64,000 nt of DNA, taken from Corynebacterium afermentans subsp. afermentans. GTDB taxonomy: Bacteria > Actinomycetota > Actinomycetes > Mycobacteriales > Mycobacteriaceae. A program made the translations under genes and the position numbers. The stretch lies in the NCBI RefSeq assembly GCF_030408355.1, contig NZ_CP046606.1:372001-436000 (forward strand), in the 5' to 3' direction. The notes under the pieces were generated by a model. That model ran no database searches. It saw only the letters and a program-made list of their open reading frames with translations, and had not been told where the DNA came from. Shown one piece after another: positions 1 through 64,000 of this stretch (the first letter of the stretch is position 1; each line of letters starts with the position of its first letter).

Positions 1-1
1 T

Positions 2-2059
2 GACGCCGGTAAGACCACCACTACCGAGCGCATCCTCTTCTACACGGGTCTCAACCGCAAGGTTGGCGAGACCCACGACGGTGGCGCCACCACTGACTGG
101 ATGGAGCAGGAGAAGGAGCGCGGCATCACCATTACGTCCGCCGCTGTTACCTGCTTCTGGAACAACAACCAGATCAATATCATCGACACCCCGGGTCACG
201 TGGACTTCACCGTTGAGGTGGAGCGCTCCCTGCGCGTGCTCGACGGCGCTGTGGCCGTGTTCGACGGCAAGGAAGGTGTGGAGCCGCAGTCCGAGCAGGT
301 GTGGCGACAGGCCGCCAAGTACGACGTCCCGCGTATCTGCTTCGTCAACAAGATGGACAAGCTGGGCGCTGACTTTTACTACACCGTCGGCACCATCGTC
401 GACCGCCTCGGCGCGAAGCCGTTGGTCATGCAGCTCCCGATCGGCGCTGAGGACAACTTCGACGGCGTTGTCGACCTCATCGACATGAAGGCGCTCATGT
501 GGCCGGGCAAGGTCGAGACCGGCACCCCGCCGCAGATCGAGGAGATCCCGGAGGATCTCAAGGAGAAGGCTGAGGAGTACCGCGAGAAGCTGCTCGAGGC
601 CGTCGCTGAGTCCGACGAGGAGCTCATGGAAAAGTACTTCGGCGGCGAGGAGCTGACGAAGGAAGAGATCCAGGCAGCCATCCGCAAGATGACCATTGCT
701 TCCGAGATCTACCCGGTGTTCTGCGGCACCGCATACCGCAACAAGGGCATCGAGCCGATCCTCGACGCTGTCGTCGCTTACCTGCCGAGCCCGCTGGACA
801 TCGGCGAGGTACACGGCACCTCCGTCAACGGCGAAGAGGAACTGACCCGTAAGCCGTCCGTCGAGGAGCCGTTCTCCGCTCTGGCGTTCAAGATCGCCGT
901 CCACCCGTTCTTCGGCAAGCTCACCTACGTGCGCGTCTACTCCGGCCAGGCAATCCCGGGCGAGCAGATGCTCAACTCCACGAAGTCCAAGAAGGAGCGC
1001 GTGGGCAAGCTCTTCCAGATGCACGCGAACAAGGAGAACCCGGTCGAGCACGCCGACGCCGGCAACATCTACGCGTTCATCGGCCTGAAGGAAACCACCA
1101 CGGGCGACACCCTGTGCAACCCGGACCACCCGATCATCCTCGAGTCCATGGACTTCCCGGATCCGGTGATCCAGGTGGCCATCGAGCCGAAGACCAAGGC
1201 TGACCAGGAGAAGCTGGGCACCGCTATCCAGAAGCTTGCCGAGGAGGACCCGACCTTCACCGTCCAGCTGGACGAGGAGACCGGCCAGACCGTCATCGGC
1301 GGCATGGGCGAGCTGCACCTCGACGTGCTGGTGGACCGCATGAAGCGCGAGTTCAAGGTCGAGGCGAACATCGGCTCCCCGCAGGTTGCGTACCGCGAGA
1401 CCATCCGCAAGAAGGTCGAGTCCCTGGACTACACCCACAAGAAGCAGACCGGTGGTTCCGGCCAGTTCGCGAAGGTCATCGTCACCATCGAGCCGTACTC
1501 CCCGGACCCGGAGGAGCTGGAAGAGGGCGAGTCCACTTCCTACAAGTTCGAGAACGCCGTCACCGGTGGCCGCGTGCCGAAGGAGTACATCCCGTCCGTC
1601 GACGCTGGTATCCAGGACGCGATGCAGTACGGCTTCCTCGCCGGCTATCCGCTGGTGAACATCAAGGCCACCCTCGAGGACGGTGCGTACCACGACGTCG
1701 ACTCCTCGGAGATGGCGTTCAAGCTCGCTGGTTCCCAGGTGCTGAAGGAGGCTGTCGCTAAGGCGAAGCCGGTCCTGCTCGAGCCGGTCATGGCCGTCGA
1801 GGTTGTGACCCCGGAGGAGTACATGGGCACCGTCAACGGTGACATCAGCTCCCGCCGTGGCCAGGTCTTCGCAATGGAGGACCGCTCCGGTGCGAAGGTT
1901 GTCAAGGCAAAGGTGCCGCTGTCCGAGATGTTCGGCTACATCGGCGACCTGCGTTCCTCCACCGCTGGCCGCGCGAACTTCACCATGGTGTTCGACTCCT
2001 ACGCTGAGGTTCCGCAGTCCGTGGCTCAGGAGATTATCGACGAGCGCAACGGCAACTAA
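2..2059 (+). CDS. fusA: Elongation factor G (5' end cut by the window edge)
   Basis: EF-G is the cytosolic GTPase that drives ribosomal translocation and helps recycle ribosomes. The frame is already open at base 2 and begins inside the G1 loop ([12 protein letters not shown]), so about the first 20 residues lie outside the window. Visible signatures are the switch I segment [10 protein letters not shown], the G3 motif DTPGHVDF and the G4 motif NKMDK. Domains II-V follow to the normal C-terminus ([12 protein letters not shown]), giving 685 visible codons. Codon use is strongly biased to C-ending codons, as in the neighbouring tuf and ribosomal genes. Downstream tuf lies 335 bp away and is probably transcribed at least partly on its own. 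The identification is certain. Confidence 0.97.
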
Positions 2060-2394
2060 ATAGTCGCCGCCCTCCCTTCTCAACGGGCCGCACCGCGTGC
2101 CAGCGGTGCGGGTCTACCCCGCGGGATAGGGAGAACGGAGGGCAGCGGCCGCGCTGAGATACCGCAAGAACCGACAAGGTGAGCGGTGTCTGAGCCGGCC
2201 GTTACCCTCTAGGTCGATCCCGGGGGAAACGGCAAGGCCGGTTTGAAAAACGGCCGCTGGAAACCTAGGATCTTGTAACTGGCACATTGTGAAATGGCTC
2301 CCGTATCCGTGCCCTGCGATGGGCGCGGGCCGGGGCGTATGTAAACCACGTGGCTGCGAAGGTCGTAGTCACCATGAAGTCCAGGAGGACAACA
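2060..2394 (+). other. fusA-tuf intergenic region with hairpin
   Basis: This is a 335-bp spacer with no credible gene. It holds a perfect 9-bp hairpin at 2088-2111 (CCGCACCGC, 6-nt loop, GCGGTGCGG). Weaker outer pairing joins the GCCGCCCTCC stretch near 2066 to GGAGGGCAGCGGC near 2137. No T-run follows, so it does not look like a simple terminator. The second half probably carries the tuf promoter, but I cannot place -35 and -10 boxes convincingly. Confidence 0.5.
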
Positions 2395-3585
<1,191 letters not shown>

Positions 3586-3613
3586 TTCCACTTTTGGTGT
3601 AACCAGCTGACGT

Positions 3614-3650
3614 AAAAAGCCGCCTTTCCCGCTGGGGAGGGCGGCTTTTC
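3614..3650 (+). terminator. Rho-independent terminator of tuf
   Basis: AAAAGCCGCC pairs with GGCGGCTTTT around a short loop, with the T-run built into the 3' arm. It lies 28 bp after the tuf stop codon. The arms are A/T-flanked on both sides, so it could also work in the reverse direction. Confidence 0.9.
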
Positions 3651-3658
3651 GCATGCGA

Positions 3659-3664
3659 TAGGCT
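3659..3664 (+). promoter_or_regulatory. -10 element of a probable leaderless promoter
   Basis: TAGGCT fits the corynebacterial TANNNT -10 pattern. It ends 7 nt before the GTG start at 3672, and no ribosome binding site is present. This spacing places the transcription start at or next to the start codon. No clear -35 box is visible. Confidence 0.45.
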
Positions 3665-3671
3665 CATCGGT

Positions 3672-4352
3672 GTGCATGACCCGACCCATATCCCACGTCT
3701 GATCGAGGCGCTGCAGCGCGCCTGGGAAGGACAGCCGGACCTCACGCTCGCCCAACTGATCGGGGTACTGGAGAACAGCGGCCTGGGCTGGGGCACAACA
3801 GACGAGGAAGCCGTCGAGTTGCTCACCGCGATGGAGCGCGAACATCCCTCGATTATCGACGCCACCTCCGGCTCCCACGCCATCACCACCGTCAACCCGC
3901 CCCATCTAGTCACAATCACGAACAGATATGTGGTGGTGCGAAACGACGCCGACCCCGAGCGCATGCCGGCGGTGTGGCGCATGGGCGGGATGCGCAAGGC
4001 GGGCCCCGGCCTACCGCTGGTTATCGCTGACGCTGAGGGGGTTGAGCACCGCCTGGGGATCGTGTCTTTGTTAACGCGGTTGGAGGGGGCACCGGAGGCG
4101 TCGATAAGCACCCCGCGAGCGGACGTGGGCAACAGGCGATGGCTAGTGCTTTTCGACGATGGTGCGCGGGCCGTGGTCGGGCAGCGCATCCGCATCTGGC
4201 GAATGGGAAGACGCAGCGTGGTGAGTGAACGTCTCGCCTGGAGCGACATTTTGCGCTGCGAGCCTGGCGCGGAGATGGAAATAGCCCCAGCGGGCGGCGG
4301 GAAGCCGCGCACGCTGGGGCTGGTCAAGCTCGTGCTGGAATTGGAGCGCTAG
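3672..4352 (+). CDS. Hypothetical protein, 226 aa
   Basis: I do not recognise this protein. It is a soluble, mixed alpha/beta sequence with no signal peptide, membrane segment or obvious catalytic motif. The N-terminal part (residues 1-60) looks helical, and the middle holds a run of short hydrophobic strands (LVTITNRYVVVRN). The GTG start at 3672 sits 7 nt after TAGGCT, which suggests a leaderless transcript. It is convergent with the Asp23 cluster; its stop codon overlaps the stop of that cluster's last gene by 4 bp (4349-4352, around a CTAG palindrome). Coding is supported by GC-rich third positions over its whole length. Confidence 0.75.
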   Translation: MHDPTHIPRLIEALQRAWEGQPDLTLAQLIGVLENSGLGWGTTDEEAVELLTAMEREHPSIIDATSGSHAITTVNPPHLVTITNRYVVVRNDADPERMPAVWRMGGMRKAGPGLPLVIADAEGVEHRLGIVSLLTRLEGAPEASISTPRADVGNRRWLVLFDDGARAVVGQRIRIWRMGRRSVVSERLAWSDILRCEPGAEMEIAPAGGGKPRTLGLVKLVLELER

Positions 4353-4909
4353 GCGGTAATCCGGTCCAGGTGGAGCTTCCACACCGTGTCGATTTCCATG
4401 GTGTGGCTTGCTTCGCGGAAATCCTGGTCCGCGCCTTCGATGACGCGTACGACGTCATCGAACGGGTACTCCGGGTTGGCGAAGACGGTAAACGTCGCGG
4501 TAGGGCGCTTGCCCACCATCGCCACCTTGGAGGAAGCGCGGCGGATCTCGCCTGCGTGCTCCAGGGAAGTGCAGGCCGCCTCAGACACACGCTGGACGTT
4601 GATAATGGTCTCGCCGTGCTCCGGGTCAGCCGGCAGGATGCCGCGGTTCGAAAACGCGCGGGACCGGATATTGGCCAGCAGGATCCACAGGCCCAGGATC
4701 GCTGAAATGACAGCGCCGATGATCAGGGCGGTGACGTAGAAGTCCTGGTAGCCCAGGTCGATCAGTCGGGTGCGGTCGACGAAATCGGCCGCGTCGACCA
4801 GGTACGGGATCTGCCAGTACTCGGCGATCGGGAAGAGGCCGGCGAGAATCAGCAGCAGGCCAAGCAGAAAAACCGCCAGGCGGTTAAAGAAGCTGAGCGT
4901 CTTAGTCAT
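4349..4909 (-). CDS. AmaP-like membrane protein of the Asp23 cluster, 186 aa
   Basis: This is a small membrane protein with two hydrophobic segments: residues about 8-30 (LAVFLLGLLLILAGLFPIAE) and about 60-82 (VTALIIGAVISAILGLWILL). A soluble C-terminal domain follows. The layout matches AmaP, the membrane anchor for Asp23/Gls24 proteins in Firmicutes. I infer that it tethers or partners the Asp23 proteins encoded upstream; sequence identity to AmaP is not obvious by eye. It is the last gene of the minus-strand cluster, overlaps the DUF6286-like gene by 4 bp (ATGA type), and its 3' end overlaps the convergent hypothetical gene by 4 bp. Confidence 0.7.
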   Translation of the reverse strand: MTKTLSFFNRLAVFLLGLLLILAGLFPIAEYWQIPYLVDAADFVDRTRLIDLGYQDFYVTALIIGAVISAILGLWILLANIRSRAFSNRGILPADPEHGETIINVQRVSEAACTSLEHAGEIRRASSKVAMVGKRPTATFTVFANPEYPFDDVVRVIEGADQDFREASHTMEIDTVWKLHLDRITA

Positions 4910-5571
4910 CGCGACACCTCCGGGGTCGTCTCGGCCGAAGCGGATCCGGCCGTCGGCTGAGGCGCGTTAGTGCGCTGCGCGGCGACCTGTTGCGCGGCTG
5001 GGCTGGGCAGCAACTTCACGGACACCGCCGGCGGCGTCTTGAGCACACGGAACTCGTCGTTCAGCGCACGAGTGATGCGTTCCTGCATCGCCGAGCCGGA
5101 GCCATCCTCGACCACCTGTACCTTCACGGACTTCCGGTTCGCCTTCGTGCTCACCTGCTCGCCGCCGAGATCGCCGCGGGTAGTGAACGTCGTCTTGCGG
5201 GCGATGTCCACCGGGCGGGTCCAAACGGAGGCGGGCGAGTTCACGCGCACGTGCCCGTGCGGGCGCGGTTTGAACGAGAAGAACAGGAGGATCAAACCTA
5301 CGAGCACAAGGAGGATGCCCACCACTACCGCGGTGACATCTGCTGCGAAGGAACCGAGGAAATCCCAGGTGCGGCCCAGCCAGGAATCCGACGGGGCTTC
5401 ATCGCCGTAGAAGTGGTACCACAGGTCGCGAGCAGCCACACCAGCCAGCGAGAGCAAAATCAGGCTGATCAGCACCGCAAACCAGCGCGATGCCGGGTTG
5501 CCCAGCGGCTCATCGCCCGGGTGCGGGCCGACAGCTGCGTTAGTGGGCGCCTTGTTAGCGGGAGCGGTCAT
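4906..5571 (-). CDS. DUF6286-like membrane protein of the Asp23 cluster
   Basis: This 221-residue protein has a polar N-terminus, two transmembrane helices (about residues 30-48 and 75-98) and a basic soluble domain of about 120 residues (HGHVRVNSPASVWTRPVDIA). It ends in an Ala/Pro/Thr-rich tail. The arrangement resembles DUF6286 proteins, which accompany Asp23 genes in actinobacteria. That match is from memory of the family, not a search. It overlaps the upstream Pro-rich Asp23 gene by 17 bp and the downstream gene by 4 bp, so translation of the three is probably coupled. The exact function is unknown; a cell-envelope role is inferred from context. Confidence 0.7.
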   Translation of the reverse strand: MTAPANKAPTNAAVGPHPGDEPLGNPASRWFAVLISLILLSLAGVAARDLWYHFYGDEAPSDSWLGRTWDFLGSFAADVTAVVVGILLVLVGLILLFFSFKPRPHGHVRVNSPASVWTRPVDIARKTTFTTRGDLGGEQVSTKANRKSVKVQVVEDGSGSAMQERITRALNDEFRVLKTPPAVSVKLLPSPAAQQVAAQRTNAPQPTAGSASAETTPEVSR

Positions 5572-6535
5572 AGTACTTCACCACCGGTTCAATCGTGATC
5601 TGCTTCAGCGGCTTCGGTGCTGGTGCCTTGGGCACAATCACCGGCCGCGGCGCGGGCGCGGACGAGAACGGGGCGCGCGGCGCCGGCTCCACCACGATGG
5701 GTTTGAGCGGCGGGCGGTTGACCGTGATCTCCTTCAGCGGTGCGCGGTTCGGCATAGGGACATCGCGGGGCTGTGCGAAACGCTTGATGTCCACAGGCTT
5801 GAGCGTCTGCAGCGGAGGCAGCTGCGGGTGACGGGGGATAACCCCGTTCGCCTGCGGCGCCCACGGGCGGATCGGCTCCGGCGGGAACGGCACGCGCGCT
5901 TCCGTCTGCGAGGTGTGGATGGCAGCGAGGCGCTGCGGCTCCGGTACCTCGGGGGAGAACGTTCGCACCGGCTCCGGGGCTGCAACGCTTGCCGCGTGCA
6001 CCGGATCCGGCTGGCCGGGGTGGTCCACCTCGATCGGGGCGGGGACAACGACGTCACGCATGTCGTCGACAAGCGAGCGCGCCTTGACGGGCGCGAGCTG
6101 CTGGAGCGGTTTCGTCGTGGGGTGCTCCACGTGGGTCGGGGAGACCTCGATGGGGGTCGGGATCACGAAAGCCTCGTGCTCCGCCACCTGGTCCCAGGTG
6201 ACGCGGCCGGTGTCGGGGAGAGTTTCCACATTGGCCACGGTGACCTTCACGCGGGAGACGTCAAGGCCCACCAGCGTGCGAATGTGCGCGATGATGGTCG
6301 CGCGCACTGCGTCGGTGATGGCAGCAACCGGGGCGGGGTAGGAGGTGGCAATTTCGGTGTCCACCGCCACTGTGCCCGTCGCCTGGTCCAACCGGGCGTT
6401 GATCCGCGGGAAGCTTCGTCCCGCGAGCCCGGCCAACTTTGCGTCGATAGTCCGGCAACCCGGAACCGCCGCAGCTGCCACCTCAGCGACACGCTCGATG
6501 GTGCGCTCACTGACGTGGTAGAAGGAATTATCCAT
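5555..6535 (-). CDS. Asp23/Gls24 family protein with long Pro-rich C-terminal tail
   Basis: The first 110 residues carry an Asp23/Gls24-type domain (VSERTIERVAEVAAAAVPGC, then GTVAVDTEIATSYPAPVAAI and a TLVGLDVSRVKVTV strand). The remaining roughly 210 residues are Pro-rich and of low complexity. The last 70 contain three copies of a PLKxI(T/V)(V/I) motif: PLKEITVNRP, PLKPIVVEPA and PLKQITIEPV. At 326 residues it is far longer than the usual 110-190 for this family. The tail may be a wall-spanning or scaffold-binding linker; this is inference. The start codon shares a base with the stop of the preceding 66-aa gene (TAATG), and the 3' end overlaps the DUF6286-like gene. Confidence 0.75.
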   Translation of the reverse strand: MDNSFYHVSERTIERVAEVAAAAVPGCRTIDAKLAGLAGRSFPRINARLDQATGTVAVDTEIATSYPAPVAAITDAVRATIIAHIRTLVGLDVSRVKVTVANVETLPDTGRVTWDQVAEHEAFVIPTPIEVSPTHVEHPTTKPLQQLAPVKARSLVDDMRDVVVPAPIEVDHPGQPDPVHAASVAAPEPVRTFSPEVPEPQRLAAIHTSQTEARVPFPPEPIRPWAPQANGVIPRHPQLPPLQTLKPVDIKRFAQPRDVPMPNRAPLKEITVNRPPLKPIVVEPAPRAPFSSAPAPRPVIVPKAPAPKPLKQITIEPVVKYYDRSR

Positions 6536-6735
6536 TAGCTTCGGCCTCTGCCGGTGCCGTTACTCAGGGCCGCGGACAGATCCAGACGGCCGTCGAGCTG
6601 GGCCCCGACAACCCCGCCGATGATTGTGAACAGCAGCAGCCAGAGCAGGCCCGGCCAACCGCCGAAGGTGACAAAGAAGGCGACCACAACACCAATAAGA
6701 ATGCCGGTCAGCGCCTTGTTAGCAAAAAGATTCAT
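6535..6735 (-). CDS. Small DUF2273-like membrane protein, 66 aa
   Basis: This is a 66-residue protein with two hydrophobic helices (ILIGVVVAFFVTFGGWPG and LLWLLLFTIIGGVVGAQLDG). The helix - Gly/Trp turn - helix - GxxxG pattern resembles DUF2273 proteins, which are regular members of Asp23 clusters in Firmicutes. The C-terminus is short and basic. It begins 42 bp after the 100-aa Asp23 gene and its stop shares one base with the next start. It most likely acts as a membrane partner of the Asp23 proteins (inference). Confidence 0.75.
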   Translation of the reverse strand: MNLFANKALTGILIGVVVAFFVTFGGWPGLLWLLLFTIIGGVVGAQLDGRLDLSAALSNGTGRGRS

Positions 6736-6777
6736 AATAAAACCACGTTTCGGGTTATGAGGTTGGGGCGGGCATCG

Positions 6778-7080
6778 CTACTGTGCGTCGCCTGCGACAA
6801 CGTCCACGAACTCCGCGTCGGATGCGCCGAGCACAGCCGCGCGGACATCCTCGGCCACGTCCTGCACCTTGCGGCCGGACGCGACATCGAAGACGAAGTG
6901 GACTTCAAATCCGGTTCGGCCGTCCCGCGAAATGGCCTTCAAGCCTTCGATGCGGGCGTTGGGCAGGTAGGTCGCAATCTCGCCGACACGGCCGCCGTGC
7001 AATGCGGCGACCCCGTCGACGGCGACGGCGGCATCGCGGACGCCCTCCGCAACCTCGCGGCTAACGGGGGTGTACGCCAT
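6778..7080 (-). CDS. Short Asp23/Gls24-like protein, 100 aa
   Basis: This 100-residue protein resembles a minimal Asp23/Gls24 fold: an N-terminal helix (SREVAEGVRDAAVAVDGVAA), a beta hairpin around GFEVHFVFDVASG and a C-terminal helix with a final strand (AEFVDVVAGD). It has no membrane segment. It starts 3 bp after the stop of the 186-aa Asp23 gene and is clearly in the same operon. Its short length suggests a heteromeric partner of the other two Asp23 paralogues rather than an independent protein. That is inference. Confidence 0.7.
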   Translation of the reverse strand: MAYTPVSREVAEGVRDAAVAVDGVAALHGGRVGEIATYLPNARIEGLKAISRDGRTGFEVHFVFDVASGRKVQDVAEDVRAAVLGASDAEFVDVVAGDAQ

Positions 7081-7083
7081 GGC

Positions 7084-7644
7084 TTACTGGTTGATCGGCT
7101 GGTTGACGGCCTGGTAGTTGGCGTTGGAGTTGGTTTCCTCGTACTGCTCAGCGCCCTCCTGCTCCGGCAGGTGCACGTCGTGCACGGTGACATCGACGCG
7201 GTCCACGATCAGGCCGGTCATGCGGGTGATGGCAACGGTGACGTTCTCGCGGATAGCGTTCGCGAGCTCGTGGATAGCAACGCCGTACTCGGCGATGATG
7301 GCAACTGCGACGGAAGCGTGGCCGTCCTCGACAGCGACGTTGACGCCCTGCTGGACGTTGGTGGAGGAGGTCAGGGACTCGCGTACAGCGCCCCACATGC
7401 GGGCTGCACCGCCGCCGAGGTTATTCACGCCGGAGACCTCACGGGCAGCGATGCCTGCGATCTTGCCCACAACGTTGTCGTCGATGACGGTGGAGCCGTG
7501 CTCGGTCTCCAGGTTTTCGTTGCGCGGGCGAACCTGCTCCGGCTCCACGGCGGTGGAGGTGGAAGCCGGGGTGTTTGCGTCGGTCTTCGCTGCAGCAGTG
7601 TTCGGGGTGTTTGCAGAGGTCTCGGTGATGTTCTTGTCGGCCAT
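7084..7644 (-). CDS. Asp23/Gls24 family envelope stress response protein
   Basis: This is the first gene of the cluster and its clearest family member. The N-terminal 55 residues are Thr/Ala/Glu-rich and probably disordered. The core has the family pattern: STVIDDNVVGKIAGIAAREV, then GVNNLGG, NVAVEDGHASVAVAIIAEYG and a VTIxxxTGLxVxxVDVTVxDV-type end (MTGLIVDRVDVTVHDVHLP). Asp23 proteins are abundant, membrane-tethered and linked to envelope homeostasis in Firmicutes. AAAGGA lies 6 nt upstream of the ATG, so it is led by a normal ribosome binding site. The operon is divergent from rpsJ across a 589-bp gap. Confidence 0.85.
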   Translation of the reverse strand: MADKNITETSANTPNTAAAKTDANTPASTSTAVEPEQVRPRNENLETEHGSTVIDDNVVGKIAGIAAREVSGVNNLGGGAARMWGAVRESLTSSTNVQQGVNVAVEDGHASVAVAIIAEYGVAIHELANAIRENVTVAITRMTGLIVDRVDVTVHDVHLPEQEGAEQYEETNSNANYQAVNQPINQ

Positions 7645-8233
7645 GACGGTCCTTTCGTTCTGTAAAAACTGTGAATCCGCGCGTCCTTATTTACGAAGCG
7701 CACGGCCTGGAAATAAAGGGTACACACATATTTCAGGTAGAGCCGGGCTGAGAAGAAGGTGATATCAAGTTGAAATAATCCGGGCCTGGCCGAAGGTTCG
7801 TCGAGAAGCGGGCTTGTGCTTACCGCAACCTTGTGTTTTAATACCCGGGTTGCCTTGACATGGGCCGGAGCAAACCGGCCGGTGGCCAGGCAAACATGAC
7901 ACCTTCCAACCGGAAGAACCGGAGAAGGGCCATGGCAAATTCACAGCGGCAGTACGCAAGGGTCACGCGCCCTTCCGAGTCTGACACCCAGGCATGTGCT
8001 TATAGACGGGCACGCCTTGGCGGAAGCACTGAAACAGCATGAATTTGCTCGGTCACCTTCCGGACGTGTCATGACAGTCAGAAACGACACTGGCGTTGAG
8101 CCATGGGCCCAGCCCGGACAACGTTATAGAGAAACTAGAAGCTACAAACCCCACCGCTTCGCCCGTTTCTCACTCCGTTCGAAACGAGCGGGAGAGAGAA
8201 GGACGAACGTGGGGATGCGAGGAAGAGGTAAGC
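7645..8233 (+). other. Divergent regulatory region between Asp23 cluster and S10 operon
   Basis: This 589-bp stretch has no credible gene and must hold promoters for both directions. Visible elements are: CGTCGAGAAGC at 7799-7809 (one mismatch to the repeated word CGTCGATARGC); TTGTGC at 7814 and TAATAC at 7839, a weak promoter candidate with a 19-bp spacer; a GGCCGG/CCGGCC hairpin at 7863-7880; and a hairpin CGTTTC/GAAACG near 8164-8190, shortly before the rpsJ ribosome binding site. A leader this long before rpsJ could allow feedback control by a ribosomal protein, as L4 does in E. coli, but nothing here proves it. Confidence 0.45.
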
Positions 8234-8539
8234 GTGGCGGGACAGAAGATCCGCATCAGGCTCAAGGCTTACGACCACGAGGCGATCGACGCATCCGCGA
8301 AGAAGATCGTCGAGACGGTCACCCGCACGGGTGCCCGCGTCGTTGGCCCGGTGCCGTTGCCCACTCAGAAGAACGTGTACGCCGTTATTCGTTCTCCCCA
8401 CAAGTACAAGGATTCTCGCGAGCACTTCGAGATGCGCACTCACAAGCGCCTCATCGACATTCTCGACCCGACGCCCAAGACGGTGGACGCGCTCATGCGC
8501 ATCGACCTGCCAGCAAGCGTCGACGTGAACATCCAGTAG
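8234..8539 (+). CDS. rpsJ: 30S ribosomal protein S10
   Basis: S10 is a small-subunit head protein (NusE) that also takes part in antitermination complexes. I chose the GTG at 8234, which gives the family N-terminus [18 protein letters not shown] and 101 residues. GGAAGAGG lies just upstream. An in-frame ATG at 8096 would add 46 unrelated residues. Conserved blocks include [13 protein letters not shown] and [19 protein letters not shown]. It is the first gene of the S10 operon and has a long leader upstream. Confidence 0.97.
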
Positions 8540-8575
8540 AGCAATCCCCAACGCAAGTAGTGGAGAACTAACAAC

Positions 8576-9232
8576 ATGTCTGAGAACCAGATCAAGGGCA
8601 TTCTGGGCAAGAAGCTCGGCATGACCCAGATCTTCGACGAAGACAACCGAGTTATCCCGGTTACCGTCGTCGAAGCTGGGCCGTGCGTGGTCACCCAGAT
8701 CCGTACCCCTGAGACCGATGGCTACTCTGCCATCCAGATCGCCTACGGCGACATCGATCCCCGTAAGGCAAAGAAGCCGCAGGCCGGCCACTTCAAGAAG
8801 GCCGGCGTGAACCCGCGCCGTTTCGTCACCGAGATCCGCATGGATGACACCTCGGGCTACGAACTCGGCCAGGAATTCAACGCAACCATCTTCGAGGGCG
8901 ACACTTACGTGGATGTCGCCGGCACCACCAAGGGCCACGGCTACGCCGGCGCTATGAAGCGCCACGGCTTTGCCGGCCAGGGTGCCGCACACGGTAACCA
9001 GGCTGCGCACCGCCGCGTGGGCTCCATCGGCGGCTGCGCAACCCCGGGCCGCGTGTTCAAGGGCACGCGCATGGCAGGCCGCATGGGCGGTAACCGCGTT
9101 ACCACCCAGAACCTGAAGATCCAACGCATCGACGGCGACAACAACCTCATCCTGATCAAGGGCGCCATCCCGGGCGCTAAGGGTTCCGTTGTTACCGTCA
9201 AGACCGCAGTGAAGGGCGGTGCTCACGCATGA
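8576..9232 (+). CDS. rplC: 50S ribosomal protein L3
   Basis: L3 is an early-assembling large-subunit protein near the peptidyl transferase centre. The sequence shows [16 protein letters not shown] at the N-terminus and the conserved [13 protein letters not shown] loop and GxRMAGRMG segment. Its length, 218 residues, is normal. The ATG at 8576 follows TGGAGAAC. It lies 36 bp after rpsJ and its stop overlaps the rplD start by 4 bp, indicating coupled translation. Confidence 0.98.
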
Positions 9233-9894
9233 CGAACCTGACGCTTGACGTCCACACCGCTGACGGAGCCACCAAGGGCTCTGTCGATCTCCCGGCCGAG
9301 TTCTTCGACCGTGAGGCATCCGTGGCGCTGATGCACCAGGTTGTGAACGCACAGCTTGCTGCCGCACGCCAGGGCACCCACGCGACGAAGACTCGCGGCA
9401 TGGTCGCCGGCGGCGGTAAGAAGCCGTTCCGCCAGAAGGGCACCGGCCGCGCACGCCAGGGTTCCATCCGTGCTCCGCACTACACCGGCGGTGGCACCGT
9501 GCACGGTCCGCAGCCGCGTTCCTACGCGCAGCGCACCCCGAAGAAGATGATCAAGGCTGCCCTCGCAGGCGCTTTGACCAACCGCGCACAGAACGAGCGC
9601 ATCCACATCGTGGAGGACCTGGTCCCGGGCCAGACCCCGTCGACCAAGTCCGCCCGCGCTTTCATCGAGCGCCTCACGGACCGCAAGTCGGTTCTGCTGG
9701 TGATCGGCCGTGATGACCAGAACTCCCGTCTTTCCGCGAGGAACCTGCCGGGTGTCCACGTCATTGAGCCGGCTCAGCTGAACGCATACGACGTGCTCAA
9801 CGCTGACGACGTTGTGTTCTCGGTCGAGGCGCTGCACACCTTCGTCAACCGCGGCAAGGAGCTCGCTACCGCCGCTGCGGAGGAGGAGAAGTAA
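9229..9894 (+). CDS. rplD: 50S ribosomal protein L4
   Basis: L4 binds 23S rRNA, lines the exit tunnel with a long loop and represses the S10 operon in E. coli. The 221 residues include the loop segment [20 protein letters not shown] and the block [13 protein letters not shown]. The ATG overlaps the rplC stop (ATGA). A short Ala/Glu-rich end (ATAAAEEEK) is typical of actinobacterial L4. rplW follows directly after the stop codon. Confidence 0.98.
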
Positions 9895-10200
9895 ATGGCT
9901 AAGATCGCGAACCCGCGCGACATCATCATCGCGCCCGTGCTCTCTGAGAAGAGCTACGGCCTGATGGAGCAGAACACCTACACGTTCTTCGTCGCTCCGT
10001 CGGCCAACAAGACCCAAATCAAGATTGCCGTGGAGCAGATCTTCGGCGTCGACGTCGCTTCGGTGAACACCGTCAACCGCGAGGGCAAGCGCAAGCGTTC
10101 CCGCACCGGCTACGGCCAGCGCAAGGACACCAAGCGCGCCTACGTCACGCTCCGCGAGGGCAGCGACTCCATCGACATCTTCGGAGGTGCGACGGCCTAA
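9895..10200 (+). CDS. rplW: 50S ribosomal protein L23
   Basis: L23 sits at the tunnel exit and is the docking site for trigger factor and SRP. The 101-residue sequence has the family start [20 protein letters not shown] and the [19 protein letters not shown] strand-helix unit. It starts at the base after the rplD stop codon, with the ribosome binding site inside rplD (GGAGGAGAAG). Confidence 0.98.
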
Positions 10201-10242
10201 CGGCTATCGCACAGCGAAGAGGACGATAGAAAAGGAACCATT

Positions 10243-11076
10243 ATGGCTATTCGTAAGTACAAGCCGACAACTCCGGGTCGCCGTGCCAGCTCCGTTTCCG
10301 CGTTCGACGAGATCACTCGCTCGACCCCGGAAAAGTCGCTGCTGCGCCCGCTCCCGAAGAAAGGTGGCCGTAACTCCCACGGCCACATCACCACCCGTCA
10401 CCGCGGCGGCGGCCACAAGCGTCGCTGGCGCGTGATCGATTTCCGCCGCTCCGACAAGGACGGCGTGCTGGCAAAGGTCGCTCACATCGAGTACGACCCG
10501 AACCGCACCGCAAACATTGCGCTGCTGCACTACTTCGACGGCGAAAAGCGCTACATCATCGCGCCGAAGGGCCTGACCCAGGGCACGATCGTCGAGGCTG
10601 GTCCGAACGCCGACATCAAGGTCGGTAACAACCTGCCGCTGCGCAACATTCCGACCGGTACGACCATCCACGCAGTGGAGCTCAAGCCGGGTGCTGGTGC
10701 GAAGCTCGCCCGCTCTGCAGGCGCTTCCATTCAGCTGCTGGGTAAGGAAGGCAACTACGCAGTCCTGCGTATGCCGTCTTCCGAGATCCGCCGCGTGGAC
10801 ATCCGCTGCCGCGCCACCATCGGTGAGGTCGGCAACGCCGACCAGATCAACATCCGTTGGGGCAAGGCCGGCCGTATGCGCTGGAAGGGCTGGCGCCCGA
10901 CCGTGCGTGGTGTGGTTATGAACCCGGTCGACCACCCGCACGGTGGTGGCGAGGGTAAGACCTCGGGTGGCCGCCACCCGGTGTCGCCGTGGGGCCAGAA
11001 GGAAGGCCGCACCCGCAACCCGAACCGTTATTCCAACAACATGATCGTGCGGCGTCGCCGCTCGAAGAAGCGCTAA
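10243..11076 (+). CDS. rplB: 50S ribosomal protein L2
   Basis: L2 is essential for subunit joining and peptidyl transferase activity. The 277 residues show [20 protein letters not shown] near residues 45-65 and the C-terminal [18 protein letters not shown] segment containing the conserved histidine. A 42-bp gap separates it from rplW and carries its ribosome binding site, AAAGGAACC. Confidence 0.98.
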
Positions 11077-11092
11077 GAGGAGGTAAACAGAC

Positions 11093-11368
11093 ATGCCACG
11101 TAGCCTGAAGAAAGGCCCGTTCGTCGATGAGCACCTCCTCAACAAGGTGGACGCTCAGAACGAGGCTGGTACCAAGCAGGTCATTAAGACCTGGTCGCGC
11201 CGTTCGACCATTCTCCCCGATTTCATCGGTCACACCTTCGCCGTCCACGACGGCCGTAAGCACGTGCCGGTGTTCGTCGACGAGTCCATGGTCGGCCACA
11301 AGCTCGGCGAGTTTGCACCGACCAAGACCTTCAAGGGTCACGTCAAGGAACAGAAGGGACGTCGATAA
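11093..11368 (+). CDS. rpsS: 30S ribosomal protein S19
   Basis: S19 binds 16S rRNA together with S13 in the subunit head. The 91 residues begin [18 protein letters not shown] and include [22 protein letters not shown] and [16 protein letters not shown], all family hallmarks. It has a strong ribosome binding site (GAGGAGG). The stop region overlaps one copy of the repeated word CGTCGATAAGC (11360-11370). Confidence 0.98.
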
Positions 11369-11371
11369 GCA

Positions 11372-11731
11372 ATGGCTGACACCATCACCACTGCATCCGC
11401 GACGGCCAAGTTTGTCCGCGTCTCGCCGATGAAGGCCCGCCGCGTGCTGGCTCTCGTCCGCGGTAAGGACGTTGCCGAGGCCCTCGCGATCCTGAAGTAC
11501 GCACCGCAGGGTGCTGCCAAGGACGTTGCGAAGGTTGTTGCCTCCGCAGCAGCCAACGCTGAGAACAACTTCGGCATGGACCCGCGCACGCTCGTCATCT
11601 CCGAGTGCTACGCAAACGAGGGTCCGACGATGCGCCGGTACCAGCCGCGCGCTCAGGGCCGCGCCTTCCAGATCCGGAAGCGCACCTCCCACATCACCGT
11701 TGTTGTCGAGTCCAAGGAAGGGGCCAAGTAA
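11372..11731 (+). CDS. rplV: 50S ribosomal protein L22
   Basis: L22 lines the exit tunnel and its loop contacts macrolides. The 119 residues contain [20 protein letters not shown] and the C-terminal loop with [20 protein letters not shown]. It lies 3 bp after rpsS and shares one base with the rpsC start (TAATG), so these genes are translationally coupled. Confidence 0.98.
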
Positions 11732-12474
11732 TGGGCCAGAAGATTCACCCGCACGGCCTGCGCCTGGGTATCACTTCCGACTGGAAGTCCCACTGGTACG
11801 CCGACAAGAACTACGCCGACTACGTTGCGGAGGACATCAAGGTCCGCGAGTGGCTTGAGAAGAACCTCGAGCGCGCCGGCATCTCCGACATCGTCATCGA
11901 GCGCACCCGCGACCGCGTGCGTGTGGACATCCACACCGCTCGTCCGGGCATCGTCATCGGCCGCCGCGGCGCCGAGGCCGACCGCATCCGCCGCGAGCTG
12001 GAGAAGCTCACCGGCAAGATGGTCGCGCTGAACATCATCGAGGTCAAGAACATCGATGCCGACGCAACCCTGGTTGCGCAGTCCATCGCCGAGCAGCTGG
12101 TCAACCGTGTCGCGTTCCGTCGCGCCATGCGTAAGGCCATCCAGTCCGCGATGCGCAACCCGCAGGTCAAGGGCATCAAGGTTATGACGTCCGGCCGCCT
12201 CGGCGGCGCGGAAATGTCCCGTGTCGAGCGTTACCACGAGGGTCGCGTTCCGCTGCACACCCTGCGTGCGGAGATCGACTACGGCACGGCAGAAGCACAC
12301 ACCACCTTCGGCGTCATCGGCGTCAAGGTGTGGATCTACAAGGGCGACGTCGTGGGCGGTGTCCGCGAGTCCGAGCTGAACGCCCCGAAGAACGAGCGCG
12401 GTGGCCGAGGCGACCGTCGCCCGCGCCGCGGCGGCCAGCGTCGCCAGCGTGCAGAGCAGAAGAAGGAGGGCTAA
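11731..12474 (+). CDS. rpsC: 30S ribosomal protein S3
   Basis: S3 forms part of the mRNA entry pore. The start is the ATG at 11731, which overlaps the rplV stop and gives [14 protein letters not shown], the universal S3 N-terminus, and 247 residues. An upstream in-frame ATG at 11605 would lie inside rplV and is rejected. The KH domain appears as [20 protein letters not shown]. The C-terminal tail is Arg/Gly-rich ([14 protein letters not shown]), as usual in actinobacteria. Confidence 0.98.
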
Positions 12475-12477
12475 TTC

Positions 12478-12894
12478 ATGCTCATCCCTAAGCGCGTGAA
12501 GTACCGCCGTCAGCACCGCCCGAACCGCTCGGGTGTGTCCAAGGGCGGCAACACGATCACCTTCGGCGACTACGGCCTGCAGGCACTCGAGCCGGCGTAC
12601 ATCACCAACCGCCAGATCGAGTCCGCACGTATCGCCATCAACCGCCACGTCAAGCGTGGTGGCAAGGTGTGGATCAACATCTTCCCGGACCGTCCGTTGA
12701 CCCAGAAGCCGCTCGGCGTGCGTATGGGTTCCGGTAAGGGCCCGGTAGAGAAGTGGGTGGCCAACGTTAAGCCTGGTCGCATCCTCTTCGAAATGTCCTA
12801 CCCGAACGAGGAGACTGCAATTGAGGCTCTGCGCCGCGCTGGCGCAAAGCTTCCGTGCAAGGTCCGCGTGATCAAGAAGGAGGACCAGTTCTAA
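12478..12894 (+). CDS. rplP: 50S ribosomal protein L16
   Basis: L16 binds near the A site of the large subunit. The 138 residues begin [14 protein letters not shown] and contain [22 protein letters not shown]. It lies 3 bp after rpsC and shares its last base with the rpmC start (TAATG). Confidence 0.98.
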
Positions 12895-13133
12895 TGGCAA
12901 CCGGTACCCCCGCATCTGAATTCCGTGAGCTGAGCGATGACGAGCTGCGCACCCGCCTGAGCGAGGCGAAGGAAGAGCTGTTCAACCTGCGCTTCCAGCT
13001 TGCTACCGGCCAGCTCACCAACAACCGCCGCATCTCCACCGTGAAGCGCGACATCGCTCGCATCTACACGGTGCTGCGCGAGCGCGAGCTTGGCCTGTCC
13101 GTCGTCCCGGAGTCCACGGGAGCTGAGGCATAA
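12894..13133 (+). CDS. rpmC: 50S ribosomal protein L29
   Basis: L29 is a small helical-hairpin protein at the tunnel exit beside L23. I chose the ATG at 12894, which overlaps the rplP stop and gives 79 residues with the family pattern [20 protein letters not shown] and [27 protein letters not shown] upstream within rplP is a good ribosome binding site. An upstream in-frame ATG at 12855 inside rplP is unlikely. Confidence 0.97.
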
Positions 13134-13135
13134 CC

Positions 13136-13420
13136 ATGAGTGAGGCAAACGTGACTGAGAACACCAAGGTCAAGGCAGTGCAGAAGCGTCGTCGTGGCTA
13201 CGTCGTGTCCGACAAGATGGACAAGACGATCGTCGTTGAGGTCGAGGACCGTAAGTCCCACGCCTTGTACGGCAAGATCGTGCGTACCACCGAGCGTGTG
13301 AAGGCACATGATGAGACGAACACCGCAGGTGTTGGCGATCTCGTCCAGATCGAGGAGACGCGTCCGCTGTCCAAGGACAAGCACTTCCGTCTCGTCGACA
13401 TCATCGAGAAGGCTCGCTAA
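13136..13420 (+). CDS. rpsQ: 30S ribosomal protein S17
   Basis: S17 is a primary 16S rRNA-binding protein with an OB fold. The 94 residues contain [20 protein letters not shown] and the typical [20 protein letters not shown]. The ATG at 13136 lies 3 bp after rpmC; a GTG at 13151 is a possible alternative start. It is the last gene of this S10 unit and is followed by a terminator at 13444. In many bacteria rplN follows directly, but here it is 15 kb away. Confidence 0.97.
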
Positions 13421-13443
13421 GAGCACTTAGCTTCTCGACAACG

Positions 13444-13476
13444 TACCCGTCCAACCTGTGTTGGGCGGGTATTTTC
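13444..13476 (+). terminator. Terminator of the S10 operon
   Basis: TACCCGTCCAA pairs with TTGGGCGGGTA (one G-U) across a short loop and is followed by TTTT. It lies 24 bp after the rpsQ stop. Confidence 0.85.
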
Positions 13477-13515
13477 GTCTTTGGTGGGCCCCATTAGGAG
13501 AGTTTGACAAGTGTT

Positions 13516-13537
13516 CACCTGGAATTCGGCATTCATA
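13516..13537 (+). promoter_or_regulatory. Possible Pho-box-like direct repeats upstream of phoX
   Basis: Three TTCA/TTCG-type words (TTCACC, TTCGGC, TTCATA) recur at 9-11 bp spacing, about 70 bp before the PhoX-like gene. Response regulators of phosphate starvation often bind such tandem repeats. This is a weak visual match and only the context argues for it. Confidence 0.25.
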
Positions 13538-13597
13538 CACGCCTGTTGACTAACTTCTTTTCAGGCCAAAGTCTGTATACGTTTCCTGGGAGAACTC

Positions 13598-15700
13598 ATG
13601 CCTATCAAGGGTATTAACCTGCTGTTCCAGTCCAAGCGCTCCTCGATGACCTGCACCTACAAGTGTGGTAACGCGTGCGCTGGCGATTGCACCAACGAGT
13701 CCGACAACCCGTACTTCGGCGACCTGATGTCCCGCCGTGGCGTTCTCAAGGCCTTCGGCGCCGGCACCGTGACTCTCGGCGGCGGCGCGCTGCTGGCCGC
13801 GTGTGGCGTCGATGAGAATGCGGCGCAGACCACCGAGTCCGCCACCGCAACCACCACCAACACCACAACCGAGGCTGCGAAGGCTGAAATCAAGCCGGCA
13901 GCGGGTATGCAATTCGAGGGCGTGCAGCCGAACGAGAAGGACGAGGTTGTCGTCCCGGCCGGCTACGCCACCTCCGTGCTGATCGCCTGGGGCGACCCGG
14001 TTTACGAGGACGCTCCCGAGTTCGACCCGAATAACCAGACCGCCGAGGCCGCTGCCCGCCAGTTCGGCTTCAACAACGACTTCGCCGGCTTGATGGAGCA
14101 CCCGACGGACAAGGACCGCATGGTCTACGTCTGCTCCCACGAGTACACCACCGAGCCGCAGATGCTGCCGAACTACGATCCGGAGAACCCGACGGACGAG
14201 CAGATCAACATCGGCATCATGGGCCACGGCCACACCATCCTCGAGGTGTCCAAGGACGCCAAGACCGGCGAGCTCAAGCGCGAGTTCGGCCCGCTGAACC
14301 GCCGCATTACCGGTGAGACCGAGTTCAAGATCGTCGGCCCGGCCGCTGGCCACGACCTGCTCAAGACCTCCGTCGACCCGACCGGCACCAAGGTCTTCGG
14401 CACCTTCAACAACTGCGCTGGCGGCGTCACCCCGTGGGGCACCTTCCTGTCCGGCGAGGAGAACATCGACCAGTACTGGGCCAACGCAGCTGCCGTCACC
14501 GGCGAGCGCCCGGCCGCCGACGTGAAGCGTTTCGGCGTGTCCGAGGAGGCATCCCAGCGTAAGTGGGAGCGCCTGCACGACCGCTTCGACCTGGCCAAGG
14601 AGCCGAACGAGTTCAACCGCTTCGGCTACCTGGTTGAGATCAACCCGTATGACCCGGAGTCCGTCCCGGTCAAGCACACCGCCCTGGGCCGCTTCAAGCA
14701 CGAGGCCGGCAACGTCCACGTCACCGAGGACGGCACCGTAGTGTGCTACTCCGGCGACGACGCACGCTTCGAGTACATCTACAAGTTCGTCTCCTCCAAG
14801 AAGGTCAAGGAGGGCGACGTCGCCCACAACATGACCATCCTGGACGAGGGCACCCTCTACGTTGCCAACCTCGAGGGCAACTCCCCGGCCGGCGAGATCA
14901 CCGGCGACGGCGACCTGCCCAAGGACGGCGACTTCGACGGCACCGGCAAGTGGATCCCGCTGCTGACCGCACACGCAGACGGCACCGCTGAGTCCCACGT
15001 CGACGGCTTCACCGGTGAGGAGGTTGCCATCTACACCCGCCTCGCAGCTGATGAGGTCGGTGCCACCAAGATGGACCGCCCGGAGGACTTCGAGGTCAAC
15101 CCGGTCAACGGCAAGCTCTACATGGCGCTGACCAACAACAAGTACCGCGGCGCCACCGGCGAGAACGAGAAGAAGAGCCAGGAAGACGTTACCGAGTACG
15201 CTCCGATCCGCGAGAACAAGAACGGCCTCGTCATGGAGCTCGAGGACGACTACGCAGGCACCGAGTTCACCTGGAACCTGCTGCTCGTCTGCGGCGACCC
15301 GAACGCAGCGTCGACTTACTTCGGCGGCTTCCCCAAGGAGCAGGTGTCCCCGATTTCCTGCCCGGACAACCTCGCGTTCGACTCCCACGGCAACCTGTGG
15401 ATCTCCACCGACGGCAACGCACTCGGCTCCAACGACGGCCTGTACGCTGTCGGCCTCGAGGGCGAGAACCGCGGCCAGGTGATCTGCTTCCTCACTGTGC
15501 CGTACGCAGCTGAGACCTGTGGCCCGATCGTCACCGACGAGGTGGTCATGGTCAACGTCCAGCACCCGGGTGAGACCGACGAGGGCACCTTTGAGAAGCC
15601 GGCTTCCCACTGGCCGGACGGTGGCAACTCCGTTCCGCGCCCGGCCGTTGCACAGGTGTTCCGCACCGACGGCCAGAAGATCGGCATGGAAAAGGCGTAA
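13598..15700 (+). CDS. phoX: PhoX-family (DUF839) phosphatase, Tat-exported lipoprotein
   Basis: PhoX enzymes release phosphate from organic phosphoesters outside the membrane, using Ca and Fe. The 700-residue protein has a twin-arginine motif (MSRRGVLKAF, Arg46-Arg47) followed by a hydrophobic stretch and a lipobox (LLAAC, Cys69), so it should be folded in the cytosol, exported by Tat and lipidated. Before the Tat signal lies a four-cysteine array with CxxxC spacing (Cys19, 23, 27, 31) and the NPYFGDL segment, features I recall from other PhoX proteins. The body contains the DUF839 beta-propeller (NNCAGGVTPWGTFLSGEEN, CYSGDDARFEYIYKF). It has its own promoter region and terminator. Codon bias is as strong as in the ribosomal genes, suggesting high expression. 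The phosphatase role is inferred from the family. Confidence 0.88.
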   Translation: MPIKGINLLFQSKRSSMTCTYKCGNACAGDCTNESDNPYFGDLMSRRGVLKAFGAGTVTLGGGALLAACGVDENAAQTTESATATTTNTTTEAAKAEIKPAAGMQFEGVQPNEKDEVVVPAGYATSVLIAWGDPVYEDAPEFDPNNQTAEAAARQFGFNNDFAGLMEHPTDKDRMVYVCSHEYTTEPQMLPNYDPENPTDEQINIGIMGHGHTILEVSKDAKTGELKREFGPLNRRITGETEFKIVGPAAGHDLLKTSVDPTGTKVFGTFNNCAGGVTPWGTFLSGEENIDQYWANAAAVTGERPAADVKRFGVSEEASQRKWERLHDRFDLAKEPNEFNRFGYLVEINPYDPESVPVKHTALGRFKHEAGNVHVTEDGTVVCYSGDDARFEYIYKFVSSKKVKEGDVAHNMTILDEGTLYVANLEGNSPAGEITGDGDLPKDGDFDGTGKWIPLLTAHADGTAESHVDGFTGEEVAIYTRLAADEVGATKMDRPEDFEVNPVNGKLYMALTNNKYRGATGENEKKSQEDVTEYAPIRENKNGLVMELEDDYAGTEFTWNLLLVCGDPNAASTYFGGFPKEQVSPISCPDNLAFDSHGNLWISTDGNALGSNDGLYAVGLEGENRGQVICFLTVPYAAETCGPIVTDEVVMVNVQHPGETDEGTFEKPASHWPDGGNSVPRPAVAQVFRTDGQKIGMEKA

Positions 15701-15723
15701 GCCTGAAGGCGCAATCCGATCGA

Positions 15724-15770
15724 CCCCGCCGCTGACCACAAATGTGGTCCGTGGCGGGTTTTCACTTTTT
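15724..15770 (+). terminator. Terminator between phoX and glmS
   Basis: CCCGCC pairs with GGCGGG, and inside it GACCAC pairs with GTGGTC around an AAAT loop. TTTTC and then a TTTTT run follow. It lies 24 bp after the phoX stop. Confidence 0.85.
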
Positions 15771-15803
15771 ACAGCCCCCTATACAGGAGTACGATTTTTT
15801 CCC

Positions 15804-17669
15804 ATGTGTGGAATCGTTGGATACGTTGGCGCCGGCACCGCTGAGCGCGACGCGAAAAATGTCATTGTCGAGGGACTTCGCCGCCTCGAATACCGCGGAT
15901 ACGATTCCGCAGGTGTTGCGGTGGCCAACAACGGCGTCATCGAGTGCCGTAAGAAAGCCGGCAAGGTCGCGGACCTCGAAGCTGAAATTGCTGATAACCC
16001 CATCGCCTCCTCGAAGCTGGGCATCGGACACACCCGCTGGGCAACCCACGGCGGCCCGACCGACGTCAACGCCCACCCGCACGTGGTCGGCGACGGCCGC
16101 ATGGCTGTGGTCCACAACGGCATTATCGAGAACTTTTCGGCGTTGAAGGCGGAGCTCGTCGATAAGGGCTACCGCTTCATCTCCGAAACCGACACTGAGG
16201 TTGCTGGCACCCTGCTGCTGGACATCTACGACAAGGAAGCTGACAGCGACCTCACCCGCGCGATGCAACTGACCGCGCAGCGCCTTGAAGGTGCGTTCAC
16301 CCTGCTGGCGATCCACGCGGACCACCCGGACCGCATCGTCGCCGCACGCTGGAACTCCCCGCTGGTCATCGGCGTGGGCGAGGGCGAGAACTTCCTTAGC
16401 TCCGACGTCGCCGGCTTCATCGAATTCACCCGCGACGCAGTGGAGATGGATAATGGCCAGATTGTCACCCTAACCGCCGACGGCTACGAGGTCTGCGAAT
16501 TCGACGGCAACCCCGCCGAAGCCAAGCCGTTCACCGTGGAATGGGACGTCACCGCCGCGGAGAAGGGCGGCTTCAACTCCTTCATGGAGAAGGAAATCCA
16601 CGACCAGCCCTCCGCCGTCCGCGACACGCTCTACGGTCGTTTCGACGAACAGGGCAAGCTCATCCTCGACGAGCTGCGTATCGACGAATCCGTGCTGCGC
16701 TCCATCAACAAAATCATCATCGTCGCCTGCGGCACCGCTTCCTACGCAGGCCAGGTGGCGCGCTACGCCATCGAGCACTGGTGCCGCATTCCGACGGAGG
16801 TAGAGCTCGCCCACGAGTTCCGCTACCGCGACCCGATTGTCAACGAACGCACCCTCGTGGTGGCCGTGTCCCAGTCCGGCGAAACCATGGACACGCTCAT
16901 GGCCGTGCGCCACGCCCGCGAGCAGGGCGCGAAGGTGATCGCGATCTGCAACACCGTCGGTTCCTCCATCCCACGCGAGGCAGACGCGTCGCTGTACACC
17001 TACGCCGGCCCGGAGATCGCCGTCGCGTCGACGAAGGCGTTCATCTCCCAGATCGTCGCCGCTTACCTGCTCGCCCTGTACCTGGCGCAGGTGCGCGGCA
17101 ACAAATACGCCGACGAAATCCGCCAGATCGTTGACGAGCTGCAGGAGATGCCGGACAAGATCCAGCAGGTGCTGGACAACGAGGGGCAGGTCAAGCAGCT
17201 GGGCCAGGACATGTCGGATGCGAAGTCTGTGCTGTTTTTGGGCCGCCACGTCGGCTTCCCGGTCGCTCTCGAGGGCGCTTTGAAGCTCAAGGAGGTGGCT
17301 TACCTGCACTCCGAGGGCTTCGCCGCCGGCGAGCTCAAGCACGGCCCGATCGCGCTCGTGGAGGAAGGCCAGCCGGTGTTCATCATCGTGCCGTCCAAGC
17401 GCTCCCGCAATAACCTGCACGCCAAGGTCGTCTCCAACATCCAGGAGGTCCGCGCCCGCGGTGCGGTGACCATCGTGATCGCGGAAGACGGCGACACGGA
17501 CGTGGAGGCCTACGCCGACCACATCATCCGCATCCCGCAGTCCGCCGGCCTGATGCAGCCGCTGCTGTCCACCATTCCGCTGCAGATCTTCGCCTGCTCC
17601 GTGGCGGAGGCCCGCGGCCTGAACGTGGACCAGCCGCGCAACCTGGCCAAGTCCGTGACGGTGGAGTAG
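15804..17669 (+). CDS. glmS: Glutamine--fructose-6-phosphate aminotransferase (isomerizing)
   Basis: GlmS makes glucosamine-6-phosphate from fructose-6-phosphate and glutamine, the first step towards UDP-GlcNAc. The ATG at 15804 gives MCGIVGYVG, placing the nucleophilic cysteine at position 2 as required. The glutaminase domain (residues 1 to about 220) contains LRRLEYRGYDSAG and GIGHTRWATHGGPT. Two SIS sugar-isomerase domains follow (VACGTASYAGQVARY; SQSGETMDTL; FLGRHVGFPVALEGALKLKE). The C-terminus is DQPRNLAKSVTVE. The length of 621 residues is normal. The next step enzyme, GlmM, is encoded at 60.5 kb. AGGAG lies about 14 nt upstream, a slightly long spacing. Confidence 0.97.
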   Translation: MCGIVGYVGAGTAERDAKNVIVEGLRRLEYRGYDSAGVAVANNGVIECRKKAGKVADLEAEIADNPIASSKLGIGHTRWATHGGPTDVNAHPHVVGDGRMAVVHNGIIENFSALKAELVDKGYRFISETDTEVAGTLLLDIYDKEADSDLTRAMQLTAQRLEGAFTLLAIHADHPDRIVAARWNSPLVIGVGEGENFLSSDVAGFIEFTRDAVEMDNGQIVTLTADGYEVCEFDGNPAEAKPFTVEWDVTAAEKGGFNSFMEKEIHDQPSAVRDTLYGRFDEQGKLILDELRIDESVLRSINKIIIVACGTASYAGQVARYAIEHWCRIPTEVELAHEFRYRDPIVNERTLVVAVSQSGETMDTLMAVRHAREQGAKVIAICNTVGSSIPREADASLYTYAGPEIAVASTKAFISQIVAAYLLALYLAQVRGNKYADEIRQIVDELQEMPDKIQQVLDNEGQVKQLGQDMSDAKSVLFLGRHVGFPVALEGALKLKEVAYLHSEGFAAGELKHGPIALVEEGQPVFIIVPSKRSRNNLHAKVVSNIQEVRARGAVTIVIAEDGDTDVEAYADHIIRIPQSAGLMQPLLSTIPLQIFACSVAEARGLNVDQPRNLAKSVTVE

Positions 17670-17745
17670 GGGTTTCGCGCTTTCCTGGCGTCGGGCTCGG
17701 GCGGTTTCGTCCAGGTCCGGCGCCTTTCTCGTGCCGGTTGCGCGA

Positions 17746-17876
17746 ATCGTCTAGCAGTGGGCCGGAGAGTGCTAGACGATCACGCACCGGGCGCCGCGTT
17801 TGCCCAGGTGAAGTTGGAAATAGTTGTCGTTAGCAGCGTGATCGTCTAGCAGCGGCGGCGAGCTGCTAGACGATCA
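17746..17876. repeat. Double-hairpin repeat element, left copy
   Basis: Four related arms alternate in direction: ATCGTCTAGCA (17746-17756), TGCTAGACGAT (17770-17780), TGATCGTCTAGCAG (17839-17852) and CTGCTAGACGATCA (17863-17876). Arms 1-2 and 3-4 form two hairpins, the second a perfect 14-bp stem. Arms 2 and 3 can instead pair with each other for 15 bp across the middle. Between the hairpins is a 45-nt core (17799-17843) that is 35/45 identical, without gaps, to the core of the copy at 18848. The element fills the gap between glmS and fic and ends 4 bp before the fic stop codon. Confidence 0.75.
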
Positions 17877-17880
17877 GGCC

Positions 17881-18576
17881 TCAGTGGGATTCGGGGGACC
17901 ACGCCACGCCGGGGTGCGCGCGGCGGAACTCCATCATCCGGTGGAAGACCTCAGCTGCGCCTGCTCTTTGGCCCTGCGTCTCGCTGAGTGAGCCACTGCC
18001 GTCGGGGAGATCTGTCGGGACGAACACGCCGGGGCGCAGTACTTGGGCGAGAAAAGAGGGATCGGCAGTTGCAGCGCCGACGTATCGGGCAGCGTGTGCC
18101 TCCGCGGCGTCGATACGCGTCCAGTCCACCGCCCAACCTGCAGCGCGCAGCATCTGATCGAAGAAGTACCGCTGCGTGCGGGAGTTGCCGTCGCGGAACG
18201 GGTGCACGATTGTGAGCTCGCTCCAGTGATCTGCGACGGTCCGCACCGCAGACTCGATTTCTGACGACGAAGGCGGCAACTTCGCGATGCGGCTCATGAC
18301 CCGGTCAAGCTCAGTGTCGACGTACTGTGCCCGGCACATTGCCATGCCCATTGCGCCGACCTCCTCGGTGCGGATATCGCCGGCCCACGGGTAGATGTCT
18401 TGCATCAGGTAGCGGTGGGTGCGGAGGAGAGATTCGCGGGTGAACTCGGTGAGGGGCGGCCCGGTCTCGAGCTCACCCAACCGTTGCGTAGCAAGGCTCC
18501 CGGCGATGCGTTCTAGCTGCGCGGGATCTGAAATCCCAAACAGGTTATCGGGTGCTTCCCGGCTCTGTCGGGCCAC
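17881..18576 (-). CDS. fic: Fic/DOC family protein (probable AMPylase toxin)
   Basis: Fic proteins transfer AMP or related groups from nucleotides to target proteins. The 231 residues contain the active-site loop HPFRDGNSRTQR (residues 125-136), keeping the catalytic His125, Phe127, Asp129, Gly130, Asn131, Arg133 and Arg136. The usual GNGR is GNSR here. Upstream is THRYLMQDIYPWAGDIRT (residues 53-70), typical of class I Fic proteins, and the flap region around MGMAMCRAQYVDTE. No inhibitory helix is visible inside this protein, as expected when a separate antitoxin supplies it. The GTG start lies 5 bp after the stop of the small upstream gene, so the two are co-translated. Both sides of the pair carry a structured repeat. 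The target is unknown. Confidence 0.88.
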   Translation of the reverse strand: MARQSREAPDNLFGISDPAQLERIAGSLATQRLGELETGPPLTEFTRESLLRTHRYLMQDIYPWAGDIRTEEVGAMGMAMCRAQYVDTELDRVMSRIAKLPPSSSEIESAVRTVADHWSELTIVHPFRDGNSRTQRYFFDQMLRAAGWAVDWTRIDAAEAHAARYVGAATADPSFLAQVLRPGVFVPTDLPDGSGSLSETQGQRAGAAEVFHRMMEFRRAHPGVAWSPESH

Positions 18577-18581
18577 GATGC

Positions 18582-18803
18582 TTAGGCCACGCCGGCGATG
18601 CGTCGGCGCAGTTCGTGTGCGCGTGGCGAATCGCCCAGCCCCTCGCGCTCCAAGACAAGCAATACTGCCTCGTCGGCGGAGACCTCGCCACGGAATTGCC
18701 GTCTTAGCAGCGTTTCGTCTTCGGCTGATAAGGGCTGCCCCGCCATGACCATAGATGCGTTCACGGCGGCAACCTTTTGGTCTTCACTGCGCGGGTCGGT
18801 CAT
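18582..18803 (-). CDS. VbhA-like Fic antitoxin, inhibitory Glu replaced by Ala
   Basis: This 73-residue helical protein aligns by eye with VbhA-type antitoxins: NASMVMAGQPLSAED, then RRQFRGEVSADEAVLLVLER, matching the NALASQRLEGLEPD and VVVGELETSDVIKDL blocks of VbhA. The family inhibits Fic through a (S/T)xxxE(G/N) motif whose Glu blocks productive ATP binding. Here the motif reads S17-M-V-M-A21-G22, so the Glu is Ala. The frame, length and coupling to fic are otherwise intact. The gene may be a weakened antitoxin, may act by another contact, or may reflect an inactive toxin. A -10 hexamer TAAAAT lies 8 nt before the ATG, so the operon is probably leaderless. Confidence 0.75.
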   Translation of the reverse strand: MTDPRSEDQKVAAVNASMVMAGQPLSAEDETLLRRQFRGEVSADEAVLLVLEREGLGDSPRAHELRRRIAGVA

Positions 18804-18811
18804 GGTGCAGA

Positions 18812-18817
18812 ATTTTA
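18812..18817 (-). promoter_or_regulatory. -10 element of the antitoxin-fic operon
   Basis: Read on the minus strand this is TAAAAT, ending 8 nt before the ATG at 18803 with no ribosome binding site between. TTCCGC, 17 bp further up, is a poor -35 candidate. The arrangement fits a leaderless transcript. Confidence 0.55.
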
Positions 18818-18847
18818 CCCGCTCAGGAGTGGAAGCGGAACCCTGCG

Positions 18848-18987
18848 GATCTGCTAGTTCCGCTTTGGACAGCACTAGCAGATCAACTGTCCAAGTTTTT
18901 GTTTGCGCAGGTGGTGTTGAAACTGCTTGTCGGTAAGAGCGTGATCTGCTAGTTGCCTGGTCTCGAGGTGGTTGGGGAACTAGCAGA
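18848..18987. repeat. Double-hairpin repeat element, right copy
   Basis: The architecture and direction match the copy at 17746. Arms are GATCTGCTAGT (18848-18858) with ACTAGCAGATC (18874-18884), and TCTGCTAGTT (18945-18954) with AACTAGCAGA (18978-18987). The middle arms ACTAGCAGATCA and TGATCTGCTAGT can also pair for 12 bp. The arm sequence differs from the left copy, but the pairing is preserved on both sides. The 45-nt core (18902-18946, starting TTTGCGCAGGTGGTGTTGA) aligns without gaps. The element lies between the antitoxin promoter and the end of scrK. Confidence 0.75.
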
Positions 18988-18994
18988 CCCGCGC

Positions 18995-19861
18995 CTACGC
19001 CAGTTCGTGCAGGTACGGCGTGTCGGCGCCGGTGCGGGAGACAGTGATGGCGGCGGCGCGGGCGGCGAAGTCCAGGATCTCGCGCCACTCATCGGCGCCC
19101 AAGGCCAACAGCGCGGAACGGTCGAGGCCGCGGGCGTCGAACTGGTGCACCAGCGCGGCCATGATGGTGTCGCCGGCGCCGATGGTGTCCGCGACCTCCA
19201 CGGCGGGGGCCTGCACCTCCACGGAACCGAACGGTGCGCGGACGCGGATGCCGTCGCCGCCGAGGGTGGTCACCACAACGGGCACGTCGGAGGTGTCGCC
19301 GAGGAATTCGACTTCCTCGTCGGATAGCTTCAGCACCGTGACAGATTCCAAAAGCCCGCGCAGGAACAGGCGGTGCTTCTCGGAGGAAAACGCGGGCCGC
19401 AGGTTGGGGTCCAGGCACACGATCGCGCCGTTGTCGGCGCTGACGCGCGCGGCTTCGGCGTAGCGCAGCGAGCCGGGTTCCAGGGCCAGGGACAACGTGC
19501 CGAACACTGCGTAGCCGTCGGTCACCGGCACGGGTTCGGCGAGCCGGTCCGCGGTGCCGTTGACGTAGAAGGTGTAGGAGGCGGAGCCGTCGTCAAGCAA
19601 TGCGGTGACTGCAAGCGTGGTGGGTTCGCTGCCGCTGGGGCACAGCGAGAGGTCGACGCCAGCGTCGAGGAGCGATTGCCGCAGCGCCGCGCCGTATGCG
19701 TCGGAGGAGAGGCGCGACTGGAACGCCACTGAAGCCCCGAAGCGCCCCAGCGCGCGGGCCACGTTGAACGGGCCGCCGCCGAGCGCCGGGGTGAGCGGCG
19801 CGAGCGGGCCGGGGGCGGACGGCACGAGGTCGACCAGGGCTTCGCCGTACACGGTGATCAT
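18995..19861 (-). CDS. scrK: Fructokinase (PfkB family)
   Basis: This PfkB-family sugar kinase phosphorylates the free fructose produced by ScrB, most likely to fructose-6-phosphate. The 288 residues carry both family signatures: GGGPFNVARALGRFG near residue 28 and DTIGAGDTIMAAL near residue 230, where the Asp of GAGD is the catalytic base. The N-terminal GEALVDLVPS is typical of bacterial fructokinases. It is divergent from scrB with only 18 bp between the start codons and shares a symmetric -10 region with it. Sugar specificity is inferred from the sucrose gene context. Confidence 0.87.
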   Translation of the reverse strand: MITVYGEALVDLVPSAPGPLAPLTPALGGGPFNVARALGRFGASVAFQSRLSSDAYGAALRQSLLDAGVDLSLCPSGSEPTTLAVTALLDDGSASYTFYVNGTADRLAEPVPVTDGYAVFGTLSLALEPGSLRYAEAARVSADNGAIVCLDPNLRPAFSSEKHRLFLRGLLESVTVLKLSDEEVEFLGDTSDVPVVVTTLGGDGIRVRAPFGSVEVQAPAVEVADTIGAGDTIMAALVHQFDARGLDRSALLALGADEWREILDFAARAAAITVSRTGADTPYLHELA

Positions 19862-19867
19862 GCGTCA

Positions 19868-19874
19868 TAGAATA
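19868..19874. promoter_or_regulatory. Symmetric bidirectional -10 element for scrB and scrK
   Basis: The seven bases TAGAATA read TAGAAT on the plus strand, ending 6 nt before the scrB ATG, and TATTCT on the minus strand, ending 7 nt before the scrK ATG. Neither gene has a ribosome binding site. One element could thus position RNA polymerase in both directions and start two leaderless mRNAs. Any -35 contacts would lie inside the coding start of the opposite gene. Confidence 0.6.
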
Positions 19875-19879
19875 AACAC

Positions 19880-21148
19880 ATGTCGTACCGGCCGAAACAC
19901 CACCTCACCGCGCCTCAGGGCAGACTCAACGACCCGAACGGGATGATGTTGCTCGGCGATGAGCTGCATGTGTTCTACCAGCACGACCCGAGTTTTCCCG
20001 CCCAGCCCAAACGCACCGGTTGGGGGCATGCGGTGACCACGCTGGGCTCGGGGGTGTGGCGGCATCTCCCGGACGCGCTCTACCCGGGCGTGTCTTACGA
20101 CGAGAACGGCTGCTACTCCGGCTCGGGCGTGGTGCACGACGGCCAGATCCGCCTGTTTTACACCGGCAACGTCAAACGCGACGGAAAGCGGTTGACCAGC
20201 CAGAACATCGTGGATGTGGACGACATCGAAGGCCCCATGGGCGGGACGTACCGCCGCCGCGGCACCAACCCGGCGATCGACGGCCCCGCAGAGGGCTACA
20301 CCGCGCACTACCGCGACCCGCACGTCACCCAGGCGCCGGACGGCACCTGGCGGATGGTGCTGGGCGCCCAGCGCGACAACGGCACCGGCGCGGCTGTGCT
20401 CTACACCTCGGATGACTTGGACACGTGGCAGTTCGCCGGCGAGATCGAGTTCGCGGGGCTGAACTACAACGTGGCCTCGGCCTACATGTGGGAGTGCCCG
20501 AACCTGCTGCGGATGCGCGATCAGGCCACGGGCACCGAGCGCGACGTGTTTGTCTTTTGCCCGCAGTTTCCGGATTCGGACGAGTGCGGGTACGTCGTGG
20601 GCAAGCTTGAAGGCTTGCGGTTCGAGGTCGAGCGGGATTTCACCCCGCTGGATTACGGTTCGGAGTTCTATGCGCCGCAGCTCATCAGCGACAACAACGG
20701 CGGCGCGCTCATGCTCGGCTGGATGGGGCTGCCCGCGCGCGACGGCACCCCCACCTTCCACGCGGAGGGGTGGGTGCATCAGCTCACGCTGGTCAGGGAG
20801 CTTTTGCTTATCGACGGCCACCTGGCCACCGCCCTGCAGATCCCGGACGCCCACGACATGCTCGTCGAGCGGGTGGCGCTGGGGGACGCACCCTGGGCGG
20901 CGGACCTCGTCGCCGAGGGGGAGCACACGTGCGCCACAGTGGCCTGGCGGCCGGACGGAAAAGGGCGCGGCACCGTGTTGGTTGATGTGGGCGGGCGTAT
21001 CCGGTGGGCCGAGTGCGCCGCAGGTGAGCTGGTGCTTACCGCGGACGGCGCGGCGGTGGAGTGCACCGCGGGCGACGGGGAAGTCGCGTTTTCTTTTGCC
21101 GTCTTTGCTCCCGGTGGGGCGCAGTGGTCGGCGCTGACACCTCAATAG
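19880..21148 (+). CDS. scrB: Sucrose-6-phosphate hydrolase (GH32)
   Basis: ScrB cleaves sucrose-6-phosphate into glucose-6-phosphate and fructose in the cytosol. The 422 residues begin with the GH32 nucleophile block GRLNDPNG (Asp18). They also contain the transition-state stabiliser YRDPHVTQAPDG and the acid/base block WECPNLLR. No signal peptide is present, in keeping with a cytosolic PTS-linked enzyme. The start ATG lies 6 nt after TAGAAT, so translation is probably leaderless. ptsS follows 12 bp downstream in the same operon. Confidence 0.93.
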   Translation: MSYRPKHHLTAPQGRLNDPNGMMLLGDELHVFYQHDPSFPAQPKRTGWGHAVTTLGSGVWRHLPDALYPGVSYDENGCYSGSGVVHDGQIRLFYTGNVKRDGKRLTSQNIVDVDDIEGPMGGTYRRRGTNPAIDGPAEGYTAHYRDPHVTQAPDGTWRMVLGAQRDNGTGAAVLYTSDDLDTWQFAGEIEFAGLNYNVASAYMWECPNLLRMRDQATGTERDVFVFCPQFPDSDECGYVVGKLEGLRFEVERDFTPLDYGSEFYAPQLISDNNGGALMLGWMGLPARDGTPTFHAEGWVHQLTLVRELLLIDGHLATALQIPDAHDMLVERVALGDAPWAADLVAEGEHTCATVAWRPDGKGRGTVLVDVGGRIRWAECAAGELVLTADGAAVECTAGDGEVAFSFAVFAPGGAQWSALTPQ

Positions 21149-21160
21149 GAAGGAACAACT

Positions 21161-23170
21161 GTGCAACATAAGGATGTGGCCAGCCGAGTGCTGGCCGCCG
21201 TGGGCGGCGAGGACAACATCGTCGGCGCGGCGCACTGCGCCACGCGTCTGCGGATGGTGCTGAAGGATTCTTCGCTGGCGGACACAGCCGCGCTGGAGAA
21301 CGACCCGGATCTCAAGGGTGTGTTCGAGACCGGCGGGATGTACCAGATCATTGTCGGCCCTGGCGACGTGGATCAGGTGTTTGCGGCGATGGACGGGATG
21401 ACGTCGAGAAGCATTGCGGTCTCCACCGAGGAGCTGAAAAGCGTGGCGGCGGACCAGGGCAACTGGTTCACCCGCTTTATCAAGGTGTTTTCCGACATCT
21501 TCGTGCCGCTGATTCCGATCCTGGTCGGCGGCGGCCTGCTCATGGCGCTGAACAACGTGCTCACCGCGGAGGGGCTGTTCGGCGACGATTCCCTGGTGGG
21601 GATGTTCCCGCAGATCCAGGGGCTGACCGAGATCATCAACGTGCTGTCGTCCGCCCCGTTTGCGTTCCTGCCGGTGCTGGTGGGCTTTTCCGCGACGAAG
21701 CGCTTCGGCGGCAACGAGTACTTGGGCGCAGGCATGGGCATGGCGATGGTGCACCCCGCGCTGGTCAACGGCTACGACGTGGCCACGTCCATGGCGGAGG
21801 GGACCATGCCGTACTGGGACCTGTTCGGCTTCCCGGTGGCGCAGGGCGGCTACCAGGGCGCTGTGCTTCCGGTGCTGGCTGTCGCGTGGATTCTGGCCAC
21901 GATTGAGAAGTGGTTCCACCGCCGACTGAAGGGCACCGCGGACTTCTTGATCACCCCGCTGGCCACGCTGCTGATCACCGGGTTTATCACCTTCATCGCT
22001 GTCGGCCCGTTCGTGCGCTGGCTCGGCGATCTGCTCATCCACGGCCTGGCCGGCCTGTACGACCTGGGCGGCCCGGTGGGCGGGTTCCTCTTCGGCCTGG
22101 TGTACTCGCCGATTGTGATCACAGGACTGCACCAGTCCTTCCCGCCGATTGAGCTGGAGCTGTTCAACCAGGGCGGCTCGTTTATCTTCCCCACGGCGTC
22201 CATGGCCAACATCGCGCAGGGCGCGGTGGCGCTGGCGGTGTACTTCCTGGCGCGCAACGCCAAGCTCAAGGGCCTGGCGGGGTCCTCGGGTGTCTCGGCG
22301 GTCTTCGGCATCACCGAACCGGCGATCTTCGGCGTGAACCTGCGTCTGCGCTGGCCGTTCTACATCGGCATGGGCGCGGCGGCAGTTGGTGCGATGCTGA
22401 TTGCGCTTTTCGACGTCAAGGCCACCGCCCTAGGTGCCGCCGGCTTCATCGGAGTCGTGTCCATGCGCCCGGGCGATATGCCGACGTTTTTGGCGCTTGC
22501 TGCCGTCACGTTCGTGGTCGCGTTCGCGGCCGCGTATGGCTACGGCCGCTACTTGGTGGGCAAGCAGGGGACCATCGACCCGAATGCCCCGGAAGATTCG
22601 CGCGCCGATGCCGCCGCGGCGGCCACGCTGCGCGAGGCGTCCGCGGACGCGCTTCCTGTCGCGGCCCCGCTCACCGGCGAGGCGCTGCCGCTGGCGGAGG
22701 TTTCTGACCCGATGTTCGCCCAGGCCAAACTCGGCGAGGGCGTGGCGATCCGCCCGACGGTGGGGGAGCTGCGCTCGCCCCTCGACGGCAAAGTGGTGGT
22801 CACCTTCCCGTCCGCCCACGCCTACGCGGTGCGCGGCACCGGCTCCGACGGCAAGCCTGTGGACGTGCTCATGCACATCGGCTTCGACACCGTGAACCTC
22901 AAGGGCGAGCACTTCACCCCGCAGGTGAAGAAGGGCGACGAGGTGCGCGCGGGTGACCTGTTGGCCACCTTCGACATCGAGGGCATCGAGGCCGCCGGCT
23001 ACGAGGTAACCACACCAGTGGTGGTGTCCAACACCAAGAAGGTCGGCGAGGTGCTGCCGAGCCTGCTGCTGCCCGGCAGCGTCAGCGCCGGCGACAAGCT
23101 GTTCGCGGTGGAACCGAAGGAGCCGAAGCCTGTAGCGCCCGAGGCTCAGACCCCGCCGGCCAGCCGGTAG
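21161..23170 (+). CDS. ptsS: PTS sucrose permease, EIIBCA fusion
   Basis: This is a single-chain phosphotransferase permease that imports sucrose as sucrose-6-phosphate. Domain order in 669 residues is: EIIB (residues 1-90) with the phospho-Cys26 in [15 protein letters not shown] (about 105-460) with roughly ten membrane segments, including [18 protein letters not shown] and [11 protein letters not shown]; and EIIA (about 500-660) with its active His in [17 protein letters not shown]. The GTG start follows AGGAAGGA. Sucrose specificity is inferred from the adjacent scrB and scrK. The 3' end overlaps the convergent thiD gene by 25 bp. Confidence 0.93.
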
Positions 23171-23967
23171 AGACGGTGGAAGTGGTGCACGGGGCCGTTG
23201 CCGCGGCCGACGTTAAGTTCGTCGGCATGCGCGATGGCCTCATGGAGCCACTCGGATGCCCAGGTAACGGCGGCAGTGGCGCTGCCGAGTGCCATGCGCG
23301 TTGCCAGCGCGGAGGACAGGGAGCAGCCGGTGCCGTGGGTGTTTTTCGTCGCTACGCGGGGCACCTCGGCGACGTGCGCGCTGCCGTCGGGGGCAACGAG
23401 TGCGTTGGAGGCACGCTCGCCGCTGAGGTGGCCGCCCTTGACCAGGACCTGCACGTCTGCCTCGCGGGCGTAGCGCTGTCCCAGTTCCACCGCCGCGTCG
23501 AACGAATCTGGCTCGGGCTCGTCGGTCAGTACCGCCAGCTCCGGGATGTTCGGGGTGACCACGGTGGCGTGGTCGGCCACCAGCTGGCGCAGCGCGGCTT
23601 CTGCGTCGGCGGAAAGCAGCCTGTCGCCGGAGGTGGCCACCATCACCGGGTCCACCACCACGACCGGCACAGGGCGGACGGCGAGGTAATCGGCGACGGT
23701 GTGGGTGGTCTCTGTGTCGCCGAGCATGCCGATCTTCACGGCGTCGACCGCGACATCGTCGAATACCGCGTCGAGCTGCGCGCGCAAAAACGACTGCGGG
23801 GGTGTGTGGATCTCGCGCACACCTTGGGTGTTTTGCGCCACCAGCGCGGTGGTCACGCTCATGCCGTAGCCGCCGGCGGCGGCGATGGCCTTCAGGTCGG
23901 CCTGGACGCCGGCGCCACCGGTGGGGTCGGTGCCAGCGATGGACAGAACTCTGGGGATTTGTGCCAT
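23146..23967 (-). CDS. thiD: Hydroxymethylpyrimidine (phosphate) kinase
   Basis: ThiD phosphorylates hydroxymethylpyrimidine and its monophosphate to HMP-PP for thiamine synthesis. The 273 residues contain the N-terminal [18 protein letters not shown] substrate loop, [14 protein letters not shown] and the anion-hole motif [13 protein letters not shown]. It is the last gene of a minus-strand run (FNT, dynamin-like, GTPase, thiD), with 22 bp to the gene above. No TPP riboswitch can sit in that gap, so thiamine control must come from elsewhere. The 3' end runs 25 bp into ptsS on the opposite strand. Confidence 0.94.
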
Positions 23968-23989
23968 GTCTGTCGACCGTACAGGGAAA

Positions 23990-25582
23990 CTAGCCGGCGG
24001 CTACGGCGATGCGTTCGGCGAAGCGGGAGTAGTCCTCCCGGATCGCCAGAAGCGGCTCCACGACGGCGGTCTGGGAGACCTCCGCGACCTGTTTCTGCAC
24101 CGCCGAGCGGGTGCGCCGCTTCACCCCGGAGCCGAGCATCCCGCCGAACACCGCGGAGATCAGGCCAATGACTAGGCCGGTGAGCAGCCCCGCCATGATC
24201 AAAAGCGTCGGGATCGGCCAGCCCTCCACGTCGGGGACAAGGTCGCCGCCGAGCAGCGGCGTGAGCACGCCCGGCACGAACGCGACCAGGAGGTACCACA
24301 GCACGCCCACCAGTGCGGCCAGCAGCGTCAGCCACTGGATCACGGTGAGCAGCGACCAGCCTTTGGACGGCTCCGCGGGCAGCGTGGTGCGGGCCACGGC
24401 GCGGTCCAGCTCCGCGGGCAGGCCGGCGGAGACCTCCTCGGCGCGGTCGGCCACGGCGGCGGACCACTCGTGCGGCAGCCCGTCGGAAACGGCGCTCGCG
24501 TAGTCGCGCACGCCCCGGTTGGCCACGGCCTTCGAGGCGGCGTCGAGCTCCGGCATGGAGCTGCGGTGCACGCCGATTTCGTCGGATGCTTCGCGTAGCC
24601 CCAGACGGCGCAGCGGGTCGGGCTTGAAGCGGGTGATCCAGGACGTCAGCAGCCACCCGGTGCGCTCGCGCAGCCGCTTGCGGTAGGCCGCGGCGGTGGT
24701 CTGCGCGATGCGGTCCGCGCCGGCGGCCTGCGCGAGCACGGCATCCATGTCGCGTTTCGCATGCTTTGTCACGCCTCCGGCACCCTTCACCCCGGCATAC
24801 CCTTCGGCAACGGAGCGGATGTCCGCCTCGATGCGCGCAGTCTGCGCCGTGTGGGCCTTGGCAACTTTCGCGATCGCGGCGCGCAGGTCCTCGATGCCGG
24901 CACCGGTCAGGGTGGAGGTAGGGACGACTTGGACGTTGGAAAGGCCGTCGTCACGCAACAGCCCCGCATACGAGTCCGCGACGGTGCCGACATCGCCTGC
25001 GTTGAGCAGGTCGGACTTGTTCAGCACCGCCAGCGTCACGGCGGAGTGGTTGGCGTGCGGGCGGATGAACTGGTCGTGGATGACGGAATCCGCGTACTTC
25101 TCCGGGTCGGAGACCCACACCAGCACGTCCACCTGGCCGGCGAGACGCTCCGCGATGGCGCGGTTGGACTCCTCAACCGAGTCGAAATCGGGCAGGTCCA
25201 GCAGGATCAGCGGGCCTGCGCCGCGGGCGAACTCGCCTTCGCGTGCACGGCGGTCTTCCACACCGAGCCAGTCCAAAAGTTCCTCGGAGCCGTCCGGCTC
25301 CCAGATCGCGGCCAAAGGCGAGGAAGTGGTGGGACGCCGCGCTGCCGCCTTGCCCAGGTCCTCGCCCACGACAGCGTTGAACAGGGAGGTTTTGCCGGAG
25401 CCGGTGGCGCCGAAAAAGCCCACAACGGTGTGGTCGCCGGACAGCGCGCGGCGTTCCGCGCCCGCCTTCGCCACGCGCTCGAGGCCCTCGCGGTGTGCGG
25501 GGGAGAGGTACGGCGCGCCGATCTGCGCGGCTTCCTCCAGCGCCACGAGCCGCTCGGTCAGGCCAGCCTTCTTCTTAAACAT
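23990..25582 (-). CDS. YfjP-like membrane GTPase
   Basis: This is a P-loop GTPase of about 530 residues. The start ATG at 25582 lies inside the last codons of the upstream gene (8-bp overlap); an earlier ATG at 25714 would add 44 unlikely residues. Motifs are: G1 in GFFGATGSGKTSLFNAVVG, G3-like DLPDFDS and G4 NKSD. The C-terminal third holds two membrane segments (LLTVIQWLTLLAALVGVLWY and IPTLLIMAGLLTGLVIGLI). Pairs of a dynamin-like protein and a YfjP-type GTPase occur in many actinobacteria; their role is probably membrane remodelling or septation, but this is not established here. Confidence 0.82.
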   Translation of the reverse strand: MFKKKAGLTERLVALEEAAQIGAPYLSPAHREGLERVAKAGAERRALSGDHTVVGFFGATGSGKTSLFNAVVGEDLGKAAARRPTTSSPLAAIWEPDGSEELLDWLGVEDRRAREGEFARGAGPLILLDLPDFDSVEESNRAIAERLAGQVDVLVWVSDPEKYADSVIHDQFIRPHANHSAVTLAVLNKSDLLNAGDVGTVADSYAGLLRDDGLSNVQVVPTSTLTGAGIEDLRAAIAKVAKAHTAQTARIEADIRSVAEGYAGVKGAGGVTKHAKRDMDAVLAQAAGADRIAQTTAAAYRKRLRERTGWLLTSWITRFKPDPLRRLGLREASDEIGVHRSSMPELDAASKAVANRGVRDYASAVSDGLPHEWSAAVADRAEEVSAGLPAELDRAVARTTLPAEPSKGWSLLTVIQWLTLLAALVGVLWYLLVAFVPGVLTPLLGGDLVPDVEGWPIPTLLIMAGLLTGLVIGLISAVFGGMLGSGVKRRTRSAVQKQVAEVSQTAVVEPLLAIREDYSRFAERIAVAAG

Positions 25583-27428
25583 TGCCGCCCCCCTTGCCAA
25601 AGCTGCCGCGCAACTGGTCGAACAGGCCGCGCAGCGCGCCGCGCTCGAAGCTTTCCTCCACGTCGTCTTGGGCTGCAGGAACTGCAGGAGCTGCTGGCCT
25701 ATCGACGAGCCCAAGGAGCCTCACGTCCACAGCCCGCTTCGCCTCCGCAGTCGCCTCGCGCAGCTGCTCGGCGGTCGCGCCCTCGAGCAGGGGATCCGTG
25801 AAGGCGTGGTAGCGGTCTCGCTCCGCGGCGAAGAGCTCGCCCAAACGCTGGTTCAGGTCCTCGCGGGCCTCGGTGACCATGCGGCGCACGGTTTCCTCGC
25901 CGAAGATGGTCTCCAAAAGCTTCTGGCCCAGCACCGCGGATCCGCCCGCGATGGCGACCTCGCCGCCGGTGATGCCCGCCGTGGAGGCGAAGACCACTAG
26001 CATCAGCGCCACGGTGACCACGTTGAGGCCGAAGGACATGATGCGGGCGCGCTGGCGCTTGTCGCCCGCGGTGTCCTGGATGCGGGTGACCATGTCTTGC
26101 TGCCAGTCGCGCACCAGCTGCGCAGCCTGCTCGGAGATGTCGGCGCTGGCGCGGGCCAGGGCCGGATCCGCGTCGGTGCGCAGCTCCGGGGCTACCGAAC
26201 CGGTGTGGGACCAGGCGCGCGAGGCGGCGGTTTCGGCGGCGTCCACAATCACGGCGTGGAGGCCGGACTCGATTTCCGTCTCCACCTCGCGCAGGGGAGC
26301 GGGCTGGCCGGTGAAGAAGCTGCCCACCTTGTCCACGGCGCTGGAGAACCAGCGCTCGAAGCCGCGGAATACGTCGGAGGTGCCGATGACATCCTGCCAG
26401 CGGTCCATCACCTCGGAGCGCAGCAGCTTGCCGTCGGAGGTGGCGTCGATGACGTGGCGGTTCGCGGCGGTGTAAAACTCGTGGATCGACTCGTCCAGCT
26501 GGTTGGCAAAGTTTTCCTGCCGCTCCCGGCGGCCTACCAAGGCGTCCACGCGGTGAAGTGCCGATTCCACAGCGCCAGCGACGGTTTTGCCGGCCACATC
26601 GCGCCGGGCGGCGGTGTCGTCCGCGAGCGTAGTCAGGTAATCGCGCAGGTCAGCGACCAACTCCTCGCCCAGGAACTCGCCAGTCTGCTCGCCGCCCAGG
26701 TCCGCCACGAACGGGACGGTAAACACGGTGGCCTTGGACAGGCCTGCGTCGTTCATCATGCGGCGCAGGTCGTCCGGCACCGTCTCCGCGGCCTTTTCGT
26801 CGAGTCGGTTAAGCACGACGACGACCTCGATGCCGCGGCCGGCAGCGTCGTTGAGGAAGTTCCACACCAGCTGATCCGCGTAGCGGGCCGGGGTGGTAAC
26901 GAAAATCCACAGGTCCGCCGCGGCGAGGAGCTGGGACGCCAGTGCCCGGTTCTGGTCGTCGATGGAGTCGAAATCGGGGGCGTCGAGAAGCGCCAAGCCC
27001 TCCGGGATGCGGGGCGTGTCCACGACACGCAGTGTGGTGGAGCGCTCGTCTCCTGCGCCGTGGGAGCGGGCGAGGCCAGGCAGGACCTGCGGGGAGTTGA
27101 ACCAGTCCGCGTCGCCGGGGTTGGCCACCAGCACCGGCTGGCGGGTAGTCGGGCGGATCACGCCCGGGTTGGACACTCGCTCGTGCAAAAGCGCGTTGAC
27201 GAGGGTGGACTTGCCGGAACCGGTGGAGCCGCCGATGACGGCAAGCAGGGGAGCGTCCAGGTTGGCCAAGCGCGGCAGCACATAGTCGTCGAGTTGATTG
27301 ACTATGGCTCTGGCTTCGGAGGCGACGTCGACAGGCAACGCCGTGTCTGCCACAGCATCGCGCACGCCGCGCACGGCCTGAAGGACATCTGGGGCCGAGT
27401 GGGAAACAGGTGTATTCACCTGTCCCAT
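25575..27428 (-). CDS. Dynamin-like GTPase, 617 aa
   Basis: The N-terminal GTPase domain has G1 in AVIGGSTGSGKSTLVNALL, G3-like DAPDFDS and G4 LNRLDE, where Asn-Arg replaces the usual Asn-Lys. A long helical stretch follows (residues about 270-450) with a hydrophobic patch at about residues 470-500 (IMSFGLNVVTVALMLVVFAS). This plan resembles bacterial dynamin-like proteins that associate with membranes. The gene is translationally coupled to the YfjP-like GTPase below it, and the two proteins may form a heteromer. The ATG lies 19 bp below the FNT stop codon. The function is inferred from architecture only. Confidence 0.82.
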   Translation of the reverse strand: MGQVNTPVSHSAPDVLQAVRGVRDAVADTALPVDVASEARAIVNQLDDYVLPRLANLDAPLLAVIGGSTGSGKSTLVNALLHERVSNPGVIRPTTRQPVLVANPGDADWFNSPQVLPGLARSHGAGDERSTTLRVVDTPRIPEGLALLDAPDFDSIDDQNRALASQLLAAADLWIFVTTPARYADQLVWNFLNDAAGRGIEVVVVLNRLDEKAAETVPDDLRRMMNDAGLSKATVFTVPFVADLGGEQTGEFLGEELVADLRDYLTTLADDTAARRDVAGKTVAGAVESALHRVDALVGRRERQENFANQLDESIHEFYTAANRHVIDATSDGKLLRSEVMDRWQDVIGTSDVFRGFERWFSSAVDKVGSFFTGQPAPLREVETEIESGLHAVIVDAAETAASRAWSHTGSVAPELRTDADPALARASADISEQAAQLVRDWQQDMVTRIQDTAGDKRQRARIMSFGLNVVTVALMLVVFASTAGITGGEVAIAGGSAVLGQKLLETIFGEETVRRMVTEAREDLNQRLGELFAAERDRYHAFTDPLLEGATAEQLREATAEAKRAVDVRLLGLVDRPAAPAVPAAQDDVEESFERGALRGLFDQLRGSFGKGGGNV

Positions 27429-27447
27429 TCTGGCAGACGGTACGGGA

Positions 27448-28239
27448 CTAGTCCTTGTAGTCCGTCTTGGTCAGGTTGAGCCAGCCGTAGAGCCCGCCCA
27501 TGATGAAGCCGCCGCCGACGAAGTTGCCCAGCCACACGACAACCCAGTTGCGGATGACGTTCCAGGTGGTGAAGCCCTCGATCGCCTCCGGGCCGAGCGT
27601 AAAGCCGCCCAGGCTGGTGAGAATGAAGTTCGCGATGGAGTGCTCGTAGCTCATGGTGGCGAACGACGGGATGATCAGGATGACGCCCCACAGCTTCGCA
27701 CTGAAGTCCTTGCCCGCCTGGGTGGCAAGCATAAAGGCGATGTTCACAACGACGTTTGCCAAGATGGCCTCGACAAACAGCGTCTTACTGGATTTCTGCA
27801 GCTTCGCCGCAAGCAAGTCGTGGAGGAATCCGTCCACCTCAACCAACTGGCCCATGGTGGTCCGGGAAATCAACCATGAAATCGCCACTGCACCAATGAG
27901 GTTGAAGATGGTGACGAACAGGACTAGCAACAGGCCTTTGACCACCGTGTTCTTCTTATGCAGTGCGCCATAGGTCATGAACATCATGTCGCCTGTGGCG
28001 AGTTCGCCTTGCAACACGATGATGATGTACAGCGTGGAGGCGAAGATGGCGCCGAACGCGTACTTGCCCCAGCCTGGGGCGTAACCGTCCAGCAGTTGGG
28101 CAGTGGAGGCAGCAAACGCCGTCATGATGCCCAGGTACACGCCCGCCAAGACTGCGCGGGTACCAAACCTGGCGGGCTCTTGGGTAAAGAGGTCAATCTT
28201 GTTCTTGATCGCCGTAGGGGCGGCTTCGTAAAAACTCAC
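27448..28239 (-). CDS. Formate/nitrite transporter (FNT) family channel
   Basis: FNT proteins are pentameric six-helix channels for formate, nitrite or related small anions. The 263 residues contain six hydrophobic segments. Family features include GVYLGIMTAFAAS, the first half-helix loop ELATGDMMFM (E-L-x-T-G) and the LGNFVGGGFIMGGLYGW end. The start is GTG at 28239 with no strong ribosome binding site. It heads the minus-strand run with the two GTPases and thiD. The substrate cannot be read from the sequence; an oxalate/formate-type transporter and an fdhD-like gene lie 2-4 kb away and hint at formate. Confidence 0.9.
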   Translation of the reverse strand: MSFYEAAPTAIKNKIDLFTQEPARFGTRAVLAGVYLGIMTAFAASTAQLLDGYAPGWGKYAFGAIFASTLYIIIVLQGELATGDMMFMTYGALHKKNTVVKGLLLVLFVTIFNLIGAVAISWLISRTTMGQLVEVDGFLHDLLAAKLQKSSKTLFVEAILANVVVNIAFMLATQAGKDFSAKLWGVILIIPSFATMSYEHSIANFILTSLGGFTLGPEAIEGFTTWNVIRNWVVVWLGNFVGGGFIMGGLYGWLNLTKTDYKD

Positions 28240-28654
28240 GGGTATTAACGTACAAGAGGTAATACTTTATGGCGAAACTTCGCGATCGCAGCACGACCGT
28301 GGTGACCTGCGGTGTTGACAATTTTATCGGTTTGTGTGTTCGGATTCACAGACACAAGTCACTTTTTCAGGCGGCCGTTCCGGTAGGGCCTGCCGGTGCG
28401 CATGCGTTGTTGCGGAGCAGGATTTGGGGAATCTACCCAGCTCGTGGTTGAATACCCCAGTTGTCTGCTGCTGGTCGGATGCGACGCGCGTTTCCGAGCT
28501 GAACATCCGAGACCCTTCGACCACGGTGCGCTCTCCTCGTGTGCGGGGAACGAGCGCACGAGGTTCGTCGATAAGCAATGGGCACCGAAAGCATTGACCA
28601 CGTGCGTACAGGACGGAAATCTGGCGCACATTGAGCCAGGTCAGGAGACCAACT
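28240..28654 (+). other. Leader region of the rplN unit, divergent from FNT
   Basis: A 415-bp stretch with no convincing gene. Visible elements are: a TTGACA at 28315 without a clear -10; a 6-bp hairpin TTGTGT/ACACAA (28332-28357) followed by TTTTT; an 8-bp hairpin GTGCGCTC/GAGCGCAC (28526-28559) with extra inner pairing; and, directly after it, one copy of CGTCGATAAGC (28566-28576). The rplN ribosome binding site CAGGAGA ends the region. The long structured leader could serve attenuation or feedback, which is inference. Confidence 0.45.
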
Positions 28655-29023
28655 GTGATTCAGAAAGAATCGCGTCTGAAGGTCGCCGACAACACTGGTG
28701 CACGCGAAATCCTGTGCATCAACGTTCTCGGCGGTTCTGTTCGACGCTTCGCCGGCATCGGCGACACGATTGTCGCCACCGTGAAGGAAGCAGCCCCGGG
28801 CGGCAACGTCAAGGAAGGCGAGATTGTCAAGGCCGTCATCGTGCGCGCCAAGAAGGAAACCCGTCGTCCGGACGGCTCCTACATCTCCTTCGACGAGAAC
28901 GCTGCCGTCATCATCAAGAACGACACCGAGCCGCGCGGTACCCGCATCTTCGGCCCGGTTGCTCGTGAGCTGCGCGACAAGCGCTTCATGAAGATCGTGT
29001 CTCTCGCACCGGAGGTGATCTAA
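28655..29023 (+). CDS. rplN: 50S ribosomal protein L14
   Basis: L14 sits at the subunit interface (bridge B8). The GTG at 28655 follows CAGGAGACC and gives [19 protein letters not shown] and the universal length of 122 residues; the ATG at 28631 is too early. The family block [19 protein letters not shown] is present. It starts a three-gene unit (rplN-rplX-rplE) cut off from both the S10 operon and rpsH by accessory genes. Confidence 0.98.
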
Positions 29024-29026
29024 CCT

Positions 29027-29341
29027 ATGAAGATCAAGAAGGGCGATATGGTCCAGGTCATCGCCGGCAAGGACAAGGGCGCTCAGGGTCGCGTCATCGA
29101 GGCGTACCCGCAGCGTGACAAGGTCCTGGTCGAGGGCGTGAACCGCATCAAGAAGCACGTCGCCAACTCCTACACGGAGCGCGGCGCCGAGTCCGGCGGC
29201 ATTGTCACCCAGGAAGCCCCGATCCACGTGTCCAACGTGATGATCCTGGATTCCGACGGCAAGCCGACCCGCGTCGGCTTCCGCTTCGACGAGGACGGCA
29301 AGAAGATCCGCGTGGCCAAGTCGAACGGGAAGGACATCTAA
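29027..29341 (+). CDS. rplX: 50S ribosomal protein L24
   Basis: L24 is an assembly-initiator protein. The 104 residues contain the KOW motif ([20 protein letters not shown]) and [20 protein letters not shown]. It lies 3 bp after rplN and shares one base with the rplE start. Confidence 0.98.
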
Positions 29342-29928
29342 TGACTGAGAGCATTCAGAACTACACCCCCCGCCTGAAGACGCGTTACCAGGACGAGATC
29401 CGCACCAAGCTCAATGACGAGTTCTCTTACGACAACGTCATGCAGATCCCGGCCCTGACCAAGATTGTTGTGAACATGGGTGTGGGCGACGCTGCCCGCG
29501 ACTCCAAGGTCATCAACGGCGCGCTCGAGGACCTCACCGCGATCACCGGCCAGAAGCCGCAGCTGCGTCGCGCGAAGAAGTCCATCGCTAACTTCAAGCT
29601 CCGCGAAGGCATGCCGATCGGCGCGAAGGTCACCCTCCGCGGCGACCGCATGTGGGAGTTCCTGGACCGTCTGCTGACCGTGGCGCTGCCGCGTATTCGC
29701 GACTTCCGCGGCCTGAACGACAAGCAGTTCGACGGCAACGGCAACTACACCTTCGGCCTGTCCGAGCAGACCATGTTCTACGAGATCGACATTGACAAGA
29801 TCGATCGCGTGCGCGGCATGGACATCACGCTTGTGACCACCGCCACGAACGACGACGAGGGTCGCGCCCTGCTGACGCACCTCGGCTTCCCGTTCGCTGA
29901 CAAGGACGGCAAGATGAAGCGCGCATAA
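29341..29928 (+). CDS. rplE: 50S ribosomal protein L5
   Basis: L5 binds 5S rRNA and contacts P-site tRNA. The 195 residues carry the core blocks [39 protein letters not shown] and [19 protein letters not shown]. The ATG overlaps the rplX stop (TAATG). No S14 gene follows, unlike in most bacteria, and a terminator closes the unit. Confidence 0.98.
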
Positions 29929-29954
29929 GCGTTTTGCTTTGCAGCTTTGCGACG

Positions 29955-29989
29955 ATGCCTCCGGTTCTCCTTGAACCGGGGGCATTTTC
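29955..29989 (+). terminator. Terminator of rplN-rplX-rplE
   Basis: GCCTCCGGTTC pairs with GAACCGGGGGC (one T-G) around TCCTT and is followed by ATTTTCGTG. It lies 27 bp after the rplE stop. Confidence 0.85.
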
Positions 29990-30265
29990 GTGTCTTGGTG
30001 GGGCTTTCGCTGTGTGTGGGCGGTGATGCTTCTGGCCGTGCTATTCCGGGCAGAATTCGAATGCTGGATTGCGAATGCGCGGCTCTTGTCGGCGATCTTG
30101 CGGCAGTAACGAGCTGCAACTAACGAGTTCTGGGGGTGGGCTCGGGCGGGGAACCTCGGCGAGCTTCAGTGGGCAGTCTGTGGTGAATGGAAGCTTTTTG
30201 TTCCACACCACTGCGAGATATGATTCCGTTCGTAATTTATGCAGACGAGACGGCAGGAAGCGTCC

Positions 30266-31783
30266 ATGTCAATCTTCTCCCGGGGCGCGATCATCGCGCC
30301 TAAGGAATTCAACCGTTGGCTCATCGTCCCGGCGGCGCTGGCCATCCACCTCTCCATCGGTCAGGTCTACGGGTTCTCCGTGTTTAAAAAGCCAATGATG
30401 GAGCACTTCGGGGTGGGGGAGGTTGCTGTGGGCTGGATCTTCTCGCTGGCGATCGGCATGTTGGGCACCTCGTCTGCGCTGTTCGGCTCGTGGGTGGAAA
30501 GGGTCGGGCCGCGCGCGTCCATGTCTGTCGCTGGCCTGCTGTGGGTGGCCGGATTCCTCGTGGCCACGCTGGGCATTCACACCGGCAACCTGTGGTTGGT
30601 GTACGTCGGCTACGGGTTCATCGGCGGCATTGGGTTGGGCATCGGCTACATCTCGCCCGTGTCCACGCTGATGAAGTGGTTCCCGGACCGGCCGGGCCTG
30701 GCCACGGGGCTTGCCATCATGGGTTTCGGCGGCGGCGCGCTCATCGCCTCACCGGCCTCGAACCGGTTGATGGAGGCGTTCGGCGGAGGTGCTGAGCTCG
30801 CGGACCGCGCCGCGGGACTCGAACCGACGTTTATCACGCTTGCGGTGGTGTACGCAGCCGTGATCGCCATGGGCGCGTACTGCATCCGGCTGCCGCACCC
30901 GGATTGGACCCCGTCTGGCGCGCCGAAGTTGAAGGTGAAGCCGGCGAAGGTCGCCATCGTGGGCGCGAATGTCAGCGCGAATAACGCGATCCGCACACCA
31001 CAGTTCTGGTGCCTGTGGGTGATCCTGTTCTGCAACATCACCGCCGGCATCGGCATCCTGGAAAACGCCGCGCCGATGGTGCAGGACTACTACCCGGCGC
31101 TGACCGCCGCGGCCGCCGCCGGGTTTGTCGGGCTGCTGTCACTGGCCAACATGGGCGGGCGCTTTATCTGGTCGTCTGCCTCCGATGTCATCGGCCGGAA
31201 GAACATCTACATGGTCTACCTGGGGGTTGGCCTGATCTTCTACTTCGTGGTTGCTTCCGCCGGCCACACCAGCCTGGCGCTGTTCGTTGTCAGTACCCTG
31301 ATCCTGCTCACCTTCTACGGCGGCGGGTTTTCCACCATCCCGGCGTATCTGCGCGATCTCTTCGGTGTGTACCAGGTCGGCGCGATCCATGGACGGTTGC
31401 TCACGGCCTGGTCCGCGGCGGGTGTGGCGGGCCCGTTGATCATCAACATGGTGGTGGAGCGCCAGGCCAGCCGCGGCAACTCCGGCCCGGAGCTGTACCA
31501 GCTCTCGCTCTACATCATGTGCGTGCTGCTCGCGGTCGGCTTGGTTGCGAACATTTTGGTCAAGCCGGTTCACAAGAAGTGGTTCGAGGACCCGGAGACG
31601 GTGCAGGCCAAGGTGGAGGCGGATCGTGCGTCGGCGAGAGCATCCGCTACGACGGCGACCGCCAGCGGTGCCGGATCCCTGCACGCGCTGGCGGCTGTGG
31701 TGCTCGCGTTGGTTATCGCGGTGCTGCTTGTCTACGGGCTGTGGGAGACCGCGGCGAAGGCGTCGCAGATGTTCGCCGGTTAG
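30266..31783 (+). CDS. OFA-family MFS transporter (oxalate/formate antiporter-like)
   Basis: This is a 12-helix MFS transporter of the OFA group, with an extra hydrophobic C-terminal segment (ALAAVVLALVIAVLLVYGLW) giving 13 helices and 505 residues. Typical features are the N-terminal IHLSIGQVYGFSVFKKPM and the loop GGIGLGIGYISPVSTLMKWF. I chose the ATG at 30266 because AGGAAG lies 6 nt upstream; an ATG at 30239 is possible. The stop overlaps the convergent fdhD stop by 4 bp. The substrate is unknown; formate, lactate or another small carboxylate is plausible from the family. Confidence 0.85.
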   Translation: MSIFSRGAIIAPKEFNRWLIVPAALAIHLSIGQVYGFSVFKKPMMEHFGVGEVAVGWIFSLAIGMLGTSSALFGSWVERVGPRASMSVAGLLWVAGFLVATLGIHTGNLWLVYVGYGFIGGIGLGIGYISPVSTLMKWFPDRPGLATGLAIMGFGGGALIASPASNRLMEAFGGGAELADRAAGLEPTFITLAVVYAAVIAMGAYCIRLPHPDWTPSGAPKLKVKPAKVAIVGANVSANNAIRTPQFWCLWVILFCNITAGIGILENAAPMVQDYYPALTAAAAAGFVGLLSLANMGGRFIWSSASDVIGRKNIYMVYLGVGLIFYFVVASAGHTSLALFVVSTLILLTFYGGGFSTIPAYLRDLFGVYQVGAIHGRLLTAWSAAGVAGPLIINMVVERQASRGNSGPELYQLSLYIMCVLLAVGLVANILVKPVHKKWFEDPETVQAKVEADRASARASATTATASGAGSLHALAAVVLALVIAVLLVYGLWETAAKASQMFAG

Positions 31784-32535
31784 GCCCCGGCGTAAACGCT
31801 GAAACGCTCGGCGCTCACCTCACCGACGAGCACCGTGTTGGTGGCCCGGGCAAGCTCCACGGCCATCGATGTCACGCCGGCGGTGGTGGCCACCGCGCCG
31901 AACCCGGCTGCTGCGGCGGCCCGCACGATCTCGAAGCCCACCTGCGCATCGGTTGCGAGGGTGAGGGCGGGGGATGCGGAGGCGTCGAGAAGCATGTGCC
32001 CCGCAATCTTGTGCACGGCGTTCAAAGCGTCGAGGTCTTGGCGGCCCGTGCCACCCGCGACGGCGGTGGGCAGGTCGCGCGTGCGGTGCTGCGACAACAC
32101 CCCAGGCAGCGCGAAGATCTCGGACGGCTCGAGCTCCATGAACGTATCGCGCACGTCGAGGTTGGCGGCGAGCTCGCGCACCCGCTGCTCGGCGGAAATG
32201 CCGCAGGCGTCGCCGGGGATCGGGTCGATAAACTGCGGGGCCGAGGGGCGCGCGAGCTGGATATCCAGCAGGTTGTAGGTGTTCTCGCCGCCGATCGCGC
32301 CCTCGCAGTAGCGGGCGGTGACCACGTCCTCGACCCGGGTGATCATCCCGCGCGCCAGCAGCAGGCCGTGGGCGAGCTCGATGTCGTGGCCCGGGGTGCG
32401 CATAAGCGTAGCGGCGCTCACGCCACCGGCCCGGATCTCCAGCGGCTCTTCAACCGCGACCTGGCCCGCGCGGGTGTCGCGGGTGCCGTCGGCGGAGATT
32501 CTGGTGACTGCGAAGCTGCGTTTGGTCCTGCTCAC
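31780..32535 (-). CDS. fdhD: Divergent FdhD-like sulfurtransferase
   Basis: FdhD passes sulfur to the molybdenum cofactor of formate dehydrogenase. The N-terminal half is clearly family-like (VAVEEPLEIRAGG, MRTPGHDIELAHGLLLARG). Several hallmark residues are changed: the cysteine loop usually ending CGVCG is ACGISA, keeping one Cys; the HEDVGRHxAxDK block is RQDLDALNAVHK; and the SxRASYE block is TDAQVGFE. At 251 residues the protein is otherwise full length. No formate dehydrogenase gene lies nearby, although as I recall C. glutamicum carries fdhF in this same interval. The gene may be degenerating or specialised. The GTG start lies 8 nt after TACCAT, suggesting a leaderless mRNA. Confidence 0.82.
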   Translation of the reverse strand: MSRTKRSFAVTRISADGTRDTRAGQVAVEEPLEIRAGGVSAATLMRTPGHDIELAHGLLLARGMITRVEDVVTARYCEGAIGGENTYNLLDIQLARPSAPQFIDPIPGDACGISAEQRVRELAANLDVRDTFMELEPSEIFALPGVLSQHRTRDLPTAVAGGTGRQDLDALNAVHKIAGHMLLDASASPALTLATDAQVGFEIVRAAAAAGFGAVATTAGVTSMAVELARATNTVLVGEVSAERFSVYAGA

Positions 32536-32543
32536 GGGAACCG

Positions 32544-32549
32544 ATGGTA
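32544..32549 (-). promoter_or_regulatory. -10 element of a probable leaderless fdhD promoter
   Basis: On the minus strand this is TACCAT, ending 8 nt before the GTG at 32535, with no ribosome binding site between. Confidence 0.4.
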
Positions 32550-32713
32550 TCGCCGGATTCTTAACTCGCGAACTCGCGGCGAATCTACGTGCGAAAACTC
32601 GGGTTGTCCACAGGGGTGCGAACGCGAATTACACAAGCACAAAAACACAGGCCTTGACCGCCCATTACAACTGCACCCACACATCCGAACACAGAAAGGG
32701 GTGGGTGCGTCCG

Positions 32714-33427
32714 ATGCGTACCGAAGACAAGATCAAACAACGGCTACAGAAACTGCTCAACCAGGCCCGCGACCGTGAGGGCACACCGGAGGGCGACGCG
32801 TTCTACGCCAGAGCCTTCGAGCTCATGGCCGAGTACGGCTACGAACAACGCGACCTGGACACCGATGACGGCGACGAGGTGGGCCAGCGCGCTTACGAAT
32901 TCGCCGGCGCCTACACGGAGATGCAGGCGAACCTGCTTCTGACCATCGCATTCGCGCTGCACTGCACGGGGTTTTCGCAGCGCGTGTACAACTCCACGCG
33001 CATGAAAGACGCCGTCATCTTCGGCTGCGCGCGCCACCTGGAGAGGGTGGACATGCTGTACGCGCTGCTGTTGCCCGTGATGCTTGCGGATGCGCAGAAA
33101 GTGCGCGCGACCAGCTGGGGTGAATCGGCGGTCGTGCGCCGCCGCAGCTTCATGTCCGGCTTCGCCGCCAGCATCGGTGCGCGTCTCGCCGAGGCGGAAA
33201 AGACCGTGGAGGAATCAGACGGGGAGTATGGGCTCGTGCTTGTCGACGACTTCCAGAAAGCCACCGAAGCCCGCGACAATTTCGCGGCAGAGATGGGCTT
33301 CTTTCTCGGCAGCTTTTCGTCCAAACGGTCCTTCGACGCGGATGCGTTCGATCAAGGGCATGAGGCGGGGCAGCGCTCCGACATCGGGCAGACGCGGGTG
33401 CGTTCGCGCCCCGCGCTGCCGTTCTAG
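32714..33427 (+). CDS. DUF2786 domain-containing protein
   Basis: The first 45 residues match the DUF2786 pattern: a helix KIKQRLQKLLNQARDREGTP, then EGDAFYARAFELMAEYGYEQRDL. The remaining 190 residues look like a helical domain found behind DUF2786 in phage and actinobacterial proteins, with a segment RRSFMSGFAASIGARLAEAE. The length is 237 residues. The start is uncertain: the ATG at 32714 is used, but in-frame GTG codons at 32705 and upstream are possible next to GAAAGGGG. The function is unknown; such genes are often phage- or mobile-associated. Confidence 0.78.
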   Translation: MRTEDKIKQRLQKLLNQARDREGTPEGDAFYARAFELMAEYGYEQRDLDTDDGDEVGQRAYEFAGAYTEMQANLLLTIAFALHCTGFSQRVYNSTRMKDAVIFGCARHLERVDMLYALLLPVMLADAQKVRATSWGESAVVRRRSFMSGFAASIGARLAEAEKTVEESDGEYGLVLVDDFQKATEARDNFAAEMGFFLGSFSSKRSFDADAFDQGHEAGQRSDIGQTRVRSRPALPF

Positions 33428-33474
33428 CCGCGCTGAACGGGAATCTCGATCGAGGGGCTGTCACCCATCGCGAT

Positions 33475-33519
33475 TGTGCAACTTTTCTTGTATGGTTATC
33501 GTGCAGGAAAAGTTGCACA
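33475..33519. promoter_or_regulatory. 13-bp inverted-repeat operator of the ArsR-MFS operon
   Basis: TGTGCAACTTTTC (33475-33487) and GAAAAGTTGCACA (33507-33519) form a perfect 13-bp inverted repeat with a 19-nt centre. The centre contains TATGGTTAT, a likely -10 region. The arsR start is 15 bp beyond. This is what an autoregulatory ArsR operator looks like. Confidence 0.7.
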
Positions 33520-33534
33520 GTATTTGGAGATTCG

Positions 33535-33861
33535 ATGACACCACGTGAATACCATCATCCAACAGCTGAGGAAATCACTCTGACCAGGGTGCTTGGCGCT
33601 TTGAGCGACCCCACTCGACTGGAGATGATCCGTCGGCTCGCCGACGGGTTGGAGCATGACAGTCTTGAGCTGGCAGACGATTTGCCCCGGTCGACGCTCA
33701 CGTACCACACGCGGATGTTGAGGGAGGCGGGTGTGACGTGGACCCGAGGGGAGGGGCGCGCGTGCCTGATCCGACTGCGGCGGGACGACCTGGATCGTTT
33801 ATTTCCCGGTGTGCTTGCAGCAGTGATCGCCAACACGACTGCCGAGGTGGAACAGGGATGA
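33535..33861 (+). CDS. ArsR-family transcriptional regulator
   Basis: This is a 108-residue winged-helix repressor. The recognition unit is LGALSDPTRLEMIRRLADGL, then the helix-turn-helix LADDLPRSTLTYHTRMLREAG and the wing TWTRGEGRACLIRLRR. No metal-binding cysteine pair is visible, so it probably senses something other than arsenic or a thiophilic metal. It overlaps the MFS gene by 4 bp (ATGA) and lies just below a perfect inverted repeat. I infer that it represses its own operon and that the exporter's substrate is the inducer. Confidence 0.9.
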   Translation: MTPREYHHPTAEEITLTRVLGALSDPTRLEMIRRLADGLEHDSLELADDLPRSTLTYHTRMLREAGVTWTRGEGRACLIRLRRDDLDRLFPGVLAAVIANTTAEVEQG

Positions 33862-34994
33862 TGCGGCGGCTATGGCCTTTCGTGCTGGGGAGCGTGGCGC
33901 TCGGCCTAGACGCATACGTCGTGGCGGGGCTCCTGCCCGCCATAGCAGCTGCCCTCGGAACGCCGGAAGCTACGATTGGTCTGGGGGTTGCGGCATTTAC
34001 GGGTTCGTATGCCGTCGTGGGACCGTTGCTGGCGGGGAGGGCAGGACGGCGGTCACGGCACAGCCTGATCATCGCCTTGCTGGTGTTTACGGTAGCCAAC
34101 TTGGCCACGGCGTTTTCGCCAACTGTCTGGGTTTTCCTGGGGTCTCGCGTGGTGGCTGGCGCAGCAGCTGGTGTGTATTCGCCGCTATCATCTGCGGTCG
34201 CCGCGGAACTCGTGGGGCAAGAACACCGAGGCCGAGCACTAGCGTTAGTCCTAGCTGGCTTAGCGGTCGGCACTGTATTCGGCGTGCCGACCGGTCTGCT
34301 GCTAGCACAACATTGGGGTTGGCGCGCCGCGATTCTGCTGATCGTGGTCATCGGAGGTGTAGCACTCGCAGGTATCGCACTGCGAGGAGGAGATCTGCCG
34401 GCCATCCCAGCGTCTGGTCCCGCCGACCGTCTGCGGTCGATTACACGCCCGAAGAATCTGCTCACGGTCACTGTGACGCTGTTGACCGGCGTCGCTTCTC
34501 TGGGGCTTTACACCTACCTTACTGTCGTGCTGTCCGGGGGAGCCCTTGCGTCGCATCAGAACGTAGCGATTTGGGTATGGGGGCTTGGTGGAGCGGCCGG
34601 AGCATTGGGGGTTGGGCGGCTCGCGGACAAATATGACCCGCTGCGGTTGAGTGCTGTGATTCTCGCGGGCCTCACCTGTGCGTTGCTCGGTATGACCCAA
34701 GGCCAGGTTCCGGTGTTAGTGGTAGTCAGTCTGTTTGTCTGGGGGTTGTGCGGTTGGGCTTCCTTGGCGCCCCAGCAGCAAGTGCTACTGCAAGCGAATC
34801 CCACTGATGGCGCAACAGCCGTAGCTGCGAATGCTTCGGCCAACTACCTAGGTTCGGCACTGGGCGCGCTTGCTGGATCGCTTTTGGTCGCTGCAGATGC
34901 GACGCCGACCGTACTGTGTGGTTCAGTGGCGGTCGTGACCGCGTTCGCGTTGTTCTGCCAGCTTGTTCGGCAGCGCATGGATTTCAACCCGTGA
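33858..34994 (+). CDS. MFS transporter (DHA1-like drug efflux), 378 aa
   Basis: This is a 12-helix MFS protein starting MMRRLWPFVLGSVALGLDAY, with the DHA1-type segment GVAAFTGSYAVVGPLLAGRAGRR (loop 2-3) and motif-C-like GVYSPLSSAVAAELVGQ. The start overlaps the arsR stop. Codon use differs from the surroundings: more TTA, CTA, GTA, AGT and other A/T-ending or rare codons, suggesting recent acquisition together with arsR. The exported compound is unknown. It ends 13 bp before the remnant of a peptidase gene on the other strand. Confidence 0.88.
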   Translation: MMRRLWPFVLGSVALGLDAYVVAGLLPAIAAALGTPEATIGLGVAAFTGSYAVVGPLLAGRAGRRSRHSLIIALLVFTVANLATAFSPTVWVFLGSRVVAGAAAGVYSPLSSAVAAELVGQEHRGRALALVLAGLAVGTVFGVPTGLLLAQHWGWRAAILLIVVIGGVALAGIALRGGDLPAIPASGPADRLRSITRPKNLLTVTVTLLTGVASLGLYTYLTVVLSGGALASHQNVAIWVWGLGGAAGALGVGRLADKYDPLRLSAVILAGLTCALLGMTQGQVPVLVVVSLFVWGLCGWASLAPQQQVLLQANPTDGATAVAANASANYLGSALGALAGSLLVAADATPTVLCGSVAVVTAFALFCQLVRQRMDFNP

Positions 34995-35006
34995 GCCAAA
35001 TCCTGC

Positions 35007-35334
35007 TTACGCGCCATCCACCAGCCACGCGGCCGCGGCCGCGATCATGGCCTCGGCCGCACGGTCGAGCGTGGGCTGCAGGTCCGGTGCAAAGGACGGG
35101 GAGTGGTTGCCGGGTGCGTTCTCCCCGTCCGTTTTCCAGCACGCAGACGGTGCCGGTTTCTCCGACCTGCATGTGCGTGAGCTGCAGCGCGTCCAGCCGC
35201 GAGCGGATTTTCGAGGATGTCTGCAGCTCCTGCAGCGACAGCTCGGGATGCTGGTGGAACCACACGTACAGTGCTTCGCGAGCCTCGCGCGTGGCGGCCA
35301 GCGATCCAACGAGCTGAGCAAGAGCAGATTCCAT
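35007..35334 (-). pseudogene. Remnant of an M20D amidohydrolase/peptidase gene
   Basis: The first 70 codons read as the N-terminus of an M20D-type hydrolase (ALYVWFHQHPELSLQELQTS, then TGTVCVLENG). After that, another reading frame gives a typical C-terminus of the same family (APGNHSPSFAPDLQPTLDRA, then AMIAAAAAWLVDGA and a stop). About 300 residues holding the metal site are missing. An internal deletion with frameshift explains this best. The remnant borders the acquired arsR-MFS pair. Confidence 0.72.
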
Positions 35335-35687
35335 AGAAAATCAGTCCATGGGGTCGCGTGGGCGGCCGGGGCTCGGTGGGGTGGCGGAGTTCGTCGATAA
35401 GCGATTTGCTTATTGGCGCAGGAAAGCGGTAAGTTACCCCCTCGGACTTGCGCGCCGAGGATTCGGCGTGCGCAAGCCGAAGTACATTTGAACATCCAAC
35501 TTTGTTGCAGGCCCCCCGCCAAGATGCGGACCGCGTGCAAGGGAGGCGGCGAGCGGCCCACGCTATTGAGTGTGGGCAGCGTGAGTAGCCCCCGACAGAC
35601 CATGCGGAAAACGCGACCTCAAGCGCTCACGCGCGGCAGGTCACCCGGTGGATGGGAACCGCAACGAGAAAGGTAACGGTCACCACA
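35335..35687 (+). other. Leader region of the rpsH operon
   Basis: A 353-bp stretch with no credible gene. It holds one copy of CGTCGATAAGC (35392-35402), followed by TTGCTTATTGG, and a hairpin GCCCAC/GTGGGC (35556-35577). The promoter of the rpsH-rplO unit must lie here, but its boxes are not clear. Like the rpsJ and rplN leaders it is long and partly structured. Confidence 0.4.
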
Positions 35688-36086
35688 ATGACCATGACTG
35701 ATCCGATCGCGGACATGCTGTCGCGCGTGCGCAACGCAGCAACTGCGCAGCACGACACCGTGTCTATGCCTTCGTCCAAGATCAAGGTGAACATCGCCGA
35801 GATCTTGAAGCAGGAAGGCTACATCGAAGACTACAAAGTTGAGGAAGAGAAGGTCGCCAAGTCGCTGACGCTCAACCTCAAGTACGGCCCGACCCGCGAG
35901 CCTTCTATCGCTGGTCTGCGCCGCGTGTCCAAGCCGGGCCTGCGCGTGTACGCCAAGTCCAACGACCTGCCTCAGGTGCTCGGTGGCCTGGGCGTGGCAA
36001 TCATCTCCACGTCCCACGGCCTGCTCACCGACCGCCAGGCTCAAGAGAAGGGTGTAGGCGGGGAAGTCCTCGCTTACGTCTGGTAA
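35688..36086 (+). CDS. rpsH: 30S ribosomal protein S8
   Basis: S8 is a primary 16S rRNA binder and, in E. coli, the repressor of the spc operon. The ATG at 35688 gives [17 protein letters not shown] and 132 residues; ATG 35694 is an alternative, and ATG 35652 would add unlikely residues. Family blocks include RPSLTxNLKY-like [18 protein letters not shown] and [20 protein letters not shown], ending GGEVLAYVW. It is the first gene of the rpsH-rplF-rplR-rpsE-rpmD-rplO unit. Confidence 0.97.
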
Positions 36087-36105
36087 AGGGGAGGTTGAAA
36101 GACTT

Positions 36106-36642
36106 ATGTCTCGTGTAGGTAATGCACCCATCGCAATCCCGAACAACGTCGAGGTGAAGATCGACGGCCAGCACGTCGAGGTCAAGGGCCCGAAGGGTAC
36201 CAAGGACCTGGATATGCCGGCACCGATCACCGCTTCCGTCGAGGACAACCAGATCCTGGTGGCCCGCCCGGACGACCACCGTGACAACCGTTCGCTTCAC
36301 GGCCTGACCCGCTCCCTGATCAACAACATGGTCGTGGGTGTGAACGAGGGCTACAAGATCAACATGGAGATCTTCGGCGTCGGCTACCGCGTGCAGCAGA
36401 AGGGCAAGGACCTCGAGTTCTCCCTCGGCTACTCGCACCCGATCCTGATCGAGGCGCCGGAAGGCGTCACGTTCTCCGTCGACGGCAACACCAAGTTGGC
36501 CATCGAAGGTTCCGATAAGCAGCAGGTTGGCCAGATTGCGGCAAACATCCGCCGTCTGCGTAAGGATGACCCGTACAAGGGTAAGGGCATCCGCTACGCC
36601 GGCGAGCAGGTCCGCCGCAAGGTCGGAAAGACGGGTAAGTAA
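36106..36642 (+). CDS. rplF: 50S ribosomal protein L6
   Basis: L6 lies near the sarcin-ricin loop and the factor-binding site. The 178 residues begin [18 protein letters not shown] and end with the conserved [20 protein letters not shown]. It follows rpsH by 19 bp with GGGGAGG as ribosome binding site. Confidence 0.98.
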
Positions 36643-36644
36643 TC

Positions 36645-37049
36645 ATGAGCAATACTGCAGAGAACACCAAGCGCACCCCGGTTGGCAAGGACATCTCGTC
36701 CCGCCGCCGCGAGGCACGCGCACGTCGCCACAACCGCATCCGCAAGACGCTGCGCGGCACCCCGGAGACCCCGCGTCTCGTTGTGCACCGCTCCTCGCGT
36801 CACATCCACGTCCAGGTCATCGACGACCTCGCAGGCCACACCCTGGCGTCCGCGTCGTCCATTGAGCCGGACGTGCGCAACCTGGAGGGCGACAAGAAGG
36901 AAAAGGCTGCCAAGGTTGGCCAGCTCGTCGCTGAGCGCGCCAAGGCTGCAGGCATCGAAGCAATCGTCTTCGACCGTGGCGGCTACAAGTACCACGGCCG
37001 CGTCGCGGCCCTGGCCGAAGCAGCTCGTGAAGGTGGTCTGAAGTTCTAA
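36645..37049 (+). CDS. rplR: 50S ribosomal protein L18
   Basis: L18 binds 5S rRNA together with L5. The 134 residues include [34 protein letters not shown] and the C-terminal [20 protein letters not shown]. It starts 2 bp after the rplF stop. Confidence 0.98.
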
Positions 37050-37089
37050 TGATCACCGCAAACATCACCATCAACGGAAGGATCGCGTA

Positions 37090-37734
37090 ATGGCCGAACG
37101 TGAACGGCGTGACGGCGGGCGCTCCGCCGACAACCAGAACAAGAACGACCGCAACGACCGCGGCAACCGTGGTGGCCGCGGCCGCCGCGACGACCGTCGC
37201 AACAACCAGAACGACGAGCGCGATAAGTACATCGAGCGCGTCATCACCATCAACCGTGTTGCCAAGACCGTCAAGGGCGGCCGCAACATGTCCTTCACCG
37301 CACTCGTCGTTGTCGGCGACGGTGAGGGCATGGTCGGCGTCGGCTACGGCAAGGCAAAGGAAGTCCCCGCCGCAATCCAGAAGGGTGCAGAGGAAGCTCG
37401 CAAGAACTTCTTCCGCGTCCCGATGATCGGCGGCACCATTCCGCACCCGGTTCAGGCAGAAGAGGCCGCAGGCATCGTCATGCTCCGCCCGGCGGCTCCG
37501 GGTACCGGTGTGATCGCCGGTGGCGCTGTCCGTCCGGTGCTCGAGTGCGCTGGTGTTCAGGACATCCTGGCCAAGTCCCTTGGCTCGGACAACGCCCTGA
37601 ACGTGGTCCAGGCAACCGTCGCTGGCCTGAAGCAGCTTGTCCGCCCCGAAGAGGTGGCTGCCAAGCGTGGCAAGTCCGTCGAGGAAGTTGCACCGGCTCG
37701 TATGCTGCGCGCACGCGCAGGACAGGAGGCCTAA
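37090..37734 (+). CDS. rpsE: 30S ribosomal protein S5
   Basis: S5 contributes to decoding accuracy and mRNA unwinding. The 214 residues start with an Arg/Asn/Asp-rich extension of about 45 residues common in actinobacteria. Then come [20 protein letters not shown] and the [20 protein letters not shown] block, and [20 protein letters not shown]. It lies 40 bp after rplR with GGAAGGA upstream. Confidence 0.98.
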
Positions 37735-37739
37735 GCACC

Positions 37740-37925
37740 ATGGCACTGAAGATTACGTTGCACCACGGCAAGATCGGCGAGAAGCCGGTTACCCGTAAGA
37801 ACCTCGAGGCTCTCGGTCTGCGCAAGATCGGCCAGTCCGTCGTGAAGAAGGACAACGCTGCTACCCGCGGCCAGATCCTCAAGGTGCGCCACCTCGTCAC
37901 CGTTGAAGAAGTTGCAGGGGAGTAG
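37740..37925 (+). CDS. rpmD: 50S ribosomal protein L30
   Basis: L30 is a small 5S/23S-associated protein. The ATG at 37740, five bases after the rpsE stop, gives 61 residues with [20 protein letters not shown] and [20 protein letters not shown], a clear family match. The ribosome binding site is AGGAGG inside the rpsE end. Longer upstream extensions lie in rpsE and are rejected. Confidence 0.97.
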
Positions 37926-37932
37926 ATACAAC

Positions 37933-38400
37933 ATGGCTGACATCATCAAGCTCCATGATCTGCGCCCGGCAGAGGGCGCAAACAAGGCCAAGACCCGCGT
38001 TGGTCGCGGTGAGGCATCCAAGGGCAAGACCGCCGGCCGCGGCACCAAGGGCACCAAGGCTCGCAAGCAGGTTTCCGCTGCTTTCGAGGGTGGCCAGATG
38101 CCGCTGCACATGCGTCTGCCGAAGCTGAAGGGCTTCAAGAACCCGAACCGCGTCGAGTACCAGGTGGTCAACGTCGCGGATCTGGCCGAGGCCTTCCCGG
38201 AGGGTGGCGACATCGCCATCGCCGACATCGTTGCCAAGGGCCTCGTTCGCCCGAAGCAGCCGGTGAAGGTGCTGGCAGAGGGCGACATCAACGTCGCGCT
38301 TAACGTCACCGCGAACAAGTTCTCCAAGTCCGCTGAGGAGAAGATCAAGGCTGCTGGCGGTACCGCCAACGTCGTTGAGTTCTCCAAGCGTGCTAACTAA
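37933..38400 (+). CDS. rplO: 50S ribosomal protein L15
   Basis: L15 is a late-assembly large-subunit protein. The ATG at 37933 follows GGGGAG and gives 155 residues with [19 protein letters not shown], the Gly/Lys-rich loop [20 protein letters not shown] and [20 protein letters not shown]. It is the last gene of this unit; secY follows after a terminator and a 370-bp spacer. Confidence 0.98.
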
Positions 38401-38422
38401 AAGCATCTAGCTTTTCGACGTC

Positions 38423-38457
38423 ACCCCCGCCCCGGGCCCAGCGCCGGGGACGGGGGT
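38423..38457 (+). terminator. Terminator-like hairpin after rplO
   Basis: ACCCCCG pairs with CGGGGGT and inside it CCCGG with CCGGG. The following sequence (CTCGCGTTGTTT) has only a weak T-run, so termination may be partial. Confidence 0.6.
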
Positions 38458-38827
38458 CTCGCGTTGTTTGGGGGCGTTGGTGCTGGGGTGCGCTGACAGA
38501 TTGCGGCGCGAAGTGTTGGGAGCGGGTGCACAATAGTTCACTCGCGCAGCACCGGGCCGTGAACTTTCCCGCACTGCCACCAAAGCGACCTGGGGAAAAT
38601 GAACTATCCCGCCTGCGGGTGCAGACAGATTCATCGGCGAGTGAATTTTCCTACACCGGGCCCGCACCGAAGCTAACCCAACCTGAAATATCAACTTTCC
38701 AACGGGTGCTGTTAGTGTAGTGGGGTCAAAAGACCGCCCCGCCGGTTTTCGCGTGCCGTGAAACCAGAGCGAGGAGTCGAATGTCCACTACCTCCCGTCC
38801 GTGGCGCGGCGGGGGCCAGGAGGCTTT
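38458..38827 (+). other. rplO-secY spacer with reiterated GTTCA/TGAAC repeat
   Basis: A 370-bp spacer with no credible gene. Between 38537 and 38650 the word TGAACT or its complement occurs four times: TTCACTCGC (38537), TGAACTTTCCCGC (38560), TGAACTATCCCGC (38600) and GCGAGTGAA (38637). The first and last form a 9-bp inverted repeat. Its centre (38580-38598) resembles, in reverse complement, the core of the elements at 17.7 and 18.9 kb. The secY promoter probably lies near 38725 (GTTAGTGTAGTGG). Confidence 0.5.
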
Positions 38828-40156
38828 GTGTCCGCTATTGCTCAGGCGTTCAAGGATCCGGATCTACGCAAGAAGATCCTGATTACCCTTGCGCTGATGT
38901 TTCTGTACCGCGTCGGCGCCCAGATCCCCACTCCGGGCGTGGATTACGCGCTGATCAACTCCCGTCTCGAGGAGATCTCCCAGGGCGACCAGGCGACGAT
39001 GTTCTCCATCATCGGCCTGTTTTCCGGCGGCGCGCTGCTGCAGCTTTCCATCTTCGCCATCGGCATCATGCCGTACATTACGGCGTCGATTATCGTGCAG
39101 CTGCTCACCGTGGTGATCCCGAAGTTCGAGGAGTTGAAGAAGGAAGGCCAGGCCGGCCAGGCGAAGATGACGCAGTACACCCGCTACCTCACGGTGGCGC
39201 TGGCGCTGCTGCAGTCCGCCGGCATCGTGGCGCTGGCGGACCGCGAGCAGCTGCTCGGCCAGGGCATGCCGGTGCTGATCGAGGATCGCAACATCTGGAC
39301 GCTTCTGATGATGATCATCGTCATGACCTCCGGTGCGGTGCTGATCATGTGGCTCGGCGAGATCATCACCGAAAAGGGCGTGGGTAACGGCATGTCCCTG
39401 CTCATCTTCGCGGGTATCGCTACCCAGATCCCGTCCGAGGGTTCGTTCATCCTCCAGCAGTCCGGCGCTGTCACCCTGACCCTGGTGGTGCTCGCCCTGA
39501 TCGCGCTCGTGGTCGGCATCGTGTTCATCGAGCAGGGCCAGCGCCGCATCCCGGTGCAGTACGCCAAGCGTATGGTGGGCCGCCGCCAGTACGGCGGGTC
39601 CTCGACTTACCTGCCGCTGAAGGTTAACCAGGCCGGCGTGATCCCGGTGATCTTCGCGTCCTCGCTGATGTACGTGCCGGTGTTGATCACCCAGATCGTC
39701 ACCATGAACAACCAGACCCCGCCGGACAACTGGTGGATGAACCACGTGATGGCGTGGCTGCAGAACCCGGGTTCCTGGCAGTACATCCTCACCTACGTGG
39801 TGCTGATCATCTTCTTCTCCTACTTCTACGTCTCCATCCAGTACGACCCGGTGGACCAGGCGGAGAACATGAAGAAGTACGGCGGCTTCATCCCCGGCAT
39901 CCGCCCGGGCCGCCCGACCGCAGAGTACTTGGCGTTTGTGATGAACCGACTGTTGTTCGTCGGCGCTATCTACCTTGCCGTGATCGCCGTCCTGCCGAAC
40001 CTGGCCATGGACGCCGGTATCACCGGCTCCGGCCAGATGGGCATGAGTGCCTTCGGCGGCACCGCGATCCTGATTATGGTTTCCGTGGCCCTGACCACGG
40101 TCAAGCAAATTGAATCCCAGCTCCTGCAATCCAACTACGAAGGACTTCTGCGATAA
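38828..40156 (+). CDS. secY: Preprotein translocase subunit SecY
   Basis: SecY forms the protein-conducting channel of the Sec machinery in the cytoplasmic membrane. I chose the GTG at 38828, 5 nt after GGAGG, giving [18 protein letters not shown] and 442 residues with ten membrane helices. An ATG at 38801 is in frame but lacks such a site. Conserved blocks are [14 protein letters not shown] (plug region), [39 protein letters not shown] (loop C4) and [16 protein letters not shown] (loop C5). It is coupled to adk by a one-base overlap. Confidence 0.98.
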
Positions 40157-40701
40157 TGCGTCTCGTTCTCCTTGGCCCTCCCGGTGCCGGCAAAGGCACC
40201 CAAGCTGCGATCCTCTCCGAGAAGCTCGGTGTGCCGCACATCTCCACGGGCGATCTTTTCCGCGCCAACATCGGCGAGGGCACCCCGCTCGGCGTTGAAG
40301 CGAAAAGCTACATTGATGCCGGCAAGCTCGTGCCTACCGACGTCACCGCGCGCATGGTCGAAGACCGCCTGAACCAGGACGACGCGAAGGACGGCTTCCT
40401 GCTGGATGGCTTCCCGCGCACCGTGGAACAGGCCGAGATCCTCACGGAGCTGCTGGCTAAGAAGGGCGAGAAGCTCGACGGCGTGCTCAACTTCGTGGTC
40501 GACGAGGACGTGGTGGTCGAGCGCATGCTCGCCCGCGGCCGCGCAGACGACAACGAGGAGACCATCCGCACCCGCCTCGGCGTCTACCGCGACGAGACCG
40601 CCCCGCTGATCCAGCACTACGGCGACCAGATCATCTCCATCGACGCTGTCGGCGACGTGGACGAGATCAACCAGCGCGCCATGGAAGCGCTGGGCAAGTA
40701 G
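40156..40701 (+). CDS. adk: Adenylate kinase
   Basis: Adk interconverts AMP, ADP and ATP. The 181 residues carry the P-loop GPPGAGKGT (residues 7-15) and [14 protein letters not shown]. The LID is the short form typical of actinobacteria, which accounts for the length. The start shares a base with the secY stop (TAATG). A terminator follows, yet map lies only 81 bp further on. Confidence 0.98.
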
Positions 40702-40713
40702 CCCTTTCAATCG

Positions 40714-40751
40714 AAGGCCGGTGTGTGTTCGCACCGGCCTTTCGCATTTTT
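40714..40751 (+). terminator. Terminator after adk
   Basis: AAGGCCGGTG pairs with CACCGGCCTT around TGTGTTCG, followed by TCGCATTTTTG. Confidence 0.8.
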
Positions 40752-40782
40752 GCCTATCGACGAACCAAAGGACCACAACGCA

Positions 40783-41574
40783 ATGGTTTTCAGAAAACGC
40801 AAGATCGCGGCCAAGACGGCGGCTGAACTCGACGCCATGGAGTCCGCCGGGCGCATCGTCGGCATCGCCCTGCAGGAGGTCCGCGCCGCCGCCAAGCCGG
40901 GCGTAAGTACGCTCGACCTCGACAAGGTGGCCGAGACGGTGATCCGCGACCACGGCGCGATCCCGACGTTTTTGGGCTACCAGGGCTTTACCGGCTCCAT
41001 CTGTGCGTCGGTGAATGAGGTGGTCGTGCACGGGATTCCGTCGTCAGGCATTGTGCTCGAAGAAGGTGACCTGGTTTCGATCGATTGCGGCGCAACGTTG
41101 AACGGCTGGGTGGGCGACAGCGCGTGGTCCTTCGGCGTCGGCGAGTTGGCGCCCGAGGTGGATGCGCTCAACCGCGCCACCGAGTGGGTGCTCGCTGAAG
41201 GGCTCAAAGCAATGGTGCCGGGCAACAAGCTCACCGACGTCTCGCACGCGCTCGAGCTGGCCACCTACGCCGCCGAGGAGCGCTTCGGGGTGGAGCTGGG
41301 CATCGTCGACGGCTACGGCGGACACGGCATCGGCCGCACGATGCACGAGGATCCGTACCTGGCCAACGAGGGCAAGCCGAACCGCGGCCCCGTCATCCAG
41401 GAAGGATCTGTGCTGGCCATTGAGCCGATGCTGATCCTCGGCGGGGAAGTAGACACCGAGGTGCTCGAAGACGAATGGACCGTGGTGTCTGTGGACCGCT
41501 CGCCCGCGGCCCACTGGGAGCACACCGTCGCGGCGACCGCCGAGGGCCCGAGAATTCTTACGCCGCGCGTGTAA
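40783..41574 (+). CDS. map: Type I methionine aminopeptidase
   Basis: This enzyme removes the initiator Met from nascent proteins. The ATG at 40783 gives [20 protein letters not shown] and 263 residues; AAAGGA lies upstream. Metal ligands are visible in order: Asp in VSIDCGA, Asp in GDSAWSF, His in [12 protein letters not shown], Glu in AIEPM and Glu in EDEWTVVS. A copy of the repeated word (GCCTATCGACG, 40752-40762) lies between the adk terminator and this start. Confidence 0.96.
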
Positions 41575-41613
41575 ATTTCTGGCGCGTTGTAGTGCGTTTG
41601 TTGGCAGGGAGGT

Positions 41614-41619
41614 TATACT
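41614..41619 (+). promoter_or_regulatory. -10 element of a leaderless promoter for the L,D-transpeptidase
   Basis: TATACT ends 6 nt before the ATG at 41626, and no ribosome binding site lies between. This matches the corynebacterial TANANT consensus. Confidence 0.55.
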
Positions 41620-41625
41620 TCCGCC

Positions 41626-42429
41626 ATGTCTTACCGTCCCCGCCACGCAAAGCAGTCGCCGCTGAAGCGGCGCGCAACCACCTTCGCAGCCGGTCTCGGT
41701 GTCGTTGCCTCCCTGGCAGCCCCGGTGAACGCACAGGCTGCGCCCGCGCAGAACCCGGCGGCCATGTCCAGCCTGGACTCGCTGTCCAACCAGGCAACCT
41801 CGTCCTTTGGCAACCTGGACAAGTCCGCGCGCGAAACCGCGTGGAACATCCGCAACGGTCTGCGCCAGCAGGCCGACGGCCTGGCCGCCATCGACCCGGA
41901 GCTGCCGGCGAAGGCGAAGAAGCGTATCGACGAGATCCTCGAGACGTTCTTCCCAGGCCTGATCGCGCAGAAGACCCCGAAGCCGAAGCCGAAGCCGGCT
42001 CCCGCCCCGAAGCCTGAGCCGGCACCGGCTCCCGCCCAGGAACCGGCACCGCAGCAGAACCCGCGCGGGGACTTCAACTACGGCCCGTGCCCGGCTGACG
42101 CGAAGGTCTGCGTCGACATCGACGGCCGCCGCTCCTGGCTGCAGAACAACGGCGTTATGTACTACCAGTCCGGCCTGATCGGCCCGGGCAAGCCGGGTCA
42201 GGAGACCCCGCGCGGCACGTTCTACGTCAACCGCAAGGTCAAAGACGAGATCTCCTGGGAGTTCGGCAACGCGCCGATGCCGTACGCGACCTACTTCACC
42301 TACAACGGCATCGCCTTCCACCAGGGCGACCCGAACTACCTGTCCAACGGTTGCGTGCGCATGTACCGCGGCGACGCGCAGCGCTACTTCAACGACCTGC
42401 AGATCGGCGACAAGGTCTACGTGTTTTAA
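41626..42429 (+). CDS. Secreted L,D-transpeptidase (YkuD family)
   Basis: YkuD enzymes form or modify peptidoglycan cross-links or attach proteins to the wall. The 267 residues begin with a basic N-terminus and signal peptide (FAAGLGVVASLAAPVNAQAA, cleavage after about residue 38). A helical region follows, then a Pro/Lys-rich linker (residues about 125-147). The catalytic domain carries FHQGDPNYLSNGCVRM with His232 and Cys243; the family motif SHGC is SNGC here. The protein is probably exported and wall-bound through the linker. It is monocistronic, with its own leaderless promoter and terminator. Confidence 0.9.
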   Translation: MSYRPRHAKQSPLKRRATTFAAGLGVVASLAAPVNAQAAPAQNPAAMSSLDSLSNQATSSFGNLDKSARETAWNIRNGLRQQADGLAAIDPELPAKAKKRIDEILETFFPGLIAQKTPKPKPKPAPAPKPEPAPAPAQEPAPQQNPRGDFNYGPCPADAKVCVDIDGRRSWLQNNGVMYYQSGLIGPGKPGQETPRGTFYVNRKVKDEISWEFGNAPMPYATYFTYNGIAFHQGDPNYLSNGCVRMYRGDAQRYFNDLQIGDKVYVF

Positions 42430-42444
42430 CACGCGCCCGCTTCA

Positions 42445-42470
42445 AGCCCCGGCTATCGCTGGGGCTTTTT
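42445..42470 (+). terminator. Terminator after the L,D-transpeptidase
   Basis: AGCCCC-GGC pairs with GCT-GGGGCT around a short loop, followed by TTTTTGCGCTTTT. Confidence 0.85.
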
Positions 42471-42594
42471 GCGCTTTTGCAGGTAAATGGCTAATGTAGT
42501 CCAGCGGTGTTTGTGCATACCTGCACGAGCACCGCATGTAACCGGTAAATACGTCTGCTGCCTGCACTTTCAGGCGGCGTAGGAAGTGGAGTGT

Positions 42595-42813
42595 ATGGCG
42601 AAAGAAGGCGCAATCGAGGTTGAGGGCCGCATTGTCGAGCCCCTGAAGAACGCGATGTTCCGAGTCGAACTGGACAACGGGCACGAAGTTCTCGCCCACA
42701 TCAGTGGCAAGATGCGCCAGCACTACATCCGCATCCTCCCGGAGGACCGCGTCGTGGTGGAACTTTCCCCCTACGACCTGGACCGCGGGCGTATCACTTA
42801 CCGCTACAAGTAA
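42595..42813 (+). CDS. infA: Translation initiation factor IF-1
   Basis: IF-1 is a single OB-fold protein that binds the 30S A site during initiation. The ATG at 42595 gives [20 protein letters not shown] and exactly 72 residues, the family length, ending RGRITYRYK. An ATG nine bases upstream is rejected. The ribosome binding site is AGGAAGTGGAG. In many bacteria rpmJ (L36) follows; here it does not. Confidence 0.97.
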
Positions 42814-42835
42814 GCATTTCAAGCCTTCTCACCCA

Positions 42836-42855
42836 GATCCGCCCCACGGCGGATC
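42836..42855 (+). other. Hairpin between infA and rpsM
   Basis: GATCCGCC, a CCAC loop and GGCGGATC form a perfect 8-bp hairpin 23 bp after infA. There is no T-run, so it may be a weak terminator, a processing site or part of the rpsM leader. Confidence 0.45.
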
Positions 42856-42988
42856 GTGCACCTCTGGCCACGGTGGCTGGAGCCGCGCGTAATCTCAACC
42901 CACTCTCCGGCACGGCCCGGACAAAGTGTTGTTTGGCGTGGACGGGTGGGGAGAAAACCACCGTAACAACCCGAAAGGCACGTACCTC

Positions 42989-43357
42989 ATGGCACGTCTA
43001 GCTGGTGTTGATCTCCCGCGCAACAAGCGCATGGAGATCGCACTTACCTACATTTACGGCATCGGTGCAACCCGAGCCAAGGAACTGCTCGAGAAGACCG
43101 GTATTTCTCCGGACCTGCGCACGGACAATCTGTCCGACGATCAGCTCGCTGCTCTGCGCGACGCGATCGAGTCCTCCTACACCGTAGAGGGCGATCTGCG
43201 CCGCGAGGTGCAGGCAGATATCCGCCGCAAGATTGAAATCGGCTCCTACCAGGGCATGCGCCACCGTCGTGGCCTGCCTGTCCGCGGCCAGCGCACCAAG
43301 ACCAACGCGCGCACCCGCAAGGGCCCGAAGAAGACCATCGCAGGAAAGAAGAAGTAA
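42989..43357 (+). CDS. rpsM: 30S ribosomal protein S13
   Basis: S13 in the subunit head contacts tRNA and 50S bridges. The ATG at 42989 gives [20 protein letters not shown] and the normal 122 residues; the ATG at 42926 is too early. The family C-terminus ([20 protein letters not shown]) is present. CGAAAGG is the ribosome binding site. First gene of the rpsM-rpsK-rpsD-rpoA-rplQ unit. Confidence 0.98.
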
Positions 43358-43360
43358 CCT

Positions 43361-43762
43361 ATGGCTGCTCAGACTCGTTCCGGCGCGCGTCGCGGACGCC
43401 GCGCCGTCAAGAAGAACGTGGCCGCAGGCCACGCGTACATCAAGTCCACCTTCAACAACACCATCGTGTCCATCACGGACCCGCAGGGCAACGTGATCTC
43501 CTGGGCATCTTCCGGCCACGTCGGCTTCAAGGGCTCCCGTAAGTCCACGCCGTTTGCCGCGCAGATGGCTGCCGAGAACGCTGCCCGCAAGGCAATGGAT
43601 CACGGCATGAAGAAGGTCGACGTCTTTGTCAAGGGTCCGGGCTCCGGCCGCGAGACCGCAATCCGTTCTCTCCAGGCCGCCGGCCTGGAGGTGTCTTCGA
43701 TCTCCGACGTGACGCCGCAGCCGTTCAACGGCTGCCGTCCGCCGAAGCGTCGTCGCGTTTAA
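43361..43762 (+). CDS. rpsK: 30S ribosomal protein S11
   Basis: S11 lies on the platform near the mRNA exit. The 133 residues contain [20 protein letters not shown] and [20 protein letters not shown], ending PPKRRRV. It begins 3 bp after rpsM. Confidence 0.98.
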
Positions 43763-43788
43763 GGCTGAAAGGAAAGAGGTAAAGAGAC

Positions 43789-44394
43789 ATGGCTCGTTAC
43801 ACCGGCCCTGCTACCCGTAAGTCCCGTCGCCTCCGCGTCGACCTCGTCGGCGGCGACATGTCCTTCGAGCGTCGCCCGTACCCTCCGGGGCAGGCTGGCC
43901 GCGCCCGCATCAAGGAGTCCGAGTACCTGCTCCAGCTGCAGGAGAAGCAGAAGGCTCGCTTCACCTACGGCGTGATGGAGAAGCAGTTCCGCCGCTACTA
44001 CGAAGAGGCGAACCGTCGTCCGGGCAAGACCGGCGACAACCTGCTGATCCTGCTGGAGTCCCGTCTGGACAACGTGATCTACCGCGCTGGTCTGGCTAAG
44101 ACCCGCCGTCAGGCACGTCAGCTGGTCTCCCACGGCCACTTCACCGTCAACGGCAAGCACATCAACGTGCCGTCCTTCGCGGTGACGCAGTACGACATCA
44201 TCGATGTCCGCGACAAGTCCCGCAGCATGCTGTGGTTCGAAGAGGCCCAGGATGCCCTGCTCGACGCCGTCGTTCCGGCGTGGCTGCAGGTCGTTCCGGA
44301 CACCCTGCGCATTCTCGTGCACCAGCTGCCCGAGCGCGCCCAGATCGAGGTGCCGCTGCAGGAGCAGCTCATCGTCGAGCTCTACTCGAAGTAA
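43789..44394 (+). CDS. rpsD: 30S ribosomal protein S4
   Basis: S4 starts 30S assembly. The 201 residues show the N-terminal YTGPATRKSRRLRVDLVGGD and the S4 RNA-binding domain (LDNVIYRAGLAKTRRQARQL, VSHGHFTVNGKHINVPSF). The zinc-cysteine cluster of some S4 proteins is absent, so this is the Cys-minus form. Confidence 0.98.
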   Translation: MARYTGPATRKSRRLRVDLVGGDMSFERRPYPPGQAGRARIKESEYLLQLQEKQKARFTYGVMEKQFRRYYEEANRRPGKTGDNLLILLESRLDNVIYRAGLAKTRRQARQLVSHGHFTVNGKHINVPSFAVTQYDIIDVRDKSRSMLWFEEAQDALLDAVVPAWLQVVPDTLRILVHQLPERAQIEVPLQEQLIVELYSK

Positions 44395-44507
44395 ACTTCA
44401 GTTTGCTTCACCCCGCGCACTGCCGACGTGTTCGGCCGGTGCTCGGAATCTTCCAAATATCCGTTCCTACCGGCTTCAAATAGCGGGAGCCGACAAAGGA
44501 GAAGTCC

Positions 44508-45521
44508 ATGCTCATTTCTCAGCGTCCTGAACTGACCGAGGAGTACATCGATACCAACCGCTCGAAGTTCATCATCGAGCCGCTCGAGCCTGGTTTCGGT
44601 TACACCCTGGGCAACTCTCTGCGCCGCACGCTGCTGTCGTCCATCCCGGGCGCGGCCGTGACCTCCATCAAGATCGACGGTGTGCTCCACGAGTTCACCA
44701 CGATCACCGGCGTGAAGGAAAACGTCTCTGAGATCATCCTCAACATCAAGGACATCGTGCTGTCCTCCGACTCTGACGAGCCGGTTGTCATGCAGCTTGC
44801 TGTTGAAGGCCCTGGCGACGTCACCGCAGGCGACATCGAGCCGCCGGCTGGTGTGGAGATCCACAACCCGGATCTGCACATCGCGTCGCTGAATGAGCAG
44901 GCTCGCCTCGAGATGGAGCTTGTCGTCGAGCGCGGCCGCGGCTACGTCCCGGCTATGCCCAACTCCGGCGGTGAGGCCGGCCGCATCCCGGTCGACCAGA
45001 TCTACTCGCCGGTCACCCGTGTCGCTTACAAGGTTGAGGCGACCCGTGTTGAGCAGCGCACCGACTTTGACAAGCTGATCATCGACGTGGAGACCAAAAA
45101 CTCCATGACCGCACGCGACGCCCTCGCGTCGGCCGGTTCCACCCTGGTGGAGCTCTTCGGCCTGGCGCGCGAGCTGAACACCGCGGCCGAGGGCATCGAG
45201 ATCGGCCCGTCGGCGCAGGAGACCGAGTACATCGCCGCGTACTCCACGCCGATCGAGGACCTGAACTTCTCCGTTCGCTCCTACAACTGCCTGAAGCGCC
45301 AGGACATCCACACCGTCGGTGAGCTCGCAGAGTGCACCGAGTCTGACCTGCTGGATATCCGCAACTTCGGCCAGAAGTCCATCAACGAGGTCAAGATCAA
45401 GCTCGCCAGCCTGGGCCTGACCTTGAAGGACGCTCCGGAAGATTTCGACCCGACCCAGATCGAAGGCTACGACGCCGAGACTGGCGACTACGTCGACACC
45501 AGCGCGGACGAGACCGAGTAA
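44508..45521 (+). CDS. rpoA: RNA polymerase alpha subunit
   Basis: Alpha dimers nucleate RNA polymerase assembly and contact activators and UP elements. The 337 residues contain the alpha-NTD blocks [20 protein letters not shown] and GRGYVPA, and the alpha-CTD helix-hairpin-helix ([40 protein letters not shown]). A 113-bp gap separates it from rpsD and carries AAAGGAGAAG before the ATG. Confidence 0.98.
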
Positions 45522-45567
45522 CACCACAGAGCACGCGCTCAACTAACCGCACACGAGGAGTACGAAA

Positions 45568-46071
45568 ATGCCTACCCCGAAGAAGGGCGCCCGTCTCGGA
45601 GGCTCGGCCGGCCACCAGAAGCACATTCTGTCCAACCTGGCCCTGGCCCTGTTCGAGCACGGCGCAATCAAGACGACGGACGCGAAGGCACGTATGCTGC
45701 GTCCGTACGCCGAGAAGCTGATCACCAAGGCGAAGAAGGGCACCGTGGCTGACCGCCGCGCCGTGGCCGCTGAGCTGTCGAACAAGGAAGTCGTTGCTTA
45801 CCTGTTCAACGAGCTCGCACCGAAGTTCGCCAACCGCGATGGCGGCTACACCCGCTCCATCAAGCTGGAGAACCGTGCCGGCGACAACGCTGCGATGACT
45901 CAGATCTCTCTGGTGCTCGAGGAGACCGTGTCTTCCGAGGCAACCCGCGCAGCACGCGCCGCCGCTTCCCGCCAGGCCGAGGAAGCCAAGGCTGAAGAGG
46001 CTCCGGCTGAGGAGACCAAGGCTGAGGAGGCCACCGAGGCTCCGGCCGAGGAGACCGCAGAGGAGAAGTAG
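45568..46071 (+). CDS. rplQ: 50S ribosomal protein L17, acidic tail
   Basis: L17 lies near the tunnel exit. The first 120 residues are standard ([40 protein letters not shown]). The last 45 form an Ala/Glu-rich tail with repeats of EEAKAEEAP and EETKAEEA type, longer than in E. coli but common in actinobacteria. A terminator follows. Confidence 0.97.
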
Positions 46072-46101
46072 CAGCAAGCTACACACCCCCTTTTGCGCCG
46101 A

Positions 46102-46143
46102 GCGCCCGGGAGGTACTGCAACGTCAGTGCCCCCGGGCGCTTT
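46102..46143 (+). terminator. Terminator of the alpha operon
   Basis: GCGCCCGGG pairs with CCCGGGCGC and the inner GGTACTG pairs with CAGTGCC around CAACGT, giving a long near-perfect stem followed by TTT. Confidence 0.85.
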
Positions 46144-46166
46144 GCTGTGCGCACCATTTCCGGCGA

Positions 46167-46172
46167 TACAAT
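46167..46172 (+). promoter_or_regulatory. -10 element of a leaderless truA promoter
   Basis: TACAAT ends 8 nt before the truA ATG at 46181. No ribosome binding site is present. The promoter lies just after the rplQ terminator. Confidence 0.5.
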
Positions 46173-46180
46173 GCCTCACC

Positions 46181-47011
46181 ATGGACAACACGCTGCGCCT
46201 GCGCCTGGACATCGCCTACAACGGCACCGACTTCCACGGCTGGGCCCGCCAAAAGGGGGATCTGCGCACCGTCCAGCAGACCATTGAGGACGCGCTCTCA
46301 CTCGTCTTGCGAACTGACGTGGCGCTCACTGTCGCCGGCCGCACCGACGCGGGCGTGCACGCCGCCGGGCAGGTCGCGCACACGGACATTCCGGCGGAGT
46401 CGCTCAACCAACGATCGATTGACGGGGATCCGGGGCGGCTGGTGCGTCGATTAGCAAAATTGCTCCCTGAAGACGTCCGCGTGTTCGGCGTCGCGGAAGC
46501 CCCCGCGGGCTTCGACGCCCGCTTTTCCGCCCTGACCCGCACCTACTGCTACCGGGTGACCACCCATCCCGCAGGTGCCATGCCCACCCGCGCGAGAGAC
46601 ACCGCCGTCTGGCCGAAACCCGTGGACTTGGGCGCGGTGCAAGCCTGCGCCGACGCACTGGTCGGCCTGAACAACTTCGCCGCGTTTTGCCGCCCGAAGA
46701 AGCACGGCACCACCATCCGCGAGGTGCATAGCTTCACCTGGCGCGAAGTCGAGCCGCACCTGTTTGAGGCGCGAATCACCGCCGACGCGTTCTGCTGGAA
46801 CATGGTCCGCGCACTCGTGGCCACCTGCCTCACCGTCGGCGAAGGCAGGCGCGCACCCCAGTGGCCGGAGGAGCTTTTGCTTCTCGACGCCCGCTCGCCC
46901 GACGTCCCCCTCGCCCCCGCCCGCGGACTGACATTGGTGGGCGTGGAATACCCGGAAGATAGCGAACTGGCGGCGCGAGCCGAAGCGACCAGAGCCACCC
47001 GCGAGATGTAG
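46181..47011 (+). CDS. truA: tRNA pseudouridine(38-40) synthase
   Basis: TruA isomerises uridines at positions 38-40 of tRNA anticodon arms. The ATG at 46181 gives MDNTLRLRLDIAYNGTDFHG and 276 residues. The catalytic Asp56 lies in VAGRTDAGVHAAGQ; other family blocks are RTYCYRV and FCWNMVRALVATCLTVGEG. An earlier in-frame ATG at 46127 lies inside the terminator and is rejected. The gene sits between rplQ and the ESX locus, as in mycobacteria. Confidence 0.96.
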   Translation: MDNTLRLRLDIAYNGTDFHGWARQKGDLRTVQQTIEDALSLVLRTDVALTVAGRTDAGVHAAGQVAHTDIPAESLNQRSIDGDPGRLVRRLAKLLPEDVRVFGVAEAPAGFDARFSALTRTYCYRVTTHPAGAMPTRARDTAVWPKPVDLGAVQACADALVGLNNFAAFCRPKKHGTTIREVHSFTWREVEPHLFEARITADAFCWNMVRALVATCLTVGEGRRAPQWPEELLLLDARSPDVPLAPARGLTLVGVEYPEDSELAARAEATRATREM

Positions 47012-47044
47012 CATGCTTGGGTTACATCAGAACCGGGAGGTGCC

Positions 47045-49162
47045 ATGACCACAGTCGCAGCCGCGTGGTTCGCCGTGGTGTTTTTCACCCTCCCCGGCTT
47101 TGTGTTTTCCTGGGTCGCCGGCATGAAAGCCCCGGCCGCAGGCGCGGCCGCGCTGCCTGTGACCTTCGGCCTGTTCGGCGTGACTTCCTGGTTCTGGGGG
47201 CTGACCAGTGCGCCCTTTAACCTGTGGACGTTCGGCGTGAGCATGGTCGTGGCCCTTCTAGCGGCCGCGGCATGGCGGTACCTGTTCGTGCGCCGGGCCC
47301 GCCGCGGCGGGGCAGTGAGCTGGCGCCGAGCGCTGTTTCCCGGCGACGTGCGAAAGGGCAGCATCGCCGATCCGTACTGGGTGCTGCCCGCCGCCGGCGT
47401 TGGCGTGGGGGCGTTCATGGCGGCGTCGGACAGGCTGCGCTGGCTCGAGCGCATGCCCAACGGTGTTTTCAATATCGTCCAGGGGTGGGACGTGCAGTGG
47501 CACGCCAACCTGGTGCGCTTCATCATGGACGACGGCATCGCCTCGGCCACCCGGATGGGCGAGCTGCAAAACGTGGAGTCGCAGCTGAAGCTGTTCTACC
47601 CGTCCGCCTACCACGCAGGTATTGCCCTGTTCGGGGAAACGGCGGGCCTGGACCCCATCCCGGCGCTGAACATCGCCTCGGCCGTGCTGCCCGCGCTGGC
47701 GCTGCCGGTCACGCTCGCGTGCCTGGCGTTCGCGTTTTTGCGCTCCACCGGAGTCACGGCGCAGATCGCGGCGGCGCTCGCGGCCATCATGGGGTACGCC
47801 GCCCCGCAGCTGTTCTGGATCCCGGACTACGTGGGCATGTGGCCATACCTACTCGCCGTAGCACTCACCGGCACCGTGACGTGGCTGCTTATCACCGTGC
47901 CGCGCCGGCGCGCCAGCGCCCTGCCCGCCGCACTCGCGTTCGTGGCTGTGCTGTGCGTGCACCCGTCCGCAGTCACCATCGTGGTGCTCGCAGTCGGGTT
48001 CTACTGGCTGACCTCCACCTTGATCTCCCCGGAGCGCACGCGGCTGACGGACACGCTGTGGATCGCGCTGCCCGCCGTCGCCGGCGTCGCCATGTTCGTC
48101 CCGCAGGTGCTCGCCGGCTCCGCCCAAGCGGGCGAGGTGGCCTCTTGGCGCCCCGAGGAAACCCTCGGCGTCGGCGGGGCGTGGGGCACAGCGGCGCGGA
48201 TGGAAACGCGCCACGTGTTGCAATTCTTCCCGGCGTACGACGCCACCGTGCTGCTGTGGCTCGCCGCCGCTGGCGCCGTGGTGTGCCTGCTGTGGCGCCG
48301 CCAGATCTGGCCGGTGCTCTTCTACGCGGTGTCTTTGGCCATTACCGCCAACGCCTTAGTTTCGTTCGACAACACCCTCGGCCACCTGCTCGACTACGTG
48401 GGCAACCTGCATTACAGCACCGGCCACCGCCTGATCATGCCGGTGGTCATGGCGGTCACCGCGTCGGCCGCTATCGCCGTGGCGGCGGGCATTCGCGTGG
48501 TCACGGCAGCGCCCGTCGCAAAGCGGTATGCGAAAGGCGAGCGCACCTCCGCGATCGCGAGCATCGTCGTCGCCTGCATCGTCGCCTCCGCGGCGGTCCC
48601 GATGATCCGCGAGCACACCGACCACGGCGCCGAGAAAACCTACGCCGCCGCCCGCGTCATCGACCGCATGGTCGACGCCGACGACCTCGAAGCCTTCGAC
48701 TGGCTAGCCACCCAACCCGCCGCCTGGGAGGGCCTGACCGCCGGCGACCCCGCCGACGGCTACTCCTGGATGTACGCCTACAACGGCGTGCCCACGTTGA
48801 ACCGCCACTACCTGTGGCCCAACGGCGGCCGCGGCACCAACGGCGACATCATGTACTGGAACGCCGACTTCATCGGCGAAGGCGAGCACAACCTCGTCGA
48901 CGAGACGGTGGAGAACTTGAACGTGAAGTTCTTCCTGCTCAGCCCCGGCGCGTTCTGGCACTACCAGTACCCGCCGTACGAGATGCTGCGCGACTTCTGG
49001 GTTTCAGAAGGCGTCACACCCGTCTACCGCAAGGGCTCCACGGCGATCTTCGCGGTGAACAGCCAGTTCAGTAAGGCGGAGCTGGAGGACATGGTCGCAG
49101 ACGGGCAGGAGAACGGCTCCGACGAGCTGTTTGCGCTCGCGGAGGCCGGTACTGCGCAGTAA
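47045..49162 (+). CDS. Large polytopic membrane protein (DUF6541-like), 705 aa
   Basis: A 705-residue membrane protein. The first about 530 residues hold around 12 hydrophobic helices (FAVVFFTLPGFVFSWVAGMK at the start). A soluble domain of about 170 residues follows, containing WLATQPAAWEGL, a YNGVPTLNRHYLWPNG block and NVKFFLLSPG. The plan of many helices plus an extracytoplasmic C-terminal domain resembles GT-C glycosyltransferases and DUF6541 proteins. A role in cell-wall glycan or lipid glycosylation is plausible but unproven. GGGAGG lies upstream of the ATG. It separates truA from eccB, 40 bp before the latter. Confidence 0.8.
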   Translation: MTTVAAAWFAVVFFTLPGFVFSWVAGMKAPAAGAAALPVTFGLFGVTSWFWGLTSAPFNLWTFGVSMVVALLAAAAWRYLFVRRARRGGAVSWRRALFPGDVRKGSIADPYWVLPAAGVGVGAFMAASDRLRWLERMPNGVFNIVQGWDVQWHANLVRFIMDDGIASATRMGELQNVESQLKLFYPSAYHAGIALFGETAGLDPIPALNIASAVLPALALPVTLACLAFAFLRSTGVTAQIAAALAAIMGYAAPQLFWIPDYVGMWPYLLAVALTGTVTWLLITVPRRRASALPAALAFVAVLCVHPSAVTIVVLAVGFYWLTSTLISPERTRLTDTLWIALPAVAGVAMFVPQVLAGSAQAGEVASWRPEETLGVGGAWGTAARMETRHVLQFFPAYDATVLLWLAAAGAVVCLLWRRQIWPVLFYAVSLAITANALVSFDNTLGHLLDYVGNLHYSTGHRLIMPVVMAVTASAAIAVAAGIRVVTAAPVAKRYAKGERTSAIASIVVACIVASAAVPMIREHTDHGAEKTYAAARVIDRMVDADDLEAFDWLATQPAAWEGLTAGDPADGYSWMYAYNGVPTLNRHYLWPNGGRGTNGDIMYWNADFIGEGEHNLVDETVENLNVKFFLLSPGAFWHYQYPPYEMLRDFWVSEGVTPVYRKGSTAIFAVNSQFSKAELEDMVADGQENGSDELFALAEAGTAQ

Positions 49163-49202
49163 GCTTTGCGCCAGGTGTTTTTCTCGGGGGAGGGGAATTG
49201 TC

Positions 49203-50417
49203 ATGGCGAAGCTTTTGCCAACCACGCGTGCCCAGGTGTCGGGGCACAAGTTCATGCGCCGACGTATGGAACACGGCCTGATCTTCGGCGATATCCGCAT
49301 GATCCACGATCCGCTGGCCGCGCGGCGCCGTGCGACCATTTTCGGCACCGCGGCGGTGGTGATGATCGCGGGCGTGATGGGGCTGTTTGCGTGGATGCGT
49401 CCGAACGCTGATCCGGGGGATGCGCCGATTGTGCGCGCCACGGACGGCACACTGTACGTGCGCGTGGGGGCGGCGGCGCACCCGGTGACGAACTTGGCGT
49501 CGGCGCGCTTGATCGCCGGCCAGGCGGCTGAGCCGGCGCGCATCGGCGACGAGAAACTCGCCGAGTTGCCGCGCGGTGTGCCGGTGGGCATCGTCGCAGC
49601 ACCAGGCATGTTCGCGCCCGAAGGCACGCGTTTGGCCAGCTGGTCGGTGTGCGGCGCGGACACGATCACGGTGGTTGCGGGTGAGGCTCCGGAGCCATTG
49701 CCTATCGACGCCGCAGTCCTCGCCGCCGATGCCACCCGCGAGTGGGTCGTCACCGCCCAGGGGCGGCGCTTGCTGCCGGAGGCGAACACCCCGCAGGGCC
49801 GCGTGATCCGCCGAGCGCTGGGAATCACCCCGGACACGCCCCGGTGGTCGCCGCCGACGCAGGTCATCTCGGCGTTGCAGGAGTTGCCGCCGGCGGCGCT
49901 GCCGGATCCGCTGCCGCAGATCATCGACGCGGACGATACTTCCTGGGCGCTTTTAGACGGCCGCATCCAACCGATCACCGCCACCCAGCGCACCATCCTG
50001 CTGGATGCGGGAGCGAAGGCCGCCGTCGCGAGCCGTGAGAGCCTGGCGTCTTACCCGGACGCCGAGGAGGAACTGCGCCTGCCGGGGGAGCGGCCGCGGT
50101 GGATGGAGCCGCACCTAGCGTGCGTGGACCAGGGCCGCGGCGGGGCAACCGTAGACGAGGTGCCGGAGGGCATTGAGCTTTCGGGAACGTCCGTGGCCAC
50201 CCATTTCGCGGGGTTGGATGGCGGCTCCGTCGGGGTGGATTCGGGCCACGGGTTCCACGTGGTCTCCGCCAACGGGCTGCGCCACCGCGCACCGGACGCG
50301 GAAACCCTGGCCACAGTGGGCGCGGCGCACGTGGAGGACGTGCCGTGGGAGATCGTCGCCTTGCTGCCGGAGGGCGCGGAGCTTACGCGCGACTCGGCGC
50401 TTCAGGCGACCTATTAG
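49203..50417 (+). CDS. eccB: Type VII secretion membrane protein EccB
   Basis: EccB is a core subunit of the ESX membrane complex with one transmembrane helix and a periplasmic domain. The ATG at 49203 follows GGGGGAGGGG and gives MAKLLPTTRAQVSGHKFMRR, the family N-terminus. The helix is at about residues 42-62 (ATIFGTAAVVMIAGVMGLFA). The periplasmic part contains the conserved cysteine pair (WSVCGAD and LACVDQG). At 404 residues it is shorter than the roughly 470-500 of mycobacterial EccB. It is convergent with mycP, with only 7 bp between the stops. Confidence 0.92.
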   Translation: MAKLLPTTRAQVSGHKFMRRRMEHGLIFGDIRMIHDPLAARRRATIFGTAAVVMIAGVMGLFAWMRPNADPGDAPIVRATDGTLYVRVGAAAHPVTNLASARLIAGQAAEPARIGDEKLAELPRGVPVGIVAAPGMFAPEGTRLASWSVCGADTITVVAGEAPEPLPIDAAVLAADATREWVVTAQGRRLLPEANTPQGRVIRRALGITPDTPRWSPPTQVISALQELPPAALPDPLPQIIDADDTSWALLDGRIQPITATQRTILLDAGAKAAVASRESLASYPDAEEELRLPGERPRWMEPHLACVDQGRGGATVDEVPEGIELSGTSVATHFAGLDGGSVGVDSGHGFHVVSANGLRHRAPDAETLATVGAAHVEDVPWEIVALLPEGAELTRDSALQATY

Positions 50418-50424
50418 GTCCGTA

Positions 50425-51498
50425 TTACCGTCGGCCGGCGCGCAGCGCGACCACCAGGGCCGCCATGGCGAGCGCCGCCCCGGCGAGCAATCCGAGCCTG
50501 CCCACGGCCGCGTTGGGCTGCTTATCGACGGCGCGCACCTGCGCCGTCGGGCGGTCCGCCAGCTCGTGCGGTGTTAGTTGGGTCAGCGCGGCAAGCGGAT
50601 CGATCGCGCCGCCGCCGGGTTGAGCGGAGGCGTCGATCAGCGAGCGCACATGCTCCGGAGTAATGCCGGGGTAGCGCGACTGCAACAGCGCCACGGTGCC
50701 GCTGACCACCGGGGTGGCGAAGCTCGTGCCAGCGTAGGGGCGAACCCCGTCTTTTTCCAGCGTGCCCTCTGCCCACCCGCCCGGCGCGAGCGCGGCCGGG
50801 ACATGCCCCGGCGCAGACAGCGCGGCGGGCAGGGAGTAGTCGGCGAGGGTGTGGTCGTTTGCGCGCGCGGCCACCGCGAGCACGGTGGGGAAGAGGGCGG
50901 GGAAAACCTCGAAGCCGGGTTCGCAGTCGGGCCCCGCGTTGCCGGCGGCGGCAACGACCACCGCGCCTTGCGCCTCGGCGCGGTGGAGGGCGCCGGTGAT
51001 GCCGGAGGTGTCGATGCGCGCCGCGAATCCGGGTTCCAGGCAGGACACGACGGAAATGTTGAGCACGCTCGCGCCCTCGTCGAGGGCGTTGTGGATCGCG
51101 TCGGTGAGCGTTTGTAGGTTACCGGCGTCAACGTCGCGGTAGTGCGCCGAGGTCTGCCGGACCGAGATGATCTCCGCGTCCGGGGCGATGCCGAGGGTGC
51201 GCCCGGCGATCACCCCGGCGACGGCGGTGCCGTGGTTGTCGCAGTCGTGCAGCGCGTCCGCGGCGACGAAGTCGCGGCCGCCGCGCAAGTGGGCGATCTC
51301 GGGGTGCGGCGCGACCCCGGTGTCGATCACCGCCACGCGCACCCCGGCGCCGGTGGCGAACTCCCGCAGGTTTTCGGTCGCGGGGGAAGCAGCAGGCTTA
51401 TCGACGAGCGCCGGCACCGCGCACGCCACATCCTGGGCGGAAGCAGACACCGGTGTGAGGCTCAGCGCGAACAGAGCGATGGCGGTGAGTTTGCGCAT
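50425..51498 (-). CDS. mycP: Mycosin, subtilisin-like protease of the ESX system
   Basis: MycP is a membrane-anchored S8 serine protease that stabilises the ESX complex. The 357 residues begin with a signal peptide (LTAIALFALSLTPVSASAQ) and end with a membrane anchor (LGLLAGAALAMAALVVALRA). The catalytic triad is Asp59 (VIDTGVAPHP), His89 (DNHGTAVAGV) and Ser259 (GTSFATPVVSG), with the oxyanion Asn187 in AAAGNAGPDC. The gene is separated by one base from the eccD stop, so both form an operon. All active-site residues are intact. Confidence 0.95.
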   Translation of the reverse strand: MRKLTAIALFALSLTPVSASAQDVACAVPALVDKPAASPATENLREFATGAGVRVAVIDTGVAPHPEIAHLRGGRDFVAADALHDCDNHGTAVAGVIAGRTLGIAPDAEIISVRQTSAHYRDVDAGNLQTLTDAIHNALDEGASVLNISVVSCLEPGFAARIDTSGITGALHRAEAQGAVVVAAAGNAGPDCEPGFEVFPALFPTVLAVAARANDHTLADYSLPAALSAPGHVPAALAPGGWAEGTLEKDGVRPYAGTSFATPVVSGTVALLQSRYPGITPEHVRSLIDASAQPGGGAIDPLAALTQLTPHELADRPTAQVRAVDKQPNAAVGRLGLLAGAALAMAALVVALRAGRR

Positions 51499-51499
51499 C

Positions 51500-52801
51500 T
51501 TAGAGCCCCCGGATCAGGCCGAACAACCCGGTTAAGTGCACCGCCAGCGGGATCACGGCGATGGTGGCGGCGATCTCGGCGCGCTCGAACCACACGATGG
51601 TGGTCGGCTCCACATCCGGCACGCGCGGCGCCCACGCGACCGTCGCCGCGGCAGCGATGGCAGCGAGCGCGGCGACGGCGATGCACGCCGGGTGCCCGGT
51701 CTTCGCGGCGGCGGCCGCGGCGGCGATGACGGCGGAAAGGGCCACCGCGGTCAGGCAGGCCCGCGGCACAGCCCAGTGCTGGCGCGAGGCGTAGACCACC
51801 AGCGCCGCCGCCACCCCCAGGCAGAATGCGAACGTCCACGCCCCGCCGGCCCGGCCCAGCCACCAAAGCGCCGGCACGCAGCACGCGGCGATCGCCGCCG
51901 AGATGGCGGAGGCGATGATGGCAGCGGCGGCGCTGCGGGCGTCCACGTCGCGTTGGTAGTCGTCGGAACGGTCGAACTCTTCGCCGGCGGTGGGCACCCG
52001 CGGCACCACCAACCCCGCCGCGCGGGTGGCCGCGCCGGGCGTGGCCACCACCCCGAGCACCCCCGTCAGCACCGTCAGCGCGGGCGGGGCGAGCGGGCCC
52101 GGCAGCCACACGCCGGCCGCCCCGGCGCCGCCAAGCACGCAGACCGCGGCCGTGAACGCCACCTGCGCCGCCCCGGCCAACCCCAGCGCGACGCCGATGC
52201 CGACGGCCACTGCCGCCGTGAGCAGCGCCGCCAGCGCCCCGAGCCCAAGCGAGGGCGCATCGCCGCCACCGGCAACCCACACGCCCGCGGCGAGCCCCGC
52301 CAGCAGCGGCACGGGAGCAAACGCCGGGCGCGACCTGCCAATCGACGCCACCACCAACGCCAACAGCGCCACCGCACCCAACGCGACCGGCCACGGCGCA
52401 AACACCCGCGCAAGCAGGAGCACCGCCGTCAGACCCGCGAACGTCGCCGCCGCGTCCAACCCGCGAATCTGCCGTGCCGACTCGGCTGCCCCGGCCAGAG
52501 CGTCGGCCGCGTCGCGCACCACCGGCGGGGGCGTGGGTTCTTGGGGGTGGAGGGAGACGGTGGCGCCGTCGTGAAGCTTGAGCGCGTACAGCGGCGTGTG
52601 CATATCCAGCACTACTCCGCCCGCGGTGGTGGCTTGCCACGGGCGGTGCACCTCCGGCAGCTCCACCAGGCGCGCGAGTTCCGGCAGCACCTCCGAAAGC
52701 GTCGACGACGTCGGCAGCGTGACGTCGATGTCGCGGTGGAACGCGACAACCGAAATGCGGACAGTAACGCGCACGATGTGGTGCGCAGACGTTGCAACCA
52801 A
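51500..52801 (-). CDS. eccD: Type VII secretion channel protein EccD
   Basis: EccD is the polytopic core of the ESX pore. The N-terminal 95 residues form a YukD/ubiquitin-like domain (RVTVRISVVAFHRDIDVTLP). About 11 transmembrane segments follow, rich in Ala/Val/Leu, to residue 433. The end is TVAWAPRVPDVEPTTIVWFE and a last helix. The start is unclear: the longest frame begins with TTG at 52801, and a GTG at 52774 would give VRVTVRI directly; neither has a ribosome binding site. It is divergent from eccC. Confidence 0.9.
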   Translation of the reverse strand: MVATSAHHIVRVTVRISVVAFHRDIDVTLPTSSTLSEVLPELARLVELPEVHRPWQATTAGGVVLDMHTPLYALKLHDGATVSLHPQEPTPPPVVRDAADALAGAAESARQIRGLDAAATFAGLTAVLLLARVFAPWPVALGAVALLALVVASIGRSRPAFAPVPLLAGLAAGVWVAGGGDAPSLGLGALAALLTAAVAVGIGVALGLAGAAQVAFTAAVCVLGGAGAAGVWLPGPLAPPALTVLTGVLGVVATPGAATRAAGLVVPRVPTAGEEFDRSDDYQRDVDARSAAAAIIASAISAAIAACCVPALWWLGRAGGAWTFAFCLGVAAALVVYASRQHWAVPRACLTAVALSAVIAAAAAAAKTGHPACIAVAALAAIAAAATVAWAPRVPDVEPTTIVWFERAEIAATIAVIPLAVHLTGLFGLIRGL

Positions 52802-52865
52802 CTTTCAAACCCCCGAAATATCAGGCGCGGCCCCCATTCGCCGCGCGACGGGACACAGTATGGCC

Positions 52866-52904
52866 TACAATCCTCAGCGCGTCCACAGTTCGGGGGAACT
52901 GTGG
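52866..52904 (+). promoter_or_regulatory. eccC promoter candidate with palindrome
   Basis: A TACAAT -10 candidate lies at 52866-52871. Just below it is a perfect palindrome CCACAGTT-CGGGGG-AACTGTGG (52883-52904). The palindrome would fall in the 5' untranslated region of eccC and could be an operator or an mRNA hairpin. No clear -35 is visible. Confidence 0.45.
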
Positions 52905-52930
52905 GAAAACACAAGGGGGGAGAATCCACG

Positions 52931-55900
52931 ATGCTTGGCCTCGACTACGACCAAGTGCTCGCACCAACAACCGGCGCACCAGACGCCGCGATCGACGCCG
53001 CGCCGCCGCCGACCGGCACCTTGCGCGCCGAGCCCGTGCCCGCGGCGCAAAAGCCGCAGTCGCCGCCGGTGATAAAGATCCTGCTGCCGGTGGTGATGGT
53101 GGTGGCAGTCGGCGCGGTGATGGTGCTCATGGCCACCTCCGGCCGCGCTGTGAGCCCGATGATGCTGATCTTTCCGCTGATGATGCTCTTCGGGCTCGTC
53201 GGCATGTTCAACCCGCAGGAAAAGCAGGGCGACATCGACGAGACCCGCCGCGTCTACCTGCGCCACCTGGACGCGCTGGCGAAGAAAGCCCGCGCGAACG
53301 CCGCGACGCAGCGCACGCACGCCACCGCGCTGCACCCCGCGCCGGGCGAGCTGGTGGCCGCGGTGCCGGTGGAGCGCATCTGGGAGCGTGCAGGCGCCCC
53401 GACGGTGCGGCTGGGCACCGGTGCGGGCGCGCTGTGCACCCCGGTGGACGTGGACGACCCCGGCAGCCCCGAGGATTTGGACCCGGTGTGCGCGGTGAGC
53501 CTGCGCCGCGCCGTAGCGGCGGTGAGCACGGTGCCGGGCATGCCGATGCTGGTCCAGCTCGACGCGTTCGACGCGATCACGCTCGCCGGGCCGGCGGCGG
53601 CCGATGTGGCGCGCTCGATCGTGTGCCAGCTGGCGTTTTTCTACGGCCCGGAAAAGGTCCGCATAGACGCGCCGTTCGCCTGGGCGAAGTGGCTGCCGCA
53701 CGCGCGCAGCGACGGGGCGTTTCGCATCTCGCTTATCGACGGCCACGCCTCTCCCGCACCCACCGACTCCGACCTGGTGGTGACCATCCACGACGACCCG
53801 GACTTCTTCGCCGACCCGGACGCGTTCCACCTGGTCTGCACCGACGTGCTGGAAGCTGTCACGGCGCAGGGGGTGGAGCAGCTGGGCGTGCCGGATAGGT
53901 TCACGGATGCGGAGGCGGAGTTCGTCGCTAGGCACTTAGGCTTTTATCGCCGCCCCGACGGGGCGGTGGAGGCTGGCGGGGATTTTCTGTCCATGCTGGG
54001 TGTGCCGGACGTCGATGCGCTGGATGCGCACACGATGTGGCCGGGGGTGCGCAACAAGCTGACCGTGCCCATCGGCGCGACTCCCGACGGCCATCCGGTG
54101 TACCTGGATTTGAAGGAGGCGGCGCTGGGCGGGATGGGCCCGCACGGGCTGTGCATCGGGGCGACGGGCTCCGGTAAGTCGGAGCTGCTGCGGACCCTGG
54201 TGGTGGCGCTGGCGGCGACGCACTCGCCGGACGAGCTGAACTTTGTACTCGTGGACTTCAAAGGCGGCGCGACGTTTTTGGGCTGTGAGTCGCTGCCGCA
54301 CACCGCCGCGGTGATCACCAACTTGGAGGACGAGGCGGTGCTGGTGGAGCGCATGTTCGACGCCATTTCCGGCGAGATGCACCGCCGCCAGGAACTGCTG
54401 CGGGCCGCCGGCAATTTCGCCAACATCACGGACTACACCAAGGCGGGCAACACGCTGCCGTCGCTGGTCATCGTGGTCGACGAGTTCACCGAGCTGCTCA
54501 CCCAGCACCCACACTTTGCGGACCTGTTCGTGGCGGTGGGCAGGCTCGGCCGTTCGCTGGGCGTGCACCTTTTGCTCGCCTCGCAGCGGCTGGAGGAGGG
54601 CAAGTTGCGCGGGCTGGATTCGCACCTGTCCTACCGCATCGGCCTGAAGACGTTCTCCGCCGGCGAGTCCCGCCAAGTCCTCGGCGTGCCGGACGCCTAC
54701 GAGCTGCCCGGCGAGCCCGGGTCCGGCTACCTCAAAGCCGGCATGGAGCTGACCCGCTTCCGCGCGGCCTACGTCTCCGGCCCGCTGACGCGCACGGTGG
54801 TTGAGCACCCCGGCGAGCAGCACGTGCGGCTGTTCACCGGCAACGAGATCGAACTGGCGCCCACCGCCTACGTTGAGGAGGACCGCTCCACCACGCTGCT
54901 GGACGCGGTGGTGGCTAAGGCCCGCGAGGTCGCCGATGCCCGCGGCATGCACGCGCACCAGGTGTGGCTGCCGCCGCTGCCGGAGCGCATCCCGCTGTCG
55001 CAGGCGCACGGGGCGCTCGGGCTTATCGACGAACCCTTCAAGCAGCGCCAGACCCCCTTCCACTTGGACCTGGATACCGCCGGCGGGCACGTCGCCATCG
55101 CGGGCGGGCCGCAGACGGGCAAAACGATGGCGGTGCGGAGCATCGTGGCCACGCACATGCGCGAGGGGTTGGCCGTCTACGTCATCGGCGACGTACCGGA
55201 GCTCGAGGCGCTGCCGCATGTCGCCGGCGTGGCCAGCATGAAAGACGCCGAGCGCACCCGCCGCATCGTCGACGAAGTCACCGGGTTCCTCGACCACCCG
55301 CGGCCTGTCATGCTGGTTGTCGACGGCTGGCACGCCCTCGACGAGGACCTGCGCGAACCGCTCGCCCGCATCGCCTCCGAAGGCCCCGACGCCGGCATCC
55401 ACCTCGTGGTGACCACCCAGCGCTGGAGCGCGATCCGCCCGAACGTGCGCGACCTCATCGGCACCCGCCTCGAGCTGCGGCTGACAGAACCGATGGACTC
55501 GTTGATCAACCGCAAACACCAAGAGAAGCTGCCCGCCACGCCCGGCCGCGGCCTGACCCCGGACGGCAAAACCGTCCAGCTCGTCTTCACCAGCGGCGAG
55601 GACATCGCCCACCTCGCGGCCACCGCCGACCAGGCGCCGGTGGAGAAGTTGCGGGTGCTGCCGGAGGCCGTGGCTACGCACTCGCTTCTCGACGGCCAAA
55701 GGATCCCCCTCGGCATCGGCGGCCCCGCCCTCGAACCCGTGTACTCCTCCGGGCACATCCTCGTCATCGGCGCTGGCGGCTGCGGGAAATCCACCTTCAT
55801 CGCCAGCACAATCGCCGCGGTGGAGCACATGGGCCGCGAGGCCGCCCGGATGGTGGTGCTCGACCCGAAGCGCGCGCACCTCGGCCGCGCCGACGAGGAC

Positions 55901-56353
55901 ATGGTCGCCGCGTACGCCGCATCCACCAGCGCGATCACGCAGGCCGCCAAATCGCTCGCCGTCACGCTGCAGTCGCGCCTGCCCAGCGCTGAGGTGACCC
56001 CGGAGCAGCTGCGAAAGCGGTCCTGGTGGTCGGGTCCCGAGCTGTATCTGATCATCGACGACTACGAACTCGTCGGCGAAGACCCGCTCCGGCCGATCGC
56101 GGATCTTCTGCCGCACGCGCGCGACATCGGCCTGCACGTCGTGGCAGCCCGCAAATTCGGCGGCGTCTCGCGCGCCCTGTTCGGGCCGTTTTTGACCGCG
56201 CTGAAGGACCTGCAGCCCGACGTGCTGCTCATGGACGGCACCCGCGACGAAGGCGCCATCTTCGGCGTGCGGCCCAGCCCGCAACAACCCGGCCGCGCCA
56301 CCTGGATCCATGGCGAAGCGCGCGGCACCGTCCAACTCCCGGAGGCACAATGA
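52931..56353 (+). CDS. eccC: Type VII secretion ATPase EccC (EccCa-EccCb fusion)
   Basis: EccC is the FtsK/SpoIIIE-type motor that recognises ESX substrates. I chose the ATG at 52931, after GGGGGGAG, giving 1140 residues. Two membrane helices lie near residues 50-100 (VVMVVAVGAVMVLMATSG; MMLIFPLMMLFGLVGMFNP). Three P-loop domains follow: Lys416 in GATGSGKS, Lys731 in GGPQTGKT and Lys953 in GAGGCGKS. Walker B is intact in domain 1 (VIVVDEF) but lacks the Glu in domain 2 (VVDGW) and domain 3 (IIDDY), as often seen in this family. The frame continues upstream on paper, but that part overlaps eccD and lacks coding character. The stop overlaps the next gene by 4 bp. Confidence 0.96.
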   Translation: MLGLDYDQVLAPTTGAPDAAIDAAPPPTGTLRAEPVPAAQKPQSPPVIKILLPVVMVVAVGAVMVLMATSGRAVSPMMLIFPLMMLFGLVGMFNPQEKQGDIDETRRVYLRHLDALAKKARANAATQRTHATALHPAPGELVAAVPVERIWERAGAPTVRLGTGAGALCTPVDVDDPGSPEDLDPVCAVSLRRAVAAVSTVPGMPMLVQLDAFDAITLAGPAAADVARSIVCQLAFFYGPEKVRIDAPFAWAKWLPHARSDGAFRISLIDGHASPAPTDSDLVVTIHDDPDFFADPDAFHLVCTDVLEAVTAQGVEQLGVPDRFTDAEAEFVARHLGFYRRPDGAVEAGGDFLSMLGVPDVDALDAHTMWPGVRNKLTVPIGATPDGHPVYLDLKEAALGGMGPHGLCIGATGSGKSELLRTLVVALAATHSPDELNFVLVDFKGGATFLGCESLPHTAAVITNLEDEAVLVERMFDAISGEMHRRQELLRAAGNFANITDYTKAGNTLPSLVIVVDEFTELLTQHPHFADLFVAVGRLGRSLGVHLLLASQRLEEGKLRGLDSHLSYRIGLKTFSAGESRQVLGVPDAYELPGEPGSGYLKAGMELTRFRAAYVSGPLTRTVVEHPGEQHVRLFTGNEIELAPTAYVEEDRSTTLLDAVVAKAREVADARGMHAHQVWLPPLPERIPLSQAHGALGLIDEPFKQRQTPFHLDLDTAGGHVAIAGGPQTGKTMAVRSIVATHMREGLAVYVIGDVPELEALPHVAGVASMKDAERTRRIVDEVTGFLDHPRPVMLVVDGWHALDEDLREPLARIASEGPDAGIHLVVTTQRWSAIRPNVRDLIGTRLELRLTEPMDSLINRKHQEKLPATPGRGLTPDGKTVQLVFTSGEDIAHLAATADQAPVEKLRVLPEAVATHSLLDGQRIPLGIGGPALEPVYSSGHILVIGAGGCGKSTFIASTIAAVEHMGREAARMVVLDPKRAHLGRADEDMVAAYAASTSAITQAAKSLAVTLQSRLPSAEVTPEQLRKRSWWSGPELYLIIDDYELVGEDPLRPIADLLPHARDIGLHVVAARKFGGVSRALFGPFLTALKDLQPDVLLMDGTRDEGAIFGVRPSPQQPGRATWIHGEARGTVQLPEAQ

Positions 56354-57249
56354 CCGAGCTGCGCATCACCGCCACCGACGCATCCACCGTGATCACCGGT
56401 GCAGCCAACATCCACCGCTTCGACGCGCCCACCAGCCGCGAAATCGCCGGCACCGTCCGCAGCGTGCTCGGCCCCGACCCGCACGGCGCGCCGGTGCACA
56501 TCGCAGCCGACCCACAACGCCTCAGCGAGCTCACACACGCACTCGCCGACTACGACATCGACCTGACCACCGAGCCCCTCCAACCCGTCGCGCCCACACC
56601 CGACGACACCCCGGAACCCTTCCACCGACCACCACCGCCCGAGCAGGAATCGCGCTCCGGCGTGTGGATCATCGCCGCCGTCGTCGCCGCAGTCGCCCTC
56701 GCCTGCGCCGCAGTGATTTGGGGTCTGACTAGCGGGAAAGCGCAGTCGTCGGGAGAGGCGGAACCGCCACCGTCGCAGCCGCCGGAGACGCAATCAACTC
56801 CAGTGTCGTCTCCTGCGCAGGAGGAGGAAGAGGCGGAGCAGTCGTCGATAAGCATTGAGCGCGACGGCTTAACCGTCCAACTCCCCGCAGGCTTCACCCT
56901 CGAAGCCGACGACGACATGTGGCGCGCCACAGGAAGCGACCCCAACTTCCGCCTGCAGATCGCCGTCGAGCACCTCTACCAGCTGCCAGCGCGCACGATG
57001 GCCGACCAACTTCTTGCCGACATCGAAACCGACCCGGAGGTCGAACTCGTCGACACAGACGGCATCTCCGTGACCTACCTGGAGCGCGCCGGCGACGGCT
57101 CGCAATCGCTGTGGAAAACCTGGCCCAACGGGACCGTGCAGCTGTTCGTGGGCTGCCACACGCGCACCGAACCCACCGTCGTGCAACGCGCCACCTGCCG
57201 CATGGCCATGGAATCCGCTGAATATAAGGGGGCTGACGTGGGTCCATAA
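56350..57249 (+). CDS. Type VII secretion-associated protein (Rv3446c-like)
   Basis: A 299-residue protein with a short N-terminal domain of about 85 residues (ITATDASTVITGAANIHRF), a Pro-rich stretch, one membrane helix at about residues 100-125 (WIIAAVVAAVALACAAVIWG), a second low-complexity stretch and a C-terminal extracytoplasmic domain with a cysteine pair (VGCHTRTEP; ATCRMAM). Position and layout match the Rv3446c family in mycobacterial ESX-4. Its biochemical role is unknown. The ATG overlaps the eccC stop, so it is translated with the ATPase. The gene carries a copy of the repeated word CGTCGATAAGC (56843-56853). Confidence 0.85.
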   Translation: MTELRITATDASTVITGAANIHRFDAPTSREIAGTVRSVLGPDPHGAPVHIAADPQRLSELTHALADYDIDLTTEPLQPVAPTPDDTPEPFHRPPPPEQESRSGVWIIAAVVAAVALACAAVIWGLTSGKAQSSGEAEPPPSQPPETQSTPVSSPAQEEEEAEQSSISIERDGLTVQLPAGFTLEADDDMWRATGSDPNFRLQIAVEHLYQLPARTMADQLLADIETDPEVELVDTDGISVTYLERAGDGSQSLWKTWPNGTVQLFVGCHTRTEPTVVQRATCRMAMESAEYKGADVGP

Positions 57250-57296
57250 AAAAGTTTTGAAAACGATGGAACCGAAAGAGCTAAACGTCAGTCAGA

Positions 57297-57323
57297 TATA
57301 CGGACAGCACAGAAGTTGTCCGT
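57297..57323 (+). promoter_or_regulatory. Candidate promoter/operator of the esx pair
   Basis: TATACG (57297-57302) is a possible -10. Overlapping it is an inverted repeat ACGGACA (57300-57306) and TGTCCGT (57317-57323) with a 10-nt centre. This lies 30 bp before the first WXG100 gene and could bind a regulator. Confidence 0.35.
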
Positions 57324-57352
57324 CCCAACACACAACGAGGGGGAAAGAGAAC

Positions 57353-57664
57353 ATGGAGCAGTTCGCAACCGAAGCCGAGGTCATGCGCGCCGCTGCAGAC
57401 CGCACCGACGACACCAACGCCGACGTCAACCGCGAAATCGACCGCGTGCAGCAAGTCGCCGAAGCCACCCGCGGCTACTGGGTGGGCAACGCGCAGCGCA
57501 GCTTCGACGACTTGATGCTGCGTTACGACGATGCCCAAAGGCGATTGTCTGAAGCACTGAGCGCGATCGCCGTGAACATCCGCGACAACGCCAAGAACTA
57601 CGAAACCACCGACGCCACCAACACCGACAGCCTCCGCCAGATCGCCGGCGGACTCGCACTGTAA
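57353..57664 (+). CDS. WXG100-family ESX substrate (EsxU-like)
   Basis: A 103-residue helical-hairpin protein with the WxG turn at Trp43-Val-Gly45 (YWVGNAQRSFDDL) and a C-terminal secretion signal YxxxD (Tyr83-E-T-T-Asp87). It should form a heterodimer with the next protein and be exported by EccC. The ATG at 57353 follows GGGGGAAAGAG; an upstream ATG at 57257 is rejected. Its position beside rplM and below the Rv3446c-like gene corresponds to esxU of mycobacterial ESX-4. Confidence 0.93.
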   Translation: MEQFATEAEVMRAAADRTDDTNADVNREIDRVQQVAEATRGYWVGNAQRSFDDLMLRYDDAQRRLSEALSAIAVNIRDNAKNYETTDATNTDSLRQIAGGLAL

Positions 57665-57674
57665 AGGGGAAACA

Positions 57675-57959
57675 ATGCAGATCAAGTACGATTTCGCGCA
57701 GATCGCCGGCGCCGCAGAGGACATGCGCGCCTCCGCCTCCCGCATCAACGGCGACCTGGCCGAACTCAAGCAGATGCTCCAGCCCATGGCGCAGACCTGG
57801 GAAGGCACCGCAGCCGCGGCCTACCAGGCGCACCAGGCCAAGTGGGACCAGGCCGCGCAGGATCTGAACCAGATCCTCAACCAGATCGCCAACACCGTGG
57901 AAGACGGCAACACCACCATGCTCGCCGTCAACAACGCAGCGGCGAACAGCTGGGGCTAG
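57675..57959 (+). CDS. WXG100-family ESX substrate (EsxT-like)
   Basis: A 94-residue WXG100 protein with the turn at Trp42-Glu-Gly44 (QTWEGTAAAAYQAHQAKW). Helices flank the turn (IAGAAEDMRASASRINGDLA; DLNQILNQIANTVEDG). It lacks a YxxxD tail, so export probably depends on its partner, encoded 10 bp upstream. AAAGGGGAAAC is the ribosome binding site. A strong terminator follows. Confidence 0.94.
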   Translation: MQIKYDFAQIAGAAEDMRASASRINGDLAELKQMLQPMAQTWEGTAAAAYQAHQAKWDQAAQDLNQILNQIANTVEDGNTTMLAVNNAAANSWG

Positions 57960-58258
57960 AACACAACAAGACTTGCGTCGCAGGCCGTGCAAGGGGCCGT
58001 TTTCATCGGGGGACGGGCACGGCTTCACACGGCCCGCGGCGCAACCGCTCGGGGGATACGGGGGGACGTGCCGCCGCAGGTGATGGGGGAATCACCTGCG
58101 GCGGCACTTTTTTGTTTTCGGTCAAGCGTGCCGTAGGGTGTTATCCCTGTGTGTCCCGCCGGATGCGCTTTTCGGGTCTCCACCGGCCGCCGTGAAGCGC
58201 AAAGGGGCAGACGAAGTTTTGGCCGGCAGCCATCTAGACAGACTTTAAGGAGTCATGC
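57960..58258 (+). other. esx-rplM spacer
   Basis: A 299-bp spacer without a gene. It holds the esx terminator (58068-58113) and then the rplM promoter and leader. A 6-bp inverted repeat GCGCTT/AAGCGC near 58168-58201 lies in the leader. TTATCC near 58141 is a weak -10 candidate. Confidence 0.45.
58068..58118 (+). terminator. Strong terminator after the esx pair
   Basis: GTGCCGCCGCAGGTGAT pairs perfectly over 17 bp with ATCACCTGCGGCGGCAC across GGGGGA or similar, followed by TTTTTTGTTTT. It separates the type VII operon from rplM. Confidence 0.93.
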
Positions 58259-58702
58259 ATGTCTACTTACCACCCGAAGAGCGGTGACATCACCCGCAAG
58301 TGGTACGTCATCGACGCAACCGACGTGGTGCTGGGCAAGCTTGCTTCCACCGTCGCAGACATCCTGCGCGGTAAGCACAAGCCGCAGTACGCACCGAACG
58401 TCGACACCGGCGACCACGTCATCGTGATCAACGCCGACAAGATCCACATCTCCTCCAACAAGCGCGAGCGCGAGATGCGTTACCGCCACTCCGGCTACCC
58501 GGGTGGTCTGAAGTCCATGACCCTGGGCCGCGCGCTGGACGAGCGTCCGGATCGCGTGATCGAGGAAGCTGTCAAGGGCATGATGCCGCACAACAAGCTT
58601 TCCCGTCAGTCCATCAAGAAGCTGCACGTCTTCGTCGGTGCCGAGCACCCGTACGCTGGCCAGCAGCCGGAAACCTACGAGTTTAAGCAGGTGGCACAGT
58701 AA
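58259..58702 (+). CDS. rplM: 50S ribosomal protein L13
   Basis: L13 is an early 23S rRNA-binding protein. The 147 residues include [38 protein letters not shown] and [18 protein letters not shown]. The ATG at 58259 follows AAGGAG. It shares one base with the rpsI start. Confidence 0.97.
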
Positions 58703-59247
58703 TGACCGAGCCGAACAACTTCGAAAACACCGCTGAGTCCCTGGGCACCGACGTCGACGCCGCAACCGCCGCGACCGAGGAGTTCAACTACACCATCGGC
58801 GACGCCATCGCCCCCGAGGCTGAGGCAACCGAGGAGACCGTTGAGGCCGCTCCGCTGCACGAGGGTCCGATCCAGACCGTTGGCCGCCGTAAGCGCGCCA
58901 TCGCCCGCGTGACCGTCGTCGAGGGCGAGGGCAAGATCACCGTCAACGGCCGCGAGTTCGAGGACTACTTCCCGAACAAGCTGCACCAGCAGGACATCCT
59001 CACCCCGCTGACCCTGCTCGAGCGCGAGGGCCAGTTCGACATCAAGGCCAACATCTCCGGTGGCGGCCCGACCGGCCAGTCCGGTGCTCTGCGCCTGGCT
59101 ATCGCCCGCGCACTGAACGTCTACAACCCAGCTGAGCGCACCACCCTGAAGAAGGCTGGCCTGCTCACCCGTGACGCCCGTGCCGTGGAGCGCAAGAAGG
59201 CAGGTCTGCACAAGGCCCGTCGCGCACCGCAGTACTCCAAGCGTTAA
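58702..59247 (+). CDS. rpsI: 30S ribosomal protein S9, acidic N-terminal extension
   Basis: S9 reaches its C-terminal tail to the P-site tRNA. The last 130 residues are standard ([56 protein letters not shown]). The first 50 are an acidic, Ala/Glu/Thr-rich extension found in actinobacterial S9, giving 181 residues. The ATG overlaps the rplM stop (TAATG). Confidence 0.97.
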
Positions 59248-59269
59248 TCGCTTCTACGCGTGCGTTGTA

Positions 59270-59298
59270 CGCCGTCGTCCGTTTGGGCGGCGGCGTTT
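59270..59298 (+). terminator. Terminator after rpsI
   Basis: CGCCGTCGTCC pairs with GGGCGGCGGCG (two G-U pairs) around GTTT, followed by TTT. It lies 22 bp after the rpsI stop and 8 bp before the convergent HNH gene. Confidence 0.75.
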
Positions 59299-59305
59299 CG
59301 CGTTG

Positions 59306-60379
59306 CTAGGTGCTTGGTGGTCCGAAGAGTTGGTCGAGTGCTCCGCGGTCGGTGTTTTTGATGTGGTACCCGCGGGGTGAGACCCACCAGGGCGCGCCTC
59401 TGATCATGGTGATGCGGCCGCGTTTGTTGCGCCAGGGGTCATCGTCGTTGATCCGATTGTGATACCTGCATAGCGGCACCAGGTTGTCCATGTTGGTCAG
59501 CCCGCCGTGTTTCCACGCTGTCACGTGGTGGATCTCGGAAGCATACGCCCCGTGGCGGCAGCCTGCGAAGGCGCACACGGGTGAGACCATGCAGGCCATA
59601 TCGCGCTGTTTCTGGTTGGCGAAGCGTTCGGTGTCGTAGAGGTTCACCGCGCCTTCCTCGGGGTGGAAGGCTGCGACCTCGAGTGCCTCGCCGAACTCTT
59701 GCTGGAGGTACTCCGCACCCGTCATGATGGTGCCGTCAGTCAGCGTCAGGATGACGTCGTCGCCGTCTCCCGCCATGATGCGTGCGTGCTCGGTGATCGG
59801 CACCAGCACGATCGGCCGTGGCGCGGCGGCGACCACCCCGCCAGCCTTACCTTCGACGATGCGCCAAAACGCATCCTCCATCTGCGCCGCCGCCGGCAGC
59901 GTGGCGTCGATGTCTTGGCGCAGGCGGTGCTCTAAGTCGGCTGCTTTGCGGTCGGTGGTGTCGATGGTGATGCGCGCCCGCCCGTTTTTCGGTTGCGAGA
60001 ACGCCACCTGTTTCTTTGTCGGGGTGGTGTCGTCGCGGGGGATGATCTCTCGTGCGGCGCGTTCGATCGCGCGGTACCCGCCGGTGACATCCAACAGTTC
60101 CAGCCGCAGCCGCCACCGCTCGCCGGCATCCTTCACCACGGCAACACGTCGTTCGATCAGCCCGAGTTCGTCGAGGGAGAACCCGCGGGCTTTCTGCGCG
60201 GCTTCCGATTGCTTGCGGGTGAATTTCGTTTTTCCGTAGTAGACGTCCTGCATCTGATCCCACGCACGCGCCCGATCCGGCGCCATCCCGGCAGCAAGGG
60301 CAACGGGCAGGTCGAAGTGCCGCAGTGTCTCCATGGATACTGCGGACATCGCCTGGATGAATGCGTCGAACGAGTTCAT
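59306..60379 (-). CDS. DUF222/HNH endonuclease-type protein
   Basis: A 357-residue protein of the DUF222-HNH type that is multiplied in Corynebacterium genomes. The long N-terminal helical region includes [20 protein letters not shown]. The C-terminal HNH domain reads [20 protein letters not shown], then [20 protein letters not shown], with both Cys-x4-Cys-like and His-His residues present. The target is unknown; it is probably a nuclease linked to mobile DNA. It is antisense between rpsI and glmM. I prefer the ATG at 60379, which lies 8 nt after TAGGGT and would be leaderless. Confidence 0.85.
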
Positions 60380-60387
60380 GGCCACAG

Positions 60388-60393
60388 ACCCTA
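60388..60393 (-). promoter_or_regulatory. -10 element of a probable leaderless HNH gene promoter
   Basis: On the minus strand this is TAGGGT, ending 8 nt before the ATG at 60379, with no ribosome binding site. Confidence 0.4.
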
Positions 60394-60521
60394 AACCCAA
60401 CGCAACCCCACCCCGGCCCGCCCTGTGGAATTCGCAACATCACCCCTGTGGATAACTCGCAAAACGCCAGGTTAAATTGCGCGGAAGTTGGGGTGGCGGA
60501 GCGATCGTCGATAGGCAAGTG

Positions 60522-60527
60522 CATAAT
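60522..60527 (+). promoter_or_regulatory. -10 element of a leaderless glmM promoter
   Basis: CATAAT ends 7 nt before the ATG at 60535; no ribosome binding site is present. One copy of the repeated word, CGTCGATAGGC (60506-60516), lies 5 bp upstream, inside the -35/-10 spacer. Confidence 0.5.
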
Positions 60528-60534
60528 TGTGCGC

Positions 60535-61878
60535 ATGACTCGATTGTTCGGAACTGACGGTGTCCGCGGCCTGGCTAACGAGGCCCTCACCGCATCACTT
60601 GCCCTCAAGCTCGGCGCCGCGGCTGCGACCGTGCTGACCAAGGACCGCGGCTCGGAGAAGCGCCGCCCGATCGCGCTGATCGGCCGGGACCCGCGTGTCT
60701 CCGGCGAGATGCTTGCTGCCGCGATGGCGGCCGGTATGGCGTCGAAAGGCGTGGACGTACTGCGCGTCGGCGTCATCCCCACGCCGGGCCTGGCGTTTCT
60801 CACCGACGACTACGGCGCCGACATCGGCGTGATGATCTCCGCGTCCCACAACCCGATGCCGGACAACGGCATCAAGTTCTTCGCCGCCGGCGGCAAGAAG
60901 CTGCCGGACGACATCGAAGACGAAATCGAGCGCGCCATGGCCGTGCTGGAGGAAACGGGCCCGACCGGCACCGCCATCGGGCGCGTGATCGAGGAAGCGC
61001 CGGACGCGCAGGAGCGCTACCTCGCCCACCTCAAAGAGGCCATCACTGAGCCGCTCAGCGGCATCAAGGTCGTGGTGGACTGCGCCAACGGTGCTGCCTC
61101 CGAGGTCGCCCCGAAGGCATACGCGGCCGCTGGTGCGGAGGTCACCGCCATCCACAACACGCCGAACGCCTACAACATCAACGACGGCTCCGGCTCCACC
61201 CACATGGACCAGATTCAGGCGGCCGTGGTCGAACACGGCGCGGACCTGGGCCTGGCGCACGACGGCGACGCGGATCGCTGCCTGGCCGTGGACGCGCAGG
61301 GTAACGTCGTCGACGGTGACCAGATCATGGCCATCCTCGCCACCGGCATGAAGGAGTCCAACAGCCTGAAGGACAACACGCTCGTCGCCACGGTGATGAG
61401 CAACCTGGGCCTGAAGCTGGCCATGGAGCGCGAGGGCATCTCGGTGCGCGAGACGAAGGTGGGCGACCGTTACGTGCTCGAGGAACTGAGTAACGGCGAT
61501 TTCTCCCTGGGCGGCGAGCAGTCCGGCCACATCGTGGTGCCGGCCCACGCCACCACTGGCGACGGCGTGCTGTCCGGCCTCATGCTCATGGAGCGCATGG
61601 CGGAGACCGGCAAGGCGCTCGCCGGTCTGGCGGAGGTGATGACGGTGCTGCCGCAGACGCTGATCAACGTGCCGGTGTCCAACAAGGCGCTGATCTTGGA
61701 GGACCAGTCCGTCAAAGACGCCATCGCCGAGGCGGAGGCTGAGCTGGGCGATGCCGGCCGCGTGTTGCTGCGCCCGTCTGGCACGGAGGAGCTGTTCCGC
61801 GTCATGGTGGAGGCCGCTGAGGAGGAGCAGGCGCGCAAGGTTGCCGGTCGCCTCGCGGCGGTCGTTGCCGCGGTGTAG
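60535..61878 (+). CDS. glmM: Phosphoglucosamine mutase
   Basis: GlmM converts glucosamine-6-phosphate to glucosamine-1-phosphate on the way to UDP-GlcNAc, directly after GlmS. The ATG at 60535 gives [19 protein letters not shown] and 447 residues. The phosphoserine loop is [12 protein letters not shown] (Ser104), the metal loop is HDGDADRC and the sugar loop is GGEQSGHIV; the phosphate-binding RPSGTEE end is present. It starts 7 nt after CATAAT and appears leaderless. In mycobacteria it has the same neighbours (rpsI upstream, two conserved hypotheticals downstream). Confidence 0.97.
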
Positions 61879-61901
61879 GTTTATCGGCGGTAAAAGTTTT
61901 T

Positions 61902-61927
61902 TGCCCCGGCAGGGAACCGCCGGGGCA
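61902..61927 (+). terminator. Hairpin after glmM
   Basis: TGCCCCGGC pairs with GCCGGGGCA around AGGGAACC. The T-run lies before the stem rather than after it, so it is at best a weak plus-strand terminator. Confidence 0.4.
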
Positions 61928-61986
61928 TTGGGGGAGTCTAAGTAAAGGTAAGACAGTTCAACTGCGAGCCTTTCGGGGGTGGGCAT

Positions 61987-62313
61987 ATGACACATGTTGG
62001 GGCGCTCGACATCGATATCGATGCGGTGCGCACGAAGTACACAGAGGCTATCGACGCGTACCGTGGCGCCGCGCGCGAGCTCGACGCTGGGCGGCCGGTG
62101 GTTGCCGCGTCGGCGTTCGGCGCGGGCTTTGCGCGGGAGGGCCAGCGCATCGTGGATGCGTTGGAGGCGTTGCATTCCACGTCGCAGCGTTTCCTCGCGG
62201 CGCGCGGGGAGAATTGGGAGCAGGTGCTTTTGCTTAGCGACGCCACTGTAGCCGCCGACCAGCTCTCATCCGAGTTCTTAGAGTCGATTGCGGGTGGGGT
62301 GGAGAACGCATGA
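61987..62313 (+). CDS. Small helical protein, possible type VII partner (Rv3440c position)
   Basis: A 108-residue, probably all-helical protein with no signal peptide. The middle segment SAFGAGFAREGQRIVDALEA resembles the turn region of EspC/WXG-like helical hairpins, where a small residue-Phe-Gly turn replaces WxG. No YxxxD tail is visible. It lies after glmM, where M. tuberculosis has Rv3440c beside ESX-4, and overlaps the next gene by 4 bp (ATGA). I infer, without proof, a partner or substrate of the secretion system. Confidence 0.7.
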   Translation: MTHVGALDIDIDAVRTKYTEAIDAYRGAARELDAGRPVVAASAFGAGFAREGQRIVDALEALHSTSQRFLAARGENWEQVLLLSDATVAADQLSSEFLESIAGGVENA

Positions 62314-63410
62314 TGGCGGCGGTGAAAGACGACGTCCAGTCGCTGGTGTGCGCGGTTGATGTCGCGCCGGAGGTGGGGCCGGCGCAGCGCGCCGCGGTGC
62401 ACGGCCTGGCCGGCGAGCTGTTGGAGCAGGTCGCGGAGACCGACGGGCTTGATTTGAGCGCGTTTCTGGCCGCTGGCCTGCGGTTGTCTGCGGGTGGGCA
62501 GCGCCCGGAGACGCCGGCGCGGACGTGCTCGTGCGATGAGAGCGCTTGGTTCGACGAGGTGGGCATCCGCGAGCGTGAGCTTTGCGACGAAACACGCGAA
62601 TCCGAGCATTTCGATCGCGCAAAAACTGCCGGGGAGAGCATTGGGCAGTGCGGGGAGGCGATCAAAACGATTGTGGCCACCGCGGAGTCTGCGGTGCGTG
62701 CCCTGCTGGAGCCGGCGCGACGCATGCTCGACATCGTGCTGAACTGCGGGATTGTGCAGTTGATCCAGCCGGCGGTGGAGATGGTCATCGAGGCGCTGCG
62801 CAGCGCGCGCGAGACCGCCAGCGACCGCAACTGCGTGATCAAGGAATGCCTGGGGGAGGTCGCCACCCGCGTCGACACTGCGGCCGCTGAGCAGCCCGCC
62901 CCGCCGGTGGACTTCGGGGAGAATACGCATTCGCCTTGCGACGTCAGCACCCGCCCCGCCGCCGCCAGCATTTCCGATGAAGCTTCTCGCAGCGCCTCGT
63001 CCAGCGATAGTGCCGATTTGGGCCTGGAGCTGACGCTGGGGCTGACGTTGGAGGCGAACCTGGAGGCGACGCTCGACGTCGACGAGACGGCGCTGGAGGA
63101 CTGCCCGACCGAGCCGGCGGCGACGCCGGAGTGCGAGCCCGAGCCGGAGCCAGAACCCGAGCCGGAGCCAGAACCCGAGCCTGAGCCGGAGTGCGAGCCG
63201 GAACCGCCACCGCCTCCGCCCGCGCCCGCAGATGACGGTGTGATCGCTCCGCCGCCGGAGCTGTCGCAGGTGGAGGAGCCGACGCCGCCGCCGAAGAAGC
63301 TGGAGAATCTGGAAACGCAGCCAGCGCAGGCAGGAGATGCTGGCGACACGGGCGACACCGGCGGGGTGGATGCTGATCCGTGGGCAATGAAGAAGTCAGG
63401 GGAGTGGTAA
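62310..63410 (+). CDS. Hypothetical protein with Glu-Pro repeat (Rv3439c position), 366 aa
   Basis: The N-terminal 220 residues are predicted helical with several cysteines (RTCSCDESAWFDE, GQCGEAIKTIVATAESAVRA, NCGIVQLIQPAVEMVIEALR). The C-terminal third is acidic and low complexity, including about ten Glu-Pro pairs flanked by Cys (63133-63206 in DNA) and a Pro run. No membrane segment or signal peptide is present. It is coupled to the 108-aa gene by a 4-bp overlap. The combination of a helical head and a disordered acidic/Pro tail is seen in large type VII substrates and in chaperones for them, but this assignment is speculative. Confidence 0.68.
   Translation: MMAAVKDDVQSLVCAVDVAPEVGPAQRAAVHGLAGELLEQVAETDGLDLSAFLAAGLRLSAGGQRPETPARTCSCDESAWFDEVGIRERELCDETRESEHFDRAKTAGESIGQCGEAIKTIVATAESAVRALLEPARRMLDIVLNCGIVQLIQPAVEMVIEALRSARETASDRNCVIKECLGEVATRVDTAAAEQPAPPVDFGENTHSPCDVSTRPAAASISDEASRSASSSDSADLGLELTLGLTLEANLEATLDVDETALEDCPTEPAATPECEPEPEPEPEPEPEPEPEPECEPEPPPPPPAPADDGVIAPPPELSQVEEPTPPPKKLENLETQPAQAGDAGDTGDTGGVDADPWAMKKSGEW
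63133..63206 (+). repeat. Low-complexity Glu-Pro coding repeat
   Basis: Imperfect repeats of GAGCCGGAGCCAGAACCC and related hexamers encode a run of Glu-Pro pairs bounded by two Cys codons. The synonymous codon mix suggests selection for the peptide rather than recent slippage. Confidence 0.7.
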
Positions 63411-63412
63411 CG

Positions 63413-63691
63413 ATGGATTTCGAGCAGTTTGTGGCCCAGTACCAGAGGCGTACCGCGAAGCGAATGGCGGATTTCGAGGCGTTGATGAAGGAAACGCAGC
63501 AGAAGATGGAGATGACCGCCAAGCACCACGCGCGGGCCCGGGAGACCATGCCGCGGCAGCCGGTGACGGTGCCACGGGGGGATTACAGTATGCCGCGGCC
63601 TCGTCGTAACGCTGCGCAGAAGTCGCAGAAGCAGCAGATCCAGGCGGTGCTGCGCGCGATTGGCCCGAACGGCGAAAACCCCGTCGTGTAG
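63413..63691 (+). CDS. Small basic hypothetical protein, 92 aa
   Basis: I do not recognise this protein. The first 50 residues form a likely charged helix or coiled coil (FEQFVAQYQRRTAKRMADFE, ALMKETQQKMEMTAKHHARA). The rest is basic and Pro/Arg-rich (MPRPRRNAAQKSQKQQIQAV). The ATG at 63413 lies 2 bp after the upstream stop codon, with GGGGAGTGG as ribosome binding site, so it belongs to the same operon. It may be a nucleic-acid- or partner-binding accessory of the two genes above it. Confidence 0.65.
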   Translation: MDFEQFVAQYQRRTAKRMADFEALMKETQQKMEMTAKHHARARETMPRQPVTVPRGDYSMPRPRRNAAQKSQKQQIQAVLRAIGPNGENPVV

Positions 63692-63698
63692 CCGGGAG

Positions 63699-64000
63699 CT
63701 AGAACAGGGAGAAGCCGGCGTTGTCGCGCGCTAGGCCGGCGGCCTTGGACAGCTTCTCGCCGGTCAGGGATCCCACGCCGGAGCCTTCGGCGTCAGGCTC
63801 GGAGTAGGAGGCATACGACTTGTCTTCGTCGAGCTGGTGCAGCAGGTAGCCCACGAGCAGGCCGCGGATGGTCTCCTGCAGGCCGCGGTCGGACTTGCCC
63901 AGGCCGAGGATGCGCTTGACCAAGTTGTCTTCGGAGAAGGACTGCTGGTCGCCCTTCTTCGGCGCGCGGTAGACCACTTCGCCGGCCCAGTTGTAGGCCA
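63699..64000 (-). CDS. Unidentified protein, 5' part outside the window
   Basis: The frame is open to the window edge (last visible upstream residues AYNWAGEVVYRAPKKGDQQS), so the start lies beyond base 64000; the GTG at 63977 is probably internal. About 100 C-terminal residues are visible, including SEDNLVKRILGLGKSDRGLQ and ETIRGLLVGYLLHQLDE, and the end AAGLARDNAGFSLF. I do not recognise the family. It is convergent with the 92-aa gene, 7 bp apart. Confidence 0.6.
   Translation of the reverse strand, partial: AYNWAGEVVYRAPKKGDQQSFSEDNLVKRILGLGKSDRGLQETIRGLLVGYLLHQLDEDKSYASYSEPDAEGSGVGSLTGEKLSKAAGLARDNAGFSLF

What the first reader, a model, noticed from the sequence alone, without database searches (positions are those of the whole stretch)
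4099..60516. Highly iterated 11-bp word CGTCGATARGC
Reading both strands I find 14 exact copies of CGTCGATA(A/G)GC. Plus strand: 4099, 11360, 28566, 35392, 56843, 60506. Minus strand: 20806, 25697, 40752, 49700, 50520, 51396, 53731, 55021. Chance predicts about 0.06 in 64 kb. Eight more have one change at position 7 (CGTCGAGAAGC at 7799, 26981, 31983, 46879, 55684; CGTCGAAAAGC at 4148, 22405, 38410). Copies occur in genes and in the leaders of rpsJ (variant), rplN, rpsH, map and glmM, often within GGTTCGTCGATAAGC. The word is not palindromic and both orientations occur. It could be a protein-binding site for chromosome organisation, a methylation or restriction target, or an uptake-like word.
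Basis: seen in the sequence. Interest (0 to 1): 0.78.

Follow-up and report, generated by a model that had tools for sequence, protein, structure and literature searches.

The report
Self-marking DNA word in Corynebacterium
An 11-letter DNA word seen in this window is one form of a motif repeated hundreds to thousands of times in most Corynebacterium chromosomes examined but scarce in the plasmids, phages and islands looked at, much like the tags by which some bacteria recognise DNA of their own kind for uptake.

Summary
All 14 CGTCGATARGC coordinates are exact. The whole chromosome holds 439 copies against 1 for the reversed word. It is one form of a looser motif, CRTCG-NN-AAGC: 1225 copies here against 108 control. 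Of 201 Corynebacterium genomes 152 are enriched at least 3.7-fold, 7 weakly, 42 not. In 140 genomes of 30 other genera the exact word has at most 12 copies.

It is kept at the DNA level, inside genes largely through synonymous sites. Clade dialects exist: CGTCG or CATCG. A G-rich stretch of about 30 nt precedes it. Neither replication strand is preferred: 120 against 118. Plasmids, phages and two islands are poor in it.

Best reading, about 50%: a DNA-uptake-type self-recognition word as in Neisseriaceae and Pasteurellaceae, to my knowledge the first in an actinobacterium. Against it: comEC, tadA and comEA occur in word-bearing and word-less genomes alike, and no reader is known. A Chi-like recombination word is the main rival.

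The parts
4099..4109 (+). exact word CGTCGATAAGC
4148..4158 (-). variant CGTCGAAAAGC
6064..6074 (+). variant CGTCGACAAGC
7799..7809 (+). variant CGTCGAGAAGC; imperfect inverted repeat around it
11360..11370 (+). exact word CGTCGATAAGC directly before the L22 gene; its TAA would be the stop codon of the gene before (rpsS by recalled gene order)
19588..19598 (+). variant CGTCGTCAAGC
20806..20816 (-). exact word CGTCGATAAGC
22405..22415 (-). variant CGTCGAAAAGC
25697..25707 (-). exact word CGTCGATAGGC
26981..26991 (+). variant CGTCGAGAAGC
27326..27336 (+). variant CGTCGACAGGC
28566..28576 (+). exact word CGTCGATAAGC, upstream of the L14 gene
29944..29954 (-). variant CGTCGCAAAGC
31983..31993 (+). 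variant CGTCGAGAAGC
33238..33248 (-). variant CGTCGACAAGC
35392..35402 (+). exact word CGTCGATAAGC, upstream of the S8 gene
38410..38420 (-). variant CGTCGAAAAGC
40332..40342 (-). variant CGTCGGTAGGC
40752..40762 (-). exact word CGTCGATAGGC, at the start of the longest frame of the methionine aminopeptidase (M24) gene
41039..41049 (+). variant CGTCGTCAGGC
46879..46889 (-). variant CGTCGAGAAGC
48514..48524 (+). variant CGTCGCAAAGC
49700..49710 (-). exact word CGTCGATAGGC
50520..50530 (-). exact word CGTCGATAAGC; not found at this place in the two distant relatives aligned
51396..51406 (-). exact word CGTCGATAAGC; point-mutated in the two nearest relatives
52567..52577 (+). variant CGTCGTGAAGC
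53731..53741 (-). exact word CGTCGATAAGC; same in three of the four nearest relatives aligned, CGTCGAGAAGC in the fourth
53923..53933 (+). variant CGTCGCTAGGC
55021..55031 (-). exact word CGTCGATAAGC
55684..55694 (-). variant CGTCGAGAAGC; same in the four nearest relatives while the flank reads CCTTTGG or CCGGAGG
56843..56853 (+). exact word CGTCGATAAGC
60506..60516 (+). exact word CGTCGATAGGC, 18 nt before the glmM ATG; same in all five relatives aligned there
60740..60750 (+). variant CGTCGAAAGGC inside glmM
62232..62242 (-). variant CGTCGCTAAGC
62579..62589 (-). variant CGTCGCAAAGC
62933..62943 (-). variant CGTCGCAAGGC

Best explanation
The word is a genus-wide, clade-tuned self-recognition word of the DNA-uptake-sequence type. 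Proposed working (inferred): a surface or import component of a Tad-pilus/ComEA/ComEC-type uptake route prefers DNA that carries CRTCG-NN-AAGC with its G-rich 5' flank; fragments with the word are taken up and recombined more often, so point mutations that improve a match spread by molecular drive until resident core DNA holds about one copy per 2 kb, while newly arrived plasmid, phage and island DNA has few. Shown here: the excess, the lack of strand preference, the synonymous-site constraint, the flank, the dialects, background-level genomes, scarcity in the mobile DNA examined, and point differences at aligned sites of near relatives. Not shown: that Corynebacterium takes up DNA at all, that uptake prefers the word, and which protein reads it.
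For: Copy number and spread: 439 exact copies; 1225 CRTCGNNAAGC against 108 control; 152 of 201 genus genomes enriched at least 3.7-fold; at most 12 exact copies in 140 genomes of 30 other genera. DNA-level constraint: CTT is 7.7% of Leu codons but 127 of 188 (67.6%) in the word frame, and 15 of 89 (16.9%) when only the preceding base differs; synonymous shuffles. No replication polarity: 120/118, 124/108 and 95/90 in two further genomes. Self versus mobile DNA: 0.513 per kb in this chromosome's sample against 13 sites in 221 kb of six plasmids (0.059 per kb, control 4) and 1 in 87 kb of two phages; in G149 the two poorest of 20 stretches (1 and 0 sites, mean 11.6) are a restriction/DISARM-like island and an IS cluster. 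Dialects that cluster in the tree, as described for DUS (PMC3630211, passages read). Substitutions in the word at aligned sites of the nearest relatives. comEC, comEA and tad genes are present in this genome; in the actinobacterium Micrococcus luteus tad genes are needed for transformation (PMC4322843, passages).
Against: comEC (200 of 201), tadA (196 of 201) and comEA (200 of 201) are near universal in the genus, so word-less genomes have not visibly lost this machinery. No report of natural transformation in a Corynebacterium was seen in the listings of my paper searches, some of them capped (5 of 5, 10 of 10, 20 of 602 and 12 of 126 papers listed). A 30-nt G-rich flank on one strand is not a known trait of DUS (recalled); it suggests single-strand reading. 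Site positions within genes show no bias to gene ends (34/50/36/39/32 by fifths), unlike the Pasteurellaceae (PMC2346458 abstract). The central dinucleotide differences between species may partly follow base composition. No reader protein was identified.
Confidence: 0.5

Rival explanations
1. A Chi-like recombination word: the AdnAB (or another) helicase-nuclease reads the strand 5'-G-rich-CRTCGNNAAGC-3' as it resects DNA ends, stops degrading and hands the G-rich 3' tail to RecA, so self DNA is repaired and word-poor phage and plasmid DNA is degraded.
For: PDDEXK_1 nuclease domains, as in AdnA/AdnB (recalled), are found in 201 of 201 genus genomes. The G-rich stretch lies 5' of the word, where a Chi-type reaction would leave RecA-coated DNA (recalled from RecBCD work). 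Scarcity in phages and plasmids fits too.
Against: No strand preference in three genomes: 120/118, 124/108, 95/90, whereas known Chi words favour the leading strand (recalled). The word has 8-9 fixed bases, more than most known Chi words (5-8, recalled). The word is at background in 42 of 201 genomes although the nuclease domain is always there.
Confidence: 0.22
2. A binding site of an unknown asymmetric chromosome-organising or replication protein.
For: About one site per 2 kb in the sampled chromosome with near-random spacing (CV 0.90); scarcity in mobile DNA could reflect its recent arrival.
Against: Not palindromic, not oriented to the replichores; known organisers read palindromes or polar words (recalled). 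At background in 42 of 201 genomes of one genus, and its dialect shifts, which is odd for a core chromosome function.
Confidence: 0.13
3. A mobile or repeat-borne element (REP- or MITE-like) that inserts copies.
For: Hundreds of dispersed copies; some sites lie in imperfect hairpins (7799, 35392, 38410). Small insertions lie beside some aligned sites (55021 in L021 and L022; 56843 in L082 and L024) and several alignments to distant relatives have gaps around sites.
Against: In the nearest relatives (82-93% DNA identity) the word itself differs by substitutions at the aligned sites and never appears or vanishes as a unit. 191 of 238 sampled sites lie in my predicted genes. Apart from the word and its G-rich flank no longer shared unit was seen.
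Confidence: 0.04
4. A by-product of protein sequence, codon usage or a mutational quirk.
For: 127 of 238 sites sit in one antisense frame reading Leu-x-Asp.
Against: Synonymous-codon shuffles give 31 against 192 observed; the rare Leu codon CTT reaches 67.6% only in word context; intergenic and sense sites carry the same flank.
Confidence: 0.02

Closest known systems
DNA uptake sequence (DUS) of Neisseriaceae
   Same: Non-palindromic 10-12 bp word, thousands of copies, dialects with a conserved core congruent with phylogeny, related genomes without a word (PMC3630211, passages).
   Different: Different sequence and phylum; here a G-rich 5' flank of about 30 nt and a free central dinucleotide; no ComP-like receptor known; transformation not shown.
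Uptake signal sequence (USS) of Pasteurellaceae
   Same: Word with an extended flank (flank of USS recalled), copies every few kb or less on both strands, one orientation favoured within reading frames (PMC2346458 abstract; here 135 antisense against 56 sense).
   Different: USS flanks are AT-rich (recalled); no gene-end bias here.
Chi words of RecBCD/AddAB
   Same: Over-represented, asymmetric, self versus foreign DNA, G-rich surroundings (recalled).
   Different: No replication-strand bias; longer word; dialects and background-level genomes within one genus while PDDEXK_1 nuclease domains persist.
HIP1 of cyanobacteria
   Same: Highly iterated word that is low in some genomes (PMC4390886, search listing only).
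   Different: HIP1 is a palindrome linked to methyltransferases; this word is not palindromic.
KOPS / polar chromosome words
   Same: Short asymmetric chromosomal words.
   Different: KOPS are strongly oriented towards the terminus (recalled); this word is not.

Membership tests
DNA uptake sequence (DUS/USS) | Short word strongly over-represented genome-wide | tested here: met
DNA uptake sequence (DUS/USS) | Both orientations, no replication polarity | tested here: met
   120/118, 124/108, 95/90
DNA uptake sequence (DUS/USS) | Dialects that follow phylogeny | tested here: met
   CATCG against CGTCG groups, seen by eye on a one-gene tree; the central dinucleotide may partly reflect base composition
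DNA uptake sequence (DUS/USS) | Preferential uptake or transformation of word-bearing DNA | not testable with these tools
   needs an experiment; none seen in the listings
DNA uptake sequence (DUS/USS) | Species is naturally competent / has uptake genes | tested here: inconclusive
   comEC, comEA, tadA present in nearly all genomes, word-bearing or not; competence itself unknown
DNA uptake sequence (DUS/USS) | Known reader (such as ComP) | not tested
   no candidate beyond the Tad/ComEA/ComEC loci was looked at, and none for covariation with dialect
Chi | Leading-strand bias | tested here: not met
Chi | Modulates a RecBCD/AddAB/AdnAB enzyme | not testable with these tools
   only the PDDEXK_1 domain was searched, 201 of 201 genomes
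KOPS/AIMS | Orientation towards the terminus | tested here: not met
REP/MITE mobile repeat | Insertion of a unit at new sites | tested here: not met
   substitutions within the word at aligned sites of the nearest relatives; small indels lie beside two of these sites but do not carry the word in or out
Restriction-modification target | Cognate methylation of the word | not testable with these tools
   no methylation data; the large excess is not what a restriction target is expected to give

The most novel reading that the evidence does not exclude
Corynebacterium, whose mycolic outer membrane makes it a diderm of another lineage, has independently evolved a DNA-uptake word system with dialects. 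Its mark is a strand-specific composite of about 45 nt (a G-rich stretch of about 30 nt followed by CRTCG-NN-AAGC), read at least partly as single-stranded DNA during import or RecA loading, so that kin DNA is preferentially recombined and plasmid and phage DNA is not.
Probability: 0.4. Interest if true: 0.93.

Novelty: new variant of a known kind. Interest (0 to 1): 0.83.

Why it matters
Uptake words are known to me only from Neisseriaceae and Pasteurellaceae (recalled; PMC3630211 calls these two families the most suitable model organisms, passage). A genus-wide, dialect-forming self-word in an actinobacterial genus of commensals, industrial strains and pathogens would imply hidden natural transformation or another kin-biased recombination route, give a handle on gene flow between Corynebacterium species, and make testable whether a mycomembrane needs sequence-specific DNA capture as a Gram-negative outer membrane does. 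Even if it proves Chi-like, it would be the first such word I know of for an AdnAB-type system and would bear on self versus non-self handling of DNA ends. It may also help to flag recently acquired DNA in these genomes.

Tried and rejected
Rejected: mobile repeat, codon or protein artefact, polar words such as KOPS and, largely, Chi. Competence genes as discriminators gave nothing: ComEC, TadA and ComEA are near universal. T2SSF seemed scarcer in word-less genomes: under two matches in 21 of 42, 3 of 7 weakly enriched and 19 of 152 enriched genomes (my reading, tallied); TadA was then found in all but 5 of the 201, for example in G071, which had no T2SSF match and whose tadA lies at a contig end, so I do not rest on T2SSF. 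De novo word searches in ten low-count genomes (39 stretches of 20 kb): G144 and G048 carry other dialects; G147, G128 and G015 show an excess of GGTGGCGTC, but so, less strongly, does the word-bearing G000 (32 against 10 reversed in 464 kb); G148, G163, G066, G107 and G039 gave no convincing word of this kind. Literature: the 11-mer or its complement in print gave 5 papers, none about Corynebacterium by title and abstract start; in the passages a motif survey of prokaryotic genomes reports CRISPR-derived pairs for three Corynebacterium genomes and no such word. The two poor G149 stretches were chosen after seeing the counts (lowest 2 of 20). In the tree the L082 row is unreliable (its stretch is not a multiple of three). 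My gene prediction is home-made and takes longest frames, so some leader sites count as genic.
Full report
Observation. All 14 reported CGTCGATARGC sites are present at the stated coordinates and strands, and CGTCGATAAGC is the commonest 11-mer of the window. One CGTCGAGAAGC (21402+) was missed. The window is part of a single-contig chromosome of 2,375,453 bp (window = 372001-436000), which holds 237 forward and 202 reverse copies, against 1 and 0 for the reversed word. The nearest named relatives found are Corynebacterium sp. MSK008 and C. haemomassiliense.

The real motif. In a 464-kb sample (window plus 20 stretches) the positions CGTCG and the final GC are rigid, while the middle is loose: the seventh base may be anything and the ninth is A, G or C. 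Downstream there is a preference for RA, and for a GC a few bases on. Upstream lies a G-rich stretch: G is 0.49-0.60 of bases at -20 to -10 in the main antisense, the two main sense and the intergenic classes alike. The dialect-wide pattern CRTCGNNAAGC has 1225 copies here against 108 for the reversed pattern, 238 of them in the sample, or 0.513 per kb (control 25).

Not a codon or protein effect. In the sample 127 of 238 sites lie antisense in one frame that reads Leu-x-Asp, 64 lie in other frames of predicted genes, 43 between genes and 4 on edges (home-made gene prediction). In that frame the Leu codon is CTT, which is 7.7% of Leu codons overall but 127 of 188 (67.6%) when the neighbouring bases complete the word, and 15 of 89 (16.9%) when only the preceding base spoils it. 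Thirty synonymous shuffles of the predicted genes give 31.3 (sd 3.8) against 192 real sites for the pattern (counted on extracted genes, so edge cases differ by one), and 3.4 against 78 for the 11-mer.

Spread and dialects. Of 201 Corynebacterium genomes (drawn evenly from a larger set), exact-word counts run from 0 to 789, in general similar on both strands (237/202 here, 393/396 in G176; among the most uneven well-populated ones are 59/33 in G022 and 45/28 in G001). In 140 genomes of 30 other genera of the family the count never exceeds 12. For CRTCGNNAAGC 152 of 201 genomes are at 3.7-fold or more over control (134 of them at 8-fold or more), 7 at 2.2-3.1-fold and 42 at 1.8-fold or less. 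G111 has CATCG in all twelve commonest forms (top 11-mer CATCGACAAGC, 41 against 0.83 expected), and G149 has CGTCGATAAGC 80 times against 0.9. In a GlmM tree of 66 ingroup and 3 outgroup rows the forms cluster: CATCGGCAAGC in the C. macginleyi/KPL1814 group, CGTCGGCAAGC in the C. pseudodiphtheriticum group, CGTCGAGAAGC around C. pollutisoli, CGTCGATAAGC in many others (few sites per 20-kb locus, read by eye). The central dinucleotide may in part follow base composition; the G-to-A change in CGTCG does not look like that. The G-rich flank is present in both dialects: 0.47 G against 0.23 C at -20 to -10 for 405 CGTCG sites in the loci outside the six closest, and 0.45 against 0.25 for 54 CATCG sites; it reaches to about -30.

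Turnover. Of 12 sites in the 46-64 kb part of the window compared with eight named relatives, 10 had an aligned counterpart in at least one. In the nearest relatives the word differs by substitutions: 51396 reads CGTCGCAAAGC and CGTCGATACAC in L021 and L022, while 60506 is intact in all five relatives aligned there. Small insertions lie beside the word at 55021 (L021, L022) and 56843 (L082, L024), and several alignments to the distant L085, L027 and L025 are gapped around sites, but in the relatives of 82-93% identity the word itself did not come or go as a unit.

No polarity. Leading/lagging counts with ends set by GC skew are 120/118 in this genome, 124/108 in G149 and 95/90 in G111. Spacing is close to random (CV 0.90).

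Self versus mobile DNA. Six Corynebacterium plasmids hold 13 sites in 221 kb (control 4; the highest is pTET3 with 5 in 28 kb, control 2) and two C. glutamicum phages 1 site in 87 kb (control 0), against 519 in 1262 kb of the 65 chromosomal loci L021-L085 (control 35) and 12 in 21 kb of the C. gallinarum locus. The plasmids and phages differ in host and base composition, so this is a coarse test. Within G149 the two poorest of 20 stretches have 1 and 0 sites (mean 11.6) and lower G+C (0.533 and 0.562, genome sample 0.605). Their genes include a helicase / MrfA-Zn-binding / C5-methylase cluster resembling DISARM (label recalled) and a run of Mutator, IS3-like, IS21 and ISL3-type transposases (10 proteins of each examined). 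The richest stretch (21 sites) carries housekeeping genes such as a class II tRNA synthetase, a NusA-like protein and malate:quinone oxidoreductase. These stretches were picked after the counts were seen. G111 also has poor stretches (2-5 sites against a mean of 9) that I did not annotate.

Machinery. This genome has comEC and comEA side by side, and a tad locus at about C1:232761-237027 with TadA and T2SSF confirmed by search and the small pilin-like frames read from sequence (the other names recalled). Across the 201 genomes ComEC is found in 200, TadA in 196 and ComEA in 200, so they cannot explain which genomes have the word. PDDEXK_1 nuclease domains are in 201 of 201, so an AdnAB-type reader is not excluded either. 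31 of 42 word-less genomes share the weakest TadA matches against 3 of the other 159, which suggests one old clade without the word. In part of that group another string, GGTGGCGTC with a G-rich left and, in G015, an A-rich right side, is in excess and overlaps the left half of our element. G000 itself has a threefold excess of it too (32 against 10), so this may be a far dialect, a shared left half, or something else.

Interpretation. A non-palindromic word without strand preference, dense in resident DNA, poor in new DNA, tuned by clade, changing by point mutation and written largely into synonymous sites matches DNA uptake sequences better than anything else I know (PMC3630211 passages; PMC1939737 outline and abstract). 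The step from pattern to uptake is an inference. The strand-specific G-rich flank is not a trait of uptake words that I know and may mean that the element is read as a single strand; this keeps a Chi-like role alive despite the lack of polarity. I put uptake at about 0.5, Chi-like at 0.22, another binder at 0.13, and most of the rest on something not listed.

Prior knowledge. Searches of the held library for the 11-mer (5 of 5 listed) and for Corynebacterium or Actinobacteria with uptake sequence, competence, chi or over-represented words (5 of 5, 20 of 70, 10 of 10, 20 of 602, 20 of 22, 15 of 34, 12 of 20 and 12 of 126 listed) showed no paper that, by title, abstract start or the passages read, describes this word. 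The library lacks most subscription papers and several lists were capped, so absence from print is not established. The lack of RecBCD in Corynebacterium species is recalled; the paper on it (Nakamura 2003) was seen only as a citation in PMC1193525.

Noticed in passing
G000 sample (window and L001-L020), listed: A second repeated 12-mer, AACTAGCAGATC: 15 copies in 464 kb (13 in 400 kb against 0.01 expected); 10 of the 15 have GCTAGTT, the start of an inverted copy, within the 30 nt shown upstream. Looks like an unrelated hairpin repeat or terminator family.
   Followed up: partly
L137-L140 (G015), L113-L116 (G128), L105-L108 (G147), L076 (C. falsenii): Genomes without CRTCGNNAAGC show an excess of GGTGGCGTC(G/C): G015 15 against 3 reversed, G128 21 against 4, G147 16 against 5 per 80 kb (G000 32 against 10 per 464 kb); in G015 with G-rich left and A-rich right flank. 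Possible far dialect of the same element.
   Followed up: partly
L167 (G149:C1:1560001-1580000): Low-G+C island with large helicases, a MrfA-type Zn-binding protein and a C5 methylase, resembling a DISARM defence island (label recalled).
   Followed up: partly
L170 (G149:C1:1920001-1940000): Dense cluster of different transposases, with a leucine-rich-repeat (BspA-type) protein gene among them.
   Followed up: no
comEC of G001, G112, G114 and G194; tadA of G084: The ComEC match is in two pieces in three word-bearing genomes and holds a TGA in G194; TadA of G084 holds a TAA. Could be broken genes or assembly errors.
   Followed up: no
window 53731 and 55684 (- strand), upstream flank: The block just upstream differs as a unit between relatives: CCTTTGG, CCGGAGG or other, several bases at once, as if alternative good flanks are exchanged.
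   Followed up: no
L082:10001-11318 (C. wankanglinii): The glmM stretch has a length not divisible by three and gave a wild branch in the tree: frameshift or sequencing error.
   Followed up: no
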